From Burkholderiales bacterium (lineage in GTDB: Bacteria > Pseudomonadota > Gammaproteobacteria > Burkholderiales > SG8-39): a stretch of 64,000 nucleotides of DNA. This document shows positions 1 through 64,000 of this stretch, one piece after another. A model generated the notes under the pieces. That model was given only the letters and a program-made list of their open reading frames with translations, did no database searches and was not told where the DNA came from. Position numbers and translations under genes: made by a program. The stretch's first letter is position 1. Every line of letters starts with the position of its first letter. The stretch is taken from NCBI GenBank assembly GCA_020848075.1, contig JADLAV010000031.1, positions 246,831-310,830 of the forward strand. Direction: 5' to 3'.

Positions 1-149
1 GGGACGAAGGCGTGCAGGGCATGCGGGTGGGCGGCGTGCGCAAGCTCACCATCCCGCCGGAGCTCGGCTATGGCGCGCGCGGCGCCGGCGGCGTCATTCC
101 GCCGAACGCCACGCTGGTGTTCGAAGTCGAGCTGCTCGCCGCCGGCTGA
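1..149 (+). CDS. FKBP-type peptidyl-prolyl cis-trans isomerase, C-terminal part
   Basis: The window opens inside this gene; the reading frame starts at base 3 and ends with TGA at 147-149. The visible 48 residues carry the typical end of an FKBP domain: a G-M-R-V-G-G turn, the I-P-P-E-L-G-Y-G segment, then V-I-P-P-N-A and the last strand L-V-F-E-V-E-L. Such proteins catalyse proline isomerisation during protein folding. The N-terminus lies outside the window, so it cannot be seen whether the protein is cytoplasmic or exported. Confidence 0.9.
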
Positions 150-177
150 TCCCGCGGCGCCTCGGGCGCTGACCGGC

Positions 178-897
178 TCAGCGATCGAGCTCCGGGTAGT
201 GCCGGAAGATCCCGTACTGGTTGAACGGGATGCGGCGCTCGGAGGCGAGGTAGGCGCCGGTCCGCGGACGGGCGGTCACGCGGTCGCGTAGCGCCATCAC
301 CTTCGGATACCGGACGCGCCGGCGCGCCATCGCCCGCGGGAAAGCATAGCGCAGCCCCTCGACCATCTGGTAGAGCGACAGGTCGGCGTAGGCGAGCCGC
401 CGCCCGAGCAGATAGCTTCCGCGCCCGCGCTCGATCACGCGCTCGAAGTAGCCGAGGAACTTCGGCAGGCGGTTGCGCAGAAAGTCGTCCGCCCGCTGCT
501 TCGCCTCGCGCTTCTGCTCCTCGTAGTAGAGACCGCTCCCGATCGGGTGATGCGTGTCGTGCACCTCGGTTAGGAAGTCGGCGATGGTGAGCTGCAGCTG
601 ATGGGCCCACAGCCGATCGGCCTCCCCGCGCGGCACGAGTCCGAGCCGCGGCGCAAGATGCTGCAGGATGTTCGCCGTCTGCCCGATGACGAGCTTGCCC
701 GCCTTGAGATACGGCGGCGCGAACGGCGGCCGCTCGACCGATTTCGCCTCGAGGAAGCGCATCAGCGCGGGCATCCCCATGCCGCGCCCGGTGCCGCGCG
801 CCACGTCGACGTAGTCCGCGCCGCCCTCCTCGAGCGCGAGCCGGACGAATTCCCCGCGGCCCTGGATCGAGGGCCAGTAGTAGAGCTCGTATCGCAT
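178..897 (-). CDS. glutathione S-transferase family protein
   Basis: A 239-residue protein starting at ATG 897. The N-terminus (Y-E-L-Y-Y-W-P, G-R-G-E-F-V-R-L-A-L-E) is the thioredoxin-like GSH-binding half. The I-G-Q-T-A-N-I-L motif matches the cis-Pro/Ser-containing G-site region, with Q-T where many classes have E-S. The C-terminal helical half includes L-A-Y-A-D-L-S-L-Y-Q, the conserved N-capping box Asp region. The start of the protein resembles sigma/alpha-like GSTs. It faces the FKBP gene tail to tail with 28 bp between them and lies downstream of the malic enzyme on the same strand. The physiological substrate is unknown. Confidence 0.88.
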   Translation of the reverse strand: MRYELYYWPSIQGRGEFVRLALEEGGADYVDVARGTGRGMGMPALMRFLEAKSVERPPFAPPYLKAGKLVIGQTANILQHLAPRLGLVPRGEADRLWAHQLQLTIADFLTEVHDTHHPIGSGLYYEEQKREAKQRADDFLRNRLPKFLGYFERVIERGRGSYLLGRRLAYADLSLYQMVEGLRYAFPRAMARRRVRYPKVMALRDRVTARPRTGAYLASERRIPFNQYGIFRHYPELDR

Positions 898-926
898 GCG
901 CGTTCCTCCTGGTCGCTTGGCGGCTT

Positions 927-2582
927 TCAGCCGACGTAGCTGCGATAGCGCGGCTCGTACATCTGCGCGCGGATGTCCGCCAGCACGTCGGCGGGCTTCG
1001 GCTTCGACGCGAGGCCGCGCGCGTGTGCGACTTCGGCCACCGCCGCCGCGATGCGGGCCGACACTTCGCGCACCCGTGTGAGCGGCGGGTAGAGGCTGCC
1101 CTGCGCGAGATCGGCCTCGCTCACTTCCGCCGCGAGCGCGTGCGCTGCGGCGAGGAACATCTCGTCGGTGACGCGCGTCGCACCGCAGGCGATCGCGCCC
1201 AGTCCGACACCCGGGAAGATGTACGAGTTGTTGCACTGGCGCGGGACCAGCGTCTTGCCCGCGAGCGCTGCCGGCCCGAACGGACTGCCCGAGGCGAACA
1301 GCGCCCGCCCGTCGGTCGCCTGGTAGGCCTGCTCCGCGGTGCACTCGGAGTTCGCGGTCGGGTTCGAGAGCGCGAAGACGATCGGGCGCGCGTTGACCTC
1401 GGCCATCGCGCGCAGCACCGCTTCTGTGAAGGCGCCGCCTGCGGTCGAGACCCCGACGATCGCCGTGGGCCGCAACGCCTTCACCGCGGCGCTGAAGTTG
1501 CCGAGCGGCGGATGCTTGTGCGCGTACGCCTGCTTGTGCTCGGCAAGGTCGCTCCGACCCGCGATCACCAGCCCGCCGGTGTCGAACATCCAGAGGCGCC
1601 GGAGCGCCGAGGCGGCGTCGAGGCCGGCGATCGTCATCGCGGAGACGACCATGTTGCAGAGCCCGGTCGCCGCCCCGCCCGCCCCGAGGCAGAGGATCCG
1701 CTGGTCTTGCAGCCGGCCGCCCGTGACGCGCATCGCCGAGAGCAGGCCCGCGAGCAGCACCGCGCCGGTGCCCTGGATGTCGTCGTTGAACGCGCAGGCG
1801 CGCTCCCGCCATCGCTCGAGCAGGCGGAAGGCATTCCGGTTGGCGAAATCCTCGAACTGGATCAGCACCCCCGGGAACACCTTCCGCGCCGCGGCGATGA
1901 ACTCGGCCACGAGCGCGTCGTATTCCGCCCCGTCCGCGCGCCGCCGCTTGAGACCACAGTAGAGCGGGTCCGCGAGGCAGCCCTCGTTGTTCGTGCCGAC
2001 GTCGATCGTGACGGGCAGCGTGCGCGCGGGATCGACCCCTGCGCAGGCGGTGTAGAGCACGAGCTTGCCGATCGGGATGCCCATGCCGTTCGCACCGAGA
2101 TCGCCGAGCCCCAGGATGCGGCTACCGTCGGTGACGACGATGATCGCCACGTCGCGATGCGGCCAGTTGCGCAGCACCTTCGCGACGCGTCCGCGATGGG
2201 CGGGCGTGATGAAGAGCCCGCGCGGGCGCTGGACGATGTGGCTGTACTGCTGGCACGCCGTCCCGACCGTCGGGGTGTACACGAGCGGCACCATCTCGTC
2301 CGGATGATCGATCAGCGTGCGGAAGAAGAGCGTCTCGTTGCGGTTGTGCAGCCCCTCGAGCGCGATGTACTTCTCGAGCGGTGCCGGCAGCCGCCGCACG
2401 TGCTCGAGCACGAGATCGACCTGCTCCTCGAGCGTGTAGACGCGCGGCGGCAGCAGCCCGTCGAGCCCGAGCGCGGCGCGCTCGGCTTCCGTGAACGCCG
2501 CACCCCGGTTCAGCTCGGGGTCGCGCAGGAGCGCAGTGCCGGTGGGGTGCGCGGCCTTCGGACGCTTTCGGATGGAACCCAT
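927..2582 (-). CDS. maeA: NAD-dependent malic enzyme (oxaloacetate-decarboxylating)
   Basis: A 551-residue protein of the large single-domain-pair malic enzyme class, which converts malate to pyruvate plus CO2 with reduction of NAD(P). Near residue 80 L-E-G-L-H-N-R-N-E-T-L-F is visible, followed by L-V-Y-T-P-T-V-G with the catalytic Tyr. The metal-binding F-E-D-F region lies mid-protein, with F-N-D-D-I-Q-G-T-G just after. The dinucleotide fold L-C-L-G-A-G-G-A-A-T-G follows, then F-A-L-S-N-P-T and N-N-S-Y-I-F-P-G-V-G. Length is that of the E. coli SfcA type. Start ATG 2582. An FNR/Anr box sits about 60 bp upstream, suggesting oxygen-dependent control. NAD rather than NADP preference is inferred from family size and not from a tested residue. 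Confidence 0.93.
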   Translation of the reverse strand: MGSIRKRPKAAHPTGTALLRDPELNRGAAFTEAERAALGLDGLLPPRVYTLEEQVDLVLEHVRRLPAPLEKYIALEGLHNRNETLFFRTLIDHPDEMVPLVYTPTVGTACQQYSHIVQRPRGLFITPAHRGRVAKVLRNWPHRDVAIIVVTDGSRILGLGDLGANGMGIPIGKLVLYTACAGVDPARTLPVTIDVGTNNEGCLADPLYCGLKRRRADGAEYDALVAEFIAAARKVFPGVLIQFEDFANRNAFRLLERWRERACAFNDDIQGTGAVLLAGLLSAMRVTGGRLQDQRILCLGAGGAATGLCNMVVSAMTIAGLDAASALRRLWMFDTGGLVIAGRSDLAEHKQAYAHKHPPLGNFSAAVKALRPTAIVGVSTAGGAFTEAVLRAMAEVNARPIVFALSNPTANSECTAEQAYQATDGRALFASGSPFGPAALAGKTLVPRQCNNSYIFPGVGLGAIACGATRVTDEMFLAAAHALAAEVSEADLAQGSLYPPLTRVREVSARIAAAVAEVAHARGLASKPKPADVLADIRAQMYEPRYRSYVG

Positions 2583-2642
2583 GAAACGCGTGGCACCTTC
2601 GTTTGCCGATGCTTCATTCTGGGAACTCGCGCGGGGCGGCGC

Positions 2643-2656
2643 TTGATGCAGATCAA
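2643..2656 (-). promoter_or_regulatory. FNR/Anr box upstream of malic enzyme
   Basis: TTGATgcagATCAA is a perfect match to the FNR-family consensus TTGAT-N4-ATCAA. It is centred about 67 bp upstream of the malic enzyme start codon. If it acts at the classical -41.5 position, transcription would begin about 25 bp before the ATG. That spacing suits an activator site. It lies in the gap between the malic enzyme start and the end of the ABC exporter, so it can only serve the malic enzyme on the minus strand. Confidence 0.65.
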
Positions 2657-2708
2657 TCGGTGCCGCGGTGCGACCGCCGCGCGCGGGCTCCGTCTCCCCG
2701 GCACGGCC

Positions 2709-4709
<2,001 letters not shown>

Positions 4710-4765
4710 GAGCGATTGACCACTCGCGGAGAAAAGCGCTACCGTGCCGTCTTGGGAAGGCCGTC

Positions 4766-5596
4766 GTGCGGCATCCAGTCAGCAGGCACTACGACGCGCT
4801 CGTGGTCGGTGCCGGCCCCGCCGGCGCTCACCTCGCCCGCCTCCTCGCGCGCACCGGACGGCGCGTCGCGATCCTCGACAAGCAGCGCTTCCCGCGGGAG
4901 AAGGTGTGCGGCGGCGGGCTCTCGCGCAAGGCGATCGCTCTGCTCGACCTCGACATCGCCCCGGTGCCCGGCGCCGCGCTGGAGAGCTTCGGCGACCGCG
5001 CGCTCTTCGACTTCGGCGCGATGCCGCGAGGCTGCGGCTGGATCTTCCCGAAACACGACCATCTGAATGTCGGCGTCTACTCCCCGTTCGGCGGGACCGC
5101 GCTGCGCCGGCACCTGGACCGTTTCATGGATCGCCATCCAGCGCTCAGCGGCCGTCAGCGCATCGAGTACCGCGGGTTCGTGATCCCGTTGCGGAACGAG
5201 GCCGGCGCGTTCGAGCGCGGACCGGTCGCGCTGATCGGCGACGCGGCCGGTCTCGCCGAGCCGATCTTCGGCGAAGGCATCTACTTCGCGCTGATGAGCG
5301 CCGCCCTCGCAGCGCAGGCGGAGATCGAGCGCGACGCCGGCGCGGCGCCCATGCGCTACACGCAGCGCCTCGCGCGCGAGCTCCTGCCCGAGCTGCGCGC
5401 GGCCGCGTGGCTCGCGCGAGCGCTGTTCACTTTCCCCGAATTCACGTTCCGCCACCTCGTCTGCGACGGCCGCGCCAACGATCTCTTCGCAGGCCTGATC
5501 ACCGGGGAGACCGGCTACCGCGAGTGCCTGCGCCGGACGCTCCTCGCCTCGCCGCGGTGGTTGTTCCGATCGGCCCCGCGCGCTCGTCAGACGTAG
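4766..5596 (+). CDS. geranylgeranyl-reductase-like FAD oxidoreductase, internally shortened
   Basis: A 276-residue flavoprotein starting at GTG 4766. Residues 10-20 form the FAD Rossmann motif V-V-G-A-G-P-A-G. F-P-R-E-K-V-C-G-G-G-L-S at 42-53 is the hallmark of the geranylgeranyl reductase family. G-W-I-F-P-K (91-96) and I-G-D-A-A-G (157-162) are the later FAD-contacting motifs. Family members are normally about 370-400 residues. Between about residues 70 and 78 roughly 110 residues are missing, including the usual G-A-D-G motif and much of the substrate-binding sheet. The reading frame is intact, so this looks like an in-frame deletion. It is divergent from the ABC exporter and overlaps the amidohydrolase convergently by 10 bp. 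Function may be lost. Confidence 0.75.
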   Translation: MRHPVSRHYDALVVGAGPAGAHLARLLARTGRRVAILDKQRFPREKVCGGGLSRKAIALLDLDIAPVPGAALESFGDRALFDFGAMPRGCGWIFPKHDHLNVGVYSPFGGTALRRHLDRFMDRHPALSGRQRIEYRGFVIPLRNEAGAFERGPVALIGDAAGLAEPIFGEGIYFALMSAALAAQAEIERDAGAAPMRYTQRLARELLPELRAAAWLARALFTFPEFTFRHLVCDGRANDLFAGLITGETGYRECLRRTLLASPRWLFRSAPRARQT

Positions 5597-7224
5597 AGCG
5601 CGGGCAGCCCGTCGCGAACGAACGCGGGCAGATTCTTCTGCGTCTTGATGCTCGCGAGGAAGGTCGCGTCGTCGGCGACGGTTAGCGGATCGAGCGCGAC
5701 CGGCGCGAGGATCTCCGAGAGCTTCTTGGTCGGCGCGACCGCGACGCGCATCGCGCCGGTCGGCCGGCGTCCCGTCGCGCTCAGCAGGTGGTGCCGCAGG
5801 TCCATCCCGGTGTCTGCCAGCTCGTCCAACGCGAGCGCCCAAACGACCGGCTCGGGTCCGGCGCGCAGTCGTGCGACCGGCTTCGGCTTCTCGAGCTCCG
5901 CGGCGAGCGCCGGCAACTTCGCGAGGGCGGCTTTCAGCTTCTTCGCGGCCTGGCCGAGGCCGATCGCGGCGACGGCAGGATCCTGCGTCTTCTGCACGAA
6001 GAACGCCATGCGCGACTCTCCGCCGACGGTGATTTTCTCGCCGCTCGCCGCGAAGGACTTCATCAGATTCACGCGCCCGAACCGCGCGACGCCGTTGATC
6101 ATCACGAGCGCGATGTCGACCTCCCGCGCCCGGATCAACGCCTCGTAGGGCGTCGGCGAAGTGCCGCCGATCACCAGCAGGTCGGCGCGCTTTCCGGCCT
6201 CGAGCGTGCCGATCGCCTTGTCCCAGCCGAGGATCTGCGCCGCATCGCGCGTCGCCATCGCGACGATGTCCTTGTCGTCGATGCCGCCGACCTGCTGGCC
6301 GACGAGCGATGCGACTTTCAGCTCGCCGAGCAGATTCTTGCTGCCCGAGGGCGACCAGTCCGACCCGATGCCGATACGGACGTTCGAGGCGCGCGCCGCC
6401 TCGATGTCGGCCGTCGCCCCGTAGAGCAGAAGATTGCTGAGCGGCGACCAGATCATGGCTCCGCCCAGTTGACCGAGCACCGCGAAGTCGGCCGGTGCGA
6501 GCGCCGCGCAGTGGATCCCGGCAAGCGCGCGCGTGATCGCCCACTCGGTGGGCGCGACGTGCAGCGCGAGGAAATGCTCCCGCGCCGCGGCGTTCGTCCC
6601 CTCGCTCAGGTGCAGCAGGAAGCAGTTCACCCGCTTGAGCCGTGCGAGAAACGCCTCCGCATCCCGTGCATCGACGTCCGCGATCCGCGTGGCCGCTTCC
6701 GGCAGGTCCGCGTCGTCGGTCGCCTCGACGTTCCGCACGATGCCGCGGTAGTAGCGCCGCACGCCCGCGTTGCTGAAAAGCGCGATCCCCTGGCTCGTCG
6801 TCACGCCACCGAGGAGGCACTTCGCCTCCACGTATCGCACGAGCGCCGGCAGCAGTCCCGGTGTCTTGCCGAGGACGGTCATCGGTCCGCTCACGAGCTT
6901 GCGGTATTCGGGCGTCCCTGACCACTGGTCCCGGTTGGAATACTTCTTCGGCACCTGCCACAGCGGCAACACGTTGTAGGAGAGGTGATTGTGGAGCTCG
7001 ATCAGCCCGGGGTAGATCGTGCCGCCCGTGTCCACCACCGGGACTGTCTCGAATCCGGCCGGCGCGGGCGCACCCGCCGCCTGGACCGCGACAATGCTTC
7101 CCTTCTCGATGAAGAGCCGGCCGCCGCGAACGACGTTGAACCCGTCATCCATGGTGACGAGGTCGCCGGCGAGCGCGAGCTTCGGACCATCGAGCGGATC
7201 GATGGGTGGGCGCTTGGTTGCCAT
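5587..7224 (-). CDS. amidohydrolase family protein
   Basis: A 545-residue metal-dependent hydrolase of the amidohydrolase superfamily. The N-terminal beta-sandwich is followed by I-Y-P-G-L-I-E-L-H-N-H (H-x-H metal motif, here H-N-H) near residue 98. A later H-L-S-E-G, then G-I-H-C-A-A-L, and G-I-G-S-D-W-S with the catalytic Asp, complete the set. The C-terminal G-T-L-E-A-G-K-R-A-D-L-L-V-I-G is the usual return to the composite domain. Roughly 140 residues follow, longer than most family members, and contain no motif I know. Family members deaminate or hydrolyse cyclic amides, imides or aminopurines. The substrate here is unknown. Its stop overlaps the end of the flavoprotein gene opposite. 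Confidence 0.85.
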   Translation of the reverse strand: MATKRPPIDPLDGPKLALAGDLVTMDDGFNVVRGGRLFIEKGSIVAVQAAGAPAPAGFETVPVVDTGGTIYPGLIELHNHLSYNVLPLWQVPKKYSNRDQWSGTPEYRKLVSGPMTVLGKTPGLLPALVRYVEAKCLLGGVTTSQGIALFSNAGVRRYYRGIVRNVEATDDADLPEAATRIADVDARDAEAFLARLKRVNCFLLHLSEGTNAAAREHFLALHVAPTEWAITRALAGIHCAALAPADFAVLGQLGGAMIWSPLSNLLLYGATADIEAARASNVRIGIGSDWSPSGSKNLLGELKVASLVGQQVGGIDDKDIVAMATRDAAQILGWDKAIGTLEAGKRADLLVIGGTSPTPYEALIRAREVDIALVMINGVARFGRVNLMKSFAASGEKITVGGESRMAFFVQKTQDPAVAAIGLGQAAKKLKAALAKLPALAAELEKPKPVARLRAGPEPVVWALALDELADTGMDLRHHLLSATGRRPTGAMRVAVAPTKKLSEILAPVALDPLTVADDATFLASIKTQKNLPAFVRDGLPALYV

Positions 7225-7287
7225 TGCGTCTTCCTTCCGGATTGCGCGTCGGATAGGAATTTCAGGCGGGGATTTTAGGCAGGAATT

Positions 7288-8109
7288 TCAGGCAGGAATC
7301 TCCGAGGCGGGCGCGACGATCACGATGGTGCGCCGCTTCTCCTTCGCCGTCCTGCCCTTGCGATCGGCCCAGCCTTCGTCCCGGCGCATCCATTCGGGCA
7401 ACCCCGCCGGCATGTCCTCGGGCGGGATGTCGGGCAGATCGGCGTCGGTGAACTTCTTGCCGTAGAGCGCGAGCGGCACCTGGACGTCGGGGTGGTGGAT
7501 CGCGGGCGCGAGCTGGTTGAGCCCGCCGTTCCAGTTCGTGAGGAGCTTCTTGATGGCCGCGCCGTGCTGGGCCGCCGACTGCGAAGAGCTTTCCGGCCAC
7601 GTGGGATGCATCAGGTGCACGTATGGCATCGCGGGCCGGCCCGCCGCCGCGGGCGAGGCGAGCCACGCCTTCCACGCCTTGTCGGCCAGCCCACCGAACC
7701 CAACGACCGCTTCGACCGGGTTCTCGTCCAGGATCGCCTTGATCCACTGGTTTCGATACGCGGTGATCCCTGCATCGCCGATGTGAGCGTTGCCGCCCGT
7801 CTGGCCGTACACGCTGTAGAGGTAGGTGTTGATCATCACGTAGCTGCGTGTGAGCCCCAGCCGCTTGACGAAACCCTGCGCGCGCTTCCCCGCGGTGCCG
7901 ACGAGAATCCTCCTCGCCACGGCCTCGTGCTGGGCGGGATCCTGGCCGATGGCGAGCAGGCGGGCGGTGCCATCGAGACGCCCGCGATGGAAGAGCGGCC
8001 CCCATTCGATCCGAAAATCCTTCGGCGGGTAGAGCTCCGCCGCAGGATAGTTCTCGGCGAGGGACTTGAAGGGCTCCTGGTTGTAGCCCGGACAGAACGG
8101 AACGCTCAT
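7288..8109 (-). CDS. uracil-DNA glycosylase superfamily protein
   Basis: A 273-residue protein. L-L-A-I-G-Q-D-P-A-Q at residues 51-60 matches motif A of uracil-DNA glycosylases (G-x-D-P), and H-L-M-H-P-T-W-P at 165-172 matches the C-terminal H-P motif. Family members excise uracil or other damaged bases from DNA. The length and the extra C-terminal 90 residues are unlike the short family 4 enzymes, which carry Fe-S cysteines not seen here. The ATG at 8109 was chosen because GAAGGAGA lies at normal distance before it; the ATG six codons earlier has no such site. Downstream of the caspase-like gene on the same strand, 92 bp away. Catalytic activity is inferred only from the motifs. Confidence 0.75.
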   Translation of the reverse strand: MSVPFCPGYNQEPFKSLAENYPAAELYPPKDFRIEWGPLFHRGRLDGTARLLAIGQDPAQHEAVARRILVGTAGKRAQGFVKRLGLTRSYVMINTYLYSVYGQTGGNAHIGDAGITAYRNQWIKAILDENPVEAVVGFGGLADKAWKAWLASPAAAGRPAMPYVHLMHPTWPESSSQSAAQHGAAIKKLLTNWNGGLNQLAPAIHHPDVQVPLALYGKKFTDADLPDIPPEDMPAGLPEWMRRDEGWADRKGRTAKEKRRTIVIVAPASEIPA

Positions 8110-8201
8110 TTCGATCTCCTTCGGCATGCGCCGTCGAGGGTCGACGGCGCCCTGCTCGATTCCATGACCGCTCGCGTGCGCGGGTGGCGACGGCCGGCCA
8201 T

Positions 8202-10049
8202 CTACGCTGCTTTCTTCTGGCGCCGCTTCGCGGTCGTGCTCGTCCGCGCCCCTTGGGACCGCGCCGAGTCTCCGCGACGGGCGCCCGGCCGCGCGAACTC
8301 CAGGAGCGATCGCCGCAGCTGTACCTTCGGGCCCGACAGCACGGGCTGCTGATCGTAGCCGAGCTCGCGCAGCCGTCTCGCCACCAGGGGCAGGAGCTGC
8401 TGCAGGCTCGTCTGCCTTCGCAACTGGCGAAAGATCGTGGTGAGCGAGTAAGTGAAGGCACCGTAGGAGGTGACGCCGTGGCGGTACTCGGATGCGAGCT
8501 CCGCCTCGCGGCAGGCCTGCAGCATGATCGGGGTGTATCCGCCCTTGTGATTGCCGTACGTCGCCCTGGCCCGCTGGAAGTGCCGCTGGTCGGTCCACAG
8601 GCCGACGCCACGGCCGAGGCGCTTGGTCGCGCCCTCGGCGCCGAGAAACGCGCGGCGGTCGGCCTCGGTGCGCACGATGTTCGCGTCCGCCAGCTTGAGC
8701 GAGCGCGGGATCCACATCTCGCGGCTCGCGTCCCAGCGAAGCGAGCGGTGGCGAATGTCGTCGGGGGGATTCAGGCCGCGCACCCGGGCGACGCCGTCGC
8801 GCGTCATCCCGCCCGAGTGGCAGCAATCGAGGATGCCGACGAACCGCATGCCGTAGGGCAGCTGGCTGTAGAGCTCGACGAAGTGATCGTCGGTGATGCA
8901 GTGCTCGGGCGTCCAGTCGAAGTCGTAGGTGACCAGGCACTCCGCCTTGTGGTCGATCTCGCCCTCGGCGCCGTAGTCCGGCAGCTGCGCGCCGTGGCCG
9001 CTGTAGAAGAACACCCGGACGTCCCCGTCGCGCGCGTCGTCCAGCAGCCACGCGGTGCGCTCGAGCACCCCCTTGGTCGTCGCCCGATCGTCGAGGACCA
9101 CGCGGATGTCGGCGGGATCGAGCCCGAGCTCCTGCAGGACCTCGCTCATGCGATAGACGTCGTTGACGCACCCTTCGAGCCGGTTGGCGGGGTCGGGATA
9201 CTCGTCGATGCCGACGAGCAGCGCGCGGTGCGGGCGGCGCACTCTGACCGCCGCGCTCTTCCACACCTCGACGGTCCGCGTCAGCCCGCGCGTGCGCGGT
9301 GCAGGCAGCGCGATCGGCTGCCACACGCGCACGGCGGTGTTCTCGTGGCGCAGATACTCTCCTGCGTCGTGGTCGAGTCCGCCCGGAATGTCGAAATATG
9401 CGTCGACCTGCTCGAAATTCCCGGCGGCGAGGCGAATCGGCGCGGTGAATGCGCCGTCTTCCCGGTTGAAGAGATGGAACCACTGTCTCGCGGAACCGAT
9501 AGCGACGATGCGCCCGCCGAACGCCGACCGTACGAACGGATTGCCGATCTGCGAGCCGAGCGTGACGAGGACGCGGCCCCGGGCGAGCGCGGGCTCCGCG
9601 GCGAGCGCGCCGTAGCCGAGGAGCGAGCCGAGGCTGTGCGCGCAGATCACGTGAGGATCGAATCGACCGATCTCCGCGGCGACCGCCCGCTCCGCGCTCC
9701 GGCGGACTTCGTCGTCGGCCGCCCACTGCGCAACCATGCCCGCCGTCCAGCGCACCGTCTCGGAGAGCGGCGCCCGCCCGCGCGGACGCCCGAGCGCATC
9801 GCCGATCCCGTACGCGATGCCGCTCGTCGTGAGCTTGAGGAGGCTCTCGGCGACGACCGCGGGCGTGATGGCCGAGGCCGCGAAGAACTGGTCGTACTCG
9901 ACGAAGCTGAATTCGGGATCGGCGCGCGGATTCCACCGCGCGAGCCCCGCTGTGATGTCTTCGCGCCAGCCATCCCGCCACGCGAGCGCGGCGTCCCGAT
10001 GACCGACGCCGTGCACGCAGAGGATGCGGAGATTTCCGGTTGCCGGCAT
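8202..10049 (-). CDS. alpha/beta-hydrolase-caspase (metacaspase-like) fusion protein
   Basis: A 615-residue two-domain protein. Residues 7-250 look like an alpha/beta hydrolase: I-L-C-V-H-G-V-G-H near 9-17 (oxyanion region), nucleophile elbow A-H-S-L-G-S with Ser139, and a possible His near 228. Residues 273-420 are a caspase-like C14 peptidase: R-A-L-L-V-G-I-D-E-Y, then Y-S-G-H-G with His352 and D-C-C-H-S-G with Cys410, the expected catalytic pair. Both active sites appear intact. Metacaspases cleave after basic residues and some act in bacterial cell suicide or immunity. The ATG at 10049 is preceded by GGGAAGG. No signal peptide is seen, so a cytoplasmic role is likely. Confidence 0.8.
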   Translation of the reverse strand: MPATGNLRILCVHGVGHRDAALAWRDGWREDITAGLARWNPRADPEFSFVEYDQFFAASAITPAVVAESLLKLTTSGIAYGIGDALGRPRGRAPLSETVRWTAGMVAQWAADDEVRRSAERAVAAEIGRFDPHVICAHSLGSLLGYGALAAEPALARGRVLVTLGSQIGNPFVRSAFGGRIVAIGSARQWFHLFNREDGAFTAPIRLAAGNFEQVDAYFDIPGGLDHDAGEYLRHENTAVRVWQPIALPAPRTRGLTRTVEVWKSAAVRVRRPHRALLVGIDEYPDPANRLEGCVNDVYRMSEVLQELGLDPADIRVVLDDRATTKGVLERTAWLLDDARDGDVRVFFYSGHGAQLPDYGAEGEIDHKAECLVTYDFDWTPEHCITDDHFVELYSQLPYGMRFVGILDCCHSGGMTRDGVARVRGLNPPDDIRHRSLRWDASREMWIPRSLKLADANIVRTEADRRAFLGAEGATKRLGRGVGLWTDQRHFQRARATYGNHKGGYTPIMLQACREAELASEYRHGVTSYGAFTYSLTTIFRQLRRQTSLQQLLPLVARRLRELGYDQQPVLSGPKVQLRRSLLEFARPGARRGDSARSQGARTSTTAKRRQKKAA

Positions 10050-10308
10050 GGCGCCTTCCCGTTCGGCGACGAGGGCCCGGCGCTGATGGCCGGGCACGGC
10101 TCGCCCTCGAAGGCTACGTCGGCCTACTCCCAATGGATATCCGACGAACGGCCTATCGCAGCGTCGCGCGGTGCGCGGATCCGGTCCCGAGCTTGTCGCA
10201 GTCACCGGAGGGTGCCCGATGCCCCGTCAACCCGTGCACCGACGATCCTGGCATATATTACGGATCCGGAGACGCACTCGATCCAACCGACGAAACGGAG
10301 GGAAGTCC

Positions 10309-11520
10309 ATGGAAAGAATACGGATTCTAGCGCGCGCCGCCTGCGTAACCCTGCTGGCGCTTGCAGCGGCCACCAACCTGTCGTTCGCGCAAGAGAAGAA
10401 GCCGATCGTGATCGGCGGGACGCTTGGACTCACGGGAAGCCTGTCCGAGGCGTCCAAGGATTACAAGGCCGTCTACGACCGCTGGCTCGAGCAGGTCAAC
10501 AAGAAAGGCGGTTTGCTCGGCCGCCAGGTGAAGATGATCATCTACAACGACGAGAGCACGCCGACGGTCGCGCAGTCGCTCTATAACCGCCTCCTCGACC
10601 AGGACGGTGCGGACCTCGTGCTCGCGCCCTACACGACCTTCGTGGGGGGTGCGATCGTGCCGATCGTGCAGTCGCACAAGAAGATGCTGTTCAACGGCGG
10701 CTTCGTCGGCCTCAAGCTCTTCAAGAACGGCGACGGCTGGATCGTCGGCACCTACACCTACCAGGAGCCCGACTATACCCGCGGCGTGTTCGAGCTGATC
10801 AAGACCCTGCCGCAGGACCAGCGGCCGAAGCGCATCGCCATCTTCACGTTGCAGAACCCGTTCACGCTGGTGGTGCGCGACGGCTTCGAGGGCACGGGCG
10901 GGGCGCTCAATTTCGCCAAAGAGGTGGGTATCCCGGTGGTCGTGAGCGAGCAGTACCCGCCCAACACCACCGATTTCAACCCGCTCGTGCAGAAGGCGAA
11001 GGCGGCGAATGCCGATCTCGTGCTGCAGCTCGGGCTGGTGAATGACACGCTGCAGGTGGCGCGCACGATCCAGCAGCAGGGCTACAAACCCGCCATGTTC
11101 TGCACCTGCGGGTCCATGGTGACGACCGTCGCCGCCTGGCCCAAGCTCGGTACCGCGGCCGAAGGGGCTTTCGGAACGACGCCCTCCTGGCCAAGCCAGA
11201 AATTCGCCGGGCTCGACGATCTCGCCGCGTACTTCAAGGAGCAGGGTCAGAGCACCGTGCCGACCTACGCGATCGTCGCCCTGTCGATCCTGCAGGTGAT
11301 CGAGCAGGCGGTCGAGGGCGCGAAGACCCTGGATCAGGCCAAGCTGAAGGAGTATATCCACTCGCACGAGTTCCACACCGCCGCCGGCAACATCAAGTAC
11401 CAGGCCGACGGCACGCCCGTGTACAGCCAGATCATTCTCCAGTTCCAGAACGGCAAGAACGAAGTCGTCTGGCCGGAGAAGTACCGGACGGCAGCGCCGG
11501 TGATCCCGGCGGTGCGATGA
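10309..11520 (+). CDS. livJ: branched-chain amino acid-type ABC transporter substrate-binding protein
   Basis: A 403-residue periplasmic binding protein of the Leu/Ile/Val family (type I fold). Residues 1-25 are a signal peptide with cleavage likely after S-F-A-Q. P-I-V-I-G-G-T-L-G-L-T-G-S-L begins the mature domain as in LivJ relatives, and Y-N-D-E-S-T-P is the typical second strand. ATG 10309 has a GGAGGGAAG ribosome site. First gene of a five-gene operon J-G-F-H-M, with a 4-bp stop/start overlap to livG. The ligand may be an amino acid, amide or aromatic acid, since this family is broad in proteobacteria. Confidence 0.9.
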   Translation: MERIRILARAACVTLLALAAATNLSFAQEKKPIVIGGTLGLTGSLSEASKDYKAVYDRWLEQVNKKGGLLGRQVKMIIYNDESTPTVAQSLYNRLLDQDGADLVLAPYTTFVGGAIVPIVQSHKKMLFNGGFVGLKLFKNGDGWIVGTYTYQEPDYTRGVFELIKTLPQDQRPKRIAIFTLQNPFTLVVRDGFEGTGGALNFAKEVGIPVVVSEQYPPNTTDFNPLVQKAKAANADLVLQLGLVNDTLQVARTIQQQGYKPAMFCTCGSMVTTVAAWPKLGTAAEGAFGTTPSWPSQKFAGLDDLAAYFKEQGQSTVPTYAIVALSILQVIEQAVEGAKTLDQAKLKEYIHSHEFHTAAGNIKYQADGTPVYSQIILQFQNGKNEVVWPEKYRTAAPVIPAVR

Positions 11521-12263
11521 ATCGAACGAGACCGCCCGGACCGCTGCTCTCGATCAGCGCGCTCGCGAAGCGGTTCGGCGGAGTAGCGGCGTTGAGTGAC
11601 GTCTCGTTCGAGCTCGCGCGAACTTCGATCACCGGCCTCATCGGTCCGAACGGTTCCGGCAAGACGACGTTGCTGAACGTGATCAACGGCGTGTACCCCC
11701 CTGAGCGCGGCACCGTCATGCTCGACGGTGTCGCGCTCGTCGGCAAGCCGCCGAGCGCGCTCGCGGCACTCGGCGTGAGCCGCACGTTCCAGAACGCGCG
11801 CGTGTTCAGCACGCTCACGGTGATGCAGAACCTCTTCATTCCGCTCCTGCATCGGGCCGAATCGCGGCGCACCGCGACCGCGGGCAAGGCGGGCGAGCTC
11901 CTCGGCTTCGTGGGGCTGGAGCAGTTCGCCGATCAGACGGCGAGCGAGCTCTCCGGCGGCCAGAAGCGCCTCCTCGAATTCGCGCGTGCGCTCGTGACCG
12001 GCCCCCGGCTGATCCTGATGGACGAGCCCTTCGCCGGCGTCCATCCCGCGATCAAGTCGACGCTGATCGGCTGCATCAAGGACACCGTGACGCGCTACGG
12101 CGCCTCGTTTCTCATCGTGAGCCACGAGGTTCCCGATCTCGTCGAGATGGCGGACGCCATGGTCTGCCTCGTGGAAGGCCGCGTGGCGGCGGCGGGCGAG
12201 CCAAACGCGGTCGTGCGCAACGAGCGAGTGATCGAGGGCTATCTCACTCGCGGCAACCAGTGA
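11517..12263 (+). CDS. livG: ABC transporter ATP-binding protein LivG type
   Basis: A 248-residue ATPase. Walker A is G-P-N-G-S-G-K-T-T, the signature is L-S-G-G-Q-K-R-L and Walker B is L-I-L-M-D-E-P-F-A-G. The V-S-R-T-F-Q-N-A-R Q-loop is typical of LivG. The ATG overlaps the livJ stop as ATGA, and the end overlaps livF. It powers the LivHM permease from the cytoplasmic face together with LivF. The protein is slightly shorter than many LivG proteins, but all motifs are intact. Confidence 0.92.
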   Translation: MNRTRPPGPLLSISALAKRFGGVAALSDVSFELARTSITGLIGPNGSGKTTLLNVINGVYPPERGTVMLDGVALVGKPPSALAALGVSRTFQNARVFSTLTVMQNLFIPLLHRAESRRTATAGKAGELLGFVGLEQFADQTASELSGGQKRLLEFARALVTGPRLILMDEPFAGVHPAIKSTLIGCIKDTVTRYGASFLIVSHEVPDLVEMADAMVCLVEGRVAAAGEPNAVVRNERVIEGYLTRGNQ

Positions 12264-12991
12264 CGGTTCCGGCCCCGCACCTGCGCGTAACCGACATGGT
12301 CGCCGGCTACACGGCGGGCCGGCCGGTGCTGCGCGGCGTGTCGCTTTCGGCAGCCTCCGGGCGCATCACGGTCGTCCTCGGTCCGAACGGCGCAGGCAAG
12401 TCCACCCTGCTTCGCGTCGTCGCCGGCTTCCTTGCGCCCACGTCCGGGACCGTGCACCTGGACGACGCGGACATCAGCGGCCTGCCGCCGCAGGCGCATC
12501 TCGCGCACGGCGTCGGTCTCCTGCCGCAGGGACGCTCCATCTTCCCGGAGCTGAGCGTGTCCGAGAACATCGAGCTCGGCGGCTGGACGCTGCGCGCGGA
12601 CCGCAAGCGTCTGCGCGAAGCGGTCGATCGCATGTTCGTCCGCTACCCCGAGCTCCGGGCTCTGCGCGACCGCCCGGCCGGTAACCTGAGCGGCGGCCAG
12701 CAGCGCATCGTCGAGATCGCCCGGCTCATGGTCTCGAACCCGCGGGTGCTCCTCATCGACGAGCCCTCTGCCGGCCTCTCGCCGGCGGTCGCCACCCGGG
12801 TCTACGAGGAACTCGTCGGGCTGACGGCCGAGGGTCGCACGCTGCTCCTCGTCGACCAGGACGTGCGTGCGGCGGTGCGCATCGCCCATCACGTCTACGT
12901 GCTGAGCTCGGGCAAGAACGACGCCGATGGCGACCCCTCGGCGTTCGAAAGCGACCTCGGCAAGCTCGTGCGCGGATGGCTCGGCGTGTGA
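12260..12991 (+). CDS. livF: ABC transporter ATP-binding protein LivF type
   Basis: A 243-residue ATPase starting at GTG 12260, which overlaps the livG stop as GTGA. Walker A is G-P-N-G-A-G-K-S-T, the LivF-type G-V-G-L-L-P-Q-G-R-S-I-F-P Q-loop is present, the signature is L-S-G-G-Q-Q-R and Walker B is L-L-I-D-E-P-S-A-G. It is the second ATPase of the Liv-type importer. The usual conserved E-Q switch pair appears here as L-L-L-V-D-Q-D, with Asp for Glu, a small deviation from the common V-E-Q-N. It is followed after 25 bp by the permease gene livH. Confidence 0.92.
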   Translation: MTVPAPHLRVTDMVAGYTAGRPVLRGVSLSAASGRITVVLGPNGAGKSTLLRVVAGFLAPTSGTVHLDDADISGLPPQAHLAHGVGLLPQGRSIFPELSVSENIELGGWTLRADRKRLREAVDRMFVRYPELRALRDRPAGNLSGGQQRIVEIARLMVSNPRVLLIDEPSAGLSPAVATRVYEELVGLTAEGRTLLLVDQDVRAAVRIAHHVYVLSSGKNDADGDPSAFESDLGKLVRGWLGV

Positions 12992-13016
12992 CCGGGAGGG
13001 CGGACGACGGCGCGCC

Positions 13017-13892
13017 ATGACGGCTCAGCTCCTGACCATCCTCGCCGACGGCATCCTGATCGGCCTCATCTACGCGGCCGTGGGCCTCGGGCTCAGCCTC
13101 GTCATGGGGATCATGGGCGTGGTGAACGTCGCCCACAGCGCCTTCATCCTGCTCGGCTCGTACTTCGCGTTCGAGCTCTTCCGCAGGCTCCACATCGACC
13201 CGATCCTCGCGCTCGCGCTCGCCCTGCCCGTCTTCTTCCTGCTCGGCGCCGTCGTCTATCGCGCCATCATCACGCGCGTCGAGCGCGCCGCGCAGACGCA
13301 GGGCCTGGTGGCCATGTTCGGCCTGATGGTGCTGATCGAGAACCTGAGCGTCATCGTCTGGACCACCGATGCGCGCGTCATCACGGCGAGCTACACGAAC
13401 GCGTCGCTTGCGCTCGGCCCGCTCGTCCTCGCCCAGGTGAAGCTCATCACCGCAGGCATGGCCGTCGTGCTCATCGCGGTCGCCTGGTGGTTCCTGCATC
13501 GCACGCTCACCGGCCGCGCCATCCGCGCCATGGGCCAGGACCGCGATGCCGCGCTCACGCTCGGCATCGATGCGCCACGGCTCTCCGCCGTCGTGTTCGG
13601 CCTCGGCATCGCCTGCGCCGGCGCGGCCGGCGTGATGGTGGGCATGATTTTCCCGTTCAACCCGAGCACGCAGGTGCAGTGGCTCGCCTGGGCGTTCCTG
13701 GTCGTGATCCTGGGCGGCCTCGGCAGCGTCGCCCACACGCTCGTCGCGGGGGTCGTCGTCGGATTGATCCAGACCGCGGTGGCGGCATTTCTCCCGTTCG
13801 ACTACGTGTACCTGCTCCTCTACGTGCTCCTCGCGGTGATGCTCATCGTGCGGCGCGAGGGGCTCAGCAACGCCATGCGGCGCGTCATCTAG
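13017..13892 (+). CDS. livH: branched-chain amino acid ABC transporter permease LivH type
   Basis: A 291-residue integral membrane protein with about eight hydrophobic segments. It opens with the family pattern L-A-D-G-I-L-I-G-L-I-Y-A-A-V-G-L-G-L, then M-G-I-M-G-V-V-N-V-A-H. I-R-A-M-G-Q-D-R-D-A-A near residue 170 is the cytoplasmic coupling loop that contacts the ATPases. ATG 13017 is used because a GGGAGGG site precedes it and it falls just outside livF. Forms the channel with LivM. Confidence 0.9.
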   Translation: MTAQLLTILADGILIGLIYAAVGLGLSLVMGIMGVVNVAHSAFILLGSYFAFELFRRLHIDPILALALALPVFFLLGAVVYRAIITRVERAAQTQGLVAMFGLMVLIENLSVIVWTTDARVITASYTNASLALGPLVLAQVKLITAGMAVVLIAVAWWFLHRTLTGRAIRAMGQDRDAALTLGIDAPRLSAVVFGLGIACAGAAGVMVGMIFPFNPSTQVQWLAWAFLVVILGGLGSVAHTLVAGVVVGLIQTAVAAFLPFDYVYLLLYVLLAVMLIVRREGLSNAMRRVI

Positions 13893-13900
13893 TGTAGAGG

Positions 13901-14917
13901 GTGCCGGTGTTCTCCGTGTTCTTCCTGCCCTCGACGCGCAAAGGCGACCGGAAGGGCGATGCCATCGCCCGGCTGCTCTGGCTTGCGATCCTCGCCGGGC
14001 TCGTGCTCTACGGTGCCTTCGGCGCGAGGCTCGGCATCCTGAGCGTCCTCGGCACGGTCTTCCTCTACGCTGTCCTCACGCAAGCCTGGAACATCCTGGG
14101 CGGCTACGGCGGCTACCTCAACTTCGGGACGGTGACCTTCTTCGGCGCGGGCGCCTACACGAGCGCGATCCTCTTCCAGTACTACAAGTTGTCGCCGTTC
14201 GCCACCGCGCCGCTCGCCGGGCTCCTGGCGGCGCTCCTCGCGATCCTGATCGGCATCCCGACGCTGCGCCTGCGCGGCGCCTACTTCGCCGTCGTGACCA
14301 TGATCATCACCTTCGCGGTGCAGATCCTCGTGCTCGATCTCCCGATCACGCAGGGCGCGCTCGGCATCTACCTCCAGCCGCTCTCGCTCAGCCCGCTCGC
14401 GGTCGAGCGCCTGTTCTACTTCCTGGTCCTCGGCCTCGCCGTGCTCGTCACCGCGCTCGTCTATGCCATCGAGCACTCGAACGTCGGCTGGGCGCTCGTG
14501 GCGATCCGCGAGGACGAGGACGCGGCGGAGGTCATCGGCGTGCGCACCACCATGGTCAAGTGGGCCGCCAACGCCGCCGCAGGGCTCATCATGGGCGTCG
14601 CAGGCGGCCTGTACGCGCAACGCATCCTGTACCTCGAGCCGACCGGAACGTTCGCATTCGACGTCTCGCTCAACGTGGTGCTGATGGCCGTGATCGGCGG
14701 CGCCGGCACCTGGCAAGGCCCGCTCGTCGGGGCGGCCCTCGTCGTGCTGGTGGCCGAAGCGCTGCGCGTCACCGTCACCTCCGAAGTGAACCGCGTGATC
14801 TTCAGCCTCCTCGTGATCCTGATCGCGCTCTACGTCCCGGGCGGCGTGATGAGCGTGGTCGGGCACCTGCGGCGGCGTTTCGCGCGGGCGCCCGTTGCCG
14901 AACCCGGTTCGGGCTGA
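13901..14917 (+). CDS. livM: branched-chain amino acid ABC transporter permease LivM type
   Basis: A 338-residue membrane protein starting at GTG 13901, 8 bp after livH. Family landmarks are G-Y-G-G-Y-L-N-F-G near residue 68, R-L-R-G-A-Y-F-A-V-V-T in the middle, and the coupling loop A-L-V-A-I-R-E-D-E-D-A-A. Around ten hydrophobic segments are visible. It completes the importer encoded from 10309. A 160-bp gap to the next gene suggests the Liv operon ends here, although no clear terminator hairpin was found. Confidence 0.9.
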   Translation: MPVFSVFFLPSTRKGDRKGDAIARLLWLAILAGLVLYGAFGARLGILSVLGTVFLYAVLTQAWNILGGYGGYLNFGTVTFFGAGAYTSAILFQYYKLSPFATAPLAGLLAALLAILIGIPTLRLRGAYFAVVTMIITFAVQILVLDLPITQGALGIYLQPLSLSPLAVERLFYFLVLGLAVLVTALVYAIEHSNVGWALVAIREDEDAAEVIGVRTTMVKWAANAAAGLIMGVAGGLYAQRILYLEPTGTFAFDVSLNVVLMAVIGGAGTWQGPLVGAALVVLVAEALRVTVTSEVNRVIFSLLVILIALYVPGGVMSVVGHLRRRFARAPVAEPGSG

Positions 14918-15077
14918 TCTGCGTTCCGCACCCGCGGATCGCCCGGCCCGGCGGCGGGTCGAGCGCCGCGGCACTTGCCCTCGAGCCGCGCGCCGCAGGG
15001 GGCGAACCTTTCGTGTGCTTCCTGGATGTCGATGGCGAAGGGGCAGCGGGCAGCGATCGTTTAGGATAGAAGCGGTC

Positions 15078-16376
15078 ATGGCCAGCGCCCTCCTCCAACG
15101 TTTCTCCAACATCCGCCGCGAGGAGGCCGGCCCGGTACTGGTCGCGGCCCTGTTCTTCTTCTGCGTCCTGACCGCGCTCATGGTCGTGCGCCCGGCGCGC
15201 GAAGCGCTCGGCATGCAGCGCGGCATCGAGGCGCTCCGCTGGCTCTTCCTCGGCACGGTGCTCGTGACGCTGCTCGTCAACCCGCTCTTCGGCTGGCTGG
15301 TGAGCCGGTTCCGCCGCATCGCATTCGTCAGCGCGACCTATCTCTTCTTCGCCCTCGGCCTGCTCGCTTTCTACGCGCTGCTCGCGCTCGCCCCCGCCAG
15401 CATCGGCGCGCGCACTGGTCAGGTGTTCTACGTCTGGTTCAGCGTCTTCAACCTCTTCGCCACGATGCTCTTCTGGGCGCTGATGGCCGACCGCTTCTCG
15501 CTGGAGCAGGCGAAGCGCCTCTTCGGCGCGATCGCCGTGGGCGGCACGCTGGGCGCGATCTTCGGGCCGTGGCTCGCGGGGCAGCTCGCCAAGCCGCTCG
15601 GCACGCCGGCGCTGCTTCTCGTCGCCGCCGGGTTCCTCGTGCTGGCGCTCGGGGCGGCGTGGTGGCTCGGGCGCCTGCGCCCGGATCTGCGCGAGTCCGG
15701 CCCTCCCCGGGCCGAGCACGCGGTGATCGGTGGCAGCGCGTGGGAGGGACTACAGTCGGTGGCTCGCTCACCCTATCTCCTCGCCATCTGCGCCTACGTG
15801 CTGATCGTGGCGATAATGGCAACTTTTCTCTATTTCACGCGTCTGCAGATGGTGGCGGCGCTCGGCACCAACGTGGACATGCGCACGGCGATCTTCGCTC
15901 GCATCGACCTCATCACACAGGTGACGACCCTCGTTCTGCAGGCGGTGATCACCGGTCACCTCATGAAGCGGCTTGGAGTGTCGGTGACGCTCGCACTCCT
16001 GCCGCTCACCGCCGCAGTGGGTTTTCTGGGGCTCGCACTCGTGGCCTCGCTCGCGGCGCTGATCGCGTTCGAGGCGGCGTTCCGCGCGGTGCAGCGCGGC
16101 ATCATGCGGCCCTCGCGCGAGACGCTCTTCACCGTGGTGCCCCGCGCCGATCGCTACAAGGCGAAGGCGTTCATCGACACGTTCGTCTACCGTACGGGGG
16201 ACGTCGTCGGGGCGCAGACCGAGGGCGTGCTGAAGCAGCTGGGCATGGGATTGGCTGCGCTCGCGACCGTCGCCGTGCCGCTCGCGGCGGTCTGGATGGC
16301 GCTCGGCATCTGGCTCGGCTACGCGCAGCGCGCGCGCTCGCGCGCCACCGCACAAACCGAAGGAGTTCCTGCATGA
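15078..16376 (+). CDS. MFS / ATP-ADP carrier-like membrane transporter
   Basis: A 432-residue protein with about twelve membrane segments. The opening F-F-F-C-V-L-T-A-L-M-V-V-R-P-A-R-E-A-L-G resembles the start of the TLC (ATP/ADP exchange) family and related MFS carriers found in many free-living bacteria. V-P-R-A-D-R-Y-K-A-K-A-F-I-D-T-F-V-Y-R near residue 355 is a strongly conserved loop of that group. ATG 15078. Its stop overlaps the aldo/keto reductase start (ATGA), so the two are probably co-transcribed. Nucleotide transport is not established for non-parasite members, so the substrate is open. Confidence 0.8.
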   Translation: MASALLQRFSNIRREEAGPVLVAALFFFCVLTALMVVRPAREALGMQRGIEALRWLFLGTVLVTLLVNPLFGWLVSRFRRIAFVSATYLFFALGLLAFYALLALAPASIGARTGQVFYVWFSVFNLFATMLFWALMADRFSLEQAKRLFGAIAVGGTLGAIFGPWLAGQLAKPLGTPALLLVAAGFLVLALGAAWWLGRLRPDLRESGPPRAEHAVIGGSAWEGLQSVARSPYLLAICAYVLIVAIMATFLYFTRLQMVAALGTNVDMRTAIFARIDLITQVTTLVLQAVITGHLMKRLGVSVTLALLPLTAAVGFLGLALVASLAALIAFEAAFRAVQRGIMRPSRETLFTVVPRADRYKAKAFIDTFVYRTGDVVGAQTEGVLKQLGMGLAALATVAVPLAAVWMALGIWLGYAQRARSRATAQTEGVPA

Positions 16377-17314
16377 CGACACGACGTGAACTGCTTCGCG
16401 GCATGGCGAGTGCCGGCGGGTTGCTGGCGCTCGCCCCCCGCGCGGTACTGGCTGCCGAGCCGAAGCTCATCACCCGGACGGTTCCTTCGACGGGCGAGCG
16501 CCTGCCCATCGTCGGCCTGGGGAGCTCCGCCACCTTCGCACAGGTGGCGCGAAGCGAGGACGTCGCGGCGCTGCGCGCGGTGCTCGAACGGATGATCGAG
16601 CTCGGCGGCACGGTGTTCGATACCGCGCCGGGCTACGGCGCCTCCGAGGAGGTGGCCGGACGAATCGCGCAGGAGCTGGGGATCGCGAAGAAGCTCTTCT
16701 GGGCGACCAAGCTGAACGCCGCGGGATGGGGCGGCGGATCCGCGGATCCCGCTGCCGCGCGCAAGCAGCTCGAGCGGTCCTTCCAGCGGATCGGCAAGCC
16801 CGTGATCGACCTCGTCCAGGTGCACAACATGGGCGACGTCCGCACGCAGCTCCCCATCTTGGTGGAATACAAGGAGAAGGGCCGCATTCGCTACGTCGGC
16901 GTCACCACCACCTTCGCAGCTCAGTACGCGGAGCTGGTGCAGACCATGCGCAGCCAGCCCGTCGACTTCATCGGCACGGACTACGCCATCGACGAGCGCC
17001 ACGCCGAGGAGACCATCCTGCCGCTCGCGCACGACCGGGGCATCGCCGTCCTCGCCTACGCGCCGTTCGGCCGTACGCGCCTGTGGCAGCGCGTGCGGGG
17101 GCGCGCGCTTCCCGACTGGGCGCGCGAGTTCGACGCGAGCTCCTGGGCGCAGTTCTTCCTCAAGTTCGTGGCGAGTCATCCAGCGGTGACTGCGGTCACG
17201 CCCGCCACCAGCCGGCCAGCCAAAATGGCGGACAACATGGGTGCTGCCGTGGGACGACTGCCTGACGCGGCCATGCGCAAGCGGATGGTCCAGTTCATCG
17301 ACGAACTGCCGTGA
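16373..17314 (+). CDS. aldo/keto reductase with Tat-type signal
   Basis: A 313-residue NAD(P)H-dependent oxidoreductase. Residues 4-28 look like a twin-arginine signal (R-R-E-L-L-R-G, then a hydrophobic stretch ending A-V-L-A-A), implying export of the folded protein. The catalytic tetrad is visible: Asp83 and Tyr88 in F-D-T-A-P-G-Y-G, Lys113 in A-T-K-L and His151 in V-Q-V-H. The start ATG overlaps the stop of the transporter gene. Periplasmic aldo/keto reductases are common in proteobacteria, but their substrates are mostly unknown. Confidence 0.85.
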   Translation: MTTRRELLRGMASAGGLLALAPRAVLAAEPKLITRTVPSTGERLPIVGLGSSATFAQVARSEDVAALRAVLERMIELGGTVFDTAPGYGASEEVAGRIAQELGIAKKLFWATKLNAAGWGGGSADPAAARKQLERSFQRIGKPVIDLVQVHNMGDVRTQLPILVEYKEKGRIRYVGVTTTFAAQYAELVQTMRSQPVDFIGTDYAIDERHAEETILPLAHDRGIAVLAYAPFGRTRLWQRVRGRALPDWAREFDASSWAQFFLKFVASHPAVTAVTPATSRPAKMADNMGAAVGRLPDAAMRKRMVQFIDELP

Positions 17315-17437
17315 GCGGAAGCCGTCGCGCGCTTCGCGCGACACGCGGCTTGCTTGCGGCGGGCCAGCGGAGCCGGCGATCGCACACCGAGGATCCTCAC
17401 GCTGGCAGGGGTGCGCCCGGGCATGGGTCGACAACGA

Positions 17438-17815
17438 TCAGCGCAGGGAGTTATCGCCGCTCATGAACACGAACACCTCGTCGAACAGCTCACCGCGAGC
17501 CCGGAAGAAGTTGCAGTTGTGCTTGTGCCAGCGTTCGCCGCTCGCGGCCGTGTTCACGACCCGGAACCGGCAGGCAAGGCGGTCGGGCGGCGCCACGACG
17601 TGATCGAAGTCGCCGTGCCAGATACCTGCGTAGCGGTCGAAGAGGCGCTCGAACATGCCGCGGATCTCCCCGTCCCGGCCGCGGTAGGCCGTGCCGTAGG
17701 TGGCGATCGTGAAGACGGCGTCGGGCACGAAGAACGCGAGGACCCGGCCGATGTCCTTGGCGTCCACCGCCGCGAAGTACCGTTCGGCGGTCTCGATCAG
17801 CTTTGCGCGGTCCAT
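17438..17815 (-). CDS. SnoaL-like / NTF2-fold protein
   Basis: A 125-residue protein starting at ATG 17815, with GGAGGTTCC just before it. The pattern of an N-terminal helix (A-E-R-Y-F-A-A-V-D-A-K-D), then F-F-V-P-D-A-V-F-T-I-A-T-Y and a C-terminal sheet is that of the NTF2-like cone fold used by SnoaL cyclases, ketosteroid isomerases and many uncharacterised small enzymes. No specific catalytic set can be assigned. It stands alone, convergent with the aldo/keto reductase and upstream-facing from the cassette at 18-21 kb, with 205 bp to the latter. Confidence 0.7.
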   Translation of the reverse strand: MDRAKLIETAERYFAAVDAKDIGRVLAFFVPDAVFTIATYGTAYRGRDGEIRGMFERLFDRYAGIWHGDFDHVVAPPDRLACRFRVVNTAASGERWHKHNCNFFRARGELFDEVFVFMSGDNSLR

Positions 17816-18020
17816 GGGAACCTCCGAACTCCTTTCTTGGGAAGACCAGATGATCCCTGAACCACGAGGAACCAGCGAGCGGGAACGGGGCAGGCATTCA
17901 TGGCGAGCAATCGAGCCGATCGCCCGGCATGAGCGCGATATCGGAAGGACCGCGGCGTTCACCGAGTCGATCGCCGGGCAGCGTGGCGCTCGCCAGCGCG
18001 CGGAAGATCCGTTCGCGGCG

Positions 18021-18755
18021 TCACGCGGCGAGCGCCGTCTGCGCCCGCCAGGCGTCGAACTCCGGCGGCAGCAGATCGAGGATCGCCTGCCCGGACATGC
18101 CGTAGATGTCGTAGGTCACGTCGAGCTGCTGCAGCACGCGCACGAAGCGCCCGAGCGTGCCCCCACCTGCGCCGAGTGCTTGCGCACCGCGCTTGGGCAT
18201 CCCCCGCGCGCGGTCGAGGTAGAGGGCGTTCAGCGCCTCGATCACGCCGCGGCTCGCAATGAGATCGGTGCGGCTCGCGATCTCGTGATAGATCTTCTGC
18301 TCGACATGCAGCGGCCCGGAGAGCACGAGGATCGCATAGCCGCGGTGGCGGCGATAGACGGCATACGGGCCATACAGCAGGTGCCGGTAGCGGTAGCGGA
18401 AGCTGAAGTCCGGCACGTGGCGGTAATCGAGCCCGGGCCGGCGCGCGCCGTCGCCGCGCGGCGGGCACACCTGGTCGAAGTAATAGAGCGAGAGCCACGC
18501 CCATAGGCCGCGGCTGCCCTCCACCTCCTCGGGCGGGAGCGGTGCGAGCCGCCGCCAAAGGTACTCGCCCACGCTCCAGCGCATCGTGAAGCGCTCGCGC
18601 TCGACCGTCGCCTCGGCCGATAGCGCGGTGCTCGCTTGCGGGTCCGCGAGCAGCGCGAGCGGGGGCGCCTCGCGCGCCCCGGCGCGCAGCCGCGCGAGAT
18701 ATGCACGAAACTCCTCGAGCCCCGCCGGCGTGAGTGCGTGCACGAGCTCGGCCAT
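18021..18755 (-). CDS. uncharacterised protein, third gene of GHKL ATPase cassette
   Basis: A 244-residue protein I do not recognise. It is soluble, rich in Arg and Tyr, with a central basic-aromatic stretch around residues 105-125 (Y-R-H-V-P-D-F-S-F-R-Y-R-Y-R-H) and a C-terminal L-D-V-T-Y-D-I-Y-G-M-S-G. No nuclease, helicase or membrane signature is evident. Its ATG at 18755 overlaps the stop of the preceding gene (TGATG), so translation is coupled. It is the last member of a three-gene minus-strand operon with an ATPase at its head; a role as a partner subunit is inferred only from that arrangement. Confidence 0.8.
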   Translation of the reverse strand: MAELVHALTPAGLEEFRAYLARLRAGAREAPPLALLADPQASTALSAEATVERERFTMRWSVGEYLWRRLAPLPPEEVEGSRGLWAWLSLYYFDQVCPPRGDGARRPGLDYRHVPDFSFRYRYRHLLYGPYAVYRRHRGYAILVLSGPLHVEQKIYHEIASRTDLIASRGVIEALNALYLDRARGMPKRGAQALGAGGGTLGRFVRVLQQLDVTYDIYGMSGQAILDLLPPEFDAWRAQTALAA

Positions 18756-19525
18756 CAGAGCGCCCCTCGTCCGAGCGCGCGCTCGAAGCGCACGCGCGCG
18801 TCCCGCGCGCGGCAGAAAGCCGCCACCGCTTGGTCGATCCACTGGGCCTTTCGTACGGCGGCATCCTCGCCCACGCCCTGCGGCGGCGGCTCCACGCCCC
18901 GGAACGCGCAGGCGTAACGCAGCCACAGGCTCGTCCAGTCCGACGCGTCGAAGTCCGGATCGGTCTGGTCCTCGTCGAAGAGTACCGCATGCAGGATCTG
19001 GCGCACGACCTCCGGATAGACGAGCGCGAGGAACGAGTCGGCCGAGCGCGCCGCCTCGCCCACGTCGGCGATGCGGCGGTTGAGCTCGAGCACCGGCCAG
19101 TCGGTGACGTGAAGTCGCCAGACGCGTTCGCCGAGGTCGGTGAACTCGACCGGCAGGAGCGGCTGCTTGCGCGTCTCGTCCTCCTCGGGCTTGAGCGGCA
19201 CGAGCTTGTCGGCTACCGCGAGGAGGAGCCCTTGGCGATCGTCCACCACCTTGAGCCGGAACTTCGGCAGCGGGCTCGGCGTGATCTCGGAGAGGCGCAG
19301 ATCGGCCGGCGTCTCACGCTTCGCCACCGTGCCGAATGCGAAGCGCAAGTAGGAGGTCGCGTTGTAGGCCTCGACGTACACCCGCGAGGCCGGCGGGAAA
19401 TCGTACTCGGCGAGGTCGTAGTCGGCGTCGAACGCCCACGCGCCGCCCGCCACCGGCACGAGGCGCACCGTCACCTTCGCGCGCGGGACGCGCCGGCGGC
19501 CGGTGTAGTTCAGACGGCGCATCAT
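18755..19525 (-). CDS. uncharacterised protein, second gene of GHKL ATPase cassette
   Basis: A 256-residue protein of unknown function. The start is ATG 19525, overlapping the ATPase stop as ATGATG; the ATG one codon later is equally possible. The N-terminal 100 residues are strand-rich (K-V-T-V-R-L-V-P-V, then V-Y-V-E-A-Y-N-A-T-S-Y-L-R-F-A-F-G-T-V) and could be a beta-sandwich. The C-terminal half is helical with many acidic residues. No enzymatic motif is visible. The sharing of start and stop codons with both neighbours argues that the three products are made in fixed proportion and act together. Confidence 0.8.
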   Translation of the reverse strand: MMRRLNYTGRRRVPRAKVTVRLVPVAGGAWAFDADYDLAEYDFPPASRVYVEAYNATSYLRFAFGTVAKRETPADLRLSEITPSPLPKFRLKVVDDRQGLLLAVADKLVPLKPEEDETRKQPLLPVEFTDLGERVWRLHVTDWPVLELNRRIADVGEAARSADSFLALVYPEVVRQILHAVLFDEDQTDPDFDASDWTSLWLRYACAFRGVEPPPQGVGEDAAVRKAQWIDQAVAAFCRARDARVRFERALGRGAL

Positions 19526-21432
19526 GCCGCCGCCTCCTCGTCGAGCGGCAGCGCCTTCACCCGCACGTCGCGGCGCGGATCGAAGCCGCGTACCGCGAGC
19601 GCGAAGCCCGGCGCATCGATGCGCAGCACGATCGTGTTGCCCGCGCGGCGCAGCACCTCGGCACCCGAAGCTTCGAGCGCGAAACCCGGACCGGCGAGAT
19701 CGAAGTCGAGCGGCTGGTAGAGCGCGAACGGGTTGCCGCGGCGCACCTCGTAGGCCGCCTGCACCGCGGCGAAGCGGGGCACCGCGCCCGCCTCGCCCGC
19801 GCCGCACAGCCGGAAGCCGCCGGCGAGCTTCTGCAGCAGGAACTGGCGGTCCTTGCCGACCGTCTCCACCTCACGCGCCAGCCCGCTGCCGTCGAAGCCC
19901 GCGCGCTCGGCGCGGCGTGCGTCGCGCTCGATCATCGCCGCTTCGGTCGGCACGTCGAGCGCGAAGAGGTGGCGGAGCAGCGTGAGGTCGCGCCCGGCCG
20001 CCGGCCGCGTGAGGATGCGCACGATCTCGCGCGGCGCGCCCTTCACGTAGCGCAGCGTGAACGGCCCGTGGCGGTAGCGCTCCTTGAAGCGCGGCGAGCG
20101 CTCCTGCCATTCGGTGTGCGCCGGGTTTTCCGAGTCGCCGAGCAGCCCGGAGAGCGCGCGCTCGCGCACGTTCACGAGCGCCCGGACGCCGGCCTGCACG
20201 GGGCTGCGCACCCCCGCGACCGTGATGCCGTCACGCACGAAGTGCTCTTCGCCACCGGCGAGCGCGTCATCCCGCTCGAGATAAACGTCGAAGCCGGCAA
20301 GTACGGCTTCGCCCGAGGCGGGCTTCACCCATACGGGCACTTCGACCGCGACGCGCTCGCCTCGCGCGAACGACTCGCGCAGCGGCGCGAGCGCGGCGTC
20401 CAGCGCCGCATCGCCCGTCCAGCGCGGCGCGGTGGGCGCGGCCGGTTCGGGCAGGCGCACGCGTTGCGTCGTGCCGTGCGCGAGCCCCCATTGCGCGAGC
20501 TCGACCAGGCGCGCGAGCGCGAGCCCCTCGCTCCAGCCCGCTCGCAAGAGCACGCGCGGCAGCGTCTCCGCATCGAGGAGCTCGCGATGCCCGTCGTGCA
20601 CCACCTCCACCTCGAGATCGCCGGCGAGGATCGGTACGAAGTAGTGCCGTACGACCGAAGGCGGGAACGCGGTCGGATCGAGCTCGGCGTCCGGATACGG
20701 CACCACCACCGAGAGCCCGGGTGCGCGCCCGCGCGCAAGGCCGAAGTCCGTGCAGAACGCTTCCACCAGCGCGTCGTCCTCGACCGGCAACGCGAGGTCG
20801 CCGTCGAAGCTCCCGAAGTAGCCATACGGGTAGTAGCGCGCGCCCTCGAGCTTGTGGATGCGCAGCACCGCCTGTCCCATGAGCAGGCGCCGCCCGTCAT
20901 CCCGGCGCGAAGTCACCGCGAAGAACGCGTTCAGGCGCGAAGCCGCCGGGAAGACCGTCTTGCCGAGCCCCCAGCGCCCGAGGTCGGTCGCCCCCTTGCG
21001 CGAGCGCCCGACGTTCCTCCAGAAGTAGTAGAAGTCGTTGCGCGTAGCCTCTGCCCCGAGCGCCTCGTCCTCGCTCTGGCGCGGATCGCCCTGCAGCCCG
21101 CGCGTGCCGAAGTCCTCGATCGCGACGAAGTCGAGCGGCGCACCCTCCCCGGGCAGCTGCGCGAGACCGCTGCGGTCGGCGGCAAGATGCGGCCACAGCC
21201 CCGCGAGATAGCGCGCCACGCGCTCTGGCGCGATCCCCACCCCCGGCGCCGAGAAGGCGATCCGCACCCGCGCGCGCCCGCCCGGGGCGCGCGCATCGAG
21301 CGAGTTCTGGATCGCCTCGCGCACCAGCGCATCCACCAGGCTCCCGAGCGCCTCCGTCGAGAAGAACTCGCTCTCGATCGGATCGATGTTCATCTCGCCG
21401 GGGTGCATCCGGCGGAATTGCCAACGCGGCAT
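19522..21432 (-). CDS. GHKL (Hsp90/MORC-like) ATPase, first gene of three-gene cassette
   Basis: A 636-residue ATPase of the GHKL superfamily. The N box is R-E-A-I-Q-N-S-L-D-A (Asn43), G1 is I-E-D-F-G-T-R-G (Asp107) and G2 is G-R-W-G-L-G-K (152-158), all within the first 160 residues. This layout is like Hsp90, MutL, MORC and several phage-defence ATPases. The remaining 450 residues look like a transducer and effector part with no known motif. ATG 21432 has AAGGA nine bases upstream. The 4-bp overlap with the next gene and a 950-bp empty region upstream mark it as the head of an isolated operon. The role is unknown; defence is a hypothesis, not a finding. Confidence 0.85.
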   Translation of the reverse strand: MPRWQFRRMHPGEMNIDPIESEFFSTEALGSLVDALVREAIQNSLDARAPGGRARVRIAFSAPGVGIAPERVARYLAGLWPHLAADRSGLAQLPGEGAPLDFVAIEDFGTRGLQGDPRQSEDEALGAEATRNDFYYFWRNVGRSRKGATDLGRWGLGKTVFPAASRLNAFFAVTSRRDDGRRLLMGQAVLRIHKLEGARYYPYGYFGSFDGDLALPVEDDALVEAFCTDFGLARGRAPGLSVVVPYPDAELDPTAFPPSVVRHYFVPILAGDLEVEVVHDGHRELLDAETLPRVLLRAGWSEGLALARLVELAQWGLAHGTTQRVRLPEPAAPTAPRWTGDAALDAALAPLRESFARGERVAVEVPVWVKPASGEAVLAGFDVYLERDDALAGGEEHFVRDGITVAGVRSPVQAGVRALVNVRERALSGLLGDSENPAHTEWQERSPRFKERYRHGPFTLRYVKGAPREIVRILTRPAAGRDLTLLRHLFALDVPTEAAMIERDARRAERAGFDGSGLAREVETVGKDRQFLLQKLAGGFRLCGAGEAGAVPRFAAVQAAYEVRRGNPFALYQPLDFDLAGPGFALEASGAEVLRRAGNTIVLRIDAPGFALAVRGFDPRRDVRVKALPLDEEAAA

Positions 21433-22383
21433 ACCAATCGATCCTTGTGCCTCGTGCTCAAGTCCTATTCCGGCGCCCTCTCACGGCGTCGCCATGTCGT
21501 CGTTGAGGGCAGCCACGACCGCGATGCCGCCCGCGTACAGGTAGGCTGAATCAAGCCTCGGGTCATTAAGACTTCAACCACGAAGTCTAGATAACCGAGC
21601 CCGCAGCGGGCAAGATTCCAGCGAGTAAACCATGGATGGACAGTCGGACCCCGTATCGTGCCCCTGCGGTTTGCCGAGCGCCATCCGCTTCCTCGGCGCC
21701 GGCGCTGCCCCATGCTGCACGTGCTGGACCCGCTTGCCGGTTGAACCACTGGGCCGCCCGGACCACGACCGATACTTCGGCCGTTGAAGTAGACTATTCT
21801 CATTATCCTTGCGGGAGTATCCGAATGGGTAGCACCCCCTGGCGACGCTGAAGTCCGTGGTCTAGAAGCTTCCGGACTCCGAATGCGCAGCCTTCACGCA
21901 CCAGCGGGTGGAGCGCATGGATCTACCGGTCAGCGCCGGGCGCTCCAGGGGAAGCGCCGGAACGGGGCGCGTGTCGAAGCGATGCCGAGGGCGCCGCGGT
22001 GCGTGCGTCCGCTTCTGAAATCTCGGCGAGAACGCGCCAGAGGCGCAACAGACAGCGCCGGGCGGCGCCTCCGATTGATCAGCCAAGAGCGGATCGACAG
22101 ACCGGCGGGGGGCAGCGTTGAAGGAGGATTCGACGCGAAGAACCTGGCGACTCGGGACCGAATCCAGCCAAGCGGGGGTACCGGTGTCGGATTGGACTCG
22201 CTCGGCTGACTGGCGCTCGGGCGATGGATGCCTATCAGGCTCGTCAGGAATTCAGGCTGCAGCGCCTCGCGCGATCTACCGCGCGTCGCTAGGGCTGAAG
22301 CAGACGTTCGCAGGCGCAGTTCGATGAGAACCGGACCGAAGGTCAGAGCGGGGCGCCGGAGCTGGGTCACGCGACCATACCGC
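21433..22383. other. 950-bp stretch without a convincing gene
   Basis: Between the divergent ATPase and MarR genes no reading frame looks like protein. The possible frames are rich in Arg and Ser and match no family I know. Base composition is locally less GC-rich around 21540-21620 and 21780-21840 than in the neighbours. Two small hairpins are present near 21543-21588. The stretch may hold promoters for both flanking genes and decayed sequence from an insertion event. Confidence 0.5.
21569..21588. repeat. inverted repeat / hairpin in the gene-free region
   Basis: AGACTTC-aaccac-GAAGTCT is a perfect 7-bp inverted repeat with a 6-base loop. A second short one (AGGCT-N6-AGCCT) lies just before it at 21543-21558. 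There is no T tract, so a terminator is unlikely. An operator, or the end of a lost mobile element, are possible readings. Confidence 0.4.
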
Positions 22384-22845
22384 ATGCTACCCCTCGCGGA
22401 TCGTCCCGGGTTCCTGATTCGCAGGCTCCACCAGATTCACGTCGCCATGTTCACCGAGGCCTGCGCGCCGTTCGGGATCACGCCCGTGCAGTACAGTGTG
22501 ATGACCGCGCTCGAACGGGAAGGTGAGCTCGATCAGGCGTCCCTCGGTGCGGAGGTCGGCATCGATCGGGCCAACGCGACCGACGTGATCCGGCGGCTCG
22601 AACGCCGCGGCGTGCTCAGCCGGCGGGCGGGGAAGCCGGACAGCCGGATGAAAATGTGCTCGCTGACACCTGCCGGCCAGCGGCTCGCGGCGCGCATGCG
22701 CTCCGCGGTCGAGCGGGCGCACCGGCGCACCGTCGCGGCCCTTCCCCCCCGGGAACGGGCCGCGTTCCTCGCGAGTCTGGTGCGATTGGTGGAAGCCAAC
22801 AACGAGCGCGGGCGAACGCGGCTGCGCATGGGACAGGTGGTGTAA
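22384..22845 (+). CDS. MarR family transcriptional regulator
   Basis: A 153-residue winged-helix repressor. Helices 3-4 and the wing are visible as F-G-I-T-P-V-Q-Y-S-V-M-T-A-L, then I-D-R-A-N-A-T-D-V-I-R-R-L-E-R-R-G-V-L and R-R-A-G-K-P-D-S-R-M-K-M-C-S-L-T-P-A-G, matching the MarR wing with its D-x-R. The start at 22384 gives a typical length; an ATG 20 codons earlier is possible. It is 32 bp upstream of the molybdenum hydroxylase genes on the same strand, so it probably controls them in response to an aromatic or related ligand. Confidence 0.88.
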   Translation: MLPLADRPGFLIRRLHQIHVAMFTEACAPFGITPVQYSVMTALEREGELDQASLGAEVGIDRANATDVIRRLERRGVLSRRAGKPDSRMKMCSLTPAGQRLAARMRSAVERAHRRTVAALPPRERAAFLASLVRLVEANNERGRTRLRMGQVV

Positions 22846-22877
22846 GATTTGATTAGGGTACGAACGGGCGAGGCGGA

Positions 22878-25238
22878 GTGACCCAATCTGCAAGGAAGGG
22901 CGTCGGCGCGCGCCTCCGCCGCAAGGAGGACGAGCGCTTCCTTCGCGGCCGCGGCGACTATGTCGGCAACATCCGCATGGTCGGGATGCTGGACGTCGCG
23001 TTTGTGCGCTCGCCGGTCGCGCACGCGCGCATCCGCGCGGTGCGGAAGTCGCCCGGGCTCGAGAGCGTCGTCTTCACCATCGACGATCTCACCGGCGTGA
23101 AGCCGATTGTCGCCAATTCGGCGCTCAAGGGCTTCAAGTCGGCGCCGCAACACGTCCTCGCTCGGGACAAGGTGCGCCAGGTCGGCGAGTTGATCGCGAT
23201 GTGCGTGGCGCCGAGCCGCGCGGAGGCCGAGGATATCGCGACGCAAGTCGAGCTCGACCTCGAGGAGCTGCCCGCGGTCGTCGACATGGTGGCGGCAATC
23301 GAGCCGGGCGGGCCACGCGTGCACGAGGAATGGTCGGACAACGTCGTGCTCGAGACGCTCGTCGACGACGATCTGAGCACCATCCGGGCGAACGCGGCGA
23401 TCAAGGTGCAGCGGAGGATCCGTACCGCGCGGCAGTGCATGTCGCCGATGGAAGGCCGCGGCGTCGTGGCGCACTACGACCGGCGCCTCGATCAGCTCAC
23501 CGTCCACTCCGCGGCGCAGATGCCGCACATCAACCGCGCCGGGCTCTCGGAGTGCCTTGGCATCGACCAGGGCCGCATCCGCGTCGTCGCGCCCGATGTG
23601 GGCGGCGGCTTTGGCTACAAAGGCATCCTTCTCCCCGAGGAGGTCTGCCTCGGCTGGCTCGCGATGATGCTCGGGCGGCCGGTGCGCTGGCTGGAAGACC
23701 GCTTCGAGCAGCTCGCCGCGAACGCCAACTGCCGCGAGCACTATTACGACATTACCGGGTACGCAACTGCCGACGGTCGGCTCCTCGCGATCGACTGCGA
23801 GGCGATCGTCGATTCGGGGGCGTACTCGTCGTACCCGTTCTCGGCGTGCCTCGAGGCAGCGCAGGTCAGCTCGATCCTGCCGGGACCGTACCGCATGGAT
23901 GGATACCGCTGCCGCACCTGGTCGGCGGCAACCAACAAGCCGCCGATCCTCCCGTATCGCGGCGTCGCGCGCACCGGCGTTTGCTTCGCACTCGAGCTCG
24001 TGGTGGACGCGATCGCGCGCGCGGCTGGAAAAGAGCCGTACGAGGTGCGCCTCGCGTGCCTGGTACCGCCCGAGGCGATGCCGTTCGTCAACATAACGAA
24101 GAAGTTCTTCGACAGCGGCGACTATCCTGAGGCGCTCCGACGCGCCGTGAGGGTGCTCGACCTGCCGAAATGGCGCGAACGGCAGAAGCGCGGCGAGCCG
24201 GATGGCCGGCGCGTCGGCGTAGGACTCGCGATCTTCTGCGAGCAGGGTGCACACGGCACCAGCGTCTATCACGGCTGGGGCATCCCGATGGTGCCGGGGC
24301 ACGAGCAGTGCACCGCGCGCCTATCGCCCGACGGCGTGCTGGAGCTGCGCATAGGCGCACACTCGCACGGCCAGGGGCTCGAGACCACCCTCGCGCAGGT
24401 CGCGCACGAGATCCTCGGCGTCGATCCCGACAACGTGCGCCTCATCCACGGCGACACGGCGCTCACACCGTACTCGACCGGCACCTGGGGCTCGCGCTGC
24501 ATGGTGATGTCGGGCGGCGCGGTCGCGACCGCATGTAAGGAGATCGAAAAGCGCGTGCGCGCCATCGCCGGCAAGCTGATGGAGGTGGCAGGCGACGACC
24601 TGGTGCTCGAGGCCGGGCGCGTGCGCGTCGCCGGTACCGACCGGTCGATGTCGCTAGCCGAAGTCGCGCATGTCTGGTACCGCGCACCGCAGCTCCTGCC
24701 CGCCGACGTCGACCCGGCGGGGCTCGAGACCACGGCGGGCTACAAGGCAGTCCGCGACAGCGGGACGTTCAGCTACGCATGCCACGCGTGCGCGGTTGCC
24801 GTAGACACCGAGCTCGGGACGATCGAGATCCTCGACTACGTGGTCGTCGAGGACGGCGGCACGCTCGTGAATCCGATGATCGTCGACGGGCAGGTGTTCG
24901 GCGGCACGGCGCAGGGTATCGGCACCGCACTCTACGAGGAGATGCCCTTCGACGCCCAGGGGCAACCGCTCGCGTCGACGCTCGCGGACTACATGTTGCC
25001 CGGCGCGACCGAGGTGCCGACGATCCGCATCGAGCACATCGAGACCCCGTCGCCGCTCTCCTACTTCGGCCAGAAGGGCATTGGCGAGGGCGGCGCGATT
25101 GCCCCGCCCGCTGCGATCACGAACGCGGTGAACGACGCGCTCGCCGATCTCGGCGTCGAGATGCTCGAGAGCCCGATAACGCCGCGACGGCTGCTCACGG
25201 CACTCGCAGCGGCGCGTGCGAGGCGCGGCGCGGGATGA
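22878..25238 (+). CDS. xanthine dehydrogenase family, molybdopterin-binding subunit
   Basis: A 786-residue large subunit of a CO dehydrogenase/nicotinate-type molybdenum hydroxylase, starting at GTG 22878. R-K-E-D-E-R-F-L-R-G-R-G-D-Y is the typical N-terminus. G-G-G-F-G-Y-K-G near residue 247 and P-Y-R-G-V-A-R-T-G near 361 bind the cofactor; the latter replaces the A-Y-R-C-S-F-R loop of true CO dehydrogenases, so CO oxidation is unlikely. G-I-G-E-G-G carries the catalytic Glu737. These enzymes insert oxygen from water into C-H bonds beside a ring nitrogen or aldehyde carbon. Overlaps the FAD subunit by an ATGA junction. The gene order large-medium-small is as in several N-heterocycle hydroxylases. 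Confidence 0.92.
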   Translation: MTQSARKGVGARLRRKEDERFLRGRGDYVGNIRMVGMLDVAFVRSPVAHARIRAVRKSPGLESVVFTIDDLTGVKPIVANSALKGFKSAPQHVLARDKVRQVGELIAMCVAPSRAEAEDIATQVELDLEELPAVVDMVAAIEPGGPRVHEEWSDNVVLETLVDDDLSTIRANAAIKVQRRIRTARQCMSPMEGRGVVAHYDRRLDQLTVHSAAQMPHINRAGLSECLGIDQGRIRVVAPDVGGGFGYKGILLPEEVCLGWLAMMLGRPVRWLEDRFEQLAANANCREHYYDITGYATADGRLLAIDCEAIVDSGAYSSYPFSACLEAAQVSSILPGPYRMDGYRCRTWSAATNKPPILPYRGVARTGVCFALELVVDAIARAAGKEPYEVRLACLVPPEAMPFVNITKKFFDSGDYPEALRRAVRVLDLPKWRERQKRGEPDGRRVGVGLAIFCEQGAHGTSVYHGWGIPMVPGHEQCTARLSPDGVLELRIGAHSHGQGLETTLAQVAHEILGVDPDNVRLIHGDTALTPYSTGTWGSRCMVMSGGAVATACKEIEKRVRAIAGKLMEVAGDDLVLEAGRVRVAGTDRSMSLAEVAHVWYRAPQLLPADVDPAGLETTAGYKAVRDSGTFSYACHACAVAVDTELGTIEILDYVVVEDGGTLVNPMIVDGQVFGGTAQGIGTALYEEMPFDAQGQPLASTLADYMLPGATEVPTIRIEHIETPSPLSYFGQKGIGEGGAIAPPAAITNAVNDALADLGVEMLESPITPRRLLTALAAARARRGAG

Positions 25239-26038
25239 AAGCGCCGCGGTTCGCGTACGAAAAGCCGCAGTCGCTGGATGCGGCGATCCGGCTCCTCGCC
25301 GACGGCGGAGACGGCGCGAAGCTGATTGCCGGGGGCCAGTCGCTCGGGCCCATCCTCAATTTCCGGCTCGCGCAGCCAGAGCTATTGATCGACATCCGGA
25401 CGTTGCCGGAACTTCGCACCGTCCGCGACGAGGGCGACGCAGTCTTTCTCGGGGCTGGCACGACGCACGCCGCGATCGAGGATGGCCGCGTCTGCGACCC
25501 GACCCGCGGACTTCTGTCCGCGGTGGCGCGCACGATCGCCTACCGGGCGGTGCGCAATCGCGGCACGCTAGGCGGCAGCCTCGCGCACGCCGACCCGGCC
25601 GCCGACTGGGTGAACTTGATGGCGCTGCTCGACGCCGAGATCGTCGCGCGGGGCCCCAGCGGCGAGCGGCGGCTTCACGCCGCGGCGTTTGTGCGCGGCC
25701 CGCTGACCACAGACTTGGCTGCCGACGAGATCATCACCGGCGTTAGCGTCCGAAAGCTGTCGGGCCGGGCCCGCTGGGGCCAGTACAAGTTCAACCGCAA
25801 GCCCGGCGAGTTCGCGGAGGCGATCGGCGGGTTCGTCCATGACCCGGAGCTCGGGATGGCGCGCGCGCTGGTCGGCGCGATCGGCGACGCACCGTACGTC
25901 GTCGCCGACGCCATGCGCCTCGATGAGCCTGCGATGCACGATGCGGTCTCGCGCGCCGGGTTTGCGGATGGGACCTACGAGCATCAGATTCATTTCGCCG
26001 CGCTGAAGCGCGCGACCGCACAGGCGCGTGGCGCGTGA
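25235..26038 (+). CDS. xanthine dehydrogenase family, FAD-binding subunit
   Basis: A 267-residue medium subunit. K-L-I-A-G-G-Q-S-L-G-P-I-L-N-F-R-L-A at about 30-47 and R-N-R-G-T-L-G-G-S-L-A-H-A-D-P near 110 are the two conserved FAD-binding loops of this family. It passes electrons from the 2Fe-2S subunit to the acceptor. ATG 25235 overlaps the preceding stop and its own stop overlaps the next start as GTGA. Its length is slightly below the usual 280-290 residues, but no domain is missing. Confidence 0.92.
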   Translation: MKAPRFAYEKPQSLDAAIRLLADGGDGAKLIAGGQSLGPILNFRLAQPELLIDIRTLPELRTVRDEGDAVFLGAGTTHAAIEDGRVCDPTRGLLSAVARTIAYRAVRNRGTLGGSLAHADPAADWVNLMALLDAEIVARGPSGERRLHAAAFVRGPLTTDLAADEIITGVSVRKLSGRARWGQYKFNRKPGEFAEAIGGFVHDPELGMARALVGAIGDAPYVVADAMRLDEPAMHDAVSRAGFADGTYEHQIHFAALKRATAQARGA

Positions 26039-26511
26039 CGATGACTCTCTCGCTGTCGGTCAACGGCACGCCGGTGGAGGCGCAAGTCGAGCCGCGCACG
26101 AGTCTCGCCGATGCCCTGCGCGAACACCTTATGCTCACCGGTACGAACGTGGGCTGCGAACACGGTGTCTGCGGCGCCTGCACCGTGCTGATCGACGGCG
26201 CGCCAGCGCGTTCCTGCATCACTCTCGCCGTCGCCTGCGACGGCGCCGACGTGCGCACGATCGAGGGCCTCGACGAGGATCCGGTCGCCACCGCCCTGCG
26301 CGAGGCGTTCGCGGCGGAGCACGCGCTCCAGTGCGGCTACTGCACGCCCGGCATGCTCGTGACCGCGCGCGACATCGTCCTGCGGCTCCCCGACGCAGGC
26401 GAGCCGCGCGTGCGCGAAGAACTCGCGGGCAATCTCTGCCGGTGCACGGGCTATGTCGGGATCGTGCGCGCGATCCTGCGCGTGCTCGCGGAGCGGAAGA
26501 CCGCTGGGTGA
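26035..26511 (+). CDS. xanthine dehydrogenase family, 2Fe-2S subunit
   Basis: A 158-residue small subunit with two iron-sulfur centres. The plant-ferredoxin-type cluster uses Cys41, Cys46, Cys49 and Cys61 (G-C-E-H-G-V-C-G-A-C). The second uses Cys100, Cys103, Cys135 and Cys137 (C-G-Y-C and C-R-C). All eight ligands are present. GTG 26035 overlaps the previous stop; an ATG two codons later is also possible. It links the molybdenum site to FAD. The following truncated gene begins with a GTGA overlap, so the operon once continued. Confidence 0.93.
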   Translation: MTMTLSLSVNGTPVEAQVEPRTSLADALREHLMLTGTNVGCEHGVCGACTVLIDGAPARSCITLAVACDGADVRTIEGLDEDPVATALREAFAAEHALQCGYCTPGMLVTARDIVLRLPDAGEPRVREELAGNLCRCTGYVGIVRAILRVLAERKTAG

Positions 26512-26687
26512 CGCCGCTCGCAAACGCGCGGATGTACTCGGTTACGGCGGCGGCAAAGGCCGCCTGGCGCGAAGTCATCGCTTGGGCGCTCGCGCGCGCT
26601 GGGGTCGCGGCCAATTTCGTCGACCATGACCCGCCGAAGCTCCTGTCGGAGCTGTGGGCACGCGACGACCTGGGCGCTGTGATCTAG
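26508..26687 (+). pseudogene. remnant of a PhnD/SsuA-type substrate-binding protein
   Basis: A 59-residue frame starting at GTG 26508 within the stop of the 2Fe-2S gene. L-A-N-A-R-M-Y-S-V-T, then A-A-W-R-E-V-I-A-W-A-L-A-R-A-G and L-S-E-L-W-A-R-D-D-L-G-A-V resemble, as I recall the family, the first 60 residues of phosphate/phosphonate-like periplasmic or cytoplasmic binding proteins of about 260 residues. The frame stops exactly where the family continues F-M-C-G. No continuation is found in other frames before the GntR gene. It is likely a deletion remnant. The stop-start overlap suggests it was once co-translated with the hydroxylase. Confidence 0.5.
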
Positions 26688-26731
26688 GTCAAACCGGTCC
26701 CTCATAGAAGGAGGGGTGGCGGGCCTGACAT

Positions 26732-27493
26732 TCAGCGCCGCCGCCCCGCGATCAGCTCGATATCGAGGTGCACCACGTCGCCGCGATACACAATCTCCCC
26801 GACGTAGATCGCGACACCGGCCCGGTCGGTGACGACGCAGTGCGCCTCGACTGTCGGCGCGTTCAGGGCGATTCGCAGGCAGCGCGCCGTTTCGACGTCG
26901 GCGGCGCCCACCGACAGGGTCTGGTGGGCGCGGGCGATCGCCCGGCCATTCAGGCGGGCCAGCACCGCCAGCGCAGGGTGCATCGCGAATTGCTTCGCCG
27001 CCTTGCGATGGAGCGACTGCGCCACATGCACGCTGGCGAGCGCGTAGGGCTCCTTGCCGCGCGTCTGCACCGAGCGCAGATAGACGTATGCGGGCGCCGG
27101 GACGCCGTCCTCGGGGCCGATGCGCGGCGGAGGCGGGCTGGATGCGCGTAGCAGATGCGGCACGTTGTCGCGGATCGGCTCGATCAGGCTCTCCCAGTCG
27201 GTGGCGAGCCGCAGCCAGCGGTCGTTCGCGACCGTCCCGATGACGAACGTCCCCTTGCCCTGGTGCGCGCGCAGCAGACCTTCGCGCGCGAGGAGCTCAA
27301 TCGCCTGCCGCACTGTGACGCGCGCGACCCGGAACTCACGCTGCAGGGCCTGGATCGTCGTGATGCGGCCGCCCACCGGCCAGCGGCCTTCCCGAATGCG
27401 TCGCCGCAGCGTGGAGGCGACCTGGAGGTAGCGCGGCACACGCTGCTCGGCGGAGCGCGCGCTGCCTTTGCTGATGCGCCGTGTCGCGATCAT
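26732..27493 (-). CDS. GntR family regulator, HutC subfamily
   Basis: A 253-residue regulator if started at ATG 27493; an upstream ATG at 27562 would add 23 residues. The N-terminal winged helix is clear: [17 protein letters not shown], then [25 protein letters not shown] and H-Q-G-K-G-T-F-V. The C-terminal half ([10 protein letters not shown], then V-E-A-H-C-V-V-T-D) has the UTRA chorismate-lyase-like ligand fold of HutC relatives. It is divergent from the PLP enzyme, with a 16-bp palindrome between them that is likely its operator. The same palindrome type recurs at 33633. Confidence 0.88.
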
Positions 27494-27577
27494 GACGGGC
27501 GATTCTGCCGCCGACGATGGCGCAGCGCAACCCACGCGGTGGGTGAATTGCCTTTTGAGCATAGTTATGTGAGACTA

Positions 27578-27593
27578 GTCCTAGAAATAGGAC
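27578..27593. promoter_or_regulatory. palindromic operator candidate 1 (GntR site)
   Basis: GTCCTAgaaaTAGGAC is a perfect 6-bp inverted repeat with a 4-base spacer, in the divergent region between the GntR regulator and the PLP enzyme. Its GT...AC ends fit the general GntR-family pattern. A 20-base window around it (27576-27595) matches the site at 33631-33650 at 15 of 20 positions. Position suggests autoregulation and control of the rightward operon. Confidence 0.6.
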
Positions 27594-27634
27594 CATTGGA
27601 CGATAACACTGCACCGAGCCGGCAAGCGCTGGAG

Positions 27635-29128
<1,494 letters not shown>

Positions 29129-29150
29129 CGGCGCCGGAGGAGACCTCAAC

Positions 29151-30122
29151 ATGGGCGGAGGAGCGGACGTCAGGAGCTACCACGAGCTGCGCAAGGCCAC
29201 GGCCGCGCGCGACCGCGGCCTGCGCGAGAAGGTCATGTCCCTCGAGGAGGCTGCCTCTCTCGTCAACGACGGCGACCACGTCGCGATCGGCGGCTGTACC
29301 ATGTCCCGCACGCCATTCGCCATGATCTGGGGGCTGATCCGCGCGCGGCGCCGGAAGCTCAAGGTGTCGCGCTCAATCGTCTCGACCGAGGGCGACCTGC
29401 TGTTCGCCTCCGGCGCCGCCGACCACATCATGACCAGCTGGTTCAGCCAGGGCATCGTGTGGGGCGTCTCGAAGGTGATGCGTCACTACACCGAGAAGAA
29501 GCTCGCGCACTTCGAGGAGTGGAGCCACATGTCGATGGGGCTGCGTTACCGCGCCGGCGCGATGGGGATCCCGTTCATGGCGACGCGCGCCATGGTCGGC
29601 TCGGACGTCGGCCGCGAGGTAGCCGACAAGGTGAAGCCAATGACCTGCCCCTTCACCGGCGAACCGTTGCTGCTGCTGCCCGCACTCAATCCGGATGTGG
29701 CGCTGATCCATGTACAACGCGCCGACCGCTACGGCAACGCGCAGATGGACGGGCTGCAGTTCATGGACATCGACATCGCGATGGCGGCAAACCGGGTGAT
29801 CCTCACCACCGAGCGCCTGATCTCGAACGACCAAATCCGCCGCACGCCCGACCAAACGCGGATCCCGTTCTTCACCGTGGACGCGGTGGTCGAGGTGCCC
29901 TACGGAGCCGCGCCGCACGAATGCTACGGCCTGTACGAGCCGTTCTTCGATCACCTGGACTACTACGCCGGCCTGGTCGCCAAGGATGCGGCGGAGTCCG
30001 CGCGGAACTACCTCGACGAGTACTACCACGAGCCGGCGACCTGGGCCGACTACCTCGTCAAGATCGGCATGCATTCGGTTCTCGACGCGAGCCGGCGCGG
30101 CAGGAGCATCTTCAATGACTGA
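29151..30122 (+). CDS. CoA-transferase subunit A (glutaconate CoA-transferase type)
   Basis: A 323-residue alpha subunit of a family I CoA-transferase. M-S-L-E-E-A-A-S-L-V-N-D-G-D-H-V-A-I-G-G at about 28-47 is the typical opening strand-helix. A-L-N-P-D-V-A-L-I-H-V-Q-R-A-D-R-Y-G-N-A-Q near 180-200 and I-L-T-T-E-R-L-I near 220 are family signatures. ATG 29151 has GGAGGAGA upstream. Overlaps subunit B by 8 bp. Together they would move CoA between acyl-CoA and a free (di)carboxylate. Relatives include IpdA of steroid ring degradation, so a hydrolase-type activity is a possible alternative. Confidence 0.88.
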   Translation: MGGGADVRSYHELRKATAARDRGLREKVMSLEEAASLVNDGDHVAIGGCTMSRTPFAMIWGLIRARRRKLKVSRSIVSTEGDLLFASGAADHIMTSWFSQGIVWGVSKVMRHYTEKKLAHFEEWSHMSMGLRYRAGAMGIPFMATRAMVGSDVGREVADKVKPMTCPFTGEPLLLLPALNPDVALIHVQRADRYGNAQMDGLQFMDIDIAMAANRVILTTERLISNDQIRRTPDQTRIPFFTVDAVVEVPYGAAPHECYGLYEPFFDHLDYYAGLVAKDAAESARNYLDEYYHEPATWADYLVKIGMHSVLDASRRGRSIFND

Positions 30123-30885
30123 GCACGCGAGCTACACTGCCTCAGAGTTGCTCGCGGTCATGGCCGCGCGGCTCCTTAAGGACGGCCAGACGGTGTTCGC
30201 CGGCGTGGGTGTCCCACTGCTCGCGGCCACCCTCGCACAGCGGTTGCACGCCCCGACGCTGACGATCCTTTTCGAAGGGGGCGTGATCGGGCCGTTCATC
30301 GTACCCGGCGAGCTGCCGCCGTCGACCAACGAGCAGCGTTGCACGCGCCGCGCCAACATGGTCCTGCCGATTACCGACGTGCTCCTCCTGCTCCAGCGCG
30401 GCTACGTCGACGTCGGCTTCATGGGCGGGGCGCAGATCGACCGTTTCGGCAACCTGAACAGCTCGTTCATCGGCGATCCGCGGTCGCCGACGATCCGCCT
30501 GCCGGGGACCGGCGGGGGCAACGACATCGCCTCGCTCGCGCAGATGATCGTGGCGATGAAGCACGAGAAGCGCCGCTTCGTCCCGAAAGTGGACTTCATC
30601 ACCAGCCCGGGCTTCATCGAGGGACACAAGACGCGTGCCGAGCGGGGTCTCATCTCCGGCGGCATGTGGCGCGTAGTCACTGACCTCGCACTGATGGGCT
30701 TCGACCAGACCACGCGCGAGATGACCGTGCTCGCACTGCATCCTGGCGTGAGCGCGGAGCAGGTGCAAGATGCGACCGGCTTCGATCTGCACATCGACCA
30801 GCGCGTCGAGCGGACTGCTCCGCCGCACGAGGACGAGCTCGCAGCGCTGCGCAAGCTCGATCCCGAGCGGGTTTACACGGCCTGA
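30115..30885 (+). CDS. CoA-transferase subunit B (glutaconate CoA-transferase type)
   Basis: A 256-residue beta subunit. I-L-F-E-G-G-V-I-G at 51-59 places Glu54 at the position of the catalytic glutamate of Acidaminococcus GctB, which forms the CoA thioester. That favours a true transferase. D-V-G-F-M-G-G-A-Q-I-D-R-F-G-N-L-N near residue 102 and G-T-G-G-G-N-D-I are also family landmarks. The start at 30115 lies inside the end of subunit A. A weak terminator-like hairpin follows at 30907, before the next gene. Confidence 0.88.
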   Translation: MTEHASYTASELLAVMAARLLKDGQTVFAGVGVPLLAATLAQRLHAPTLTILFEGGVIGPFIVPGELPPSTNEQRCTRRANMVLPITDVLLLLQRGYVDVGFMGGAQIDRFGNLNSSFIGDPRSPTIRLPGTGGGNDIASLAQMIVAMKHEKRRFVPKVDFITSPGFIEGHKTRAERGLISGGMWRVVTDLALMGFDQTTREMTVLALHPGVSAEQVQDATGFDLHIDQRVERTAPPHEDELAALRKLDPERVYTA

Positions 30886-30906
30886 GAAGGTGCAATCATC
30901 GCGATG

Positions 30907-30927
30907 AAGCCGAGGGCTTCTCGGCTT
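30907..30927 (+). terminator. terminator-like hairpin after CoA-transferase genes
   Basis: AAGCCGAG-ggctt-CTCGGCTT is a perfect 8-bp stem with a 5-base loop, 21 bp after the CoA-transferase stop. It is followed by only one further T, so if it terminates at all it probably does so partially. It sits between the CoA-transferase and LLM genes and could lower expression of the latter. Confidence 0.45.
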
Positions 30928-30942
30928 TGAAGAGAATAATGG

Positions 30943-30954
30943 GGGCACGTGCCC
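30943..30954. repeat. 12-bp perfect palindrome before LLM oxidoreductase
   Basis: GGGCACGTGCCC is self-complementary over all 12 bases, 32 bp before the LLM gene. It may be an operator or chance in GC-rich DNA. No second copy was noticed at the other promoters of the region. Confidence 0.3.
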
Positions 30955-30986
30955 TCGAATCGTGGAAAACTGAGAGGTCACGACCG

Positions 30987-31934
30987 ATGGCAAAGACCGT
31001 GTACGGTGTCGCGATGCGAAACTTCACGCGCTACCCGGAGATGCCGAGTGCGCAGGCCCTGATGGACTACGGCGTGCGCGCGGAGCGCCTCGGGTACGAG
31101 TCGCTGTGGGCCTGGGACCACATCCTGCTCGGCATCGAGCCGAGCTTTCCGATCATGGAGTCGCTCTCGATCCTGACCGCGGCGGCAGCGCGCACGACTA
31201 AGATCCGACTCGGCACCGGCATCCTCGTCCTGCCGATGCGCAACCCGGTGATCCTCGCGAAAGAGCTGGCGACCATCGATCACATCTCGAACGGGCGCCT
31301 GGTCGTCGGTGCCGCCGTCGGCTGGTACAAGCGCGAGTTCATGGCGATGGGCGTCGATTTTCATCAGCGCGGCAAGATCATGGAGCAGTCGCTGGAGATC
31401 CTGACGCAGCTATGGACCGAGGACCGCCTTACGGTCGACTTCCCGCCGTATCTGATCAAGGACGCGGTCATGTTCCCGAAGCCCCTGCAGAAGCCGCGTC
31501 CGCCACTCCTCATCGGCGGCTACGTGGAGGCGGTGCTGCGCCGGGCGGCGACGAAGGGCGACGGCTGGCTCACTTACTACTACACGGCGGACAGCTTCGC
31601 GTCGAACTGGGCGAAGATCCGCGGCTTCGCCGAGGAAGCGGGGCGCAACCCTGACGAGCTGCAATCGACTAACCAGTTGCCGATCGTCGTCGGTCCGCGC
31701 GCGAAGGTGGAGGGTCCGATGCGCGAATGGCTGCAGACTGAGTGGGATTACGCGGCGTGGTCCGAGTCCACCGCCGAGAGCGCGATCATGGGTACGGCGG
31801 ACGAGTGCGTGGAGCAGCTTCTCAAACACGTGAAGACCGGGGTCGACCGGCTCATCTTCGTGCCGTACCGCTATCAGAACGAGCAGCTCGAGATCATCGC
31901 GAAGGAGATCATCCCGAAGTTGCAGCAGGCCTAG
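30987..31934 (+). CDS. LLM class flavin/F420-dependent oxidoreductase
   Basis: A 315-residue luciferase-like monooxygenase family protein. A-E-R-L-G-Y-E-S-L-W-A-W-D-H at 31-44, then R-I/L-G-T-G-I-L-V-L-P-M-R-N-P near 75 and L-V-V-G-A-A-V-G-W-Y-K-R-E-F near 105 match the TIM-barrel cofactor-binding strands. G-N-P-D-E-L-style text late in the protein also fits. Family members use FMN or coenzyme F420. F420 is the likelier here because its biosynthesis genes and an F420:NADP reductase lie within 8 kb on the same strand. ATG 30987 follows GAGAGGT. Convergent with pxpC, overlapping by 4 bp. The substrate is unknown. Confidence 0.87.
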   Translation: MAKTVYGVAMRNFTRYPEMPSAQALMDYGVRAERLGYESLWAWDHILLGIEPSFPIMESLSILTAAAARTTKIRLGTGILVLPMRNPVILAKELATIDHISNGRLVVGAAVGWYKREFMAMGVDFHQRGKIMEQSLEILTQLWTEDRLTVDFPPYLIKDAVMFPKPLQKPRPPLLIGGYVEAVLRRAATKGDGWLTYYYTADSFASNWAKIRGFAEEAGRNPDELQSTNQLPIVVGPRAKVEGPMREWLQTEWDYAAWSESTAESAIMGTADECVEQLLKHVKTGVDRLIFVPYRYQNEQLEIIAKEIIPKLQQA

Positions 31935-32890
31935 CGCGATCGGCTGGCCAGCTTCTTCCGCAGTGCTGCAAGGCGCGCTTCGAGCTCGCGCCGCGCGGCC
32001 TCCGCTTCCTCCACGCCGACCGCATCGAACGCGATAGTCGTCCCGGGGCGTAACCGCCCGAGCGCAGGCACATCGGCGGAGGCGACGGTGGCGATCTTCG
32101 GGTAGCCGCCGGTCGTGGGGCGGTCGGCGAGCAGCACGATCGGCAGTCCGTTCCCCGGCACCTGGATCGAGCCGGGCGCCGTGCCGTCGGAGACGATGTT
32201 GAATCCCTTCGAGTGCTCCAGCGCCGGACCCTCCAGGCGCATCCCCATTCGATCCGACTGGCGCGACACGGTGTAAGTCGATTCGAGGAACGTCTGCAGC
32301 CCGCGCTCGGTGAAGTGATCGGCCTGCGGCCCGAGGATGACGCGCACGCGCGTCGGCGGCGCAAGGTCCCATGTCGGGGCGCTGCGCTCCGCGCGCACGG
32401 GCGCGGTGGGAAGCGCGAGCGGCAGTGCATCGCCCTTCCTGAGCGGCCGGCCCTCGAGCCCGCCGAGCCCGGCGCGCGGGAAAGTCGCGAGGCTGCCGAG
32501 ATCGCCCGGCAGTGCGAAACCGCCTTCGACCGCGAGATACGCGACGAGCGACGTCTCGCATGGACCGATCGTCACCCGATCCCCGCGTGCAAGGCGCACG
32601 CTGCGGCCGGCAGCTACCACATGCTTGTTGCCGCCTGTGGCGATCTCGAGGGAGGCGCCGATCGCCGCGACCCGCACGCTCTCGGCCGCGACCTCGAGCG
32701 TCGGCCCGCGGTAGAACGTCTCCAGCGCGGCGGTGCCGTCTGCGTTGCCGACCAGCGCATTGGCGATGCGGAGGCTCACCCAGTCGAGCGCGCCGGACAC
32801 CGGGACGCCGTAGCGCTGCTGCCCCGTCCGACCGAGGTCCTGGAGCATCGCGATGGCGGCCAGGGCGACCACGTGAAGCGTGTCGGTCAC
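31931..32890 (-). CDS. pxpC: 5-oxoprolinase subunit C (biotin-dependent carboxyltransferase family)
   Basis: A 319-residue protein of the KipA/PxpC family. I-A-M-L-Q-D-L-G-R-T-G-Q-Q-R-Y-G-V-P-V-S-G-A-L-D (14-37) is its strongest signature, and S-D-R-M-G-M-R-L-E-G-P-A-L near 215 and A-D-R-P-T-T-G-G-Y-P-K-I-A near 255 are also typical. With PxpA and PxpB it forms an ATP-dependent enzyme opening 5-oxoproline (pyroglutamate) to glutamate. GTG 32890 overlaps the pxpB stop as GTGA. Placed in a catabolic cluster, the complex may act on a related lactam instead. Confidence 0.88.
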   Translation of the reverse strand: MTDTLHVVALAAIAMLQDLGRTGQQRYGVPVSGALDWVSLRIANALVGNADGTAALETFYRGPTLEVAAESVRVAAIGASLEIATGGNKHVVAAGRSVRLARGDRVTIGPCETSLVAYLAVEGGFALPGDLGSLATFPRAGLGGLEGRPLRKGDALPLALPTAPVRAERSAPTWDLAPPTRVRVILGPQADHFTERGLQTFLESTYTVSRQSDRMGMRLEGPALEHSKGFNIVSDGTAPGSIQVPGNGLPIVLLADRPTTGGYPKIATVASADVPALGRLRPGTTIAFDAVGVEEAEAARRELEARLAALRKKLASRSR

Positions 32891-33651
32891 GCGCCCTCGG
32901 ATTCGAGCTCGAGCCTGCCGGTTGCGGCCTGTGCGGCGAGGCGATCGAACTCTGCCATGCCGATGGGCGCGAAGCGCACCTTGTCGCCGGGCGCGAGCAC
33001 AGCCGGCGGCCGACTCGTGCGGTTCCATAACGCTGCCGGCGTACGGCCGAGGATGTGCCAGCCGCCCGGACTCGCGAGCGTGTAGACTGCGGTCATCGCG
33101 GTCGCGATCGCCACCGACCCGGCCGGCACCTGCGTACGCGGGCTCTCGCGCCGCGGCAGCGCGAGCCGTGCGGGCAAGTCGCCCATGTAAGGGTAACCGG
33201 GCAGGAACCCGATCATGTAGACATGGTAGGTCGTGGCACTGTGATGTTCGATCACCTCTGCCGGCGCGAGACCGGTGCGGGTCGCCACCTCCTCCAAGTC
33301 GAGGGCGAACCGCGGGTCGTAGCAGACGGGGATGGTCCAGCGCCGTGCCACGGGCTTCACGCCTTCCAGCCCGGCGGCGAGCGGGACAATCGCGTCCGCG
33401 AGTGCCGCATGCGTGGTCCGCACCGGATCGTAGTGCACCATCAGCGAGCGGAAGGTGGGAAGCAGCTCGACGACGCCGGGAAGGCGCTCGCGCGCGACGC
33501 GATCATGGAGTGCGAGCACCCGCTCGCTGGTTGCGCGGTCGATGCGCTCGCCGAATTCCACTGCAAGCGCGGTGTCGCCGTTCGGTAGCAATCTCACCTG
33601 GGGACCGGACACTCGCTGCACTGGTGTGAATGGTTCTAAATATAGTACCAT
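32887..33651 (-). CDS. pxpB: 5-oxoprolinase subunit B (KipI family)
   Basis: A 254-residue protein if started at ATG 33651. V-R-L-L-P-N-G-D-T-A-L-A-V-E-F-G is the usual KipI/PxpB beginning; here it starts only at residue 19, so a GTG at 33597 (or 33612) may be the true start. F-L-P-G-Y-P-Y-M-G-D-L-P near 150 and S-V-A-I-A-T-A-M-T-A-V-Y-T-L-A-S-P-G-G-W-H are family motifs. The first codons of the longer form coincide with the operator palindrome at 33633, which also argues for the shorter protein. Divergent from pxpA. Confidence 0.87.
   Translation of the reverse strand: MVLYLEPFTPVQRVSGPQVRLLPNGDTALAVEFGERIDRATSERVLALHDRVARERLPGVVELLPTFRSLMVHYDPVRTTHAALADAIVPLAAGLEGVKPVARRWTIPVCYDPRFALDLEEVATRTGLAPAEVIEHHSATTYHVYMIGFLPGYPYMGDLPARLALPRRESPRTQVPAGSVAIATAMTAVYTLASPGGWHILGRTPAALWNRTSRPPAVLAPGDKVRFAPIGMAEFDRLAAQAATGRLELESEGA
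33633..33648. promoter_or_regulatory. palindromic operator candidate 2 (GntR site)
   Basis: GTTCTAaataTAGTAC has 6-bp arms with one mismatch and a 4-base spacer. It lies between the divergent pxpB and pxpA genes. It matches the palindrome at 27578-27593 in layout and in most bases. This suggests the same GntR protein controls the oxoprolinase and F420 genes. Confidence 0.55.
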
Positions 33652-33708
33652 ACGCAACAACTCGTCCGCCGCGGCGCGGGCGATGCCCCATCGAGCGGAG
33701 ACCCGACT

Positions 33709-34488
33709 ATGGCCCTGCAGATCAACCTCAATGCCGATATTGCAGAGAGCTGGGGCGCCTACTCGATGGGCAACGACGCCGCGCTGGTGAAGATCGTCCG
33801 CTCGGCGAACGTCGCGTGCGGCTTCCACGCCGGCGACCCGACCGTGATGCACCGCTTTGTCACCGCCGCCAAGGAAGCGGGCTGCAGCGTCGGCGCCCAT
33901 CCCGCGTTCAACGATTTGTGGGGGTTCGGCAGGCGCCGGATCACGATGCGCCCCTCCGACCTCGAGTACATGATGGCCTACCAGATCGGCGCCCTGCAGG
34001 CGATGTGCGCCTACGCCGGTTTGAAAGTGACGCACCTCAAGCCGCACGGTGCGCTCAACAACATGGCGGCCGAGGACGCGGACTACGCGCTCGCGATCGG
34101 TCGCGCGATCAAGACAGTCGACAGGAACATCATCTACGTCGCGCTGCCCGGGACCGAGATGGAGACCGCGGCGCGCAAGCTCGAGCTTCCGCTGGCGCGC
34201 GAGGGCTTCGCCGACCGCCAGTACGACGACAACGGCAACCTCGCCTCGCGCTCCATCCCCGGCACCGTCCTGAAGGACGCAGCGAAGGCGGCGGAGCAGG
34301 TGCTGCGCATGGTGCGCGGGGGCGAGATCGTCGCGCGCAGCGGGAAAGTGCTCAAGGTTCAGGTCGAGACGATCTGCGTGCACGGCGACGAGCCAACCGC
34401 GGTCGAGGTGGCAACGGCGGTACGCAAGGGCCTCGAGGGCGCGGGCATCCAGGTCGTATCGCTCGATCAGATGAAGCTGCCGGGCTGA
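33709..34488 (+). CDS. pxpA: 5-oxoprolinase subunit A (LamB/YcsF family)
   Basis: A 259-residue protein. The N-terminus I-N-L-N-A-D-I-A-E-S-W-G, then N-V-A-C-G-F-H-A-G-D-P-T-V-M at about 37-50 and G-A-H-P-A-F-N-D-L-W-G-F-G-R-R are nearly diagnostic for YcsF/PxpA. H-L-K-P-H-G-A-L-N-N near 109 is the later conserved segment. It is usually the catalytic amidase half of 5-oxoprolinase. The S-V/I-Y pattern of typical members (A-D-L-N-E-S-F-G) appears here as N-A-D-I-A-E-S-W-G. It starts the rightward operon that runs into the F420 genes, 8 bp before the next start. Confidence 0.9.
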   Translation: MALQINLNADIAESWGAYSMGNDAALVKIVRSANVACGFHAGDPTVMHRFVTAAKEAGCSVGAHPAFNDLWGFGRRRITMRPSDLEYMMAYQIGALQAMCAYAGLKVTHLKPHGALNNMAAEDADYALAIGRAIKTVDRNIIYVALPGTEMETAARKLELPLAREGFADRQYDDNGNLASRSIPGTVLKDAAKAAEQVLRMVRGGEIVARSGKVLKVQVETICVHGDEPTAVEVATAVRKGLEGAGIQVVSLDQMKLPG

Positions 34489-34496
34489 CCTCTGCG

Positions 34497-35165
34497 ATGG
34501 ATGCGGTCAAGCCGAAGATCGCACTGATCGGCGGCACCGGTGATCTCGGCACCGGGCTCGCGATGCGCTGGGTCGCCGCCGGGTATCCGGTGATCGTAGG
34601 CTCGCGCGACGCGAGGCGGGCCGAGCAGGCGGCTGCCCGGCTCGACCCGTCCGTCGGCGCGCCGGCGCCGCGCGGGCTTGACAACGCCGCTGCTGCCGCC
34701 GCCGCCGAAATCGTCGTGCTTACCGTGCCGTTCGCCTCGCACGAAGCAGTCCTTGCTGAGATTCGCGACGCGGTGGCCGGCAAGATCGTGATCGACGCGA
34801 CCGTTCCGCTCGTTCCGCCCAAGGTCGCGCGCGTGCAGCTGCCGCCGGACGATTCGGCGGCCGTCGCCGCGCAGAAGATACTCGGCCCGGGCGCGCGCGT
34901 CGTATCGGCGTTCCACAACGTCGGCGCGCTCAAGCTGCAGAAGGACGGGCCGATCGACTGCGACGTGCTCGTCTTCGGCGACAAGCCCGAGGACCGGGAG
35001 GTGGCGATCCGGCTCGCTGAGGCGGCCGGTCTGCGCGCGCTGCACGCTGGACCGCTCGCAAACTCCACCGCCGCCGAAGCGCTCACCTCGGTGCTGATCG
35101 GCATCAACAGCCGCTACAAGGTGGACGGCGCGGGTATCCGCATCAGCGGAATCCCGGTGACCTGA
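34497..35165 (+). CDS. npdG: F420H2:NADP+ oxidoreductase (NADPH-dependent F420 reductase)
   Basis: A 222-residue Rossmann protein. I-A-L-I-G-G-T-G-D-L-G-T-G-L-A at 8-22 is the NADP motif, with S-R-D closing the fold near residue 40 (G-S-R-D-A-R-R-A). I-V-V-L-T-V-P-F near 73, V-V-S-A-F-H-N-V-G near 138 and D-V-L-V-F-G-D follow, as in Fno/NpdG proteins. It moves hydride between NADPH and coenzyme F420, supplying F420H2 for F420-dependent enzymes. It sits between pxpA and FO synthase, 12 bp before the latter, so its cofactor is made by the genes next to it. Confidence 0.87.
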   Translation: MDAVKPKIALIGGTGDLGTGLAMRWVAAGYPVIVGSRDARRAEQAAARLDPSVGAPAPRGLDNAAAAAAAEIVVLTVPFASHEAVLAEIRDAVAGKIVIDATVPLVPPKVARVQLPPDDSAAVAAQKILGPGARVVSAFHNVGALKLQKDGPIDCDVLVFGDKPEDREVAIRLAEAAGLRALHAGPLANSTAAEALTSVLIGINSRYKVDGAGIRISGIPVT

Positions 35166-35177
35166 CACGCCTTCCGC

Positions 35178-37589
35178 ATGCTGCGCGAGCTCACCTCGGC
35201 GCTCAATCCCGATCTCGCGGCGCGCGCGGGTGACGTGCTCGCCACGCTCGACCACTCTACCCTGCCTGAACTCTGTGTTCGAGCGCGGGCGCTGCGCGAG
35301 GCAGGCCACGGCGTGCGTGTGAGCTACTCGCGTAAGGTCTTCATCCCGCTAACGCGTCTTTGCCGGAACACCTGCGGCTACTGCACGTTCGTCCGCGGCC
35401 CGAAGGCGGTCGCGTACCCGTACCTGCGGCCGCACGAGGTACTGGAGATCGCGCGGCTCGGCGCTGCGGCCGGCTGCAAGGAGGCGCTCTTCGCGCTCGG
35501 CGACCGGCCGGAGGCCGTGCATGCCGCTGCGCGCGGCGCGCTCGAGGAGCTCGGCTACGCCTCGACCGTCGAGTACCTCGCCGCGGCGTGTGCGCTCGTG
35601 CTCGCCGAGACGGGCCTGCTTCCGCACGTCAACGCCGGTGTGCTGTCCGAGGACGAGACTCGCCGGCTGCGGGAGGTAAGCGTCTCGCAGGGACTGATGC
35701 TCGAATCGGTGGCCGACCGGCTGTGCGACCCTGGCGGCCCGCATCACGGGTGCCCGGACAAGCGGCCCGCGGTGCGGCTCGAGGCGATCGAGGCGGCGGG
35801 GCGCGCCGGCGTACCGTTCACCTCCGGGATCCTGATCGGTATCGGCGAGACGCGCCTCGAGCGCGTCGCTGCGCTGCTCGCGTTGAAGGCAGCACACGCC
35901 CGTCACGGTCACCTACAGGAAGTGATCGTGCAGAGCTTCCGCGCCAAGCCAGGCACGCGCATGCGCGAGCGCGACGATGCGGCGTTCGACGATCTCGTCT
36001 GGACCGCCGCGGCGGCGCGGCTGATCCTCGGCGCGGAGGCGAACATCCAAGTGCCGCCGAACCTGAGCGACGCGCGTTTTCCCGAGCTGCTCGACGCCGG
36101 CATCAACGATTGGGGTGGCATCTCGCCCGTCACCGACGATTACGTCAACCCCGAGCACGCGTGGCCTTCGATCGAGACGCTCGGGGTGGCCACGCGCCGG
36201 GCAGGGCTCGTGCCGATTGAACGGCTCGCGATCTATCCCGCTTACGCGCGCGAGGGCACCAGCTGGCTCGGCGCGGCACTCGTGCCGCGCGTGCTCGCGG
36301 CGAGCGACGGTGAAGGCTACGCGCGGACGGAGGTGTGGAGCCCGGGCGTGGCTGGCACGGCGCTCCCGGCGCCCGTGTCGGGCGGCGCGGGCCGGTATCG
36401 CGCGTTCGATTCGGCGCTCGCGCGCGCGCTGCGCGGCGGGCGACCGGACGAGGGCGACATCGTCGAGATCTTCGGGGCGCGCGAGGGCGCGCTCGAAGCG
36501 CTCGCCGCGGCGGCGGACGACCTGAGAGCGGCGAGGGTTGGCGAGACCGTACGCTACGTCGTCAACCGCAATATCAACTACACCAACGTCTGCGCCTTCC
36601 ACTGCCGCTTCTGCGCGTACTCGAAGGGCAAGACGGCAGTGAGGCTGCGCGGCCAGCCCTACGACCTCGCGCTCGAGGAGGTCGCCCGCCGCGTGCGAGA
36701 GGCGTGGGCGCGAGGCGCGACCGAGGTGTGCATGCAGGGCGGCATCCATCCCGCCTACACAGGCGACACCTATCTCGCGCTGCTTCGCGCAGTGAAGGAC
36801 GCGGAGCCACGGATGCACGTGCACGCGTTCTCGCCCCTCGAAGTGACGCACGGCGCGCGCACGCTCGGCGTGAGCGTTCCGGCATTTCTCGCGCGCTTGC
36901 GCGACACTGGGCTCGGCTCGCTCCCCGGTACCGCCGCCGAGATCCTCGACGACGCCGTGCGTGCGCGTATCTGCCCCGACAAGCTATCCGCAAGACAATG
37001 GCTCGATGTCGTGGAGGCCGCGCACCGCACGGGCCTGCGCACGACCGCGACGATCCTGTTCGGCCACGTCGAGGCGCCGCGGGCCTGGGCGCGCCACCTG
37101 CTCGCGATCCGCGATCTGCAGGCGCGGACCGGCGGATTCACCGAGTTCGTGCCGCTGCCGTTCGTGCACATGGAAGCGCCGATGTACCTGAAGGAGGGTG
37201 CGCGGCGCGGGCCGACGTGGCGTGAGACGCTCGCCATGCACGCGGTGGCGCGGCTCGTTCTGCATTCGCTCGTCCCCAACATCCAGGTCTCGTGGGTGAA
37301 ACTTGGCCTCGAGGGCGCCGCGGCGTGCCTCACCGCCGGCGCGAACGATCTCGGCGGCACGCTGATGAACGAGAGCATCTCGCGCGCGGCCGGGAACGAG
37401 CACGGCGAGGAGCTGCCTCCGGCAGCGATGGAAGCGCTCATCCGCGGAGCGGGCCGCCGGCCAGAGCAGCGCACGACGCTCTACCAGCGGGTCGACGCGG
37501 CGCGGCACCAGGCGAGCTTCGACGCGCCGCCGCTCGTACCCATCGTGCTCACGCCGGTGCCGCGGCGCGCGGACCCGGCCACGGCATGA
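35178..37589 (+). CDS. fbiC: FO synthase, fused CofG-CofH (FbiC)
   Basis: An 803-residue protein with two radical SAM domains. The first has Cys62, Cys66 and Cys69 in L-C-R-N-T-C-G-Y-C (CofG half). The second has Cys472, Cys476 and Cys479 in V-C-A-F-H-C-R-F-C-A-Y-S-K-G (CofH half). Both clusters are complete. Together the halves join tyrosine and the flavin precursor 5-amino-6-ribitylaminouracil to give FO, the deazaflavin of F420. The fusion is the arrangement known from actinobacteria; archaea keep two genes. Late signatures P-L-P-F-V-H-M-E-A-P and W-V-K-L-G belong to CofH. Followed by cofE after 9 bp. Confidence 0.94.
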   Translation: MLRELTSALNPDLAARAGDVLATLDHSTLPELCVRARALREAGHGVRVSYSRKVFIPLTRLCRNTCGYCTFVRGPKAVAYPYLRPHEVLEIARLGAAAGCKEALFALGDRPEAVHAAARGALEELGYASTVEYLAAACALVLAETGLLPHVNAGVLSEDETRRLREVSVSQGLMLESVADRLCDPGGPHHGCPDKRPAVRLEAIEAAGRAGVPFTSGILIGIGETRLERVAALLALKAAHARHGHLQEVIVQSFRAKPGTRMRERDDAAFDDLVWTAAAARLILGAEANIQVPPNLSDARFPELLDAGINDWGGISPVTDDYVNPEHAWPSIETLGVATRRAGLVPIERLAIYPAYAREGTSWLGAALVPRVLAASDGEGYARTEVWSPGVAGTALPAPVSGGAGRYRAFDSALARALRGGRPDEGDIVEIFGAREGALEALAAAADDLRAARVGETVRYVVNRNINYTNVCAFHCRFCAYSKGKTAVRLRGQPYDLALEEVARRVREAWARGATEVCMQGGIHPAYTGDTYLALLRAVKDAEPRMHVHAFSPLEVTHGARTLGVSVPAFLARLRDTGLGSLPGTAAEILDDAVRARICPDKLSARQWLDVVEAAHRTGLRTTATILFGHVEAPRAWARHLLAIRDLQARTGGFTEFVPLPFVHMEAPMYLKEGARRGPTWRETLAMHAVARLVLHSLVPNIQVSWVKLGLEGAAACLTAGANDLGGTLMNESISRAAGNEHGEELPPAAMEALIRGAGRRPEQRTTLYQRVDAARHQASFDAPPLVPIVLTPVPRRADPATA

Positions 37590-37598
37590 ACGGCCCGG

Positions 37599-38375
37599 AT
37601 GCCTGGTGCCGCAAGCCTCACGCTCATCGCCCTGGAGGGCATCGGCCCGGTCGCGCCGGGTGATGATCTCGCCGCCCGTATCCTCGTCGCTGCCGAAGGT
37701 GCCGGGCTGGCGCTCGCCGACGGTGACGTCCTGGCGGTCACGCAGAAGATCGTCTCGAAGAGCGAGAACCGCTACGCGGTGCTCGACGAGGTCATGCCCT
37801 CGCCGCGCGCGCTCGAGCTGGCGCGCACCTGCCGCCAGGATGCACGCGTCGTCGAGCTGGTGCTCGCCGAGTCGCGCACGGTGCTCCGCGCGGTCCCCGA
37901 AGTGCTCGTCGTCGAGGACCGGCGGGGACTGGTGCTCGCCAACGCCGGAGTCGACCGCTCCAACGTCGAACCCGATGCGCGCGGACGCGAGCGCGCGCTC
38001 CTGCTGCCGCTCGACCCCGACGCGAGTGCTGCGCGCCTACGCGCACGCATCTTCGAGCTCTCCGGAGCCGACGTCGGCGTGCTGATAAACGACAGCATCG
38101 GTCGCGCTTGGCGGCTGGGGACGATCGGCACGGCGATCGGCGTGAGCGGCCTGCCGGGCCTGCTCGACCTGCGCGGTGCGCCGGACCTGCACGGGCGAGC
38201 GCTGCAGACCACCGAGGTCGGCCTTGCCGACGAGCTCGCGGCCGCGGCGTCTGCAGTCATGGGGCAGGCGGGCGAAGGCCGGCCGGTCGTGCTCATCCGC
38301 GGTGCGCGGCTTCCGCGGCGCGACGGCAGCGCGCGCGAGCTGCAGCGGTCGCGTGAGCGGGACCTCTTCCGGTGA
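37599..38375 (+). CDS. cofE: coenzyme F420-0:L-glutamate ligase CofE
   Basis: A 258-residue protein of the CofE fold. G-I-G-P-V-A-P-G-D-D-L at about 14-24, D-V-L-A-V-T-Q-K-I-V-S-K-S-E near 43-56, and V-L-I-N-D-S-I-G-R-A-W-R-L-G-T-I-G near 160 are family landmarks. It adds glutamates to F420-0 to make the poly-glutamate tail. Mycobacterial FbiB has an extra C-terminal nitroreductase-like domain of about 200 residues that reduces dehydro-F420-0; it is absent here. ATG 37599, 9 bp after fbiC. The end overlaps cofD. Confidence 0.92.
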   Translation: MPGAASLTLIALEGIGPVAPGDDLAARILVAAEGAGLALADGDVLAVTQKIVSKSENRYAVLDEVMPSPRALELARTCRQDARVVELVLAESRTVLRAVPEVLVVEDRRGLVLANAGVDRSNVEPDARGRERALLLPLDPDASAARLRARIFELSGADVGVLINDSIGRAWRLGTIGTAIGVSGLPGLLDLRGAPDLHGRALQTTEVGLADELAAAASAVMGQAGEGRPVVLIRGARLPRRDGSARELQRSRERDLFR

Positions 38376-39292
38376 TCGTCGCGCTCGCCGGCGGCGTGGG
38401 CGGCGCGAAGCTCGCGGCCGGGCTAGCGCGCGTGCTGCCGCCCGAGGACCTCGTGATCGCGGTCAATACCGGCGACGACTTCGAGCATCTCGGGCTCCAC
38501 GTTGCGCCCGACCTCGATACCGTGATGTACACCCTCGCCGGGATCGCAAACACGGAGACCGGCTGGGGGCGGGCAAACGAGACCTGGTCGTTCATGGAGG
38601 CGCTCGAGGAGTTCGGCGGGCCGACGTGGTTCCGGCTCGGCGACCGCGATCTGGCGACCAACGTCGAGCGGACCCGGCGGCTGCGCGCGGGCGACACCCT
38701 GTCCGACGTCACGCGCGACCTCTGCGCACGACTCCGCGTGCGTCACGCGGTGGTGCCGATGTCGGACGATCCGGTGCGCACAGTGGTGCACTCGGATCAC
38801 GGCGCGATAGAGTTTCAGCACTACTTCGTGCGCGACCGCTGTGTGCCGCGCGTGCAGCGGCTCGAGTATCGCGGCGCCGAATCGGCGCGGCCGAGCCCGG
38901 CGTTACGCGCGGCGCTCGATCGTTGCAGCGGGGTGGTGTTCTGCCCGTCGAATCCGTACCTCAGCATCGCGCCGATCCTGGCCGTGCCGGGCGTTCGCGA
39001 TGCGATCGACGCGCGCGCGCTCGCGGTCTCGCCGATCATCGCCGGGCGTGCGGTGAAGGGGCCGGCCGCGAAGATTATGCGTGAGCTCGGAGTCGAACCC
39101 TCGGCGCTCGCGGTGGCGCGGCACTACCGCGGCGTCGTCCGCGCACTGGTGATCGACCGGGCCGACGCGACGCTCGCACCTGCGATCGAGGCGTTCGGGA
39201 TACGCGCGGTAGTGGAGGACACACTGATGACCGACGACGCGGCGCGCGAGCGGCTCGCGCGCGCATGTGTGGCTACGCTCGAGCGGACGTGA
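38372..39292 (+). CDS. cofD: 2-phospho-L-lactate transferase family protein CofD / FbiA
   Basis: A 306-residue transferase starting at GTG 38372, which overlaps the cofE stop. V-A-L-A-G-G-V-G-G-A-K-L-A-A-G-L-A at 3-19 is the substrate-binding loop, N-T-G-D-D-F-E-H-L-G-L near 33-43 and P-D-L-D-T-V-M-Y-T-L-A-G follow, and C-P-S-N-P-Y-L-S-I near 190 with S-P-I-I-A-G-R-A-V-K-G-P-A near 222. It transfers a phosphorylated three-carbon acid from its GDP-activated form to FO. All expected motifs are intact. Confidence 0.93.
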   Translation: MIVALAGGVGGAKLAAGLARVLPPEDLVIAVNTGDDFEHLGLHVAPDLDTVMYTLAGIANTETGWGRANETWSFMEALEEFGGPTWFRLGDRDLATNVERTRRLRAGDTLSDVTRDLCARLRVRHAVVPMSDDPVRTVVHSDHGAIEFQHYFVRDRCVPRVQRLEYRGAESARPSPALRAALDRCSGVVFCPSNPYLSIAPILAVPGVRDAIDARALAVSPIIAGRAVKGPAAKIMRELGVEPSALAVARHYRGVVRALVIDRADATLAPAIEAFGIRAVVEDTLMTDDAARERLARACVATLERT

Positions 39293-39888
39293 GCGAGGGC
39301 GTGTTCGCGCTCGTGCCAGTGAAGGACCCGGCGCTCGGTAAGTCGCGGCTCGCCGCGGTGCTCGGCGCGGAGGCACGCATCGAACTCAACCTGCAGCTCG
39401 CACGACAGACGTTCGACCATTGCGCGACAGCGTTCGGTCGCGAGCGGACGGTCGTCGTCACTGCGAGCGCGTCGGTTGCGGCGGAGGCGAGGGCGCGCGG
39501 AATCGCCGTGATTGGCGAGCCCGCGCCCGGCGACCTTAACGCAGCACTCGCTCTCGCCGCGCGGCGCGCGATCGATCGGGGTGCGCAGGCACTGCTCGTC
39601 GTTCCTGTGGATCTCGTGCTGCTGACCGCGGAGGCTCTGCGCGCCGCTGCGAGCGCCCTCGAGACGCCAGGTTGCGTACTGGTGCCCGACCGGCAATACG
39701 CCGGCACCAACCTGCTCGGGCTGCGACCGGCCCGCACCGATCTCTTTCGCTTCGGGGAGCGGAGTCTCGAAGCGCACCGCAAGGCCGCAGCGGAGGCCGG
39801 GCTCGCAGTGCACGTACATGCCGAGCCGACCCTTGCACTCGACCTGGATACTGCGGAGGATTACCGCGCTTGGGGATCCAATCACTGA
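39289..39888 (+). CDS. cofC: guanylyltransferase CofC / FbiD
   Basis: A 199-residue nucleotidyltransferase, GTG start overlapping the cofD stop. A-L-V-P-V-K-D-P-A-L-G-K-S-R-L-A (6-21) is the nucleotide-binding loop of the CofC family. V-V-P-V-D-L-V-L-L near 105, then D-R-Q-Y-A-G-T-N-L-L-G-L-R-P near 138 and L-D-L-D-T-A-E-D near 190 follow. It activates 2-phospholactate, phosphoenolpyruvate or 3-phosphoglycerate with GTP; which one cannot be told from the sequence. Last gene of the rightward operon. Confidence 0.9.
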   Translation: MSEGVFALVPVKDPALGKSRLAAVLGAEARIELNLQLARQTFDHCATAFGRERTVVVTASASVAAEARARGIAVIGEPAPGDLNAALALAARRAIDRGAQALLVVPVDLVLLTAEALRAAASALETPGCVLVPDRQYAGTNLLGLRPARTDLFRFGERSLEAHRKAAAEAGLAVHVHAEPTLALDLDTAEDYRAWGSNH

Positions 39889-40068
39889 CCGTGAAGCAGC
39901 GACTTCCGCGCTTGAGCGCAAACCGTACACATAGCACAACTACCCCATTTCGCAACCTGGCCGCAAAGGCGCCGGCGAGGTCTGCAGCCGGCAGCCCGCA
40001 CTGCTGGCCGCGCCCTAGAGCGCGAAACGTTGCCGCCCAATACGCCGCGGCAAGATGGTCGCGGGGCC
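39889..40068. other. convergent intergenic region between cofC and TRAP genes
   Basis: 180 bp between tail-to-tail genes. A 7-bp inverted repeat TTGCCGC-N10-GCGGCAA at 40030-40053 is the only hairpin seen. It has no T run on either strand, so it is a weak terminator candidate at best. Confidence 0.35.
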
Positions 40069-41382
40069 TCACTCCATCCGCGCCGGCAACCAAGTCACGA
40101 TATCTGGGAACAGGATCATCAAAGCCATGACGACGATGTTGAGGCAGATGAACGGAAGCGCTGCCCGGTAGATCTCGCCCATCGTCGTTCCGGCAGGCGC
40201 GAGACCCTTCATCACGAACAGAGCCAGGCCGAATGGCGGCGTGATGGTGGCCATCTCGAGGTTGAGCATCAGGATCGCGCCGACCCAGACTGGATCCCAG
40301 CCCATCGCCGTGACGATCGGCATGAAGATCGGGATCGTGACCAGCACGATCGCCGTCTGTTCGATGAAGCACCCCAGCACCATCACGATGAGCTGCATGA
40401 ACACGAGGATGAAGATGGGGCGGATGTCGAGTCCGGTGGCGAGCGCAGTGAGGGCGGGCGTCACTCCCGAGAAGCTCAGGAGCTGGCTGAATGCGGCCGA
40501 GCCGGTCAGGATGAGCAGCACCATCACCGACAGTGACGTCGCGGAGCCGATCGACTTCTTGACCACCGACCAAGTGAGCTTACCGTAGGCCGCGGCGATG
40601 GCGAGACTCATGAGCGCACCGATCGCGGCCGCCTCGGTCGGGGTTGCGATGCCGGCGAAGATGGTGGCGATGATGAAGATGATCATCGACAGGCCCGGAA
40701 CGACGTAGACGAGCGTGTCCCGCAGCCGTGAACCCATCGGTTTACGCTCGACCACGTAGGGCGGAGCGAGTGCGGGTTGCAGCGTGCAACGGATCACGAT
40801 GTAACCGGCGTAGACGACCGCGAGCAGCAGACCAGGGACGACGATACCGACCAGCAGCTTACCAACGGAGAACTTGCCGAGGCTCGCCAGGATTACCGCG
40901 AGCGCGCTCGGTGGGATCATAATGGCCAGGCTACCGCTCGCGAGCACCGAACCGAGTGCGAGCGTACGTGCGTAGCCGCGTCGCTCCATGTCTGGCACGA
41001 GCGTCGAGCCCAGCATCGCCACGCTGCCCATCGCGACGCCGGTCAGTGTGGCGAAGACGGCGCCGGCGGCGACCGCGAGCACCGCAAGGCGCCCGGCGAT
41101 ATGCCCGAGCCATTGATCGAGCACGTCGATCATGCGGGCGGCGACGCCCGAGTGGAACATCACCGTACCCATGAGAATGAACATCGGCACCGGCACGAGG
41201 ATGAAGGACGACACCGAGCTGTCGAGACTGAGGATGAGCTGGCCGAGTCCGCTCGCGCCGCCCCAGAACGCATAGGCGCCGACGATATTGACCAGCAGGA
41301 AGGCGATCGCAACGGGCAGGCCGATCAGCAGCAACAGCATGAGGCCGCCGAAGAACAGTACGAGATAGATGACCCAGTCCAT
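40069..41382 (-). CDS. dctM: TRAP transporter large permease DctM
   Basis: A 437-residue membrane protein with about twelve hydrophobic segments. It has the DctM pattern: F-I-L-V-P-V-P-M-F-I-L-M-G near residue 60, V-M-F-H-S-G-V-A, then I-M-I-P-P-S near 153, P-T-E-A-A-A-I-G-A near 248 and a late F-I-E-Q-T-A-I segment. It is the cation-coupled membrane pump of a tripartite uptake system, working with the small permease upstream and the binding protein DctP. ATG 41382, 4 bp after dctQ. Confidence 0.92.
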   Translation of the reverse strand: MDWVIYLVLFFGGLMLLLLIGLPVAIAFLLVNIVGAYAFWGGASGLGQLILSLDSSVSSFILVPVPMFILMGTVMFHSGVAARMIDVLDQWLGHIAGRLAVLAVAAGAVFATLTGVAMGSVAMLGSTLVPDMERRGYARTLALGSVLASGSLAIMIPPSALAVILASLGKFSVGKLLVGIVVPGLLLAVVYAGYIVIRCTLQPALAPPYVVERKPMGSRLRDTLVYVVPGLSMIIFIIATIFAGIATPTEAAAIGALMSLAIAAAYGKLTWSVVKKSIGSATSLSVMVLLILTGSAAFSQLLSFSGVTPALTALATGLDIRPIFILVFMQLIVMVLGCFIEQTAIVLVTIPIFMPIVTAMGWDPVWVGAILMLNLEMATITPPFGLALFVMKGLAPAGTTMGEIYRAALPFICLNIVVMALMILFPDIVTWLPARME

Positions 41383-41386
41383 CGCC

Positions 41387-41935
41387 TCAGACCGAGATCA
41401 ACGGGGACGGCGGTGCGTCGTTGCGCCGGAGACGGACCGCGCGGCGCAGGAACTGGAGACCGAGCAGCAGAAAACCGAGCGGGATTACCACCAGGTTGAC
41501 CGCGCGCGGCATCTCGATCTCGGCCGGGATGCGGATGCCCCGCTGCAGCGAGGTGATCACCTCCCATGTGCCGAATGCCGCGAGCACCAAGCAGACTGCC
41601 GCGCCGATCAGCGCGCTTGCCAGCAGCAGGTACCTCCTCGTGCGCGACCCGACTTGCCCGAGCAGCAGATCGATGATGACGTGTTCGTCGCGCCGCAGAA
41701 CCCAGGCCGCGCCGAGGAACGCGACGTAGAGAAGCAGCGTGCCGCTGATCTGGTCCACCCCGATCAGGCTCTGATGCAATCCGTAGCGGAAGACGACCTT
41801 AACCGTCGTCGCGAGCATGATGACGACGAGCAGCAGCGCGGCGAGCGCCGCCCCGGCGTCGATGACGCGGTCGAACACGCGCGCGGCGAGCGCACCAGAC
41901 GCCCGCCGCGCCGGTCCATCGGCGCCCGCGGCCAT
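41387..41935 (-). CDS. dctQ: TRAP transporter small permease DctQ
   Basis: A 182-residue protein with four hydrophobic segments. V-F-R-Y-G-L-H-Q-S near residue 52, then D-Q-I-S-G-T-L-L-L-Y-V-A-F-L-G-A-A-W-V-L-R-R-D-E-H-V are the DctQ pattern. The ATG at 41935 is used since GAAGGGA precedes it; an upstream TTG is less likely. Between dctP (51 bp) and dctM (4 bp) in the same operon. Confidence 0.88.
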   Translation of the reverse strand: MAAGADGPARRASGALAARVFDRVIDAGAALAALLLVVIMLATTVKVVFRYGLHQSLIGVDQISGTLLLYVAFLGAAWVLRRDEHVIIDLLLGQVGSRTRRYLLLASALIGAAVCLVLAAFGTWEVITSLQRGIRIPAEIEMPRAVNLVVIPLGFLLLGLQFLRRAVRLRRNDAPPSPLISV

Positions 41936-41986
41936 CGCGCGGGTCCCTTCAGGCCGCAAACGCCGGCCTGCGGCGCACGACCTCAG

Positions 41987-42994
41987 TCACTTCGACCCCA
42001 GAAGACGCCGTGCGGTCGCGTATTCCTCGGGACGCATGACGGTCTTGAAGTGGGCCCACAGCGCCTCCCGGGCCGTGTCCTCCCAGCGCTTGGCCTCCTG
42101 CGGGGTGAACTCGACGAGGGCCATGCCTGCCGCCTTGATCCGCTCGATCTGCTCGGATTGCTTCTCCGCCACGAAGCCTTGCGACCACTTCTGCGTGTCG
42201 GCGGCAGCGCGATACATGAGCTGCTTCGCGTCCTCGGGTAGTGCATTCCACTTCTGGAGGTTCATCACGATCGCGTCGCCGTCGCGGTAAAGAGGATGCG
42301 CAATCATGAATTTCGTGACGCGCTGCCAGCCGTAATCGCTGAACCCGTCAAACACCGGCCACGTTATACCTTCCACCGTGCCGCGCTCGAGCGCGAGGTA
42401 GATGTCGCCGGGCGGAAGCGTCACCGGCTCCGCCCCGAGGCTCGCGACGAAGAAGCGGGTAAGGGGTGCTACACGAATCTTCATGCCCTTCAGGTCCTCG
42501 ATGCGCGCGACCCGCTTTTGCGTGTACATGAAATGGTTCCCCACACCGGGCGTGCCGGTCATGTGGCCGAGGTAGTGGACGCCGTGCGCCTCGAAGAGTT
42601 TGTTCATGAACTGGAACAGCTCGCTGCCCGGTCCGTTGTCTGGGATATCGAACGACGACATCTCGGTGACGTAGCCGCCGGGCACGATTCCGGCCCAGTA
42701 GTTGGGCGCGCCGAACCACACGTCGAACACGCCGCGCACCAGCGCCTCGGGCTGGTCAAATACCGGTACCACATCGGCAGCGCCGCGGAAATCGATCACG
42801 ATCTTGCCGGCCGATAGTTGGTTCACCATGTCCTTGTACTTGATGCCTATGTCGGCGGCTGGAGAGACGCTCGGCTTCCACGCGCCGACCATCGAGAGCC
42901 GGATCGTTGACGCGGACTGCGCGCGGGCATCCCCGGCGATCGCGATGCTCCCCACCATCATCCCTACCATGAGTGCGTACGACAGCGTTTTCAT
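41987..42994 (-). CDS. dctP: TRAP transporter substrate-binding protein DctP
   Basis: A 335-residue periplasmic binding protein. The first 25 residues are a signal peptide ending A-R-A-Q. The central R-V-A-P-L-T-R-F-F-V-A-S-L-G-A-E-P-V-T-L-P follows the TRAP motif K-I-R-x-P with a conserved Arg that clamps a carboxylate ligand. D-I-Y-L-A-L-E-R-G-T-V-E-G-I-T-W-P follows. So an organic acid is the likely ligand, though DctP proteins bind many acids. ATG 42994; a good promoter lies upstream. Divergent from the thiamine-diphosphate enzyme pair, hinting at a shared substrate. Confidence 0.9.
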   Translation of the reverse strand: MKTLSYALMVGMMVGSIAIAGDARAQSASTIRLSMVGAWKPSVSPAADIGIKYKDMVNQLSAGKIVIDFRGAADVVPVFDQPEALVRGVFDVWFGAPNYWAGIVPGGYVTEMSSFDIPDNGPGSELFQFMNKLFEAHGVHYLGHMTGTPGVGNHFMYTQKRVARIEDLKGMKIRVAPLTRFFVASLGAEPVTLPPGDIYLALERGTVEGITWPVFDGFSDYGWQRVTKFMIAHPLYRDGDAIVMNLQKWNALPEDAKQLMYRAAADTQKWSQGFVAEKQSEQIERIKAAGMALVEFTPQEAKRWEDTAREALWAHFKTVMRPEEYATARRLLGSK

Positions 42995-43047
42995 GCCAGC
43001 CCCCAGTCGGTGAAAACCACGCGCGGATCGATATGCACTGCGCGCGT

Positions 43048-43076
43048 AACATAACGTGTATCATGGGGTTCGACAA
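43048..43076 (-). promoter_or_regulatory. sigma-70-type promoter for dctPQM
   Basis: Read on the minus strand, TTGTCG (43076-43071) and TATGTT (43053-43048) are separated by exactly 17 bases. They lie 54 bases before the dctP start codon. The region is noticeably richer in A and T than its surroundings. The -35 differs from TTGACA at two positions and the -10 from TATAAT at two. Confidence 0.5.
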
Positions 43077-43193
43077 TAGTCAGATGCGATGTTGCGGTGC
43101 GGTTCGACGCCGCGCGCTGAAACCAGATGCGAGCGAGAACGTGACCTCGTTAGCGGTCGTCGGAAGGCATCGGTCGCGTGGGAGCGGCGCAAG

Positions 43194-43715
43194 ATGATGC
43201 CGGACGCGCGCGTGGGCGAGCACCGGCCCGCGGCGGTGCTCGACGCGCTCAAGCGCCTCGGCTTCGGGCTCGCGGTCGCAGTGCCGGACGGTTGGCTCGG
43301 CGAGGTGCTCGTGCAGATCGAGCGGGAGTCCGCCATCAAGCTCGTGCGCGCAACGCACGAGGAGGAGGCGCTCGCAATCGCCTGCGGGGGACGGCTCGGC
43401 GGCATGCGCACCGCGATGCTGGTGCAGAACGTCGGTCTGCTCAGCATGGGCGCAGGGATGGTGTGCCTCGCGCAGCGCTACCAGTTTCCGCTGTTGCTCC
43501 TGGTGTCCTACCGCGGGACCGTGGAGGATCCCATCTACTACCACATCCCCAAGGGGCGCGTGACCGAGCCGGTGCTGCGCGGTCTCGGGCTCGCCCACAC
43601 CTGCGTCGACCCCGCTCGACCCATTGGGCCGCAGGTCGAGGCGGCGGCGACCTATGCCGAGGAATCGTCGAGCCCCTTCGCCTTACTCCTGTCGCGCGGG
43701 GACATCCAATGGTGA
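43194..43715 (+). CDS. sulfopyruvate / phosphonopyruvate decarboxylase-like, alpha (PYR) subunit
   Basis: A 173-residue thiamine-diphosphate enzyme subunit (PYR domain) resembling ComD. A-V-L-D-A-L-K-R-L-G-F at the start, A-T-H-E-E-E-A-L-A-I-A-C-G-G near 52-65 with the Glu that activates the cofactor, then G-M-R-T-A-M-L-V-Q-N-V-G-L-L-S-M-G are typical. Overlaps the beta subunit by 7 bp. Start 43194 or the ATG next to it; GGGAG precedes. Relatives decarboxylate sulfopyruvate (coenzyme M synthesis or sulfonate metabolism) or phosphonopyruvate. The true substrate is not determined. Confidence 0.82.
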   Translation: MMPDARVGEHRPAAVLDALKRLGFGLAVAVPDGWLGEVLVQIERESAIKLVRATHEEEALAIACGGRLGGMRTAMLVQNVGLLSMGAGMVCLAQRYQFPLLLLVSYRGTVEDPIYYHIPKGRVTEPVLRGLGLAHTCVDPARPIGPQVEAAATYAEESSSPFALLLSRGDIQW

Positions 43716-44338
43716 AAGGCGGGCGTCCGTCCCGGGAAGACTACTACCGTGCCCTCGCGAGCGAGCTCCCGCAAGACGCTCTCGTCGTCACCGCGCTCGG
43801 CAACGCGTCGTACCTGTGGGCGACGCTGCACCACCGCCCGGAGAACTTCTACGTCGAGGACGCGATGGGGCTCGCGCTGCCGCTCGCGGTCGGCCTCGCC
43901 CTCGCGCAACCGGGGCGTCGCGTCGTCGTCGTCGAGGGCGACGGCGGATTGCTGATGCACCTGGGCGCACTCGTCACACTCGGCGCGGCAGCGCCGAAGA
44001 ACCTCACGGTGCTCCTGATCGACAACGGCGTGCATGCCGCCTCCGGCGGCCAGGCGCTGACCAACCCGGCGCTCGATTTCACCGCGCTCGCGCGCGCTTC
44101 GGCGATCGACCAGTCGGTCCACGTGGCGACCCCGGCGGCATTTGCGGACGCATTGCGCGCCGCGCTCGCCCGCGGCGGCCCGCACTTCATCGTCCTCGCG
44201 GCCGAGCCCGATCTCGAGGTAGTGAGCCCGCCGATCGCCCTCGATCCGGTCGTGACCAAGCACCGCTTCATGGGCGCGATCGGCGCGCTGCGGTACGTGC
44301 CGAAACTCTTCGGCGGCGGCCGGCTCGCGAGCGACTAG
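43709..44338 (+). CDS. sulfopyruvate / phosphonopyruvate decarboxylase-like, beta (PP) subunit
   Basis: A 209-residue PP-domain subunit. V-E-G-D-G-G-L-L-M-H-L-G at 75-86 through L-L-I-D-N (102-106) is the G-D-G...N thiamine-diphosphate and metal motif, with about 27 residues between. E-D-A-M-G-L-A-L-P-L-A-V-G-L-A near 50-64 packs against the cofactor. It pairs with the preceding PYR subunit as in two-gene ComDE enzymes. No phosphonate or sulfonate synthesis genes lie nearby; the neighbours are a TRAP transporter for acids and F420 genes. Confidence 0.83.
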   Translation: MVKGGRPSREDYYRALASELPQDALVVTALGNASYLWATLHHRPENFYVEDAMGLALPLAVGLALAQPGRRVVVVEGDGGLLMHLGALVTLGAAAPKNLTVLLIDNGVHAASGGQALTNPALDFTALARASAIDQSVHVATPAAFADALRAALARGGPHFIVLAAEPDLEVVSPPIALDPVVTKHRFMGAIGALRYVPKLFGGGRLASD

Positions 44339-44363
44339 ACTCGACGCGGACCGCTGCGCGCGA

Positions 44364-45068
44364 TCAGCCGCCGAGGTAGGCACGGCGGACGTGCGGGTCC
44401 TCGAGCAGGCTGCCTGCCTTGCCCTCGAGGACGATGCGGCCGGTCTCCATCACGTAGGCGCGGTCGGCTACGCGCAGCGCGAGGTTCGCGTTCTGCTCCA
44501 CCATCAACACGGTCGTACCGCGCCCGCGGATGCCTTCAATAATCCTGAACATCGCCTCCACCATAAAGGGCGCGAGCCCGAGCGAGGGCTCGTCGAACAG
44601 AATCAGGCGCGGCCGCGACATCAGTGCGCGGCCGATCGCGAGCATCTGCTGCTCGCCGCCGCTGAGCGTTCCGGCCGCCTGCTTGGCGCGCTCCTTCAGG
44701 ATCGGAAAATGGCCGAACGTGGCCTCCAGATCGACTGCTACGCCCTGCGCGCCCCGCCGCACGTAGGCGCCCATCTCGAGATTCTCCAGGACGGTCATGT
44801 GCGGGAAGACGCGCCGGCCCTCCGGGCAATGGGCGATGCCGAGGCGCAGGATCTGCTCGGGAGTCTTGGCCGTGATGTCGACCCCGTCGAACAGAATCCG
44901 CCCCGCCGCAGGATTGACGATACCCGAGACGGTCTTGAGGGTCGTCGACTTGCCCGCGCCGTTGGCCCCGATGAGGGTCACCAGCTCGCCCGCGCAGACC
45001 TCGAGGGTCACCGCGTGGAGCGCGACGACCTTCCCGTAGGTGCAGCGCACCTCCTCAAGCCGGAGCAC
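44364..45068 (-). CDS. livF: ABC transporter ATP-binding protein LivF type (second system)
   Basis: A 234-residue ATPase. Walker A is G-A-N-G-A-G-K-S-T, the Q-loop region is I-A-H-C-P-E-G-R-R-V-F-P, the signature is L-S-G-G-E-Q-Q-M and Walker B is L-I-L-F-D-E-P-S-L-G. The V-E-Q-N switch is present, unlike the first LivF. Its start lies inside the end of livG (14 bp overlap). Last gene of the minus-strand Liv operon 2, convergent with the decarboxylase pair, 25 bp apart. Confidence 0.92.
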   Translation of the reverse strand: MLRLEEVRCTYGKVVALHAVTLEVCAGELVTLIGANGAGKSTTLKTVSGIVNPAAGRILFDGVDITAKTPEQILRLGIAHCPEGRRVFPHMTVLENLEMGAYVRRGAQGVAVDLEATFGHFPILKERAKQAAGTLSGGEQQMLAIGRALMSRPRLILFDEPSLGLAPFMVEAMFRIIEGIRGRGTTVLMVEQNANLALRVADRAYVMETGRIVLEGKAGSLLEDPHVRRAYLGG

Positions 45069-45855
45069 GGTTCGCGCTCGACGTTGCCAGAGATTCCCCC
45101 TGGGTTCCCAGGTAAGCCTCGATCACGGCGCGGTTGCCTCGCACCTCGTCGGGAGAGCCTTCTGCGATGATCTGACCCTGGTTCAGGACGACAACGCGCT
45201 CGGAGATCCCCATCACGAGCCGCATGTCGTGTTCCACCAGGAACACGGTGATCCCCTTCTGCCTGATGCGCCCGATCAAACCCATCATCGATTCCTTTTC
45301 CGACGGGTTCATTCCCGAGGCCGGTTCGTCCAGCAAGAGCATGCGGGGATCCGCCGCGAGCCCGATCGCCACCTCCAAGAGCCGTTGCTCGCCATAGGGC
45401 AGCGAAGACGCGGACTCGTCGCGCCGGTGCGCGATACCCACAAAGGCCAGCACCTCCTCGGCGCGCTCCCGCAGGCGCGCCTCCTCGGCGCGCACGCTAA
45501 CGCGGTTGAGCAGGATCGCGCCGAGACCCGCGCTGCCCTTGAGGTGCAGGCCAGTCAAGACATTCTCGCCCACGGTGAGCTCCGGGAAGATGTTCGTCTT
45601 CTGGAAAGTGCGCACCAGGCCGCGGCGTGCCACTTCGTGCGGCCGCAGACCGGCGATCGATTCGCCCGCGAACCGAACCGTTCCGGCGGTCGGCGCCAAG
45701 TAGCCGGTGATCACGTTGAATGCGGTCGTCTTTCCCGCCCCGTTGGGACCGATGAGGCTCACGATCGAGCCCTCGGCCACGCTGAAAGCGACGTCGGACA
45801 GCGCGCGGACGCCTCCGAAGTTGACGCTCAATCCGGTGATCTGCAAGTAAGCCAT
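45055..45855 (-). CDS. livG: ABC transporter ATP-binding protein LivG type (second system)
   Basis: A 266-residue ATPase with Walker A G-P-N-G-A-G-K-T-T and the R-T-F-Q-K-T-N Q-loop. The signature appears as A-S-S-L-P-Y-G-E-Q-R, with P-Y-G in place of S-G-G, as is usual in many LivG proteins. Walker B is M-L-L-L-D-E-P-A-S-G. It has the longer LivG-type C-terminus around G-Q-I-I-A-E-G-S-P. A strong hairpin separates it from livM upstream (45887-45921), which may set relative expression. ATG 45855. Confidence 0.92.
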   Translation of the reverse strand: MAYLQITGLSVNFGGVRALSDVAFSVAEGSIVSLIGPNGAGKTTAFNVITGYLAPTAGTVRFAGESIAGLRPHEVARRGLVRTFQKTNIFPELTVGENVLTGLHLKGSAGLGAILLNRVSVRAEEARLRERAEEVLAFVGIAHRRDESASSLPYGEQRLLEVAIGLAADPRMLLLDEPASGMNPSEKESMMGLIGRIRQKGITVFLVEHDMRLVMGISERVVVLNQGQIIAEGSPDEVRGNRAVIEAYLGTQGESLATSSANRAPA

Positions 45856-45886
45856 GACTCGGCATCCGACGCAGCTCTTCGTTCTT

Positions 45887-45921
45887 CCGGACCACTCCCT
45901 CGCTCGGGGCGAGCGGTCCGG
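45887..45921. terminator. nested hairpin between livM and livG
   Basis: Outer arms CCGGACC and GGTCCGG are perfect 7-bp complements. Inside them GCTCG-ggg-CGAGC forms a second perfect 5-bp hairpin. No U tract follows on the minus strand, so it could be an RNA stability or attenuation element within the operon as easily as a terminator. Confidence 0.45.
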
Positions 45922-45945
45922 GTCCTGCAGTACGCGCTCACACGA

Positions 45946-46929
45946 TCACCGGCCGCCACCCGCAGGGGCGAAGGTGCGACGAGCGCGCAAAGTCGGAACG
46001 ATTCCCCGCGGCATGAACAGCACGAGCAGGATCAGCACGACGCCGTAGATGGACATCTGGAACTGCTGCGCCTCGCGCAGCAGTTCCGGGATGGCCGTGA
46101 AAAGCAAAGCGCCCACCACCGGACCGAGCAGCGTGCCCTTCCCGCCCGCGATCACCATGATGACCATCGTGATCGTGTACGAGAACATGAAGACCTCGGG
46201 GCCCACGAACGACACGTAGTGGGCGTAGATGCTCCCAGCCATGCCCGCGATCACCGCGGCCACGACGGTCGCGAGGACCAGCATGCGAAACGCGTCGATC
46301 CCTACCGATTCCGCGAGCGTCTCGTTCTCGCGCAGCGCGACGAAAGCCCGTCCCAAGCGCGAGCGCACGATCCGGGAGGCGACGAGGTATGCCAGCGCTG
46401 CCATCACCAGCACGAGCCAGTAGTAGACTGCTTTCCCGTTGAACGAGATGTCGAGCAGCGACGCCACATGGATCCGCGGGGGCTTGATGCCCGGGAGGCC
46501 GAGAGGCCCCTGGGTGAGTTCCATCCAGTTCAGGCTGACCAGCCGGACCACCTCGGCGAAGCTGATGGTCACGAGAACGAAGTAGGCGCCGCGCAACTTG
46601 AAGGAGAGACGGCCGACGAGAAGCCCGGCGAGCCCCGCCGTCACGGCGGCGGCCGGAAGGCCCAGCCAGAACGAGACGCCGAGGTGCACGTCCAGAAGGG
46701 CCGAGGTATAGGCCCCGATCCCGAAGAACGCCGCGTGGCCCAGGGAGAGCTGCCCGGTGTATCCGAGCAGGAGGTTCAACGAGATCGCCAGCATCGTGAA
46801 GAGGCCGGCCATGATCAGGAGGTGAACGACGTACTGGTTGGTGAGCCACAACGGCAGCGTGACGAGGATGGCGCCGAGAACCCACCGGGCCACGGGATGT
46901 TGAAGGAGCCGGGCGAATGGTGCGGTCAT
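45946..46929 (-). CDS. livM: branched-chain amino acid ABC transporter permease LivM type (second system)
   Basis: A 327-residue permease with about ten hydrophobic segments. L-L-G-Y-T-G-Q-L-S-L-G-H-A-A-F-F-G-I-G-A-Y near residue 53 is the classic LivM loop. L-R-G-A-Y-F-V-L-V-T-I-S-F near 110, then F-V-A-L-R-E-N-E-T-L-A-E-S near 195 is the coupling loop. The final proline-rich tail is short. Follows livH by 7 bp. Belongs with livJ, livH, livG and livF on this strand. Confidence 0.91.
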   Translation of the reverse strand: MTAPFARLLQHPVARWVLGAILVTLPLWLTNQYVVHLLIMAGLFTMLAISLNLLLGYTGQLSLGHAAFFGIGAYTSALLDVHLGVSFWLGLPAAAVTAGLAGLLVGRLSFKLRGAYFVLVTISFAEVVRLVSLNWMELTQGPLGLPGIKPPRIHVASLLDISFNGKAVYYWLVLVMAALAYLVASRIVRSRLGRAFVALRENETLAESVGIDAFRMLVLATVVAAVIAGMAGSIYAHYVSFVGPEVFMFSYTITMVIMVIAGGKGTLLGPVVGALLFTAIPELLREAQQFQMSIYGVVLILLVLFMPRGIVPTLRARRTFAPAGGGR

Positions 46930-46936
46930 CGATCAC

Positions 46937-47809
46937 CTAGCCGACGCGCTGGGCTCGAGCGAAGAGCCCCGCCGGCCGGAAGAGAAGAACGATGATGATC
47001 ATGATGAAGCCAATCCCGTCCTTGTACCCCGACGAGACGTAGCCCGCGCCCAGGCTCTCGACGACTCCCAGCATGAGGCCTCCGAAGGTCGCGCCGGCGA
47101 AGTTTCCCAACCCGCCCATGATCACCACCGAGAAGGCCTTGAGGGCCGCCTGGTCTCCCATCGACGGATACACAAGGAAAGCCGGTCCAAGCAAGGCGCC
47201 GGCCGCGGCGGCGAGACCCGAGCCGAAAGCGAAGGTCACCGTGTGAATGCGCCCGATGTTCACCCCCATCAGTGCCGCCGCCTCGCGGTCCTGGAAGGTC
47301 GCCCGCATCGCCTTGCCGAGTTTGGTCTTCTGGATCGCCAAGTGCGATCCGACGATCAGGATAAACGCGACTACAACGACAAAAAGCCGGAGCGAGGTCA
47401 CGTGGATCGGCCCCAGGACCAGCGGGGTCGGTGAGAACGGGGTCGGGATGCTCTGGGGAATGCCGCCCCAGATCAGCAGCTCCGTGTTCTGCATGAAGAT
47501 CCACACTCCGATCATCACGAGCATCACGGTGTCGATGTTCTCGCCCCGCAGGGGACGCAGCACGATGCGTTCGCAAAGCGCGCCGACCGCGACCCCGACG
47601 AGGATCGCGCCGGCCACGCCGGCGTAGAAATCGATTCCCAGATGATGGAGGAACAGGTACGCCATGAAAGCGCCGAGAGTGTAGAACTCGCCGTGGGCGA
47701 AGTTCACGACGTTCATAATGCCGAAGATGAGCGTCAGGCCGATCCCCAGCAGTGCATAGGTGCTGCCGAGGATGATCCCGTTGAGCAAGAGCTGGACGAG
47801 CGTATCCAT
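46937..47809 (-). CDS. livH: branched-chain amino acid ABC transporter permease LivH type (second system)
   Basis: A 290-residue permease. L-L-N-G-I-I-L-G-S-T-Y-A-L-L-G-I-G-L-T-L at 8-27, I-M-N-V-V-N-F-A-H-G-E near 31 and M-R-A-T-F-Q-D-R-E-A-A-A-L-M-G-V-N near 165 fit LivH. It is preceded by a 83-bp gap with a hairpin after the binding-protein gene, an arrangement that usually keeps the binding protein more abundant than the membrane parts. Confidence 0.91.
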   Translation of the reverse strand: MDTLVQLLLNGIILGSTYALLGIGLTLIFGIMNVVNFAHGEFYTLGAFMAYLFLHHLGIDFYAGVAGAILVGVAVGALCERIVLRPLRGENIDTVMLVMIGVWIFMQNTELLIWGGIPQSIPTPFSPTPLVLGPIHVTSLRLFVVVVAFILIVGSHLAIQKTKLGKAMRATFQDREAAALMGVNIGRIHTVTFAFGSGLAAAAGALLGPAFLVYPSMGDQAALKAFSVVIMGGLGNFAGATFGGLMLGVVESLGAGYVSSGYKDGIGFIMIIIVLLFRPAGLFARAQRVG

Positions 47810-47848
47810 GGAGCAGGAATGACGATAGGCGGGACCCCGCCGTGCGGC

Positions 47849-47864
47849 ACCCCGAGCACGGGGT
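47849..47864. terminator. attenuator-like hairpin between livJ and livH
   Basis: ACCCCG-agca-CGGGGT is a perfect 6-bp stem with a 4-base loop in the gap between livJ and livH. A second short stem (GGCGG-gacc-CCGCC) lies just next to it at 47828-47841. Such hairpins after binding-protein genes commonly stabilise or attenuate the transcript. Confidence 0.45.
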
Positions 47865-47892
47865 TCCGCCGGCGGCAGTCTGTCCGGCGCTC

Positions 47893-49056
47893 TTAGCGGC
47901 GCTGCATGAAGGACGGAAGGACGATCTTCCCGTCCCGGATCTGAATCATATAAATACTCGGCTGACTTTGGCCTTCCGCATCGAATTTGATGGGTCCGTT
48001 CAGTGCGGTCAGTTCGACCTTCCTCAGGGCGTCCCGAATCGCCGTTGGCTCAGCCTTGCCGGCTATTTCGATCGCCCGCGCCAGGGTCATCATCGCATCG
48101 ACGCCCCGGAAACTCTCGGTCAGCCCTTCGAATGGCAGGCCCCGCTTGTTCCACTCGTCGACGAAGCGCTTGGCCAGAGCCGGATCCGGCATCGCCTCGG
48201 GGAACCACGGCAGGAAAATCACGACGTGATAGCTCCCTTCCGCCGCCGGGCCGGCGATCGTGATCAACTGGTTGGGCGCGCTGCTGCCGCCGGTGGTGAG
48301 GAGCTTCTTCTTGATTCCGAGCTCGGCGGCCTGCTTCATGATCAAGGCGATCTGACTGACGTCGGTCGTCACGAGGAGCCAGTCCGCCGGCGAGTTCTTG
48401 ATCTTGGTGAGCTGGGCGTACATGTCGGTCGCTGTCTGGTCGAGGTAGTCGACCGAGTGCAGCTTGCCGCCGTACTTCTTCATGACGTCGCCGAATGCGG
48501 TGACGGCGCCGCGACCCCAGTCCGTATTCACCGCAAGGAAGTCGGCGTTCATCACCTTCAGATCGTCCCTGAGCACCTTCTCTAGCCCAATCGCCTCCAT
48601 CTCGCTCGGCGGGCTGATGCGGAACACCCATGGGTTGCCCTGCTTGGTGATCTTGATCGAGCTCGATGTCTCCACCAGCAGCGGCACGCCGTGCTTCGCC
48701 ACTACCGGCATGGCGGCGAGCGTCATGGAACTTCCCCACGCACCCATGATCGCAACGACCTTGTCGCGCACGATCAGCTTCTCAGCGACGGTGACCGTCT
48801 CCTTCGGATCGGACTTGTTGTCCTCGATGAAGAGCTGAAACTTCCGGCCCAGCACACCGCCCCGCTCGTTGATCCAGTCGGCCCCGATCCGCGCGCCGTT
48901 CGTAACAAAGTTTCCGGAGGCGGCCACCGGACCGGAGAGAGGCTGAATCACCCCGATCCGGATGGTGTCCTGGGCCCATCCCGGCGCAGGTGCGGTGCCG
49001 AGCCCCGCCAGCGCCATAACGACGACCGCTACCGCGGTATGATGCCGTTGCTTCAT
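47893..49056 (-). CDS. livJ: branched-chain amino acid-type ABC transporter substrate-binding protein (second system)
   Basis: A 387-residue binding protein. ATG 49056 is chosen for its GGAGGAGG site; a signal peptide of about 27 residues ends G-W-A-Q. The mature start T-I-R-I-G-V-I-Q-P-L-S-G-P-V-A-A-S-G is typical, as is N-E-R-G-G-V-L-G-R-K-F. E-D-N-K-S-D-P-K-E-T and V-A-I-M-G-A-W-G-S-S-M-T fit type I Liv/amide-binding proteins. Because it stands beside two aminoacyl/amide hydrolases and a flavoprotein, its ligand may be an amide or peptide-like compound. Confidence 0.9.
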   Translation of the reverse strand: MKQRHHTAVAVVVMALAGLGTAPAPGWAQDTIRIGVIQPLSGPVAASGNFVTNGARIGADWINERGGVLGRKFQLFIEDNKSDPKETVTVAEKLIVRDKVVAIMGAWGSSMTLAAMPVVAKHGVPLLVETSSSIKITKQGNPWVFRISPPSEMEAIGLEKVLRDDLKVMNADFLAVNTDWGRGAVTAFGDVMKKYGGKLHSVDYLDQTATDMYAQLTKIKNSPADWLLVTTDVSQIALIMKQAAELGIKKKLLTTGGSSAPNQLITIAGPAAEGSYHVVIFLPWFPEAMPDPALAKRFVDEWNKRGLPFEGLTESFRGVDAMMTLARAIEIAGKAEPTAIRDALRKVELTALNGPIKFDAEGQSQPSIYMIQIRDGKIVLPSFMQRR

Positions 49057-49185
49057 ACGCCCTCCTCCTGGTGACATCCCGCTCGTCGCCATCCGGGACC
49101 CCTCCCGGAGGCTCGCCACGGGGTAATGGATCGTACGCTCCGATCGTTTCGCAGCACCTCTCGGCGCCCCGCTCCCGCGGCGGCG

Positions 49186-49524
49186 TCACTCGACCGCGTC
49201 GCTCACCTGCGAGCGGTCGATGACGAAATCGCGAATCTGGGCGCGCTCCGTCATCGGATCCAGCGTGAAGTCCCGGTGCGGCGCAAGCTCGGTACAGGCC
49301 AGGCGATTCTTCCCGTCGACCTTGACATGACAGGCCACGCACTTGCCGATCCGGCAGGGGCCGTAGAAAGCGATCGTCGGATCCAGCTCCTCGAAGATGT
49401 AGGTCAGAACGTTCAGGATACTCCAGCCCTCCTGAATCGGCACCTGGTAGGCGTCGTAGCGGGGCGCCTTGTCTCGCTCGGGATCGAAGCGCGCGCAGCG
49501 CACGGTATAGGTCTTGTCGGCCAT
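49186..49524 (-). CDS. stand-alone 2Fe-2S ferredoxin-domain protein (SdhB/FrdB N-terminal type)
   Basis: A 112-residue protein. Cys57, Cys62, Cys65 and Cys77 (G-P-C-R-I-G-K-C-V-A-C, then R-L-A-C) form a 2Fe-2S centre in the pattern of the SdhB/FrdB N-terminal domain. The second domain with 3Fe-4S and 4Fe-4S centres, present in the normal 230-260-residue subunit, is absent. The ATG is 5 bp downstream of the flavoprotein stop, so the two are a pair. It probably delivers electrons to or from that flavoprotein through an unknown soluble partner. Confidence 0.83.
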   Translation of the reverse strand: MADKTYTVRCARFDPERDKAPRYDAYQVPIQEGWSILNVLTYIFEELDPTIAFYGPCRIGKCVACHVKVDGKNRLACTELAPHRDFTLDPMTERAQIRDFVIDRSQVSDAVE

Positions 49525-49529
49525 GGCTA

Positions 49530-51311
49530 TCAGACTCTCTCTTGGTCGGAATACCGGTAGGTGGTGCGCGGCGGCTGGAGCGTGGTGACCACCGCGGGCT
49601 CGGTCCGAAGCCGCATCGCGTCCCCGTCGCGCCGGATGATGATGTTCTTCAACCAGTTGACGCCGTCGGTGTCCGGGAAGTCGCGGCGGAACATCGCGCC
49701 GCGACTCTCGGTGCGCATCAGGCTACCCCGCGCGACCATCTCCATCATCGCGAGAAGGTTCTCTGTCTGCAGGGCCTCGACCCACTCCATGTTGTACTTC
49801 GTGAGGCTTCGGTCGCGAACGTGGACCGACTTCGCTTCGTCCTGCAGCGTCTTCAACTCCTGCAGCACATGCTCCAGCCAGCGCTGCTCGCGCACCGCGT
49901 TCAGATACCGGTGGGCCAGGTGCCGGACGCGGTTGCGCAGCTCGATCGGATTCGATCCGGTCGCGCGCTCCATGGGCGCCATGATCTTCGCCCGCAGAGC
50001 GGCCACCTGCGCCGGATCGACCTCACCCCGGCCGTCCTGCTTGCTGAATTTCGCCGCTGCAAGGCCGGCCCGCGGCCCCCACACCTGAGTCATGGTCAAG
50101 GCGTTTCCCGAGACGCGGTTGCCGCCGTGGAACCCGCCCGTCCCCTCGCCGGCCGCATAGAGCCCGGGGATGCACGTCTCACAGTGTTCGTTGACCCGGA
50201 CGCCGCCGTTCCAGAAGTGCGACGCGGGCGCGCATTCGATTGCGTCCTCGTTCAGGTCCGGCAGGAACTTCTTCATGTCGAAGGCGCCATAGCGCCACCG
50301 GCCGATCATCTCGGGCAGGAAGGCCCGGGCGTTCGCTATGATGTTGCGCGGGAGGTGCTTCAACGAGATGTAGGTCCCATCGTTCGGCCCCCCGCGCCCC
50401 TCAAGCACCTCCACCATCGCGGCGATCGAGTTCACATCGCGCGTGGTCCAGGCGAGGCGCTCCTTGTCCCACTTGTTCATGTACTCCTGCCCCATCCGGT
50501 TCAGTGCCTTGGCATCCAGGTAGGCGCTGAGCAGGTAGGGGAAGTCGATGCTGTTCACCGCGTCGGGCTTGATCATGACGTAGGGCAGGAACATGGGGAA
50601 CTCCATGTCCTGCAACTCCGCACCGGCCCGGTAGGCGGCCGCCATGCCGTCGCCGGTCAGCTCGTCGGGCGCCGTGGTGTACCGATACATGCGCATGGCG
50701 CCGCCGGTGCAGATAATCACCGCCCCAGCCTCGAAGGCCACGACCTTGCCGTTACGGTAGTCGAGGCCAATCGCGCCCACGCACCTGCCGCCGCGCAGAA
50801 GGAGGTCGGTGACCATCGTCGTTTCGAGGAGCGCAATCGCCGGGCGTGCCAGAATTTGCTTGGTAAGGGCCTTGGCAATCTCCGGCCCCTCGATCCAGAT
50901 TCCCCGCGGGTAGCGGTGTCCTGGCGCGTGCGTGAGCTTGTCCACCCTGGCGCCCCAATCGACCAGTTCCTTCACCCGCGGGCCGGCTTCCTCACAGTGG
51001 ATCTGGACGAGCCGCTGATTGCCGATCCAGTCGCCCTCCTTGACCATGTCCTCGAAGAACTTCTGCGGGCTGTCGTCGGGGTGGGCGCCAGATAGGGCAA
51101 AGAGCTTGGCGATTGTGCCGCTATCCACGTCGATGTCGGCATCGGCCGTCAGCGTCGCACCGCACTTCCCGACGAAGCCCTTGGTGGCTACCAGCACCTT
51201 GCAACCGCTGTCGGCTGCGGCGATCGCCGCACGCGCTCCCGTCCCTTCGCTACCGATGACCAGGACGTCGGTGCGACGCACCTCGTCCACGTGCTTGCCA
51301 ATTGCGGACAT
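49530..51311 (-). CDS. FAD-dependent oxidoreductase, fumarate reductase/succinate dehydrogenase flavoprotein family
   Basis: A 593-residue flavoprotein. D-V-L-V-I-G-S-E-G-T-G-A-R-A-A at 14-28 is the FAD motif, with Ser-Glu in place of the usual Gly-Gly. G-K-C-G-A-T-L-T near residue 49 and G-L-Y-A-A-G-E-G-T-G-G-F-H-G-G-N-R-V-S-G-N-A-L near 390 are the conserved flavin and substrate loops. The C-terminal helical domain is full length. It resembles soluble fumarate reductase, aspartate oxidase and APS-reductase alpha proteins. Strong GGAGGGAGGG site before ATG 51311. Membrane subunits SdhC/D are lacking, so it is not a respiratory complex. Confidence 0.85.
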   Translation of the reverse strand: MSAIGKHVDEVRRTDVLVIGSEGTGARAAIAAADSGCKVLVATKGFVGKCGATLTADADIDVDSGTIAKLFALSGAHPDDSPQKFFEDMVKEGDWIGNQRLVQIHCEEAGPRVKELVDWGARVDKLTHAPGHRYPRGIWIEGPEIAKALTKQILARPAIALLETTMVTDLLLRGGRCVGAIGLDYRNGKVVAFEAGAVIICTGGAMRMYRYTTAPDELTGDGMAAAYRAGAELQDMEFPMFLPYVMIKPDAVNSIDFPYLLSAYLDAKALNRMGQEYMNKWDKERLAWTTRDVNSIAAMVEVLEGRGGPNDGTYISLKHLPRNIIANARAFLPEMIGRWRYGAFDMKKFLPDLNEDAIECAPASHFWNGGVRVNEHCETCIPGLYAAGEGTGGFHGGNRVSGNALTMTQVWGPRAGLAAAKFSKQDGRGEVDPAQVAALRAKIMAPMERATGSNPIELRNRVRHLAHRYLNAVREQRWLEHVLQELKTLQDEAKSVHVRDRSLTKYNMEWVEALQTENLLAMMEMVARGSLMRTESRGAMFRRDFPDTDGVNWLKNIIIRRDGDAMRLRTEPAVVTTLQPPRTTYRYSDQERV

Positions 51312-51352
51312 TGCCCTCCCTCCGTTCGACCGTTGTCTCGTGCCCTAGAAAA

Positions 51353-52507
51353 TTATGCCGCGATCTGGCGCAGCGCGCGCGGCGTGACGGTAAGGTGCTC
51401 ACACCCGCCTGGCGTGACCACCACGTTTTCCTCGCAGATGTAAGCGCCGTGCTCCAATACCCATCCGGGCTCCACCGTCAGGATCATGCCCGGCTCCAAT
51501 ATCGTGGGGTCGTAAGCGGCCACATGCGGCGGTTCGGTGCTCATGAGGCCCATGCCGTGCCCCATACGCCCCGCGGCGAAGGTGAACTCGAGGCCGAGCC
51601 GACGCGCCTCGGCACTGCAGGCGTCCACCACGGCCTTCACGGGAACGCCCGGCCGGACCGTTTCCACGCCCTTGCGCGTCACCTGGACGACCTGGTCCCA
51701 ATTCCGCTGTTGGACCTCGGAGGGCGGACCCACCACTGCCGCGCGGCAGTGATCGCTCCAATATCCGTTGAAGACGACACCGAGATCGACCCAGATCATG
51801 TCACCCCGCTGGAGCACCCGGTCCGTGGCCATGCCGGAGACGCGATCGTAGTTTCCCGGGCCAGAGGTGGCGATGATGAATCCCACCTCCCCGCCGGCCC
51901 GCAGGATCCCCTCCGCCAGCAGCCCGGCGAACGCCTTCTCCGTCATCCCCGCCCGGGCCGAAGCGAAGGCGTGGTCGAAGGCCTGCGCCGCGATGCGCCC
52001 AGCTTCCCGCAGCGCGTCGATTTCGGCCGGCGACTTGATGATGCGCAGGCGCCAGAGCAGGTCCGACGCGTCGGCGAACGCCGCGCGCGGGAGCGCCTTC
52101 TGCAAAGCGACGAAGTCCTGGTAAGGGAGTCCCAGACGCTGCTCGGCCCCGAGTTCGGCCCCCCACCGCCCGGCCTGAAGTCCCCGCGCCTCAATCACCT
52201 CCCGGATCAAGTCCACCGGCGTTCCGGTCAGCGGCATGTAGGGCCGCACATCGGTCAACCCGCTGTCCCGCCGCGCATCCGCCTCGAGGAATGCGTGGAC
52301 GATCAGCGTCGGATCCCCGGATGCCGGCAGAAGGCAGAGCTCGGGCCGGGTGAACGTAGTCCACGGCGCGAAGTGCCGGTGGCCGGTAAAGTAATTCAGG
52401 TTAGCCTCTGCGGTCAGCATGAGCGCGTCGATCCCGCTGGCGCGCATCGCGGCCTGCGCCGCCCGGCAGCGTCGTTGATACTCCTCGCGCGGAAATTCCA
52501 GGCGCAT
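51353..52507 (-). CDS. M24 family metallopeptidase / creatinase-like hydrolase
   Basis: A 384-residue pita-bread fold protein. The N-terminal creatinase domain (L-M-L-T-A-E-A-N-L-N-Y-F-T-G near 30) is followed by the metal-ligand set: W-V-D-L-G and S-D-H-C-R (two Asp), M-G-H-G-M-G (His), then E near P-P-H-V and V-E-P-G-W (Glu). These suit Xaa-Pro dipeptidase, ectoine hydrolase (DoeA-like) or creatinase relatives. Its start overlaps the preceding gene's stop by one base (TAATG), so the M20 and M24 genes are an operon. Confidence 0.86.
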   Translation of the reverse strand: MRLEFPREEYQRRCRAAQAAMRASGIDALMLTAEANLNYFTGHRHFAPWTTFTRPELCLLPASGDPTLIVHAFLEADARRDSGLTDVRPYMPLTGTPVDLIREVIEARGLQAGRWGAELGAEQRLGLPYQDFVALQKALPRAAFADASDLLWRLRIIKSPAEIDALREAGRIAAQAFDHAFASARAGMTEKAFAGLLAEGILRAGGEVGFIIATSGPGNYDRVSGMATDRVLQRGDMIWVDLGVVFNGYWSDHCRAAVVGPPSEVQQRNWDQVVQVTRKGVETVRPGVPVKAVVDACSAEARRLGLEFTFAAGRMGHGMGLMSTEPPHVAAYDPTILEPGMILTVEPGWVLEHGAYICEENVVVTPGGCEHLTVTPRALRQIAA

Positions 52508-53706
52508 TAGCGTGACTCCTCTTCGATGTGCGATCCGTTCAGTAGCTCGAGAGCGCTCTCGGCGAGCAGGGTGCTGCCGGTCGCGAGGGCGTCCTCGTCC
52601 ACGTCGTACCGCGGGTCGTGCCAGTCATAGATGATGCCTCGCTCGGGATTCCCGGTGCCCAGCCACAGGTAGCAGCCGGGCACGCGAGCGAGGTAGAGGG
52701 CGAAGTCGTCGCCACCCATCGTGGGCTCGGCCGGACGCACCGCATCGTGACCCAGCAGGCGAGTGGCGGCGCGACTCACGGCCTCGGTGACCCGCGGATC
52801 GTTGACGACAGGCGGCAGCGTCCGCGCGTAGTCGATCTCCACGGTCGCCCCGTAACTGCGGCACGTAGATTCGATCGTTTCCCGGATGAGCGCTGGGAGA
52901 CGATCACGCGTTTCGGCCCGCATCCACCGCACGGTCCCCCTGAGCTCTGCCGTAGCCGCGATGACGTTCGGCGCGACGCCGGCGTGGAACATCCCGACGG
53001 TCACAACTGCGGGCTCCTGCGGGTCCAACCGGCGGCTGACCACGTGCTGCAGGCTCACGACCGTCGCCGCGGCGGCCACTACGGCGTCCACCGCCCGGTG
53101 CGGCGCCGCTCCGTGGCCCGCCGCGCCCCGTACCATGATCCGCACCGAGTCGATCCCCGCCATCAGCGGTCCCGCTCTCACGCCGATCTGCCCGGCAGCG
53201 AGTCGGGGAAACGTGTGCAGGCCGCAGATGGCCGACGGCTCCGGATCCTCCAGGGCCCCGTCGGCCAGCATGGCCTGGGCGCCACGGTCGTCCTCCTCGG
53301 CCGGCTGAAAAAGGAACTTCACGGTTCCGGGGAGGCTGTCGCGGTGCTCAGCCAACAGGGTCGCCGCGCCCACGAGACAGGTGGTGTGAACATCGTGACC
53401 GCAGGCGTGCATGACGCCGGGGATGCGCGAGGCGTAGGGCGCCCCGGTCGCTTCCTGGATCGGAAGCGCGTCCATGTCAGCGCGGAGCGCCACGCACGGT
53501 CCGGCGCGCGCGCCGCGCAGCACGCCGACCACCCCTGTCCCGCCGACTTGGGCACGCACTTCGATGCCAAGCGCCGCGAGCCGCTCGGCGACGATGCGGC
53601 TCGTGCGCTCCTCCTGGCCCGAGAGTTCCGGGTACGCGTGCAGGTCGCGGCGCAGGGCCACCAACTCCGGCAGGCGGCCGCGGTCGGATTGGGTCAGATG
53701 AATCAT
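52507..53706 (-). CDS. M20 family amidohydrolase (IAA-amino acid hydrolase type)
   Basis: A 399-residue zinc/manganese hydrolase. L-R-R-D-L-H-A-Y-P-E-L-S near 20, A-L-R-A-D-M-D-A-L-P-I near 74, H-A-C-G-H-D-V-H-T near 100 and F-Q-P-A-E-E near 135 are the metal-binding segments of the N-acyl/aminobenzoyl-amino acid hydrolase group. It cleaves an amide bond to free an amino acid or acid. First gene of the minus-strand operon M20-M24, divergent from the DUF1989 gene. With the M24 protein this is reminiscent of ectoine degradation (DoeA/DoeB), but other ectoine genes are not seen. Confidence 0.87.
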   Translation of the reverse strand: MIHLTQSDRGRLPELVALRRDLHAYPELSGQEERTSRIVAERLAALGIEVRAQVGGTGVVGVLRGARAGPCVALRADMDALPIQEATGAPYASRIPGVMHACGHDVHTTCLVGAATLLAEHRDSLPGTVKFLFQPAEEDDRGAQAMLADGALEDPEPSAICGLHTFPRLAAGQIGVRAGPLMAGIDSVRIMVRGAAGHGAAPHRAVDAVVAAAATVVSLQHVVSRRLDPQEPAVVTVGMFHAGVAPNVIAATAELRGTVRWMRAETRDRLPALIRETIESTCRSYGATVEIDYARTLPPVVNDPRVTEAVSRAATRLLGHDAVRPAEPTMGGDDFALYLARVPGCYLWLGTGNPERGIIYDWHDPRYDVDEDALATGSTLLAESALELLNGSHIEEESR

Positions 53707-53908
53707 CGGGGTCTACATTCGCCGCGGCGCCACAAGAGAGAGGCCAAACCGATCGACCGTCGTCCGGCCGCGACCCCGGACGAGGATCGGATGGTCATAT
53801 GTATTTTTTATGCCTTCTAGTATTTGCTTATATCATGCGATCACACCGCTTCGCAACCGACCAAGTATCCTGCACTGCCATCCCGATCTCGATGAGGAGG
53901 ACCGCACG

Positions 53909-54550
53909 ATGACCAACGCCATGCCCAGCCACGAACAGATTTCCGGTCGTGTCGTTCGGACGACGCTTCTCGAACCCGGCGGGGGTGAGGGCTGGGAGGT
54001 TTCCAGGGGACAGGTGATGCGCATCGTCGACATCGAGGGACAGCAGGTCGGCGACCTGGTGTGCTTCAATCTGCGGCGTCTGGAGGAGAAGATCTCGCCC
54101 GAGAACACGATCTCGCTCAACCGGACGATCCGGCCGACGACCGGCCACGGGCTCTGGTCTGACGAGGCTAACTTACTCATGAGCTTCGTCGCCGACACGT
54201 GCGGCGTCCACGACCTGCTGGCGGGCGCCTGCTCGCGGTACACGAACAAGCGCCGCTACGACAAGGATGCGACGCCGAACTGCCGCGACAACCTGGCGGC
54301 GGCGGCGCGCCCCTGGGGGCTGCGCTGGAAAGACATTCCGTACAACCTGAACGTCTTCATGAACGTGCCGATCGGCGCCGACGGCTCGTTCCGGATCGAC
54401 GCCCCGAAGAGCAAGGCGGGCGACTACATCGACTTGCGGGCCGAGATGGACGTGCTGGTCATCCTCTCCAACTGCCCGCAGCTGCACAACCCCTGCAACA
54501 ACTTCCGCCTCAAACCCCTCAAAGTCGTGATTTACGAGCCCGGCGAGTAG
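53909..54550 (+). CDS. DUF1989 / urea-carboxylase-associated protein
   Basis: A 213-residue protein with the DUF1989 signature: G-Q-V-M-R-I-V-D-I-E-G-Q-Q-V-G-D-L at 31-47, then L-W-S-D-E-A-N-L-L near 90, C-G-V-H-D-L-L-A-G-A-C near 103-113 and S-N-C-P-Q-L-H-N-P-C-N near 190. Conserved Cys and His likely bind metal. Members are often near urea carboxylase or amino-compound transport. ATG 53909 with GAGGAGG before it. An AT-rich divergent promoter zone separates it from the M20 gene. Function unproven; close to amide catabolism by context. Confidence 0.85.
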   Translation: MTNAMPSHEQISGRVVRTTLLEPGGGEGWEVSRGQVMRIVDIEGQQVGDLVCFNLRRLEEKISPENTISLNRTIRPTTGHGLWSDEANLLMSFVADTCGVHDLLAGACSRYTNKRRYDKDATPNCRDNLAAAARPWGLRWKDIPYNLNVFMNVPIGADGSFRIDAPKSKAGDYIDLRAEMDVLVILSNCPQLHNPCNNFRLKPLKVVIYEPGE

Positions 54551-54744
54551 CGGCTCACTTGATCGGACATCGCGCAGCTTTGATCAGGCGCGACGAGATC
54601 GAGGCCCGTCGCCGTACCCGCAACGCCGCCGGAACGCCCAGAGCAGAGTCCGCCCGCCGCCACCGAACGCGGCCCCCTGCGGTCAGTCCGTGACACGTGA
54701 AAAAAGCCCGAGGCGGCGCCGAACCGCGCTGTCCGCGAAGTTTA

Positions 54745-54760
54745 ACAATCTCTGACAATC
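54745..54760 (+). promoter_or_regulatory. phased direct repeat upstream of protease gene
   Basis: ACAATCtctgACAATC is a direct repeat of 6 bases with 10-base spacing, 83 bp before the protease start codon. Two half-sites on one DNA face are typical of OmpR/PhoB-type response regulators. The surrounding 20 bases are AT-richer than their neighbours. Confidence 0.4.
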
Positions 54761-54842
54761 GCCCCGCGGCGAGGCTCATCCTTTGAGCTACCCGGAGCCT
54801 CAGCATGGCGCCCATAAAAGGATGTCGTGTCTGGAGGCATCC

Positions 54843-56177
54843 ATGCAACTCGAGAACGGATTTGCACGCCGCGTCGGGGCTGGCGCCATAGCGCTCGCCT
54901 GCGCCCTGGTTAGCGCGAACGGCGCCGCCGCGGCACCCGACGCAACTTCCGCCGGACTTCCGGCAACCTCGGCCGAAGCGCGCGCCGTCTTCGCGCACGC
55001 GAAAGACGAGCTCCTGCAGATCCTTGTGATCCACAAGGCGACGCGGGCGCGCAGGGCCACCGGCACCGGCTTCATCGCCTCGCCGGACGGACTGCTGCTC
55101 ACCAACTACCACGTCGTCTCGAAGATCGCGCTCGAGCCCGAGAGTTACGCGCTCGAGCTCAAGCGCACCGACGGCACGACCGCAACGCCGCGGCTCGTCG
55201 CGATCGACGTCGCGAACGACCTCGCCGTGCTCGCGACGGATCTTCGCGGCCAGCGCTATCTGCCGCTCGCGCCCAAGCGGCTCACCAAGGGCGAGCGCGG
55301 GTTCTCGATGGGGCATCCGCTCGATCTCGGCCTCACGATCGTCGAGGGCACCTACAACGGCTTCGTCGAGACCGAGTTCGCGCGGCGCATCCACTACACC
55401 GGCGCGATCAACTCGGGCATGAGCGGCGGCCCGGCCGTGACCTTCGACGGCAAGGTCTTCGGCGTCAACGTCGCGCGCCGGTGGCTCGACCAGCTCGTGA
55501 GCTACCTCGTGCCCTCGGAGCACGCCGCGGCGCTCCTCGTGCGCGCCGCCGCGCAACGCAGCATCCCCGCCGATTTTCGCGTCGAGGTCGCGGCCCAGGT
55601 CCGTGCGCAGCAGGAGCGGCTCTACGCGCGGCTCCTTGCCGCGCCGATGCCCACGACCACGATGGGCCGGTTCACCGTGCCGGATGCGAAGGTGGCGTTC
55701 GTGCGCTGCTGGGGCTTCCCCGACGAGAAGCCCGAGCGGCTCTACGACCGCGACACCCGGCTCTGCTTCTCGAACAGCACCCTCTTCGTCGACGACCGGC
55801 TGCTCACCGGCGAGCTCATATTGACGCATGAGCGCTTCGCGGCCCACGAGCTCGGCGCCGTGCGCTTCGCGGCCCGGATCGAGCGCGCCTACGGCGCCGA
55901 CCCGACCATCTTCGAGGTGACGCCCAACAAGAAGGAGTTCACGGAGTTCCGCTGCCACGACGATTTCGTCCGCCGTCTGGCGGGGACGCTCCGCGTTGCG
56001 CTCTGCATGCGCGCCTACAAGCAGTTCGCGAGACTGTACGACCTGCGCCTGCGCGCCGTGACCGTGGACAGCTCGTCCTCGGCGCTCCTCAGCACCCTGA
56101 GCCTCAGCGGCGTCAGCTTCGAAACCGGGCGGCGCTTCGCCCAGCAATACCTGGAGGCGATCTCATGGACGAATTGA
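54843..56177 (+). CDS. secreted trypsin-like serine protease
   Basis: A 444-residue exported protease. Residues 1-31 are a signal peptide ending A-A-A-A. The triad is clear: His90 in L-T-N-Y-H-V-V, Asp126 in A-N-D-L-A-V-L and Ser194 in S-G-M-S-G-G-P, as in HtrA-like domains. No PDZ domain follows. The last 200 residues, with several Cys (R-C-W-G-F, R-L-C-F-S, F-R-C-H-D, A-L-C-M-R), form an unknown domain that may be disulfide-bonded. The ATG at 54843 has TGGAGG before it. Overlaps the FHA membrane protein by 13 bp, so the two are a unit. Confidence 0.85.
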   Translation: MQLENGFARRVGAGAIALACALVSANGAAAAPDATSAGLPATSAEARAVFAHAKDELLQILVIHKATRARRATGTGFIASPDGLLLTNYHVVSKIALEPESYALELKRTDGTTATPRLVAIDVANDLAVLATDLRGQRYLPLAPKRLTKGERGFSMGHPLDLGLTIVEGTYNGFVETEFARRIHYTGAINSGMSGGPAVTFDGKVFGVNVARRWLDQLVSYLVPSEHAAALLVRAAAQRSIPADFRVEVAAQVRAQQERLYARLLAAPMPTTTMGRFTVPDAKVAFVRCWGFPDEKPERLYDRDTRLCFSNSTLFVDDRLLTGELILTHERFAAHELGAVRFAARIERAYGADPTIFEVTPNKKEFTEFRCHDDFVRRLAGTLRVALCMRAYKQFARLYDLRLRAVTVDSSSSALLSTLSLSGVSFETGRRFAQQYLEAISWTN

Positions 56178-57115
56178 TCCACATCGAAGTCCTCGGCCGC
56201 CACGGCGAGGTGGCTCACCGCCACGCCGTGCGCACCCTGCCCGTCCGCATCAGACGCGCCTACGACAACGACCTCATCCTCGAGGACCCCTACGCCGCCC
56301 CGCACCACGCCGTCGTGGAGCGCACGCCAGCCGGCGAGCTCGAGCTCGTCGACGCGGGCTCGCGAAACGGGCTCTTCCGCGCGTGCGTCAAACACCGCCT
56401 TGCCCGCGAACGCGTCGACCCGGCCGCGCGCTTTCGCGCCGGGCGGACCGAGTTCCGCATCCGCTCCGGAGCGCACCCGGTCGCCGAAGAGCGCATCGAC
56501 TGCCCGGCAGGCGCCCTGCGCACACCGCTTGCGGGCGCGCTCGCCGTCCTCGTCGTCGTGGCCGTCCTCTTGTTCGATGCCTGGAGCGGGATGGACGAGC
56601 GGACCGAGCTCGCCAAGGTCGCCGTGGCGCCGGTTTTCATCATGCTCGCGCTCTTCATCTGGACAGGTGCGTGGGGTTTGGCGAGCCGCCTGCTCGCCGG
56701 TGAGCACCGCTTCGCCGCGCATCTGGTCACCGCGTCGCTTGCCCTGATCGGCATCTTCGCCGCAGACCGGCTGGACTACGTGGCGCACGCCTTCTCGGCG
56801 CCGGAGGCCACCTCTCTCGCGGCAATCGCCGCGGTGGGCGCCCTCCTCGCCTGGGGCCTGTGGCGCCACCTCGCGCTCGCGCTCCGCAAGCCCGGGCGCG
56901 GTGCGGCGGTCGCCGCGGTCGCCGTCGCGACCACCTGCCTCGGCGTGTTCGCGCTGTTCACCGACTTTCTGCGTGCCGAGCGCGCTGTCCACCTGACGTA
57001 CCTGAAGGCCATCAAGCCGCCGGTCGTGTGTCTGGTGCAAGGGGGCGAGCCGGCGCAGTTCTTCGGGAACGCGGCAGAGCTCAAGAGCGAGCTCGCGCTG
57101 CTGACGCGCAAGTAG
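56165..57115 (+). CDS. FHA-domain integral membrane protein
   Basis: A 316-residue protein. Residues 20-100 are a forkhead-associated phosphothreonine-binding domain: R-I-R-R-A-Y-D-N-D-L-I-L, P-Y-A-A-P-H-H-A-V-V and V-D-A-G-S-R-N-G-L. About five hydrophobic segments follow from residue 125 (L-A-V-L-V-V-V-A-V-L-L) to about 275, with a final 40-residue tail. With the FHA domain presumably cytoplasmic, the membrane part could pass a phospho-signal to the periplasmic protease encoded just before it. No kinase lies nearby. Start ATG 56165. Confidence 0.83.
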   Translation: MDELIHIEVLGRHGEVAHRHAVRTLPVRIRRAYDNDLILEDPYAAPHHAVVERTPAGELELVDAGSRNGLFRACVKHRLARERVDPAARFRAGRTEFRIRSGAHPVAEERIDCPAGALRTPLAGALAVLVVVAVLLFDAWSGMDERTELAKVAVAPVFIMLALFIWTGAWGLASRLLAGEHRFAAHLVTASLALIGIFAADRLDYVAHAFSAPEATSLAAIAAVGALLAWGLWRHLALALRKPGRGAAVAAVAVATTCLGVFALFTDFLRAERAVHLTYLKAIKPPVVCLVQGGEPAQFFGNAAELKSELALLTRK

Positions 57116-57160
57116 ATCCTGGCGTGATCAGGGGCCGGGAAGAACCTCCGCACGGAGCTG

Positions 57161-57316
57161 GTGAAGAGCCTGGATCTGCCGGCTGACGCCGATGCCGCGG
57201 ACGCCTGGGATAGCGAGATTGCCCGCAGACTGGCCGAGATCGACGCGGGGATGGCGGACCTTATCGACCGCGACGAGCTGCGCCGGCGGATGCAAGCGCG
57301 ACTAGGCGCGGGGTGA
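57161..57316 (+). pseudogene. antitoxin remnant, addiction-module component type
   Basis: A 51-residue frame from GTG 57161. L-D-L-P-A-D, then A-W-D-S-E-I-A-R-R-L-A-E-I-D-A-G and D-E-L-R-R-R-M look like the C-terminal part of the short antitoxins that pair with ParE/RelE toxins (normally 70-80 residues); the usual N-terminal 25 residues are lacking. Its stop overlaps the start of the toxin fragment (GTGA), the normal arrangement in intact modules. Confidence 0.5.
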
Positions 57317-57465
57317 TACGCCGGATCTACATCCTCGACCAAGCTGCCGAGGAAGCAGTCGAAGCAGACGTGGTCGTGATCGAGCACAACGACGAGCGGA
57401 TCGTGGTCGCGTTCGCGCACCACTCGCGGCAGCCCGGTTACTGGCCCGCTCGATTGCGCACCTAA
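57313..57465 (+). pseudogene. ParE/RelE-like toxin remnant, internally deleted
   Basis: A 50-residue frame from GTG 57313. It begins I-R-R-I-Y-I-L-D-Q-A-A-E-E, like the first strand and helix of ParE toxins, and then passes directly to V-V-V-I-E-H-N-D-E-R-I-V-V-A-F-A-H-H-S-R-Q-P-G-Y-W, which is the toxins' C-terminus (normal length 95-105 residues). The middle is missing. Together with the shortened antitoxin it is a decayed module. Convergent with the nuclease gene, overlapping it by 4 bp. Confidence 0.5.
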
Positions 57466-58190
57466 AGCGCCGCCGCCTTCCGCACGAACGCGCAGAACTC
57501 GCAGCGCCGCGCCGGCGCGGGCGGGTGCTCGAGGTTGAGCACCCGGTGCAGCTCCACGAGCGTGCCTTCGACCCACCCGTCGCTCCCTTCGTAAGGGATC
57601 AGCGAGAGATCGAAGTGCAGCGTCTCGGCGAAGACGTCGCGGTCCTTCCTTGCGTTCGCGTAGACGAACCAGGCCCGGTCGGAGACCTCGAGACCGCGCC
57701 CGCGCAGCAGCCACTGGTAGAACTCGACCTGGCGCTTGTAGCTCTTCTGCCACTCGGCCTCGATGCCGACCGCGCCCGCCCTTGCGGTCGCCTTGTAGTC
57801 GGCGACGTAGTACGTCCCCGCGGCGTCGATCCACAGATCGTCGATCGCGCCGAACAGGATGAGGTTCGTCGGCTCGTGCAGGCGCCGCACGCCCTTGAAC
57901 GCGTTGCGCCACGCATCGATCTCTGGGTGCTGCGCCGGCCGCAGGTCGAGCCCTTCGCGCGCGAGGAGCGGCGGCACCGACTGCGCCGCCCGGCATGCGT
58001 CGAACTCGCGCTTGAGCAGCGCATCCACCGCGGCGTTCAGCGTGAAGGGCGGCCCGCTCGGCGGCGCGACCTGCGCCCGCCGATCGAGCCAGAAGCAGCG
58101 CGGGCACCTGAGGAAGAGCTCGACCTTGCTGCGGCTGAGCTCGTAGGGCTCCGTCGATCCGGGCTCGTAGCGGCCGTTGCGGCCCTTCAT
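57462..58190 (-). CDS. PD-(D/E)XK nuclease, Cas4/RecB-like
   Basis: A 242-residue protein. Y-E-L-S-R-S-K-V-E-L-F-L-R-C-P-R-C-F (16-33) is the RecB/Cas4-like opening, with Cys29 and Cys32. L-F-G-A-I-D-D-L-W-I near 113 and Y-Y-V-A-D-Y-K-A-T near 126 are the D...D-x-K catalytic set. C-E-F-C near 230 supplies two more Cys, enough for a 4Fe-4S cluster as in Cas4 and AddB. No cas genes or repeats are nearby, so it is a stand-alone member of a type whose role is usually DNA repair or unknown. Start ATG 58190. Confidence 0.78.
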   Translation of the reverse strand: MKGRNGRYEPGSTEPYELSRSKVELFLRCPRCFWLDRRAQVAPPSGPPFTLNAAVDALLKREFDACRAAQSVPPLLAREGLDLRPAQHPEIDAWRNAFKGVRRLHEPTNLILFGAIDDLWIDAAGTYYVADYKATARAGAVGIEAEWQKSYKRQVEFYQWLLRGRGLEVSDRAWFVYANARKDRDVFAETLHFDLSLIPYEGSDGWVEGTLVELHRVLNLEHPPAPARRCEFCAFVRKAAAL

Positions 58191-58191
58191 G

Positions 58192-58596
58192 TCAATCGCG
58201 CTCCCCTACCGTGGCCGAAGTGATGCGCCGGTGTGAAAATGTAACTGCGAAGATCGCCAACGCCGTCATCCCGACCAGCGCAGATGCGAGATGCAGCACC
58301 TCCATCGAGATCACACCTTGAATGGGATTCACCGCCGAGAACGGGGCGAACGCGCGCACGTCCATATGCATGACGCTGTTCAGGAACGCGTGACTGTATA
58401 CCCCGAGCGCCGCTCCTGACATGGCGGCACCCCAACCGATCCGCGGATCGACGGCGAGATAGCGGGCCTGAGCGTGGCTCAGCTTCGTGTTCCACCAGCG
58501 CAGCACCAGTTCGCACACCATGTGCCCCGGCCAGACGCTCACGAGCCCGACGAGCGTCGCGCCGAGCAGCGTGTGGGAAAACCGGTCAACGGTCAT
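58192..58596 (-). CDS. small integral membrane protein, YdjM-like
   Basis: A 134-residue protein with about three hydrophobic segments. D-R-F-S-H-T-L-L-G at residues 4-12 and V-Y-S-H-A-F-L-N-S-V-M-H-M-D near 66-79 place His and Asp residues as in membrane-bound metal-dependent hydrolases of the YdjM type. Too little of the family pattern is present to claim an enzyme. The start at 58596 overlaps the end of a possible small upstream gene. It lies 1 bp from the start of the nuclease gene on the same strand. Confidence 0.6.
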   Translation of the reverse strand: MTVDRFSHTLLGATLVGLVSVWPGHMVCELVLRWWNTKLSHAQARYLAVDPRIGWGAAMSGAALGVYSHAFLNSVMHMDVRAFAPFSAVNPIQGVISMEVLHLASALVGMTALAIFAVTFSHRRITSATVGERD

Positions 58597-58787
58597 TCCC
58601 CTGCAGTGGCCTCACTTCCGGCGCTGGAGTATGTCTCCGCCGCGCCCAGGAGGTTCCCTATGTATGTTTCCTTGTCCTCGTCTTGGAACAGGATGTTCCG
58701 CTTCAACATTTCTGGCTTCTCAACACCCCCCTGCTTTCGCATCACGTGGGACGGTGTGTTCAGTATCCTATAGGCTACATACGTCAA
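58593..58787 (-). CDS. possible small protein upstream of YdjM-like gene
   Basis: A 64-residue frame starting at TTG 58787 with AAGGAAAGAG before it. It ends in an ATGA overlap with the next gene. It is soluble and charged (N-I-L-F-Q-D-E-D-K-E-T-Y near 30), with no recognised domain. Base composition is AT-richer than the neighbours. The overlap and ribosome site support it; the rare start codon and absence of homologues known to me weaken it. Confidence 0.35.
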   Translation of the reverse strand: MTYVAYRILNTPSHVMRKQGGVEKPEMLKRNILFQDEDKETYIGNLLGAAETYSSAGSEATAGE

Positions 58788-58888
58788 GCGCTCTTTCCTT
58801 GTATGTGAAGTCGAGCACCCGCAACAGCAACGCTGTGGATCCCAAGTGAGCTACCGCCTGCGGTCATCCACCCGGTTCGGGCACTTAC

Positions 58889-58941
58889 TGGATCCCCGCC
58901 TGCGCGGGGATGACGAGGCGGCGGCTTGCGCGGGGATGACG
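58889..58941. repeat. intergenic palindromic repeat (ATCCCCGC type), one full and one partial copy
   Basis: ATCCCCGC-ctgc-GCGGGGAT at 58892-58911 is an 8-bp perfect hairpin followed by GACG. A partial second copy (TTGCGCGGGGATGACG) lies at 58926-58941. These are the ends of a dispersed repeat common between genes in beta- and gammaproteobacteria, which often flank strains' insertion points. It lies after the hydratase gene. Confidence 0.6.
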
Positions 58942-58986
58942 CGGTCGCGGATCGCTCTCCTCCGCCGCCGCCCTGCCCGCCCTGCC

Positions 58987-59940
58987 CTATCCGACCTCCG
59001 GCAGCCGCTCGCTTGGCTCGGCGTAGCGGAGCAGGCCGACGATCGCGGGGCGGGGGTCGTGGTGCGTCGTGAGCGCGAACGCGACTTCGCCGGTGGGGGC
59101 GCGCGTTCGCAGCGTGACGTCGGCACCGTAGGGCACGGGGCCCTTCAGCCAGGCGTCGAGGCGCTGCGGCTCGTCGGCGAGCGGTGCGTTGGGGTGCGTG
59201 ATGCAGAGCCCGAGCGCGCGCTGCGTGTGGTGGAACGCGCCCGGGAAGCCGCGGCGCCGCGCGTGCCCGCTCCAGAAGTGGAGCGGGTTGTAGTCTCCGG
59301 TGAGCTCTCCGAAGCGCCAGCCGCCTCCCTCGGCCATGCGCCAGCGCGTCTCGCACTCGCTCTCGATCGTGGGCGACTCGGCGAGCGGCGATGCTTGCAT
59401 GGGCGTGCCGAAGCTGCCGCGCGAGTAGAAGGTGTTCACGCTCTCCCACGGCACGTCGCCGGCGAGGCTGACGGTGCTGTGCACGTCGACTTCGAGACCC
59501 TTCTCGAGCACGCGGTGGGCGACGATGCGCGAAGCGAAGTGGAGATCGGCGCCGAGCGGGATCGGGCGATGCTGGACGAGGTGGTTGCGGATCTGCAGCA
59601 TGCGCCAGATGGGCGCCGGGAAGCGCGGGTGGCAGAGGAGCGCGAGCTGCAGGCGAAAGCCGATCGCGTGCGGGAAGAGGAACGGAACCCATTCGCCCGG
59701 CCACACGCCGGCGAGCCGGCAGAAGTCGGCGACGTCCCGCTCGGTCGCGCGGTAGCCGCGCCAGCGGGCGCCGATCCGCGGGACGGCGACCGCTGCCTCC
59801 GTGGCGTGCTTGGGCCACAGCACGCCCGCCAGGTAGCGGGGCGCGAACGGGGCGCTGCGATAGTCGAGCTGGACGGATTCGGTCACGGCGATCGGTCGGG
59901 AGCCGGGGCGCGAGGATACCGGAAGGCGGCGCTTTGCCAT
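58987..59940 (-). CDS. MaoC-like / hot-dog acyl dehydratase family protein
   Basis: A 317-residue protein that reads as a double hot-dog fold. The C-terminal half has the hydratase motif F-G-E-L-T-G-D-Y-N-P-L-H-F (Asp and His at the usual active-site places) near 218-230, then A-F-H-H-T-Q-R-A-L. The N-terminal half (Y-R-A-T-E-R-D-V-A-D-F-C-R-L-A-G) looks like a degenerate first repeat. Such proteins hydrate enoyl-CoA or dehydrate hydroxyacyl-CoA. The start ATG 59940 was chosen over more upstream starts because the added residues show no family pattern. No beta-oxidation neighbours. Confidence 0.78.
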   Translation of the reverse strand: MAKRRLPVSSRPGSRPIAVTESVQLDYRSAPFAPRYLAGVLWPKHATEAAVAVPRIGARWRGYRATERDVADFCRLAGVWPGEWVPFLFPHAIGFRLQLALLCHPRFPAPIWRMLQIRNHLVQHRPIPLGADLHFASRIVAHRVLEKGLEVDVHSTVSLAGDVPWESVNTFYSRGSFGTPMQASPLAESPTIESECETRWRMAEGGGWRFGELTGDYNPLHFWSGHARRRGFPGAFHHTQRALGLCITHPNAPLADEPQRLDAWLKGPVPYGADVTLRTRAPTGEVAFALTTHHDPRPAIVGLLRYAEPSERLPEVG

Positions 59941-60015
59941 CGCGGCAGGCGGTTCGGGGCGGGGTCTGCTCCGCCGGCCGAGCGCCGCGTACGCGGTCGC
60001 CATGGAGCAGACGCA

Positions 60016-60300
60016 ATGAATCGACCGGTAGAACGCGTTCCGGCGGTGGTGGACCTGCGCCTCTTCGGCCGGCGCAACTTCGCGGTGGGCGTCGTCTCGA
60101 TCCTGCTGGGCTCGATCGCGCTCTTCGGGACGCTCACTCGCCCTCATCTGGTGGGCGCGCCCGCCGTTCTCCGGGCACGCGAGCGGGCATTGAGACCACA
60201 CATGACCGCCTGCGGATGTTTCCGGCCACGCCGCGTCTTCGGCGCACCGGGCAAGCCGCAGCGTGACGAGATCAGGCGACTTCGAATCGAAGCTGCTTGA
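60016..60300 (+). pseudogene. remnant of an MFS drug transporter (DHA2/EmrB type)
   Basis: A 94-residue frame from ATG 60016. V-V-D-L-R-L-F-G-R-R-N-F-A-V-G-V-V-S-I-L-L-G-S-I-A-L-F-G-T at about 11-40 looks like the loop and membrane helix of EmrB-type transporters near residue 270 of their 500. From residue 41 the sequence is no longer hydrophobic. The rest is Arg-rich and unlike protein. So this is a small decayed piece between the hydratase and the DUF2283 pair. Confidence 0.45.
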
Positions 60301-60472
60301 CGTTCGCGGACGGGAAGCGCTCCCGCAGCCGGAGCACTTCGATCGCCACCACCTGCTTCTGCGCGTTGAAATCCAGCACGATGCCGGGCTGGACCTCCTG
60401 CGACTCCTCGATCTCCGACTCGTCCAGGCGCAGATAGAGGGCGTCGGCTTTCTCGTCGTAGTGCAGCCTCAT
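60272..60472 (-). CDS. DUF2283 family protein
   Basis: A 66-residue protein. M-R-L-H-Y-D-E-K-A-D-A-L-Y-L-R-L at 1-16 and E-V-Q-P-G-I-V-L-D-F near 26-35, then V-V-A-I-E-V-L are the complete DUF2283 pattern. Such proteins are nearly always paired with a DUF4258 gene, as here, in a toxin-antitoxin-like arrangement. Start ATG 60472 overlaps the end of the (frameshifted) DUF4258 gene by ATGA. Confidence 0.85.
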   Translation of the reverse strand: MRLHYDEKADALYLRLDESEIEESQEVQPGIVLDFNAQKQVVAIEVLRLRERFPSANVKQLRFEVA

Positions 60473-60733
60473 TGCTGGCTCCTCAGTGCGCGGTCGAAGT
60501 AAGCCGTCACGATACGCCGTGGCGTGCTCATGGCATTGTAGATCACGCGTAGATATCGGTCTCCGTGCTCGGTGACGCGCCCGATCGCGTGCAGGAGAGC
60601 TGGACCGACATCGGTCGGACTCGGTGCGCTCGGGCTCGGTCAGCACCCGCTCGAGCCACATGAGGTCAATGCCACGCTCCTCGATGACGGTCTTCGCGTG
60701 CGCGGTGAGTTCGTACGCCGGGCACTTGGACAC
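60469..60733 (-). pseudogene. DUF4258 family protein, frameshifted
   Basis: From GTG 60733 (GGGAGA before it) the frame reads Y-E-L-T-A-H-A-K-T-V-I-E-E-R-G-I, then V-L-T-E-P-E-R-T-E, the N-terminal half of DUF4258. Near base 60608 the family pattern continues in another frame: L-H-A-I-G-R-V-T-E-H-G-D-R-Y-L-R-V-I-Y-N and I-V-T-A-Y-F-D-R. That second half ends with a TGA overlapping the DUF2283 start. One frameshift therefore splits the gene. A real mutation and a sequencing error cannot be told apart here. Confidence 0.7.
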
Positions 60734-60836
60734 GTAGATCTCCCATCACGGCTTTACCGTCGAGTATGGAAGGTCGGAAAGCTCAGGGCGTGAGCCGCCC
60801 GTCACACCCGGTTGAATCGGTCCCGGATCGAAGCCC

Positions 60837-61382
60837 TTACTGCGCCGCGTTCCGCACCTTCGAGAGGTCGAGGACGCCGAGCGCGCCCCAGCCGCGCGTA
60901 CCGGCCGGCACCTCGGGGCGGAACACTTCGTAGAGCGCGTAGGCGCGATGGGCGAGCTCGTCCACCGGGAGCGAGCGCGCGAGCGCCCGCATCGCGGATT
61001 CGACCGGCGCGAGCACCTCGCCGAACTTCCCTTCGAGGTAGCGCTGCACGCTCTCGGGCGCGATCGGTTTGCCCTTCGAGAGCGCGCGCAGTCCTTCGGG
61101 GCTGCGCAACACCGGCACCGCGCGGTGCAGGAGGTCGACGCTCAGCTGCGCGCCCTTGGTGAGCCGCTCGCGCTCGCGCCGCACCTCCTCGGGCGCCGGC
61201 TTGAAGATCCCGAGCGACTTTCCTTTCGCGTAGGCGTTGAGCCCGGCCACGACGCGGCCCATCGTGAGCGCTTCGTCGCGATCGAACCCGAGCCGCTCGG
61301 CGACCACCGCGGCCCAGAGCGTGAGCACCGGGGCGCGGTTCACCTTCACGCGGATCGGAGCGCTGTCCTTGCGGTTCGCCAT
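60837..61382 (-). CDS. uncharacterised helical protein
   Basis: A 181-residue protein I do not assign to a family. It is mostly helical and basic: R-V-K-V-N-R-A-P-V-L-T-L-W-A-A-V-V-A-E-R-L-G-F near 10-33, then A-L-T-M-G-R-V-V-A-G-L-N-A near 38-50. The C-terminal V-L-D-L-S-K-V-R ends it. The clean start at ATG 61382 and normal codon use support a real gene. Neighbours (DUF4258/DUF2283 pair, HigBA) do not indicate a role. Confidence 0.7.
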   Translation of the reverse strand: MANRKDSAPIRVKVNRAPVLTLWAAVVAERLGFDRDEALTMGRVVAGLNAYAKGKSLGIFKPAPEEVRRERERLTKGAQLSVDLLHRAVPVLRSPEGLRALSKGKPIAPESVQRYLEGKFGEVLAPVESAMRALARSLPVDELAHRAYALYEVFRPEVPAGTRGWGALGVLDLSKVRNAAQ

Positions 61383-61642
61383 GCGGTCATTCTAGCCGCC
61401 GGTCGGCCCGTTGCCCTGGGGCAATCGTACGGCGTTGCCTTGTCGGTGGGGGGCGTGCGTACGACCCACGATTCCTGGACAGCCCGGGCCGGGGCTCACT
61501 GCCTGAGCCTGTGGCGGATGCAGGCTTCACACAGCGTACTCGATACGACCGAGGTCCAATGGCAATGACCTGGCCCGGACATTTGGCGCGCCTCGCGGCG
61601 CGGAAACGCTTGAGCCCACTGCGCCATTGACGTACCCTTGCC

Positions 61643-61954
61643 GTGCTCTTCGTCGAAACTTCTCGTTTCACATCGGAGCTGCCGCGCTACCCATCGGACG
61701 ACGCGTACCGCGAATTTCAGAGCTTTCTGATGAGTCATCCGGATTCCGGCGACATCATTCGCGGATCGGGCGGCATCCGTAAAGTGCGTTGGGCGGCGAA
61801 AGGGAGAGGCAAGTCCGGCGGAGTTCGGGTGATCGATCACTGGGCGCAGGCATCGGAGCAGATCTACCTGCTGACCATATGCGGAAAGAGCGAGCGCGAC
61901 GACATCGACAGGACGACGTTGCGGCGGATTGCGACGAAGCTGGAATTGCTATGA
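61643..61954 (+). CDS. RelE/HigB-type toxin
   Basis: A 103-residue protein. The order F-V-E-T-S-R-F-T, then G-D-I-I-R-G-S-G-G-I-R-K-V-R-W near 38-50, G-G-V-R-V-I-D-H-W near 59-67 and I-Y-L-L-T-I-C-G-K-S-E-R near 74-85 is typical of HigB2/RelE toxins that cleave mRNA on the ribosome. Its stop overlaps the antitoxin start (ATGA). Both ends look intact. Toxin before antitoxin is the HigBA order. The 260 bp before it holds no clear gene. Confidence 0.85.
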   Translation: MLFVETSRFTSELPRYPSDDAYREFQSFLMSHPDSGDIIRGSGGIRKVRWAAKGRGKSGGVRVIDHWAQASEQIYLLTICGKSERDDIDRTTLRRIATKLELL

Positions 61955-62277
61955 CGCGAAAACGGGACATCGGGAAGGAGATCCTCGCAGGGCTGGACGA
62001 GATCGCGGCCTGGAAGCGCGGCAAGGTTGCGCTCAGGACGGCGAAGGTCGATCTGCCCACTGCCTCGGACGTACCGGTCATCCGGGAGCGGCTGGGTCTT
62101 TCGCAGGAGGCGTTCGCAAGCTTTCTTGGCGTGAGCGTCGGGACATTGCGGAACTGGGAGCAGGGCCGCCGCGAGCCGCACGGACCCGCGCGAGCGCTGT
62201 TGCTCATCGCCGACAAGAAGCCGCGCGCGTTCCGCGAGGCATTCGCGCTTGCCCGCAAGGAAAAGCGGGCGGCATAG
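61951..62277 (+). CDS. HigA-type antitoxin with HTH domain
   Basis: A 108-residue protein with a C-terminal helix-turn-helix: V-I-R-E-R-L-G-L-S-Q-E-A-F-A-S-F-L-G-V-S-V-G-T-L-R-N-W-E-Q-G-R-R at about 43-75. The N-terminal I-L-A-G-L-D-E-I-A-A-W-K-R-G-K is the toxin-binding part common to HigA2/NadS proteins. It should repress its own operon. ATG 61951 overlaps the toxin stop. Confidence 0.87.
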   Translation: MTRKRDIGKEILAGLDEIAAWKRGKVALRTAKVDLPTASDVPVIRERLGLSQEAFASFLGVSVGTLRNWEQGRREPHGPARALLLIADKKPRAFREAFALARKEKRAA

Positions 62278-62384
62278 CTCGCAGCGGGGACCGGCGTCTT
62301 CGAATGCGCCACAGCGTGACGGCGCCAATCACGCGCTGACACGGCGTGGTTGCCCCCGCGCACCCTCCCCGGCATCATCCGCGC

Positions 62385-62909
62385 GTGCGTATCAACCGGA
62401 CCGAGCTCGGTTTCGCCGTCTTTGCGGCCGTCTCCGGCGCGCTTTGTTTTTGGCTCGGCGGTGCGGACGCGATCTGGCGGGCGCTCGGCAGCGCGGGTCG
62501 GACGGTGCTCATGATCGCGCCGATGTTCGCGGCGGGACTGCTGCTCGCGGGAATGGTGCACGTCCTGGTGCCGCGCGAGGGCGTGGCGCGGTGGCTGGGG
62601 GCGGCGTCGGGCGTGCGCGGGCTGCTGATCGCGATGGGGGTCGGCGCCTTCACACCGGGCGGCCCGTTCACCTCGTTTCCGCTGGTGGTCGCGCTCGCCG
62701 AGGCGGGCGCGGACGTCGGCGTGCTCGTCGCCTATCTCACGTCCTGGGCGACCCTCGGCTTCAACCGGATCCTCGTCTGGGAGCTACCGCTCCTCGGCGC
62801 GGATTTCGTCGTGCTGCGAGTGGTGGCCTCGCTCCCCTTGCCGCTGCTCGCCGGCCTGATCGCGCGCGCGATCGCCGCGCGGCTCCTCGCGCCGCGCCGC
62901 AGCGCCTGA
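62385..62909 (+). CDS. YraQ/DUF318-like permease, first half
   Basis: A 174-residue membrane protein with about four hydrophobic segments. A-F-T-P-G-G-P-F-T-S-F-P-L near residue 87 is the key motif of the permease family. The next gene carries the same motif, so each is one half of what in other bacteria is a single permease of about 320-350 residues. A GTG at 62385 gives a clean start; an earlier GTG 62346 would add 13 residues. Members are linked to metal or redox stress in some bacteria. Confidence 0.72.
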   Translation: MRINRTELGFAVFAAVSGALCFWLGGADAIWRALGSAGRTVLMIAPMFAAGLLLAGMVHVLVPREGVARWLGAASGVRGLLIAMGVGAFTPGGPFTSFPLVVALAEAGADVGVLVAYLTSWATLGFNRILVWELPLLGADFVVLRVVASLPLPLLAGLIARAIAARLLAPRRSA

Positions 62910-62912
62910 GGC

Positions 62913-63410
62913 ATGCTCCCGGAGATCGTGCTGTGGAGCCTCGCGATCGCGGCGTGCGCGAGCGCGTATCGACGCTCGCCGGCCGCGCTCGCCGGCGGCG
63001 GGCGGCGCACGCTCGAATTCGCGCGCGCGCTGTCGCTGCGGCTGCCGCTCGCAATCCTCGCGGCGTCGTTTCTCTCGCAGATCCTGCCGCGCGCCGTCGT
63101 CGGCGCGGCGATCGGACCGGAATCCGGCGCGCTCGGCGTGCTCGCCGCATCGCTCGCAGGCAGCATCATGCCGGGCGGCCCGTTCATCGCCTTCCCGCTC
63201 GCGGTGTCGTTCTACGACGCCGGCGCGGGGCTGCCGCAGATCGTGGCGCTCATCACCTCGTGGTCGGTCCTCGGGTTCGTCCGGATCGTGAGCTACGAGT
63301 GGCCGATGCTCGGGCCGCGCTTCGTCGCGCTGCGCATCGCGAGCGCGATCACGCTGCCGCCGCTTGCGGGCGCGATCGCCGCGGGGATCCTCTGGATGGC
63401 GGGGCGGTAG
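62913..63410 (+). CDS. YraQ/DUF318-like permease, second half
   Basis: A 165-residue membrane protein with about four hydrophobic segments, beginning 4 bp after the first half. I-M-P-G-G-P-F-I-A-F-P-L near residue 89 repeats the motif of its partner, and I-T-S-W-S-V-L-G near residue 112 also matches Y-L-T-S-W-A-T-L-G there. Two homologous halves as separate genes should form a heterodimer. ATG 62913. Confidence 0.72.
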   Translation: MLPEIVLWSLAIAACASAYRRSPAALAGGGRRTLEFARALSLRLPLAILAASFLSQILPRAVVGAAIGPESGALGVLAASLAGSIMPGGPFIAFPLAVSFYDAGAGLPQIVALITSWSVLGFVRIVSYEWPMLGPRFVALRIASAITLPPLAGAIAAGILWMAGR

Positions 63411-63492
63411 GGCTCACCGGCCGGGCCGGTGGCGCACGCAGCAACCGCTTATTGGACCGCCGCGTCCGCGGGCATGACTCGATCAGACGGGC

Positions 63493-63879
63493 TTAGCGGT
63501 AGGACCCGTGGAACCCGGTGCGCTCGAGGTCGCGCAAGCGGCGCTCGAGGTCGGCGTTGTCGGTCGCCTCCGCGAGGTAGCGCTCCACTTCACGCTGCTC
63601 CGCGCGCCAGAGCGAGCGCTTCACCGCACGGATGAGGCGCGTGAAGACATTGCCCACCGCTTCGGCTCGCAGCGCGCGTGCGCGCTCCTCGATCGGGCGG
63701 GCGTCTTCGCCGGCCGCGTCGCGTGCGACGGAGGCCCCGGCGGCCGCGACGGGTGCGGCGGAGGCTTCGGCGGCCGCGACGCGCGGCAGTTCGGCGGGTG
63801 CGCGTTTCGCGGTGCGGACCCGGGGCGGCGCTTCACGAAGCAGGCCGTCGCCCTCGTAGATCGGAACTCTTGCATTCAT
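63493..63879 (-). CDS. DUF3563-type protein with Ala-rich N-terminal extension
   Basis: A 128-residue protein from ATG 63879. The C-terminal Y-L-A-E-A-T-D-N-A-D-L-E-R-R-L-R-D-L-E-R follows the DUF3563 pattern of short beta/alphaproteobacterial proteins (usually about 50-60 residues). The first 70 residues are Ala/Arg-rich and low in complexity. The function of DUF3563 is unknown; it often appears in stress or RNA-related contexts. Upstream, 63880-64000 contains its promoter region and shows no other gene. Confidence 0.65.
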   Translation of the reverse strand: MNARVPIYEGDGLLREAPPRVRTAKRAPAELPRVAAAEASAAPVAAAGASVARDAAGEDARPIEERARALRAEAVGNVFTRLIRAVKRSLWRAEQREVERYLAEATDNADLERRLRDLERTGFHGSYR

Positions 63880-64000
63880 CCCAAAAACGGCAGTTAGCCG
63901 CTCGCAAACGTTATCGCCAGCACCTTTTTCGGTGGTGTGATCGCGGCAAGAACCTGCTTGAGATGCTCGCAACAACGGTGCCAGACCGATTTACCGTTCA

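Follow-up and report, generated by a model that had tools for sequence, protein, structure and literature searches.

A conserved gene island in a Burkholderiales bacterium that may encode F420-assisted degradation of a nitrogen heterocycle

We analysed a 64,000-nucleotide stretch of a Burkholderiales genome, referred to here as the window. Every gene named for it in a preliminary description was recovered by Pfam and NCBIfam searches: the three subunits (L, M and S) of a molybdenum (Mo) hydroxylase, a PLP enzyme of the PALP family, CoA-transferase subunits A and B, an LLM oxidoreductase, PxpABC and npdG. The Mo-hydroxylase genes lie on the plus strand and encode the large subunit MoL (22878..25238; Pfam), the FAD subunit (25235..26038; FAD_binding_5, start codon examined) and the [2Fe-2S] subunit (26035..26511; Fer2 and Fer2_2). 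The closest solved structure to the Mo subunit is quinoline 2-oxidoreductase (500 bits). CO dehydrogenase was rejected, as the scores with the CoxL models were far under the cut-offs (545.6 versus 950 and 479.3 versus 991). Beside these genes lies a MarR-type regulator (22228..22845, plus strand; Pfam MarR), relatives of which (46-52%) adjoin Mo-hydroxylase in four plasmid clusters without an LLM gene; Mo-hydroxylase relatives at 64-70% were likewise found in clusters lacking LLM.

A GntR/UTRA regulator (26732..27562, minus strand; Pfam; alternative ATG possible at 27493) is divergent from the PLP gene. The domain search bore out that it is the single GntR of the gene set, and it reached none of the NCBIfam equivalog cut-offs. 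The PLP gene (27635..29128, plus strand; Pfam PALP) encodes a fold-type-II enzyme of 497 aa with relatives at 70-86%; a cysteine synthase was rejected (best CysK/CysM score 64.5 versus 350.95), though the fold is OASS/CBS-like. It is followed on the same strand by genes for CoA-transferase subunits A (29151..30122) and B (30115..30885, start examined), both CoA_trans proteins whose best PDB matches, 1poi_A and 1poi_B, make the enzyme glutaconate CoA-transferase-like. A Glu of subunit B aligns with the Glu of 1poi_B, which we take to be the catalytic residue of glutaconate CoA-transferase, and all 86 aligned sequences (some redundant) keep it; a non-transferase activity of the IpdAB or AibAB kind was rejected on this basis. 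Scores with the 3-oxoacid transferase models TIGR02429 and TIGR02428 were under cut-off. The next plus-strand gene (30987..31934, start examined) encodes a 315-aa protein with the LLM superfamily fold, which is placed in the F420 class by TIGR03619 (206.7 bits versus a cut-off of 166.9).

The 5-oxoprolinase-type genes are split between strands, with pxpC (31931..32890; CT_A_B, start examined) and pxpB (32887..33651; CT_C_D, start tentative, with 33651 as the furthest upstream ATG close to the domain) on the minus strand and pxpA (33709..34488; Pfam LamB/YcsF) on the plus strand. The earlier assignment of subunits A, B and C stands at the family level for all three, and at the equivalog level for PxpB only, which exceeds the TIGR00370 cut-off. 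PxpA exceeds two subfamily cut-offs, including that of NF003814, and stays under three equivalog ones; PxpC exceeds the domain model TIGR00724 and fails equivalog NF045499 (221.2 versus 500). "5-Oxoprolinase" is thus best read here as a family label, and PxpABC need not act on 5-oxoproline.

Downstream of pxpA, a tight plus-strand operon runs through npdG, the NADPH-dependent F420 reductase gene (34497..35165; TIGR01915, 197.2 bits versus a cut-off of 149.8; start examined), fbiC (cofGH; 35178..37589; NF006687, 1075 versus 1018 bits), cofE (37599..38375; TIGR01916), cofD (38372..39292; TIGR01819) and cofC (39265..39888; TIGR03552), the last three above cut-off. Gaps are 8 bp (pxpA-npdG), 12 bp (npdG-fbiC) and 9 bp (fbiC-cofE); cofE overlaps cofD, and cofD overlaps cofC. 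The island therefore holds not only its own F420 reductase, as had been described, but also a full fbiC-cofE-cofD-cofC set (35178-39888). fbiC is present in a single copy in the genome, and with this complete set the host is predicted to produce F420.

The gene set is real and conserved, its members staying neighbours in other loci as the earlier reading required. We compared the best 80 of 86 confirmed loci, from several phyla (48 with full and 32 with short flanks), grouping their open reading frames into families by our own clustering; many loci are closely related, about 15 being from Ancylobacter. The CoA-transferase pair lies no more than 4 kb from the LLM gene in 76 of these best 80 loci. 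PxpA is encoded in 31 of them, compared with about 0.3 expected by chance (a rough estimate assuming one copy per 5-Mb genome), FbiC in 33 and both in 26, and Mo-hydroxylase at 55% identity or more in only 26. F420 genes were absent from 47 of the best 80 loci (21 of the 48 with full flanks) within the DNA covered. Gene order is rearranged between loci while co-location is kept. Two minus-strand transporters follow the F420 genes in the window, both identified by Pfam. The first, a TRAP system (DctM-DctQ-DctP; 40069..42994), is possibly associated with the island: a DctM relative at 74% adjoins PALP in one locus (L037), and TRAP and TPP genes lie beside PALP on a Bosea plasmid. The second, a branched-chain-type (Liv) ABC transporter (44364..49119), is possibly the uptake system, its five proteins having relatives in 31-45 of the best 80 loci.

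Pairwise comparison of intergenic stretches revealed a palindrome, GGTNCTA-N4-TAGNACC (GGTNCTANNNNTAGNACC), at both divergent promoters of the window, which an inverted-repeat tool (minimum length 7) had missed. The predicted operator between pxpB and pxpA (33632..33649) is the sole perfect match in the whole genome, and the one upstream of the PLP gene (27577..27594) has one mismatch; no site with 0-2 mismatches lies ahead of the Mo-hydroxylase genes in the window. Of the best 80 loci, 37 carry the palindrome ahead of pathway genes. With up to two mismatches allowed there are 60 matches, 49 of them no more than 300 bp ahead of pathway genes, as against a mean of 2.1 and a maximum of 12 upstream matches for 178 permuted half-sites, although these counts are not independent because many loci are near relatives. 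A spacer of 7 instead of 4 gave 15 upstream matches as well. Since the palindrome is common to both promoters, the PLP-CoA-transferase-LLM and pxp-F420 operons are likely co-regulated, in line with the co-expression that had been expected, itself predicted here from the shared site. GntR would be the regulator acting on both operons.

The hydrolase genes are interchangeable between loci. An M20 deacylase is encoded in 19 and a DUF6282 protein in 8 of the best 80 loci, with zero overlap between these and the 31 loci that have PxpA; 22 of the best 80, many of them incomplete, have none of the three. This mutual exclusion points to a single hydrolysis step, for which PxpABC would be one of three alternative, unrelated enzyme types. 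A role in glutathione or 5-oxoproline salvage was rejected, because PxpABC is swapped for M20 or DUF6282 while the remaining genes are unchanged. PxpABC-type enzymes may be linked to substrates beyond 5-oxoproline, which would be new.

The island recurs in a compact plasmid form on pSymA of Sinorhizobium meliloti. Among the open-access papers listed by our literature searches, only PMC8407117 concerns this gene set. It describes a 26-kb accessory region of pSymA in strains GR4, KH35c and KH46, and its k-mer GWAS associated this region with nodule competitiveness in three strains, an association and not a cause; in the part of that paper considered here, functions are named one by one and no joint pathway is proposed. 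The region shares with the island the fbi genes, LivF, GctA, GctB, an LLM-family protein, an M20 deacylase, a Mo subunit and GntR. It differs in that M20 and a diaminopropionate ammonia-lyase, the latter also named in PMC8407117, replace PxpABC and PALP, and it adds a dihydroorotase and its own NAD(P) transhydrogenase. The only PALP gene of Rhodoplanes clusters with a selenium-dependent XDH and YgfK-, YgeY- and SsnA-like genes. In these two separate contexts, the PLP enzyme seems to fill the place of 2,3-diaminopropionate ammonia-lyase. Its resemblance to such a lyase makes a two-nitrogen ring a better candidate than a simple pyridine or lactam, and suggests a logic akin to that of reductive uric acid degradation, with F420 as the reductant.

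We hold with moderate confidence that the island encodes F420-assisted degradation of an N-heterocycle, preferably a diaza ring, by Mo-hydroxylase, LLM reduction, PxpABC, a PLP lyase and CoA-transferase; it is probably a form of reductive N-heterocycle catabolism that depends on F420 and has so far gone undescribed. The analysis shows family-level gene identity, neighbourhood, the operator site, the exchange of hydrolases and co-occurrence with F420, whereas all reactions, the substrate and the order of steps are inferred. The Mo-hydroxylase would hydroxylate the heterocycle, the predicted F420H2-dependent LLM enzyme would reduce the ring and PxpABC would hydrolyse the reduced ring, with the predicted PLP lyase and CoA-transferase acting last; fbiC-cofE-cofD-cofC would synthesize F420, and NpdG would recharge it from NADPH. 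The favoured substrate is of the imidazole, pyrimidine or purine type, and its carbon spine would leave as a 2,3-diaminopropionate-like amino acid. The earlier reading of an F420-assisted N-heterocycle pathway is thus supported in part: a heterocycle or lactam fits the quinoline 2-oxidoreductase match and the interchangeable hydrolases, and within that range simple pyridines and lactams are less favoured than two-nitrogen rings. F420-dependent picrate reduction, encoded by npd genes of Rhodococcus and Nocardioides, likewise involves hydride transfer to an aromatic ring and NpdG recharging F420, but the island differs from it in substrate class and in its Mo-hydroxylase, PxpABC, CoA-transferase and PLP lyase.

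A pyridine or pyrrole carboxylate could instead be degraded as in aerobic nicotinate catabolism of the Azorhizobium type, through hydroxylation, a tetrahydro-oxo lactam, ring opening and CoA transfer onto glutarate or a related dicarboxylate, with F420H2 replacing 6-hydroxynicotinate reductase. The step order (hydroxylation, ring reduction, hydrolytic opening) fits, as does the closeness of the CoA-transferase to glutaconate CoA-transferase, a class whose substrates are C5 dicarboxylates, and, among solved structures, of the Mo subunit to quinoline 2-oxidoreductase. Reduction to 1,4,5,6-tetrahydro-6-oxonicotinate is on record for Azorhizobium (PMC3511419). However, the reductase described for the known cluster is homologous to that of E. 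barkeri, whereas the island has an LLM protein; with nicotinate one would not expect a diaminopropionate-type lyase, and the dihydroorotase of the S. meliloti island points to cyclic ureides. We regard this route as unlikely.

The scheme that we favour parallels the reductive pathway by which anaerobes break down uric acid, described as XdhD-YgfK/UacX-SsnA-HyuA-YgeW/UacY-YgeY-YgeX (PMC12507026). Both have an enzyme of the Mo hydroxylase family, a ring reductase, amide hydrolases (including, in some island loci, an M20 enzyme matching the M20 member of that pathway) and a slot for a PLP fold-II lyase, and as in that pathway the Mo and PLP enzymes are encoded in one cluster. In the island, F420H2 and LLM would replace YgfK or UacX, while PxpABC, CoA-transferase and dedicated F420 biosynthesis are extra. 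The island could even be a full variant of this pathway with LLM as yanthine reductase, given that a luciferase-family gene of F420 type, adjacent to SsnA in Chloroflexota, has been proposed for that function (PMC12507026) and that the Rhodoplanes PLP gene lies within such a cluster. Yet SsnA exceeded its cut-off in 0 of 44 genomes (best 233 versus 455.5 bits, in four Rhodoplanes), so the published yanthine route was not found in them, and YgfK, HyuA and YgeW were not noticed in eight loci read by eye, gene by gene; the one YgfK-like open reading frame identified is in locus L112. Nothing in the uric acid pathway corresponds to the Gct-type CoA-transferase, although no gene keeps closer company with LLM, and this speaks against the favoured scheme too. 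A full variant is therefore quite improbable.

Equally doubtful is a reading of LLM as a flavin-dependent monooxygenase, in which the F420 genes would act for enzymes other than LLM. A Foldseek search with the LLM structure intermixed F420 and flavin enzymes, so that fold does not tell the two cofactors apart, and JGI annotation calls relatives alkanesulfonate monooxygenase. Against this, the own genome has two LLM genes, and only the copy in the window exceeds the TIGR03619 cut-off; F420 genes lie beside LLM in 33 of the best 80 loci; and of the 39 LLM-bearing genomes searched, from 40 of the 80 loci that were chosen by hand to span the groups, 37 contain CofD (the exceptions are G014 and G038). 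On these grounds we predict LLM to be F420H2-dependent. A search of the own genome for PF04075, an F420H2-dependent quinone-reductase family, gave no match, but neither did its control, so that it has no bearing on this prediction. That a housekeeping F420 operon and catabolic genes with no relation to it are neighbours by chance, which might explain the incomplete set of some loci, is extremely unlikely given the co-location kept despite rearranged order, the common palindrome and the compact S. meliloti island.

The reason for F420 synthesis in Proteobacteria was called an unanswered question in the part considered here of a 2021 review (PMC8498797). More tentatively, aerobic bacteria may carry a portable, self-sufficient F420 pathway, equipped to make and recharge F420 and to regulate itself, that dearomatizes an imidazole-, pyrimidine- or purine-type ring and turns its carbon into a 2,3-diaminopropionate-like amino acid; this would explain F420 in some Proteobacteria, and the pSymA copy would give an edge in the legume rhizosphere. 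The island does not account for all proteobacterial F420, its LLM subfamily occurring in only 7 of the 72 CofD-positive genomes searched (two of the seven pre-chosen) versus 0 of 80 CofD-negative ones. In the genome studied here, which has only two LLM genes, F420 synthesis is physically tied to one catabolic pathway and, judging by the palindrome, probably regulatorily as well.

We found that the island at 22.2-39.9 kb of the window is genuine and conserved. Family scans of this interval identified a MarR regulator, the large (L), FAD (M) and [2Fe-2S] (S) subunits of a molybdenum hydroxylase, a GntR/UTRA regulator (minus strand), a 497-aa PLP fold-II protein (PALP), CoA-transferase A and B, a luciferase-like oxidoreductase (LLM) of TIGR03619, PxpC and PxpB (both minus strand), PxpA, and the products of npdG, fbiC, cofE, cofD and cofC. 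Start codons were assigned; that of pxpB, the most upstream ATG at 33651, is provisional. The gaps within PLP-coaA-coaB-llm are 22 bp, an overlap and 101 bp; those within pxpA-npdG-fbiC-cofE are 8, 12 and 9 bp, followed by overlaps in cofE-cofD-cofC, and this spacing suggests that the two sets form two operons. The genome (4.1 Mb, 95% complete) contains a single full-length FbiC and two LLM genes, the second scoring below the TIGR03619 cut-off.

A scan for the LLM subfamily in one genome per species gave 86 confirmed matches, the best 80 of which were taken further. Their hosts are Hyphomicrobiales, Rhodospirillales and other Alphaproteobacteria, Burkholderiales, Nitrospinota, Tectomicrobia, Rokubacteriota, Binatia and two actinobacterial MAGs. 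In the tblastn comparison, 76 of these 80 loci have a CoA-transferase pair no further than 4 kb from LLM; PALP has some match in 66 (at least 55% in 40), the Mo large subunit in 39 (at least 55% in 26), PxpA in 31, GntR in 31 and FbiC in 33. All five F420 genes are present in 16 loci; counting against conservation of the set, no F420 gene is present in the compared stretch of 47 (21 of the 48 with full flanks). Gene order varies among groups, and the set itself remains clustered.

Comparison of intergenic stretches with one another revealed a palindrome, GGTNCTA-N4-TAGNACC. Its one perfect copy in the window (33632-33649) and a one-mismatch copy (27577-27594) coincide exactly with the window's two divergent promoters; a single two-mismatch copy lies at 63489. 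Thirty simulated windows gave 0 copies with zero or one mismatch and 0.73 with two. Genome-wide, the perfect palindrome occurs once, and the copy at 27577 is among four with one mismatch. If pxpB is read from ATG 33651, the perfect palindrome would overlap its first codons. Across the loci, 49 of 60 matches stand upstream of a pathway gene at a distance of at most 300 bp (PALP 28, PxpA 11, MoL 7, PxpB 2, NpdG 1), spread over 37 of the 80 loci, whereas 178 permuted half-site controls gave a mean of 2.1 and a maximum of 12 upstream matches. Spacers other than 4 gave 0-1, except spacer 7 (15 matches). The palindrome also stands upstream of the CoA-transferase in Sinorhizobium meliloti; S. fredii has it before this gene and before npdG. 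The island is thus probably co-regulated and, from the position of gntR, we infer that GntR binds the palindrome.

CofD scored above the cut-off in 37 of 39 genomes carrying an LLM locus, and in 14 of 369 and 58 of 385 genomes randomly sampled from the classes of the window's organism and of Rhodoplanes, respectively. The LLM subfamily was present in 7 of these 72 CofD-positive genomes (two of them being the window's own and the Rhodoplanes centre) versus 0 of 80 CofD-negative ones; it therefore accompanies F420, and accounts for just a small share of proteobacterial F420. The AlphaFold model of the LLM protein has a pLDDT of 80.6. In a Xanthobacteraceae locus (501b), cofE, cofD and cofC belong to a different gene cluster, next to another LLM gene (25%) and an ORF that by eye is RidA-like, some 20 kb away from the LLM gene of the island.

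Clustering of ORFs from the 80 loci, performed in this analysis and named by Pfam, found 31 loci with PxpA, 19 with an M20 deacylase and 8 with a DUF6282 protein accompanied by an arylmalonate-decarboxylase-like neighbour, with zero overlap; all three are absent from the compared stretch in 22 loci, many of them short. In loci L020-L025 the M20 gene lies between npdG and gntR. Such mutual exclusion would be expected if the three alternatives serve a single hydrolysis step, opening one shared amide, lactam or cyclic ureide, as they may.

The nearest PDB structure to the Mo subunit is quinoline 2-oxidoreductase. Its relatives at 64-70% belong to other plasmid clusters, with MarR, amidohydrolase, DUF1116 or HpxZ genes, and LLM is absent from these clusters; the Mo-hydroxylase is therefore a separate module. 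The CoA-transferase retains a Glu that lines up with the one in subunit B of glutaconate CoA-transferase; this Glu is present in 86 of 86 aligned sequences, some redundant.

On pSymA of S. meliloti R28 all island genes lie on one strand: dihydroorotase, Liv permeases and ATPases, npdG, cofE (unannotated), cofD, cofC, fbiC, CoA-transferase A and B, LLM (55%), M20 deacylase, NAD(P) transhydrogenase, Mo L, M and S, a substrate-binding protein, diaminopropionate ammonia-lyase (two open pieces, unannotated; 38677-39870 of this locus, L098) and gntR. The two pieces may reflect a broken lyase gene in this strain or an error in the record. A 9.8-kb part of the island recurs in plasmid records of 10 S. 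meliloti (98.8-100%), GR4 included, and 2 S. fredii (88.6%). Passages of PMC8407117 map nodule-occupancy k-mers to a 26-kb pSymA region, found among that study's strains in GR4, KH35c and KH46 only, and list matching functions including GctA, GctB, FbiA, PntB and diaminopropionate ammonia-lyase.

The S. meliloti island differs from the window in having a YgeX-family gene where the PLP enzyme would be. The PLP enzyme (AlphaFold pLDDT 78.9) occurs as one copy at E ≤1e-30 in 27 of 44 genomes, and some others have a 30%-identical type instead. In Rhodoplanes serenus its gene is 40 kb from the LLM locus, near a uraD/hiuH fusion, an SsnA-like gene, a YgeY-like M20 gene, YgfK (cut by the stretch end) and a selenium-dependent xanthine dehydrogenase (889 versus 830 bits); an SsnA-like gene adjoins the PLP gene in all four Rhodoplanes genomes. 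From these surroundings, the PLP enzyme appears to occupy the slot that YgeX has in anaerobes. SsnA of the uric acid pathway exceeded its cut-off in 0 of 44 genomes. That pathway, with a final 2,3-diaminopropionate step, appears in passages of PMC12507026 and PMC12990295. In PMC12507026 an F420-type reductase is also proposed for Chloroflexota, and a role of F420 in purine reduction has therefore been suggested before.

F420H2-dependent reduction of an N-heterocycle is our best reading of the island, and a reasonably probable one. A two-nitrogen ring giving a diaminopropionate-like amino acid seems, tentatively, more probable than a route through a pyridine or a pyrrole; neither reading accounts well for every gene, and the best one does not explain the CoA-transferase.

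In a Burkholderiales MAG (SJ92), PALP-CoaA-CoaB stands apart from the LLM locus (L111 and L004, respectively), followed by ORFs of which one resembles, by eye, an L-serine dehydratase and another a UbiD-family decarboxylase (TIGR00148, above cut-off). Elsewhere in the window, the N and C domains of TPP enzymes are encoded by two overlapping plus-strand ORFs (43089-44338), which adjoin a TRAP transporter and resemble, below cut-offs, sulfopyruvate or phosphonopyruvate decarboxylase subunits; a Bosea plasmid likewise has a TPP gene beside TRAP and PALP. Next to the Liv ABC transporter, the minus strand at 49186-51311 encodes a small 2Fe-2S protein together with a flavoprotein resembling fumarate reductase, and adjoining M24 and M20 peptidase-family genes (51353-53706, minus) have a DoeA-DoeB-like layout (ectoine degradation), below those cut-offs. 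The minus strand at 8202-10205 encodes a protein of 667 aa that has a caspase-like Peptidase_C14 domain, and a DUF1989/urea amidolyase-associated protein at 53810-54550 (plus) has relatives near LLM in 5 of the 80 loci.
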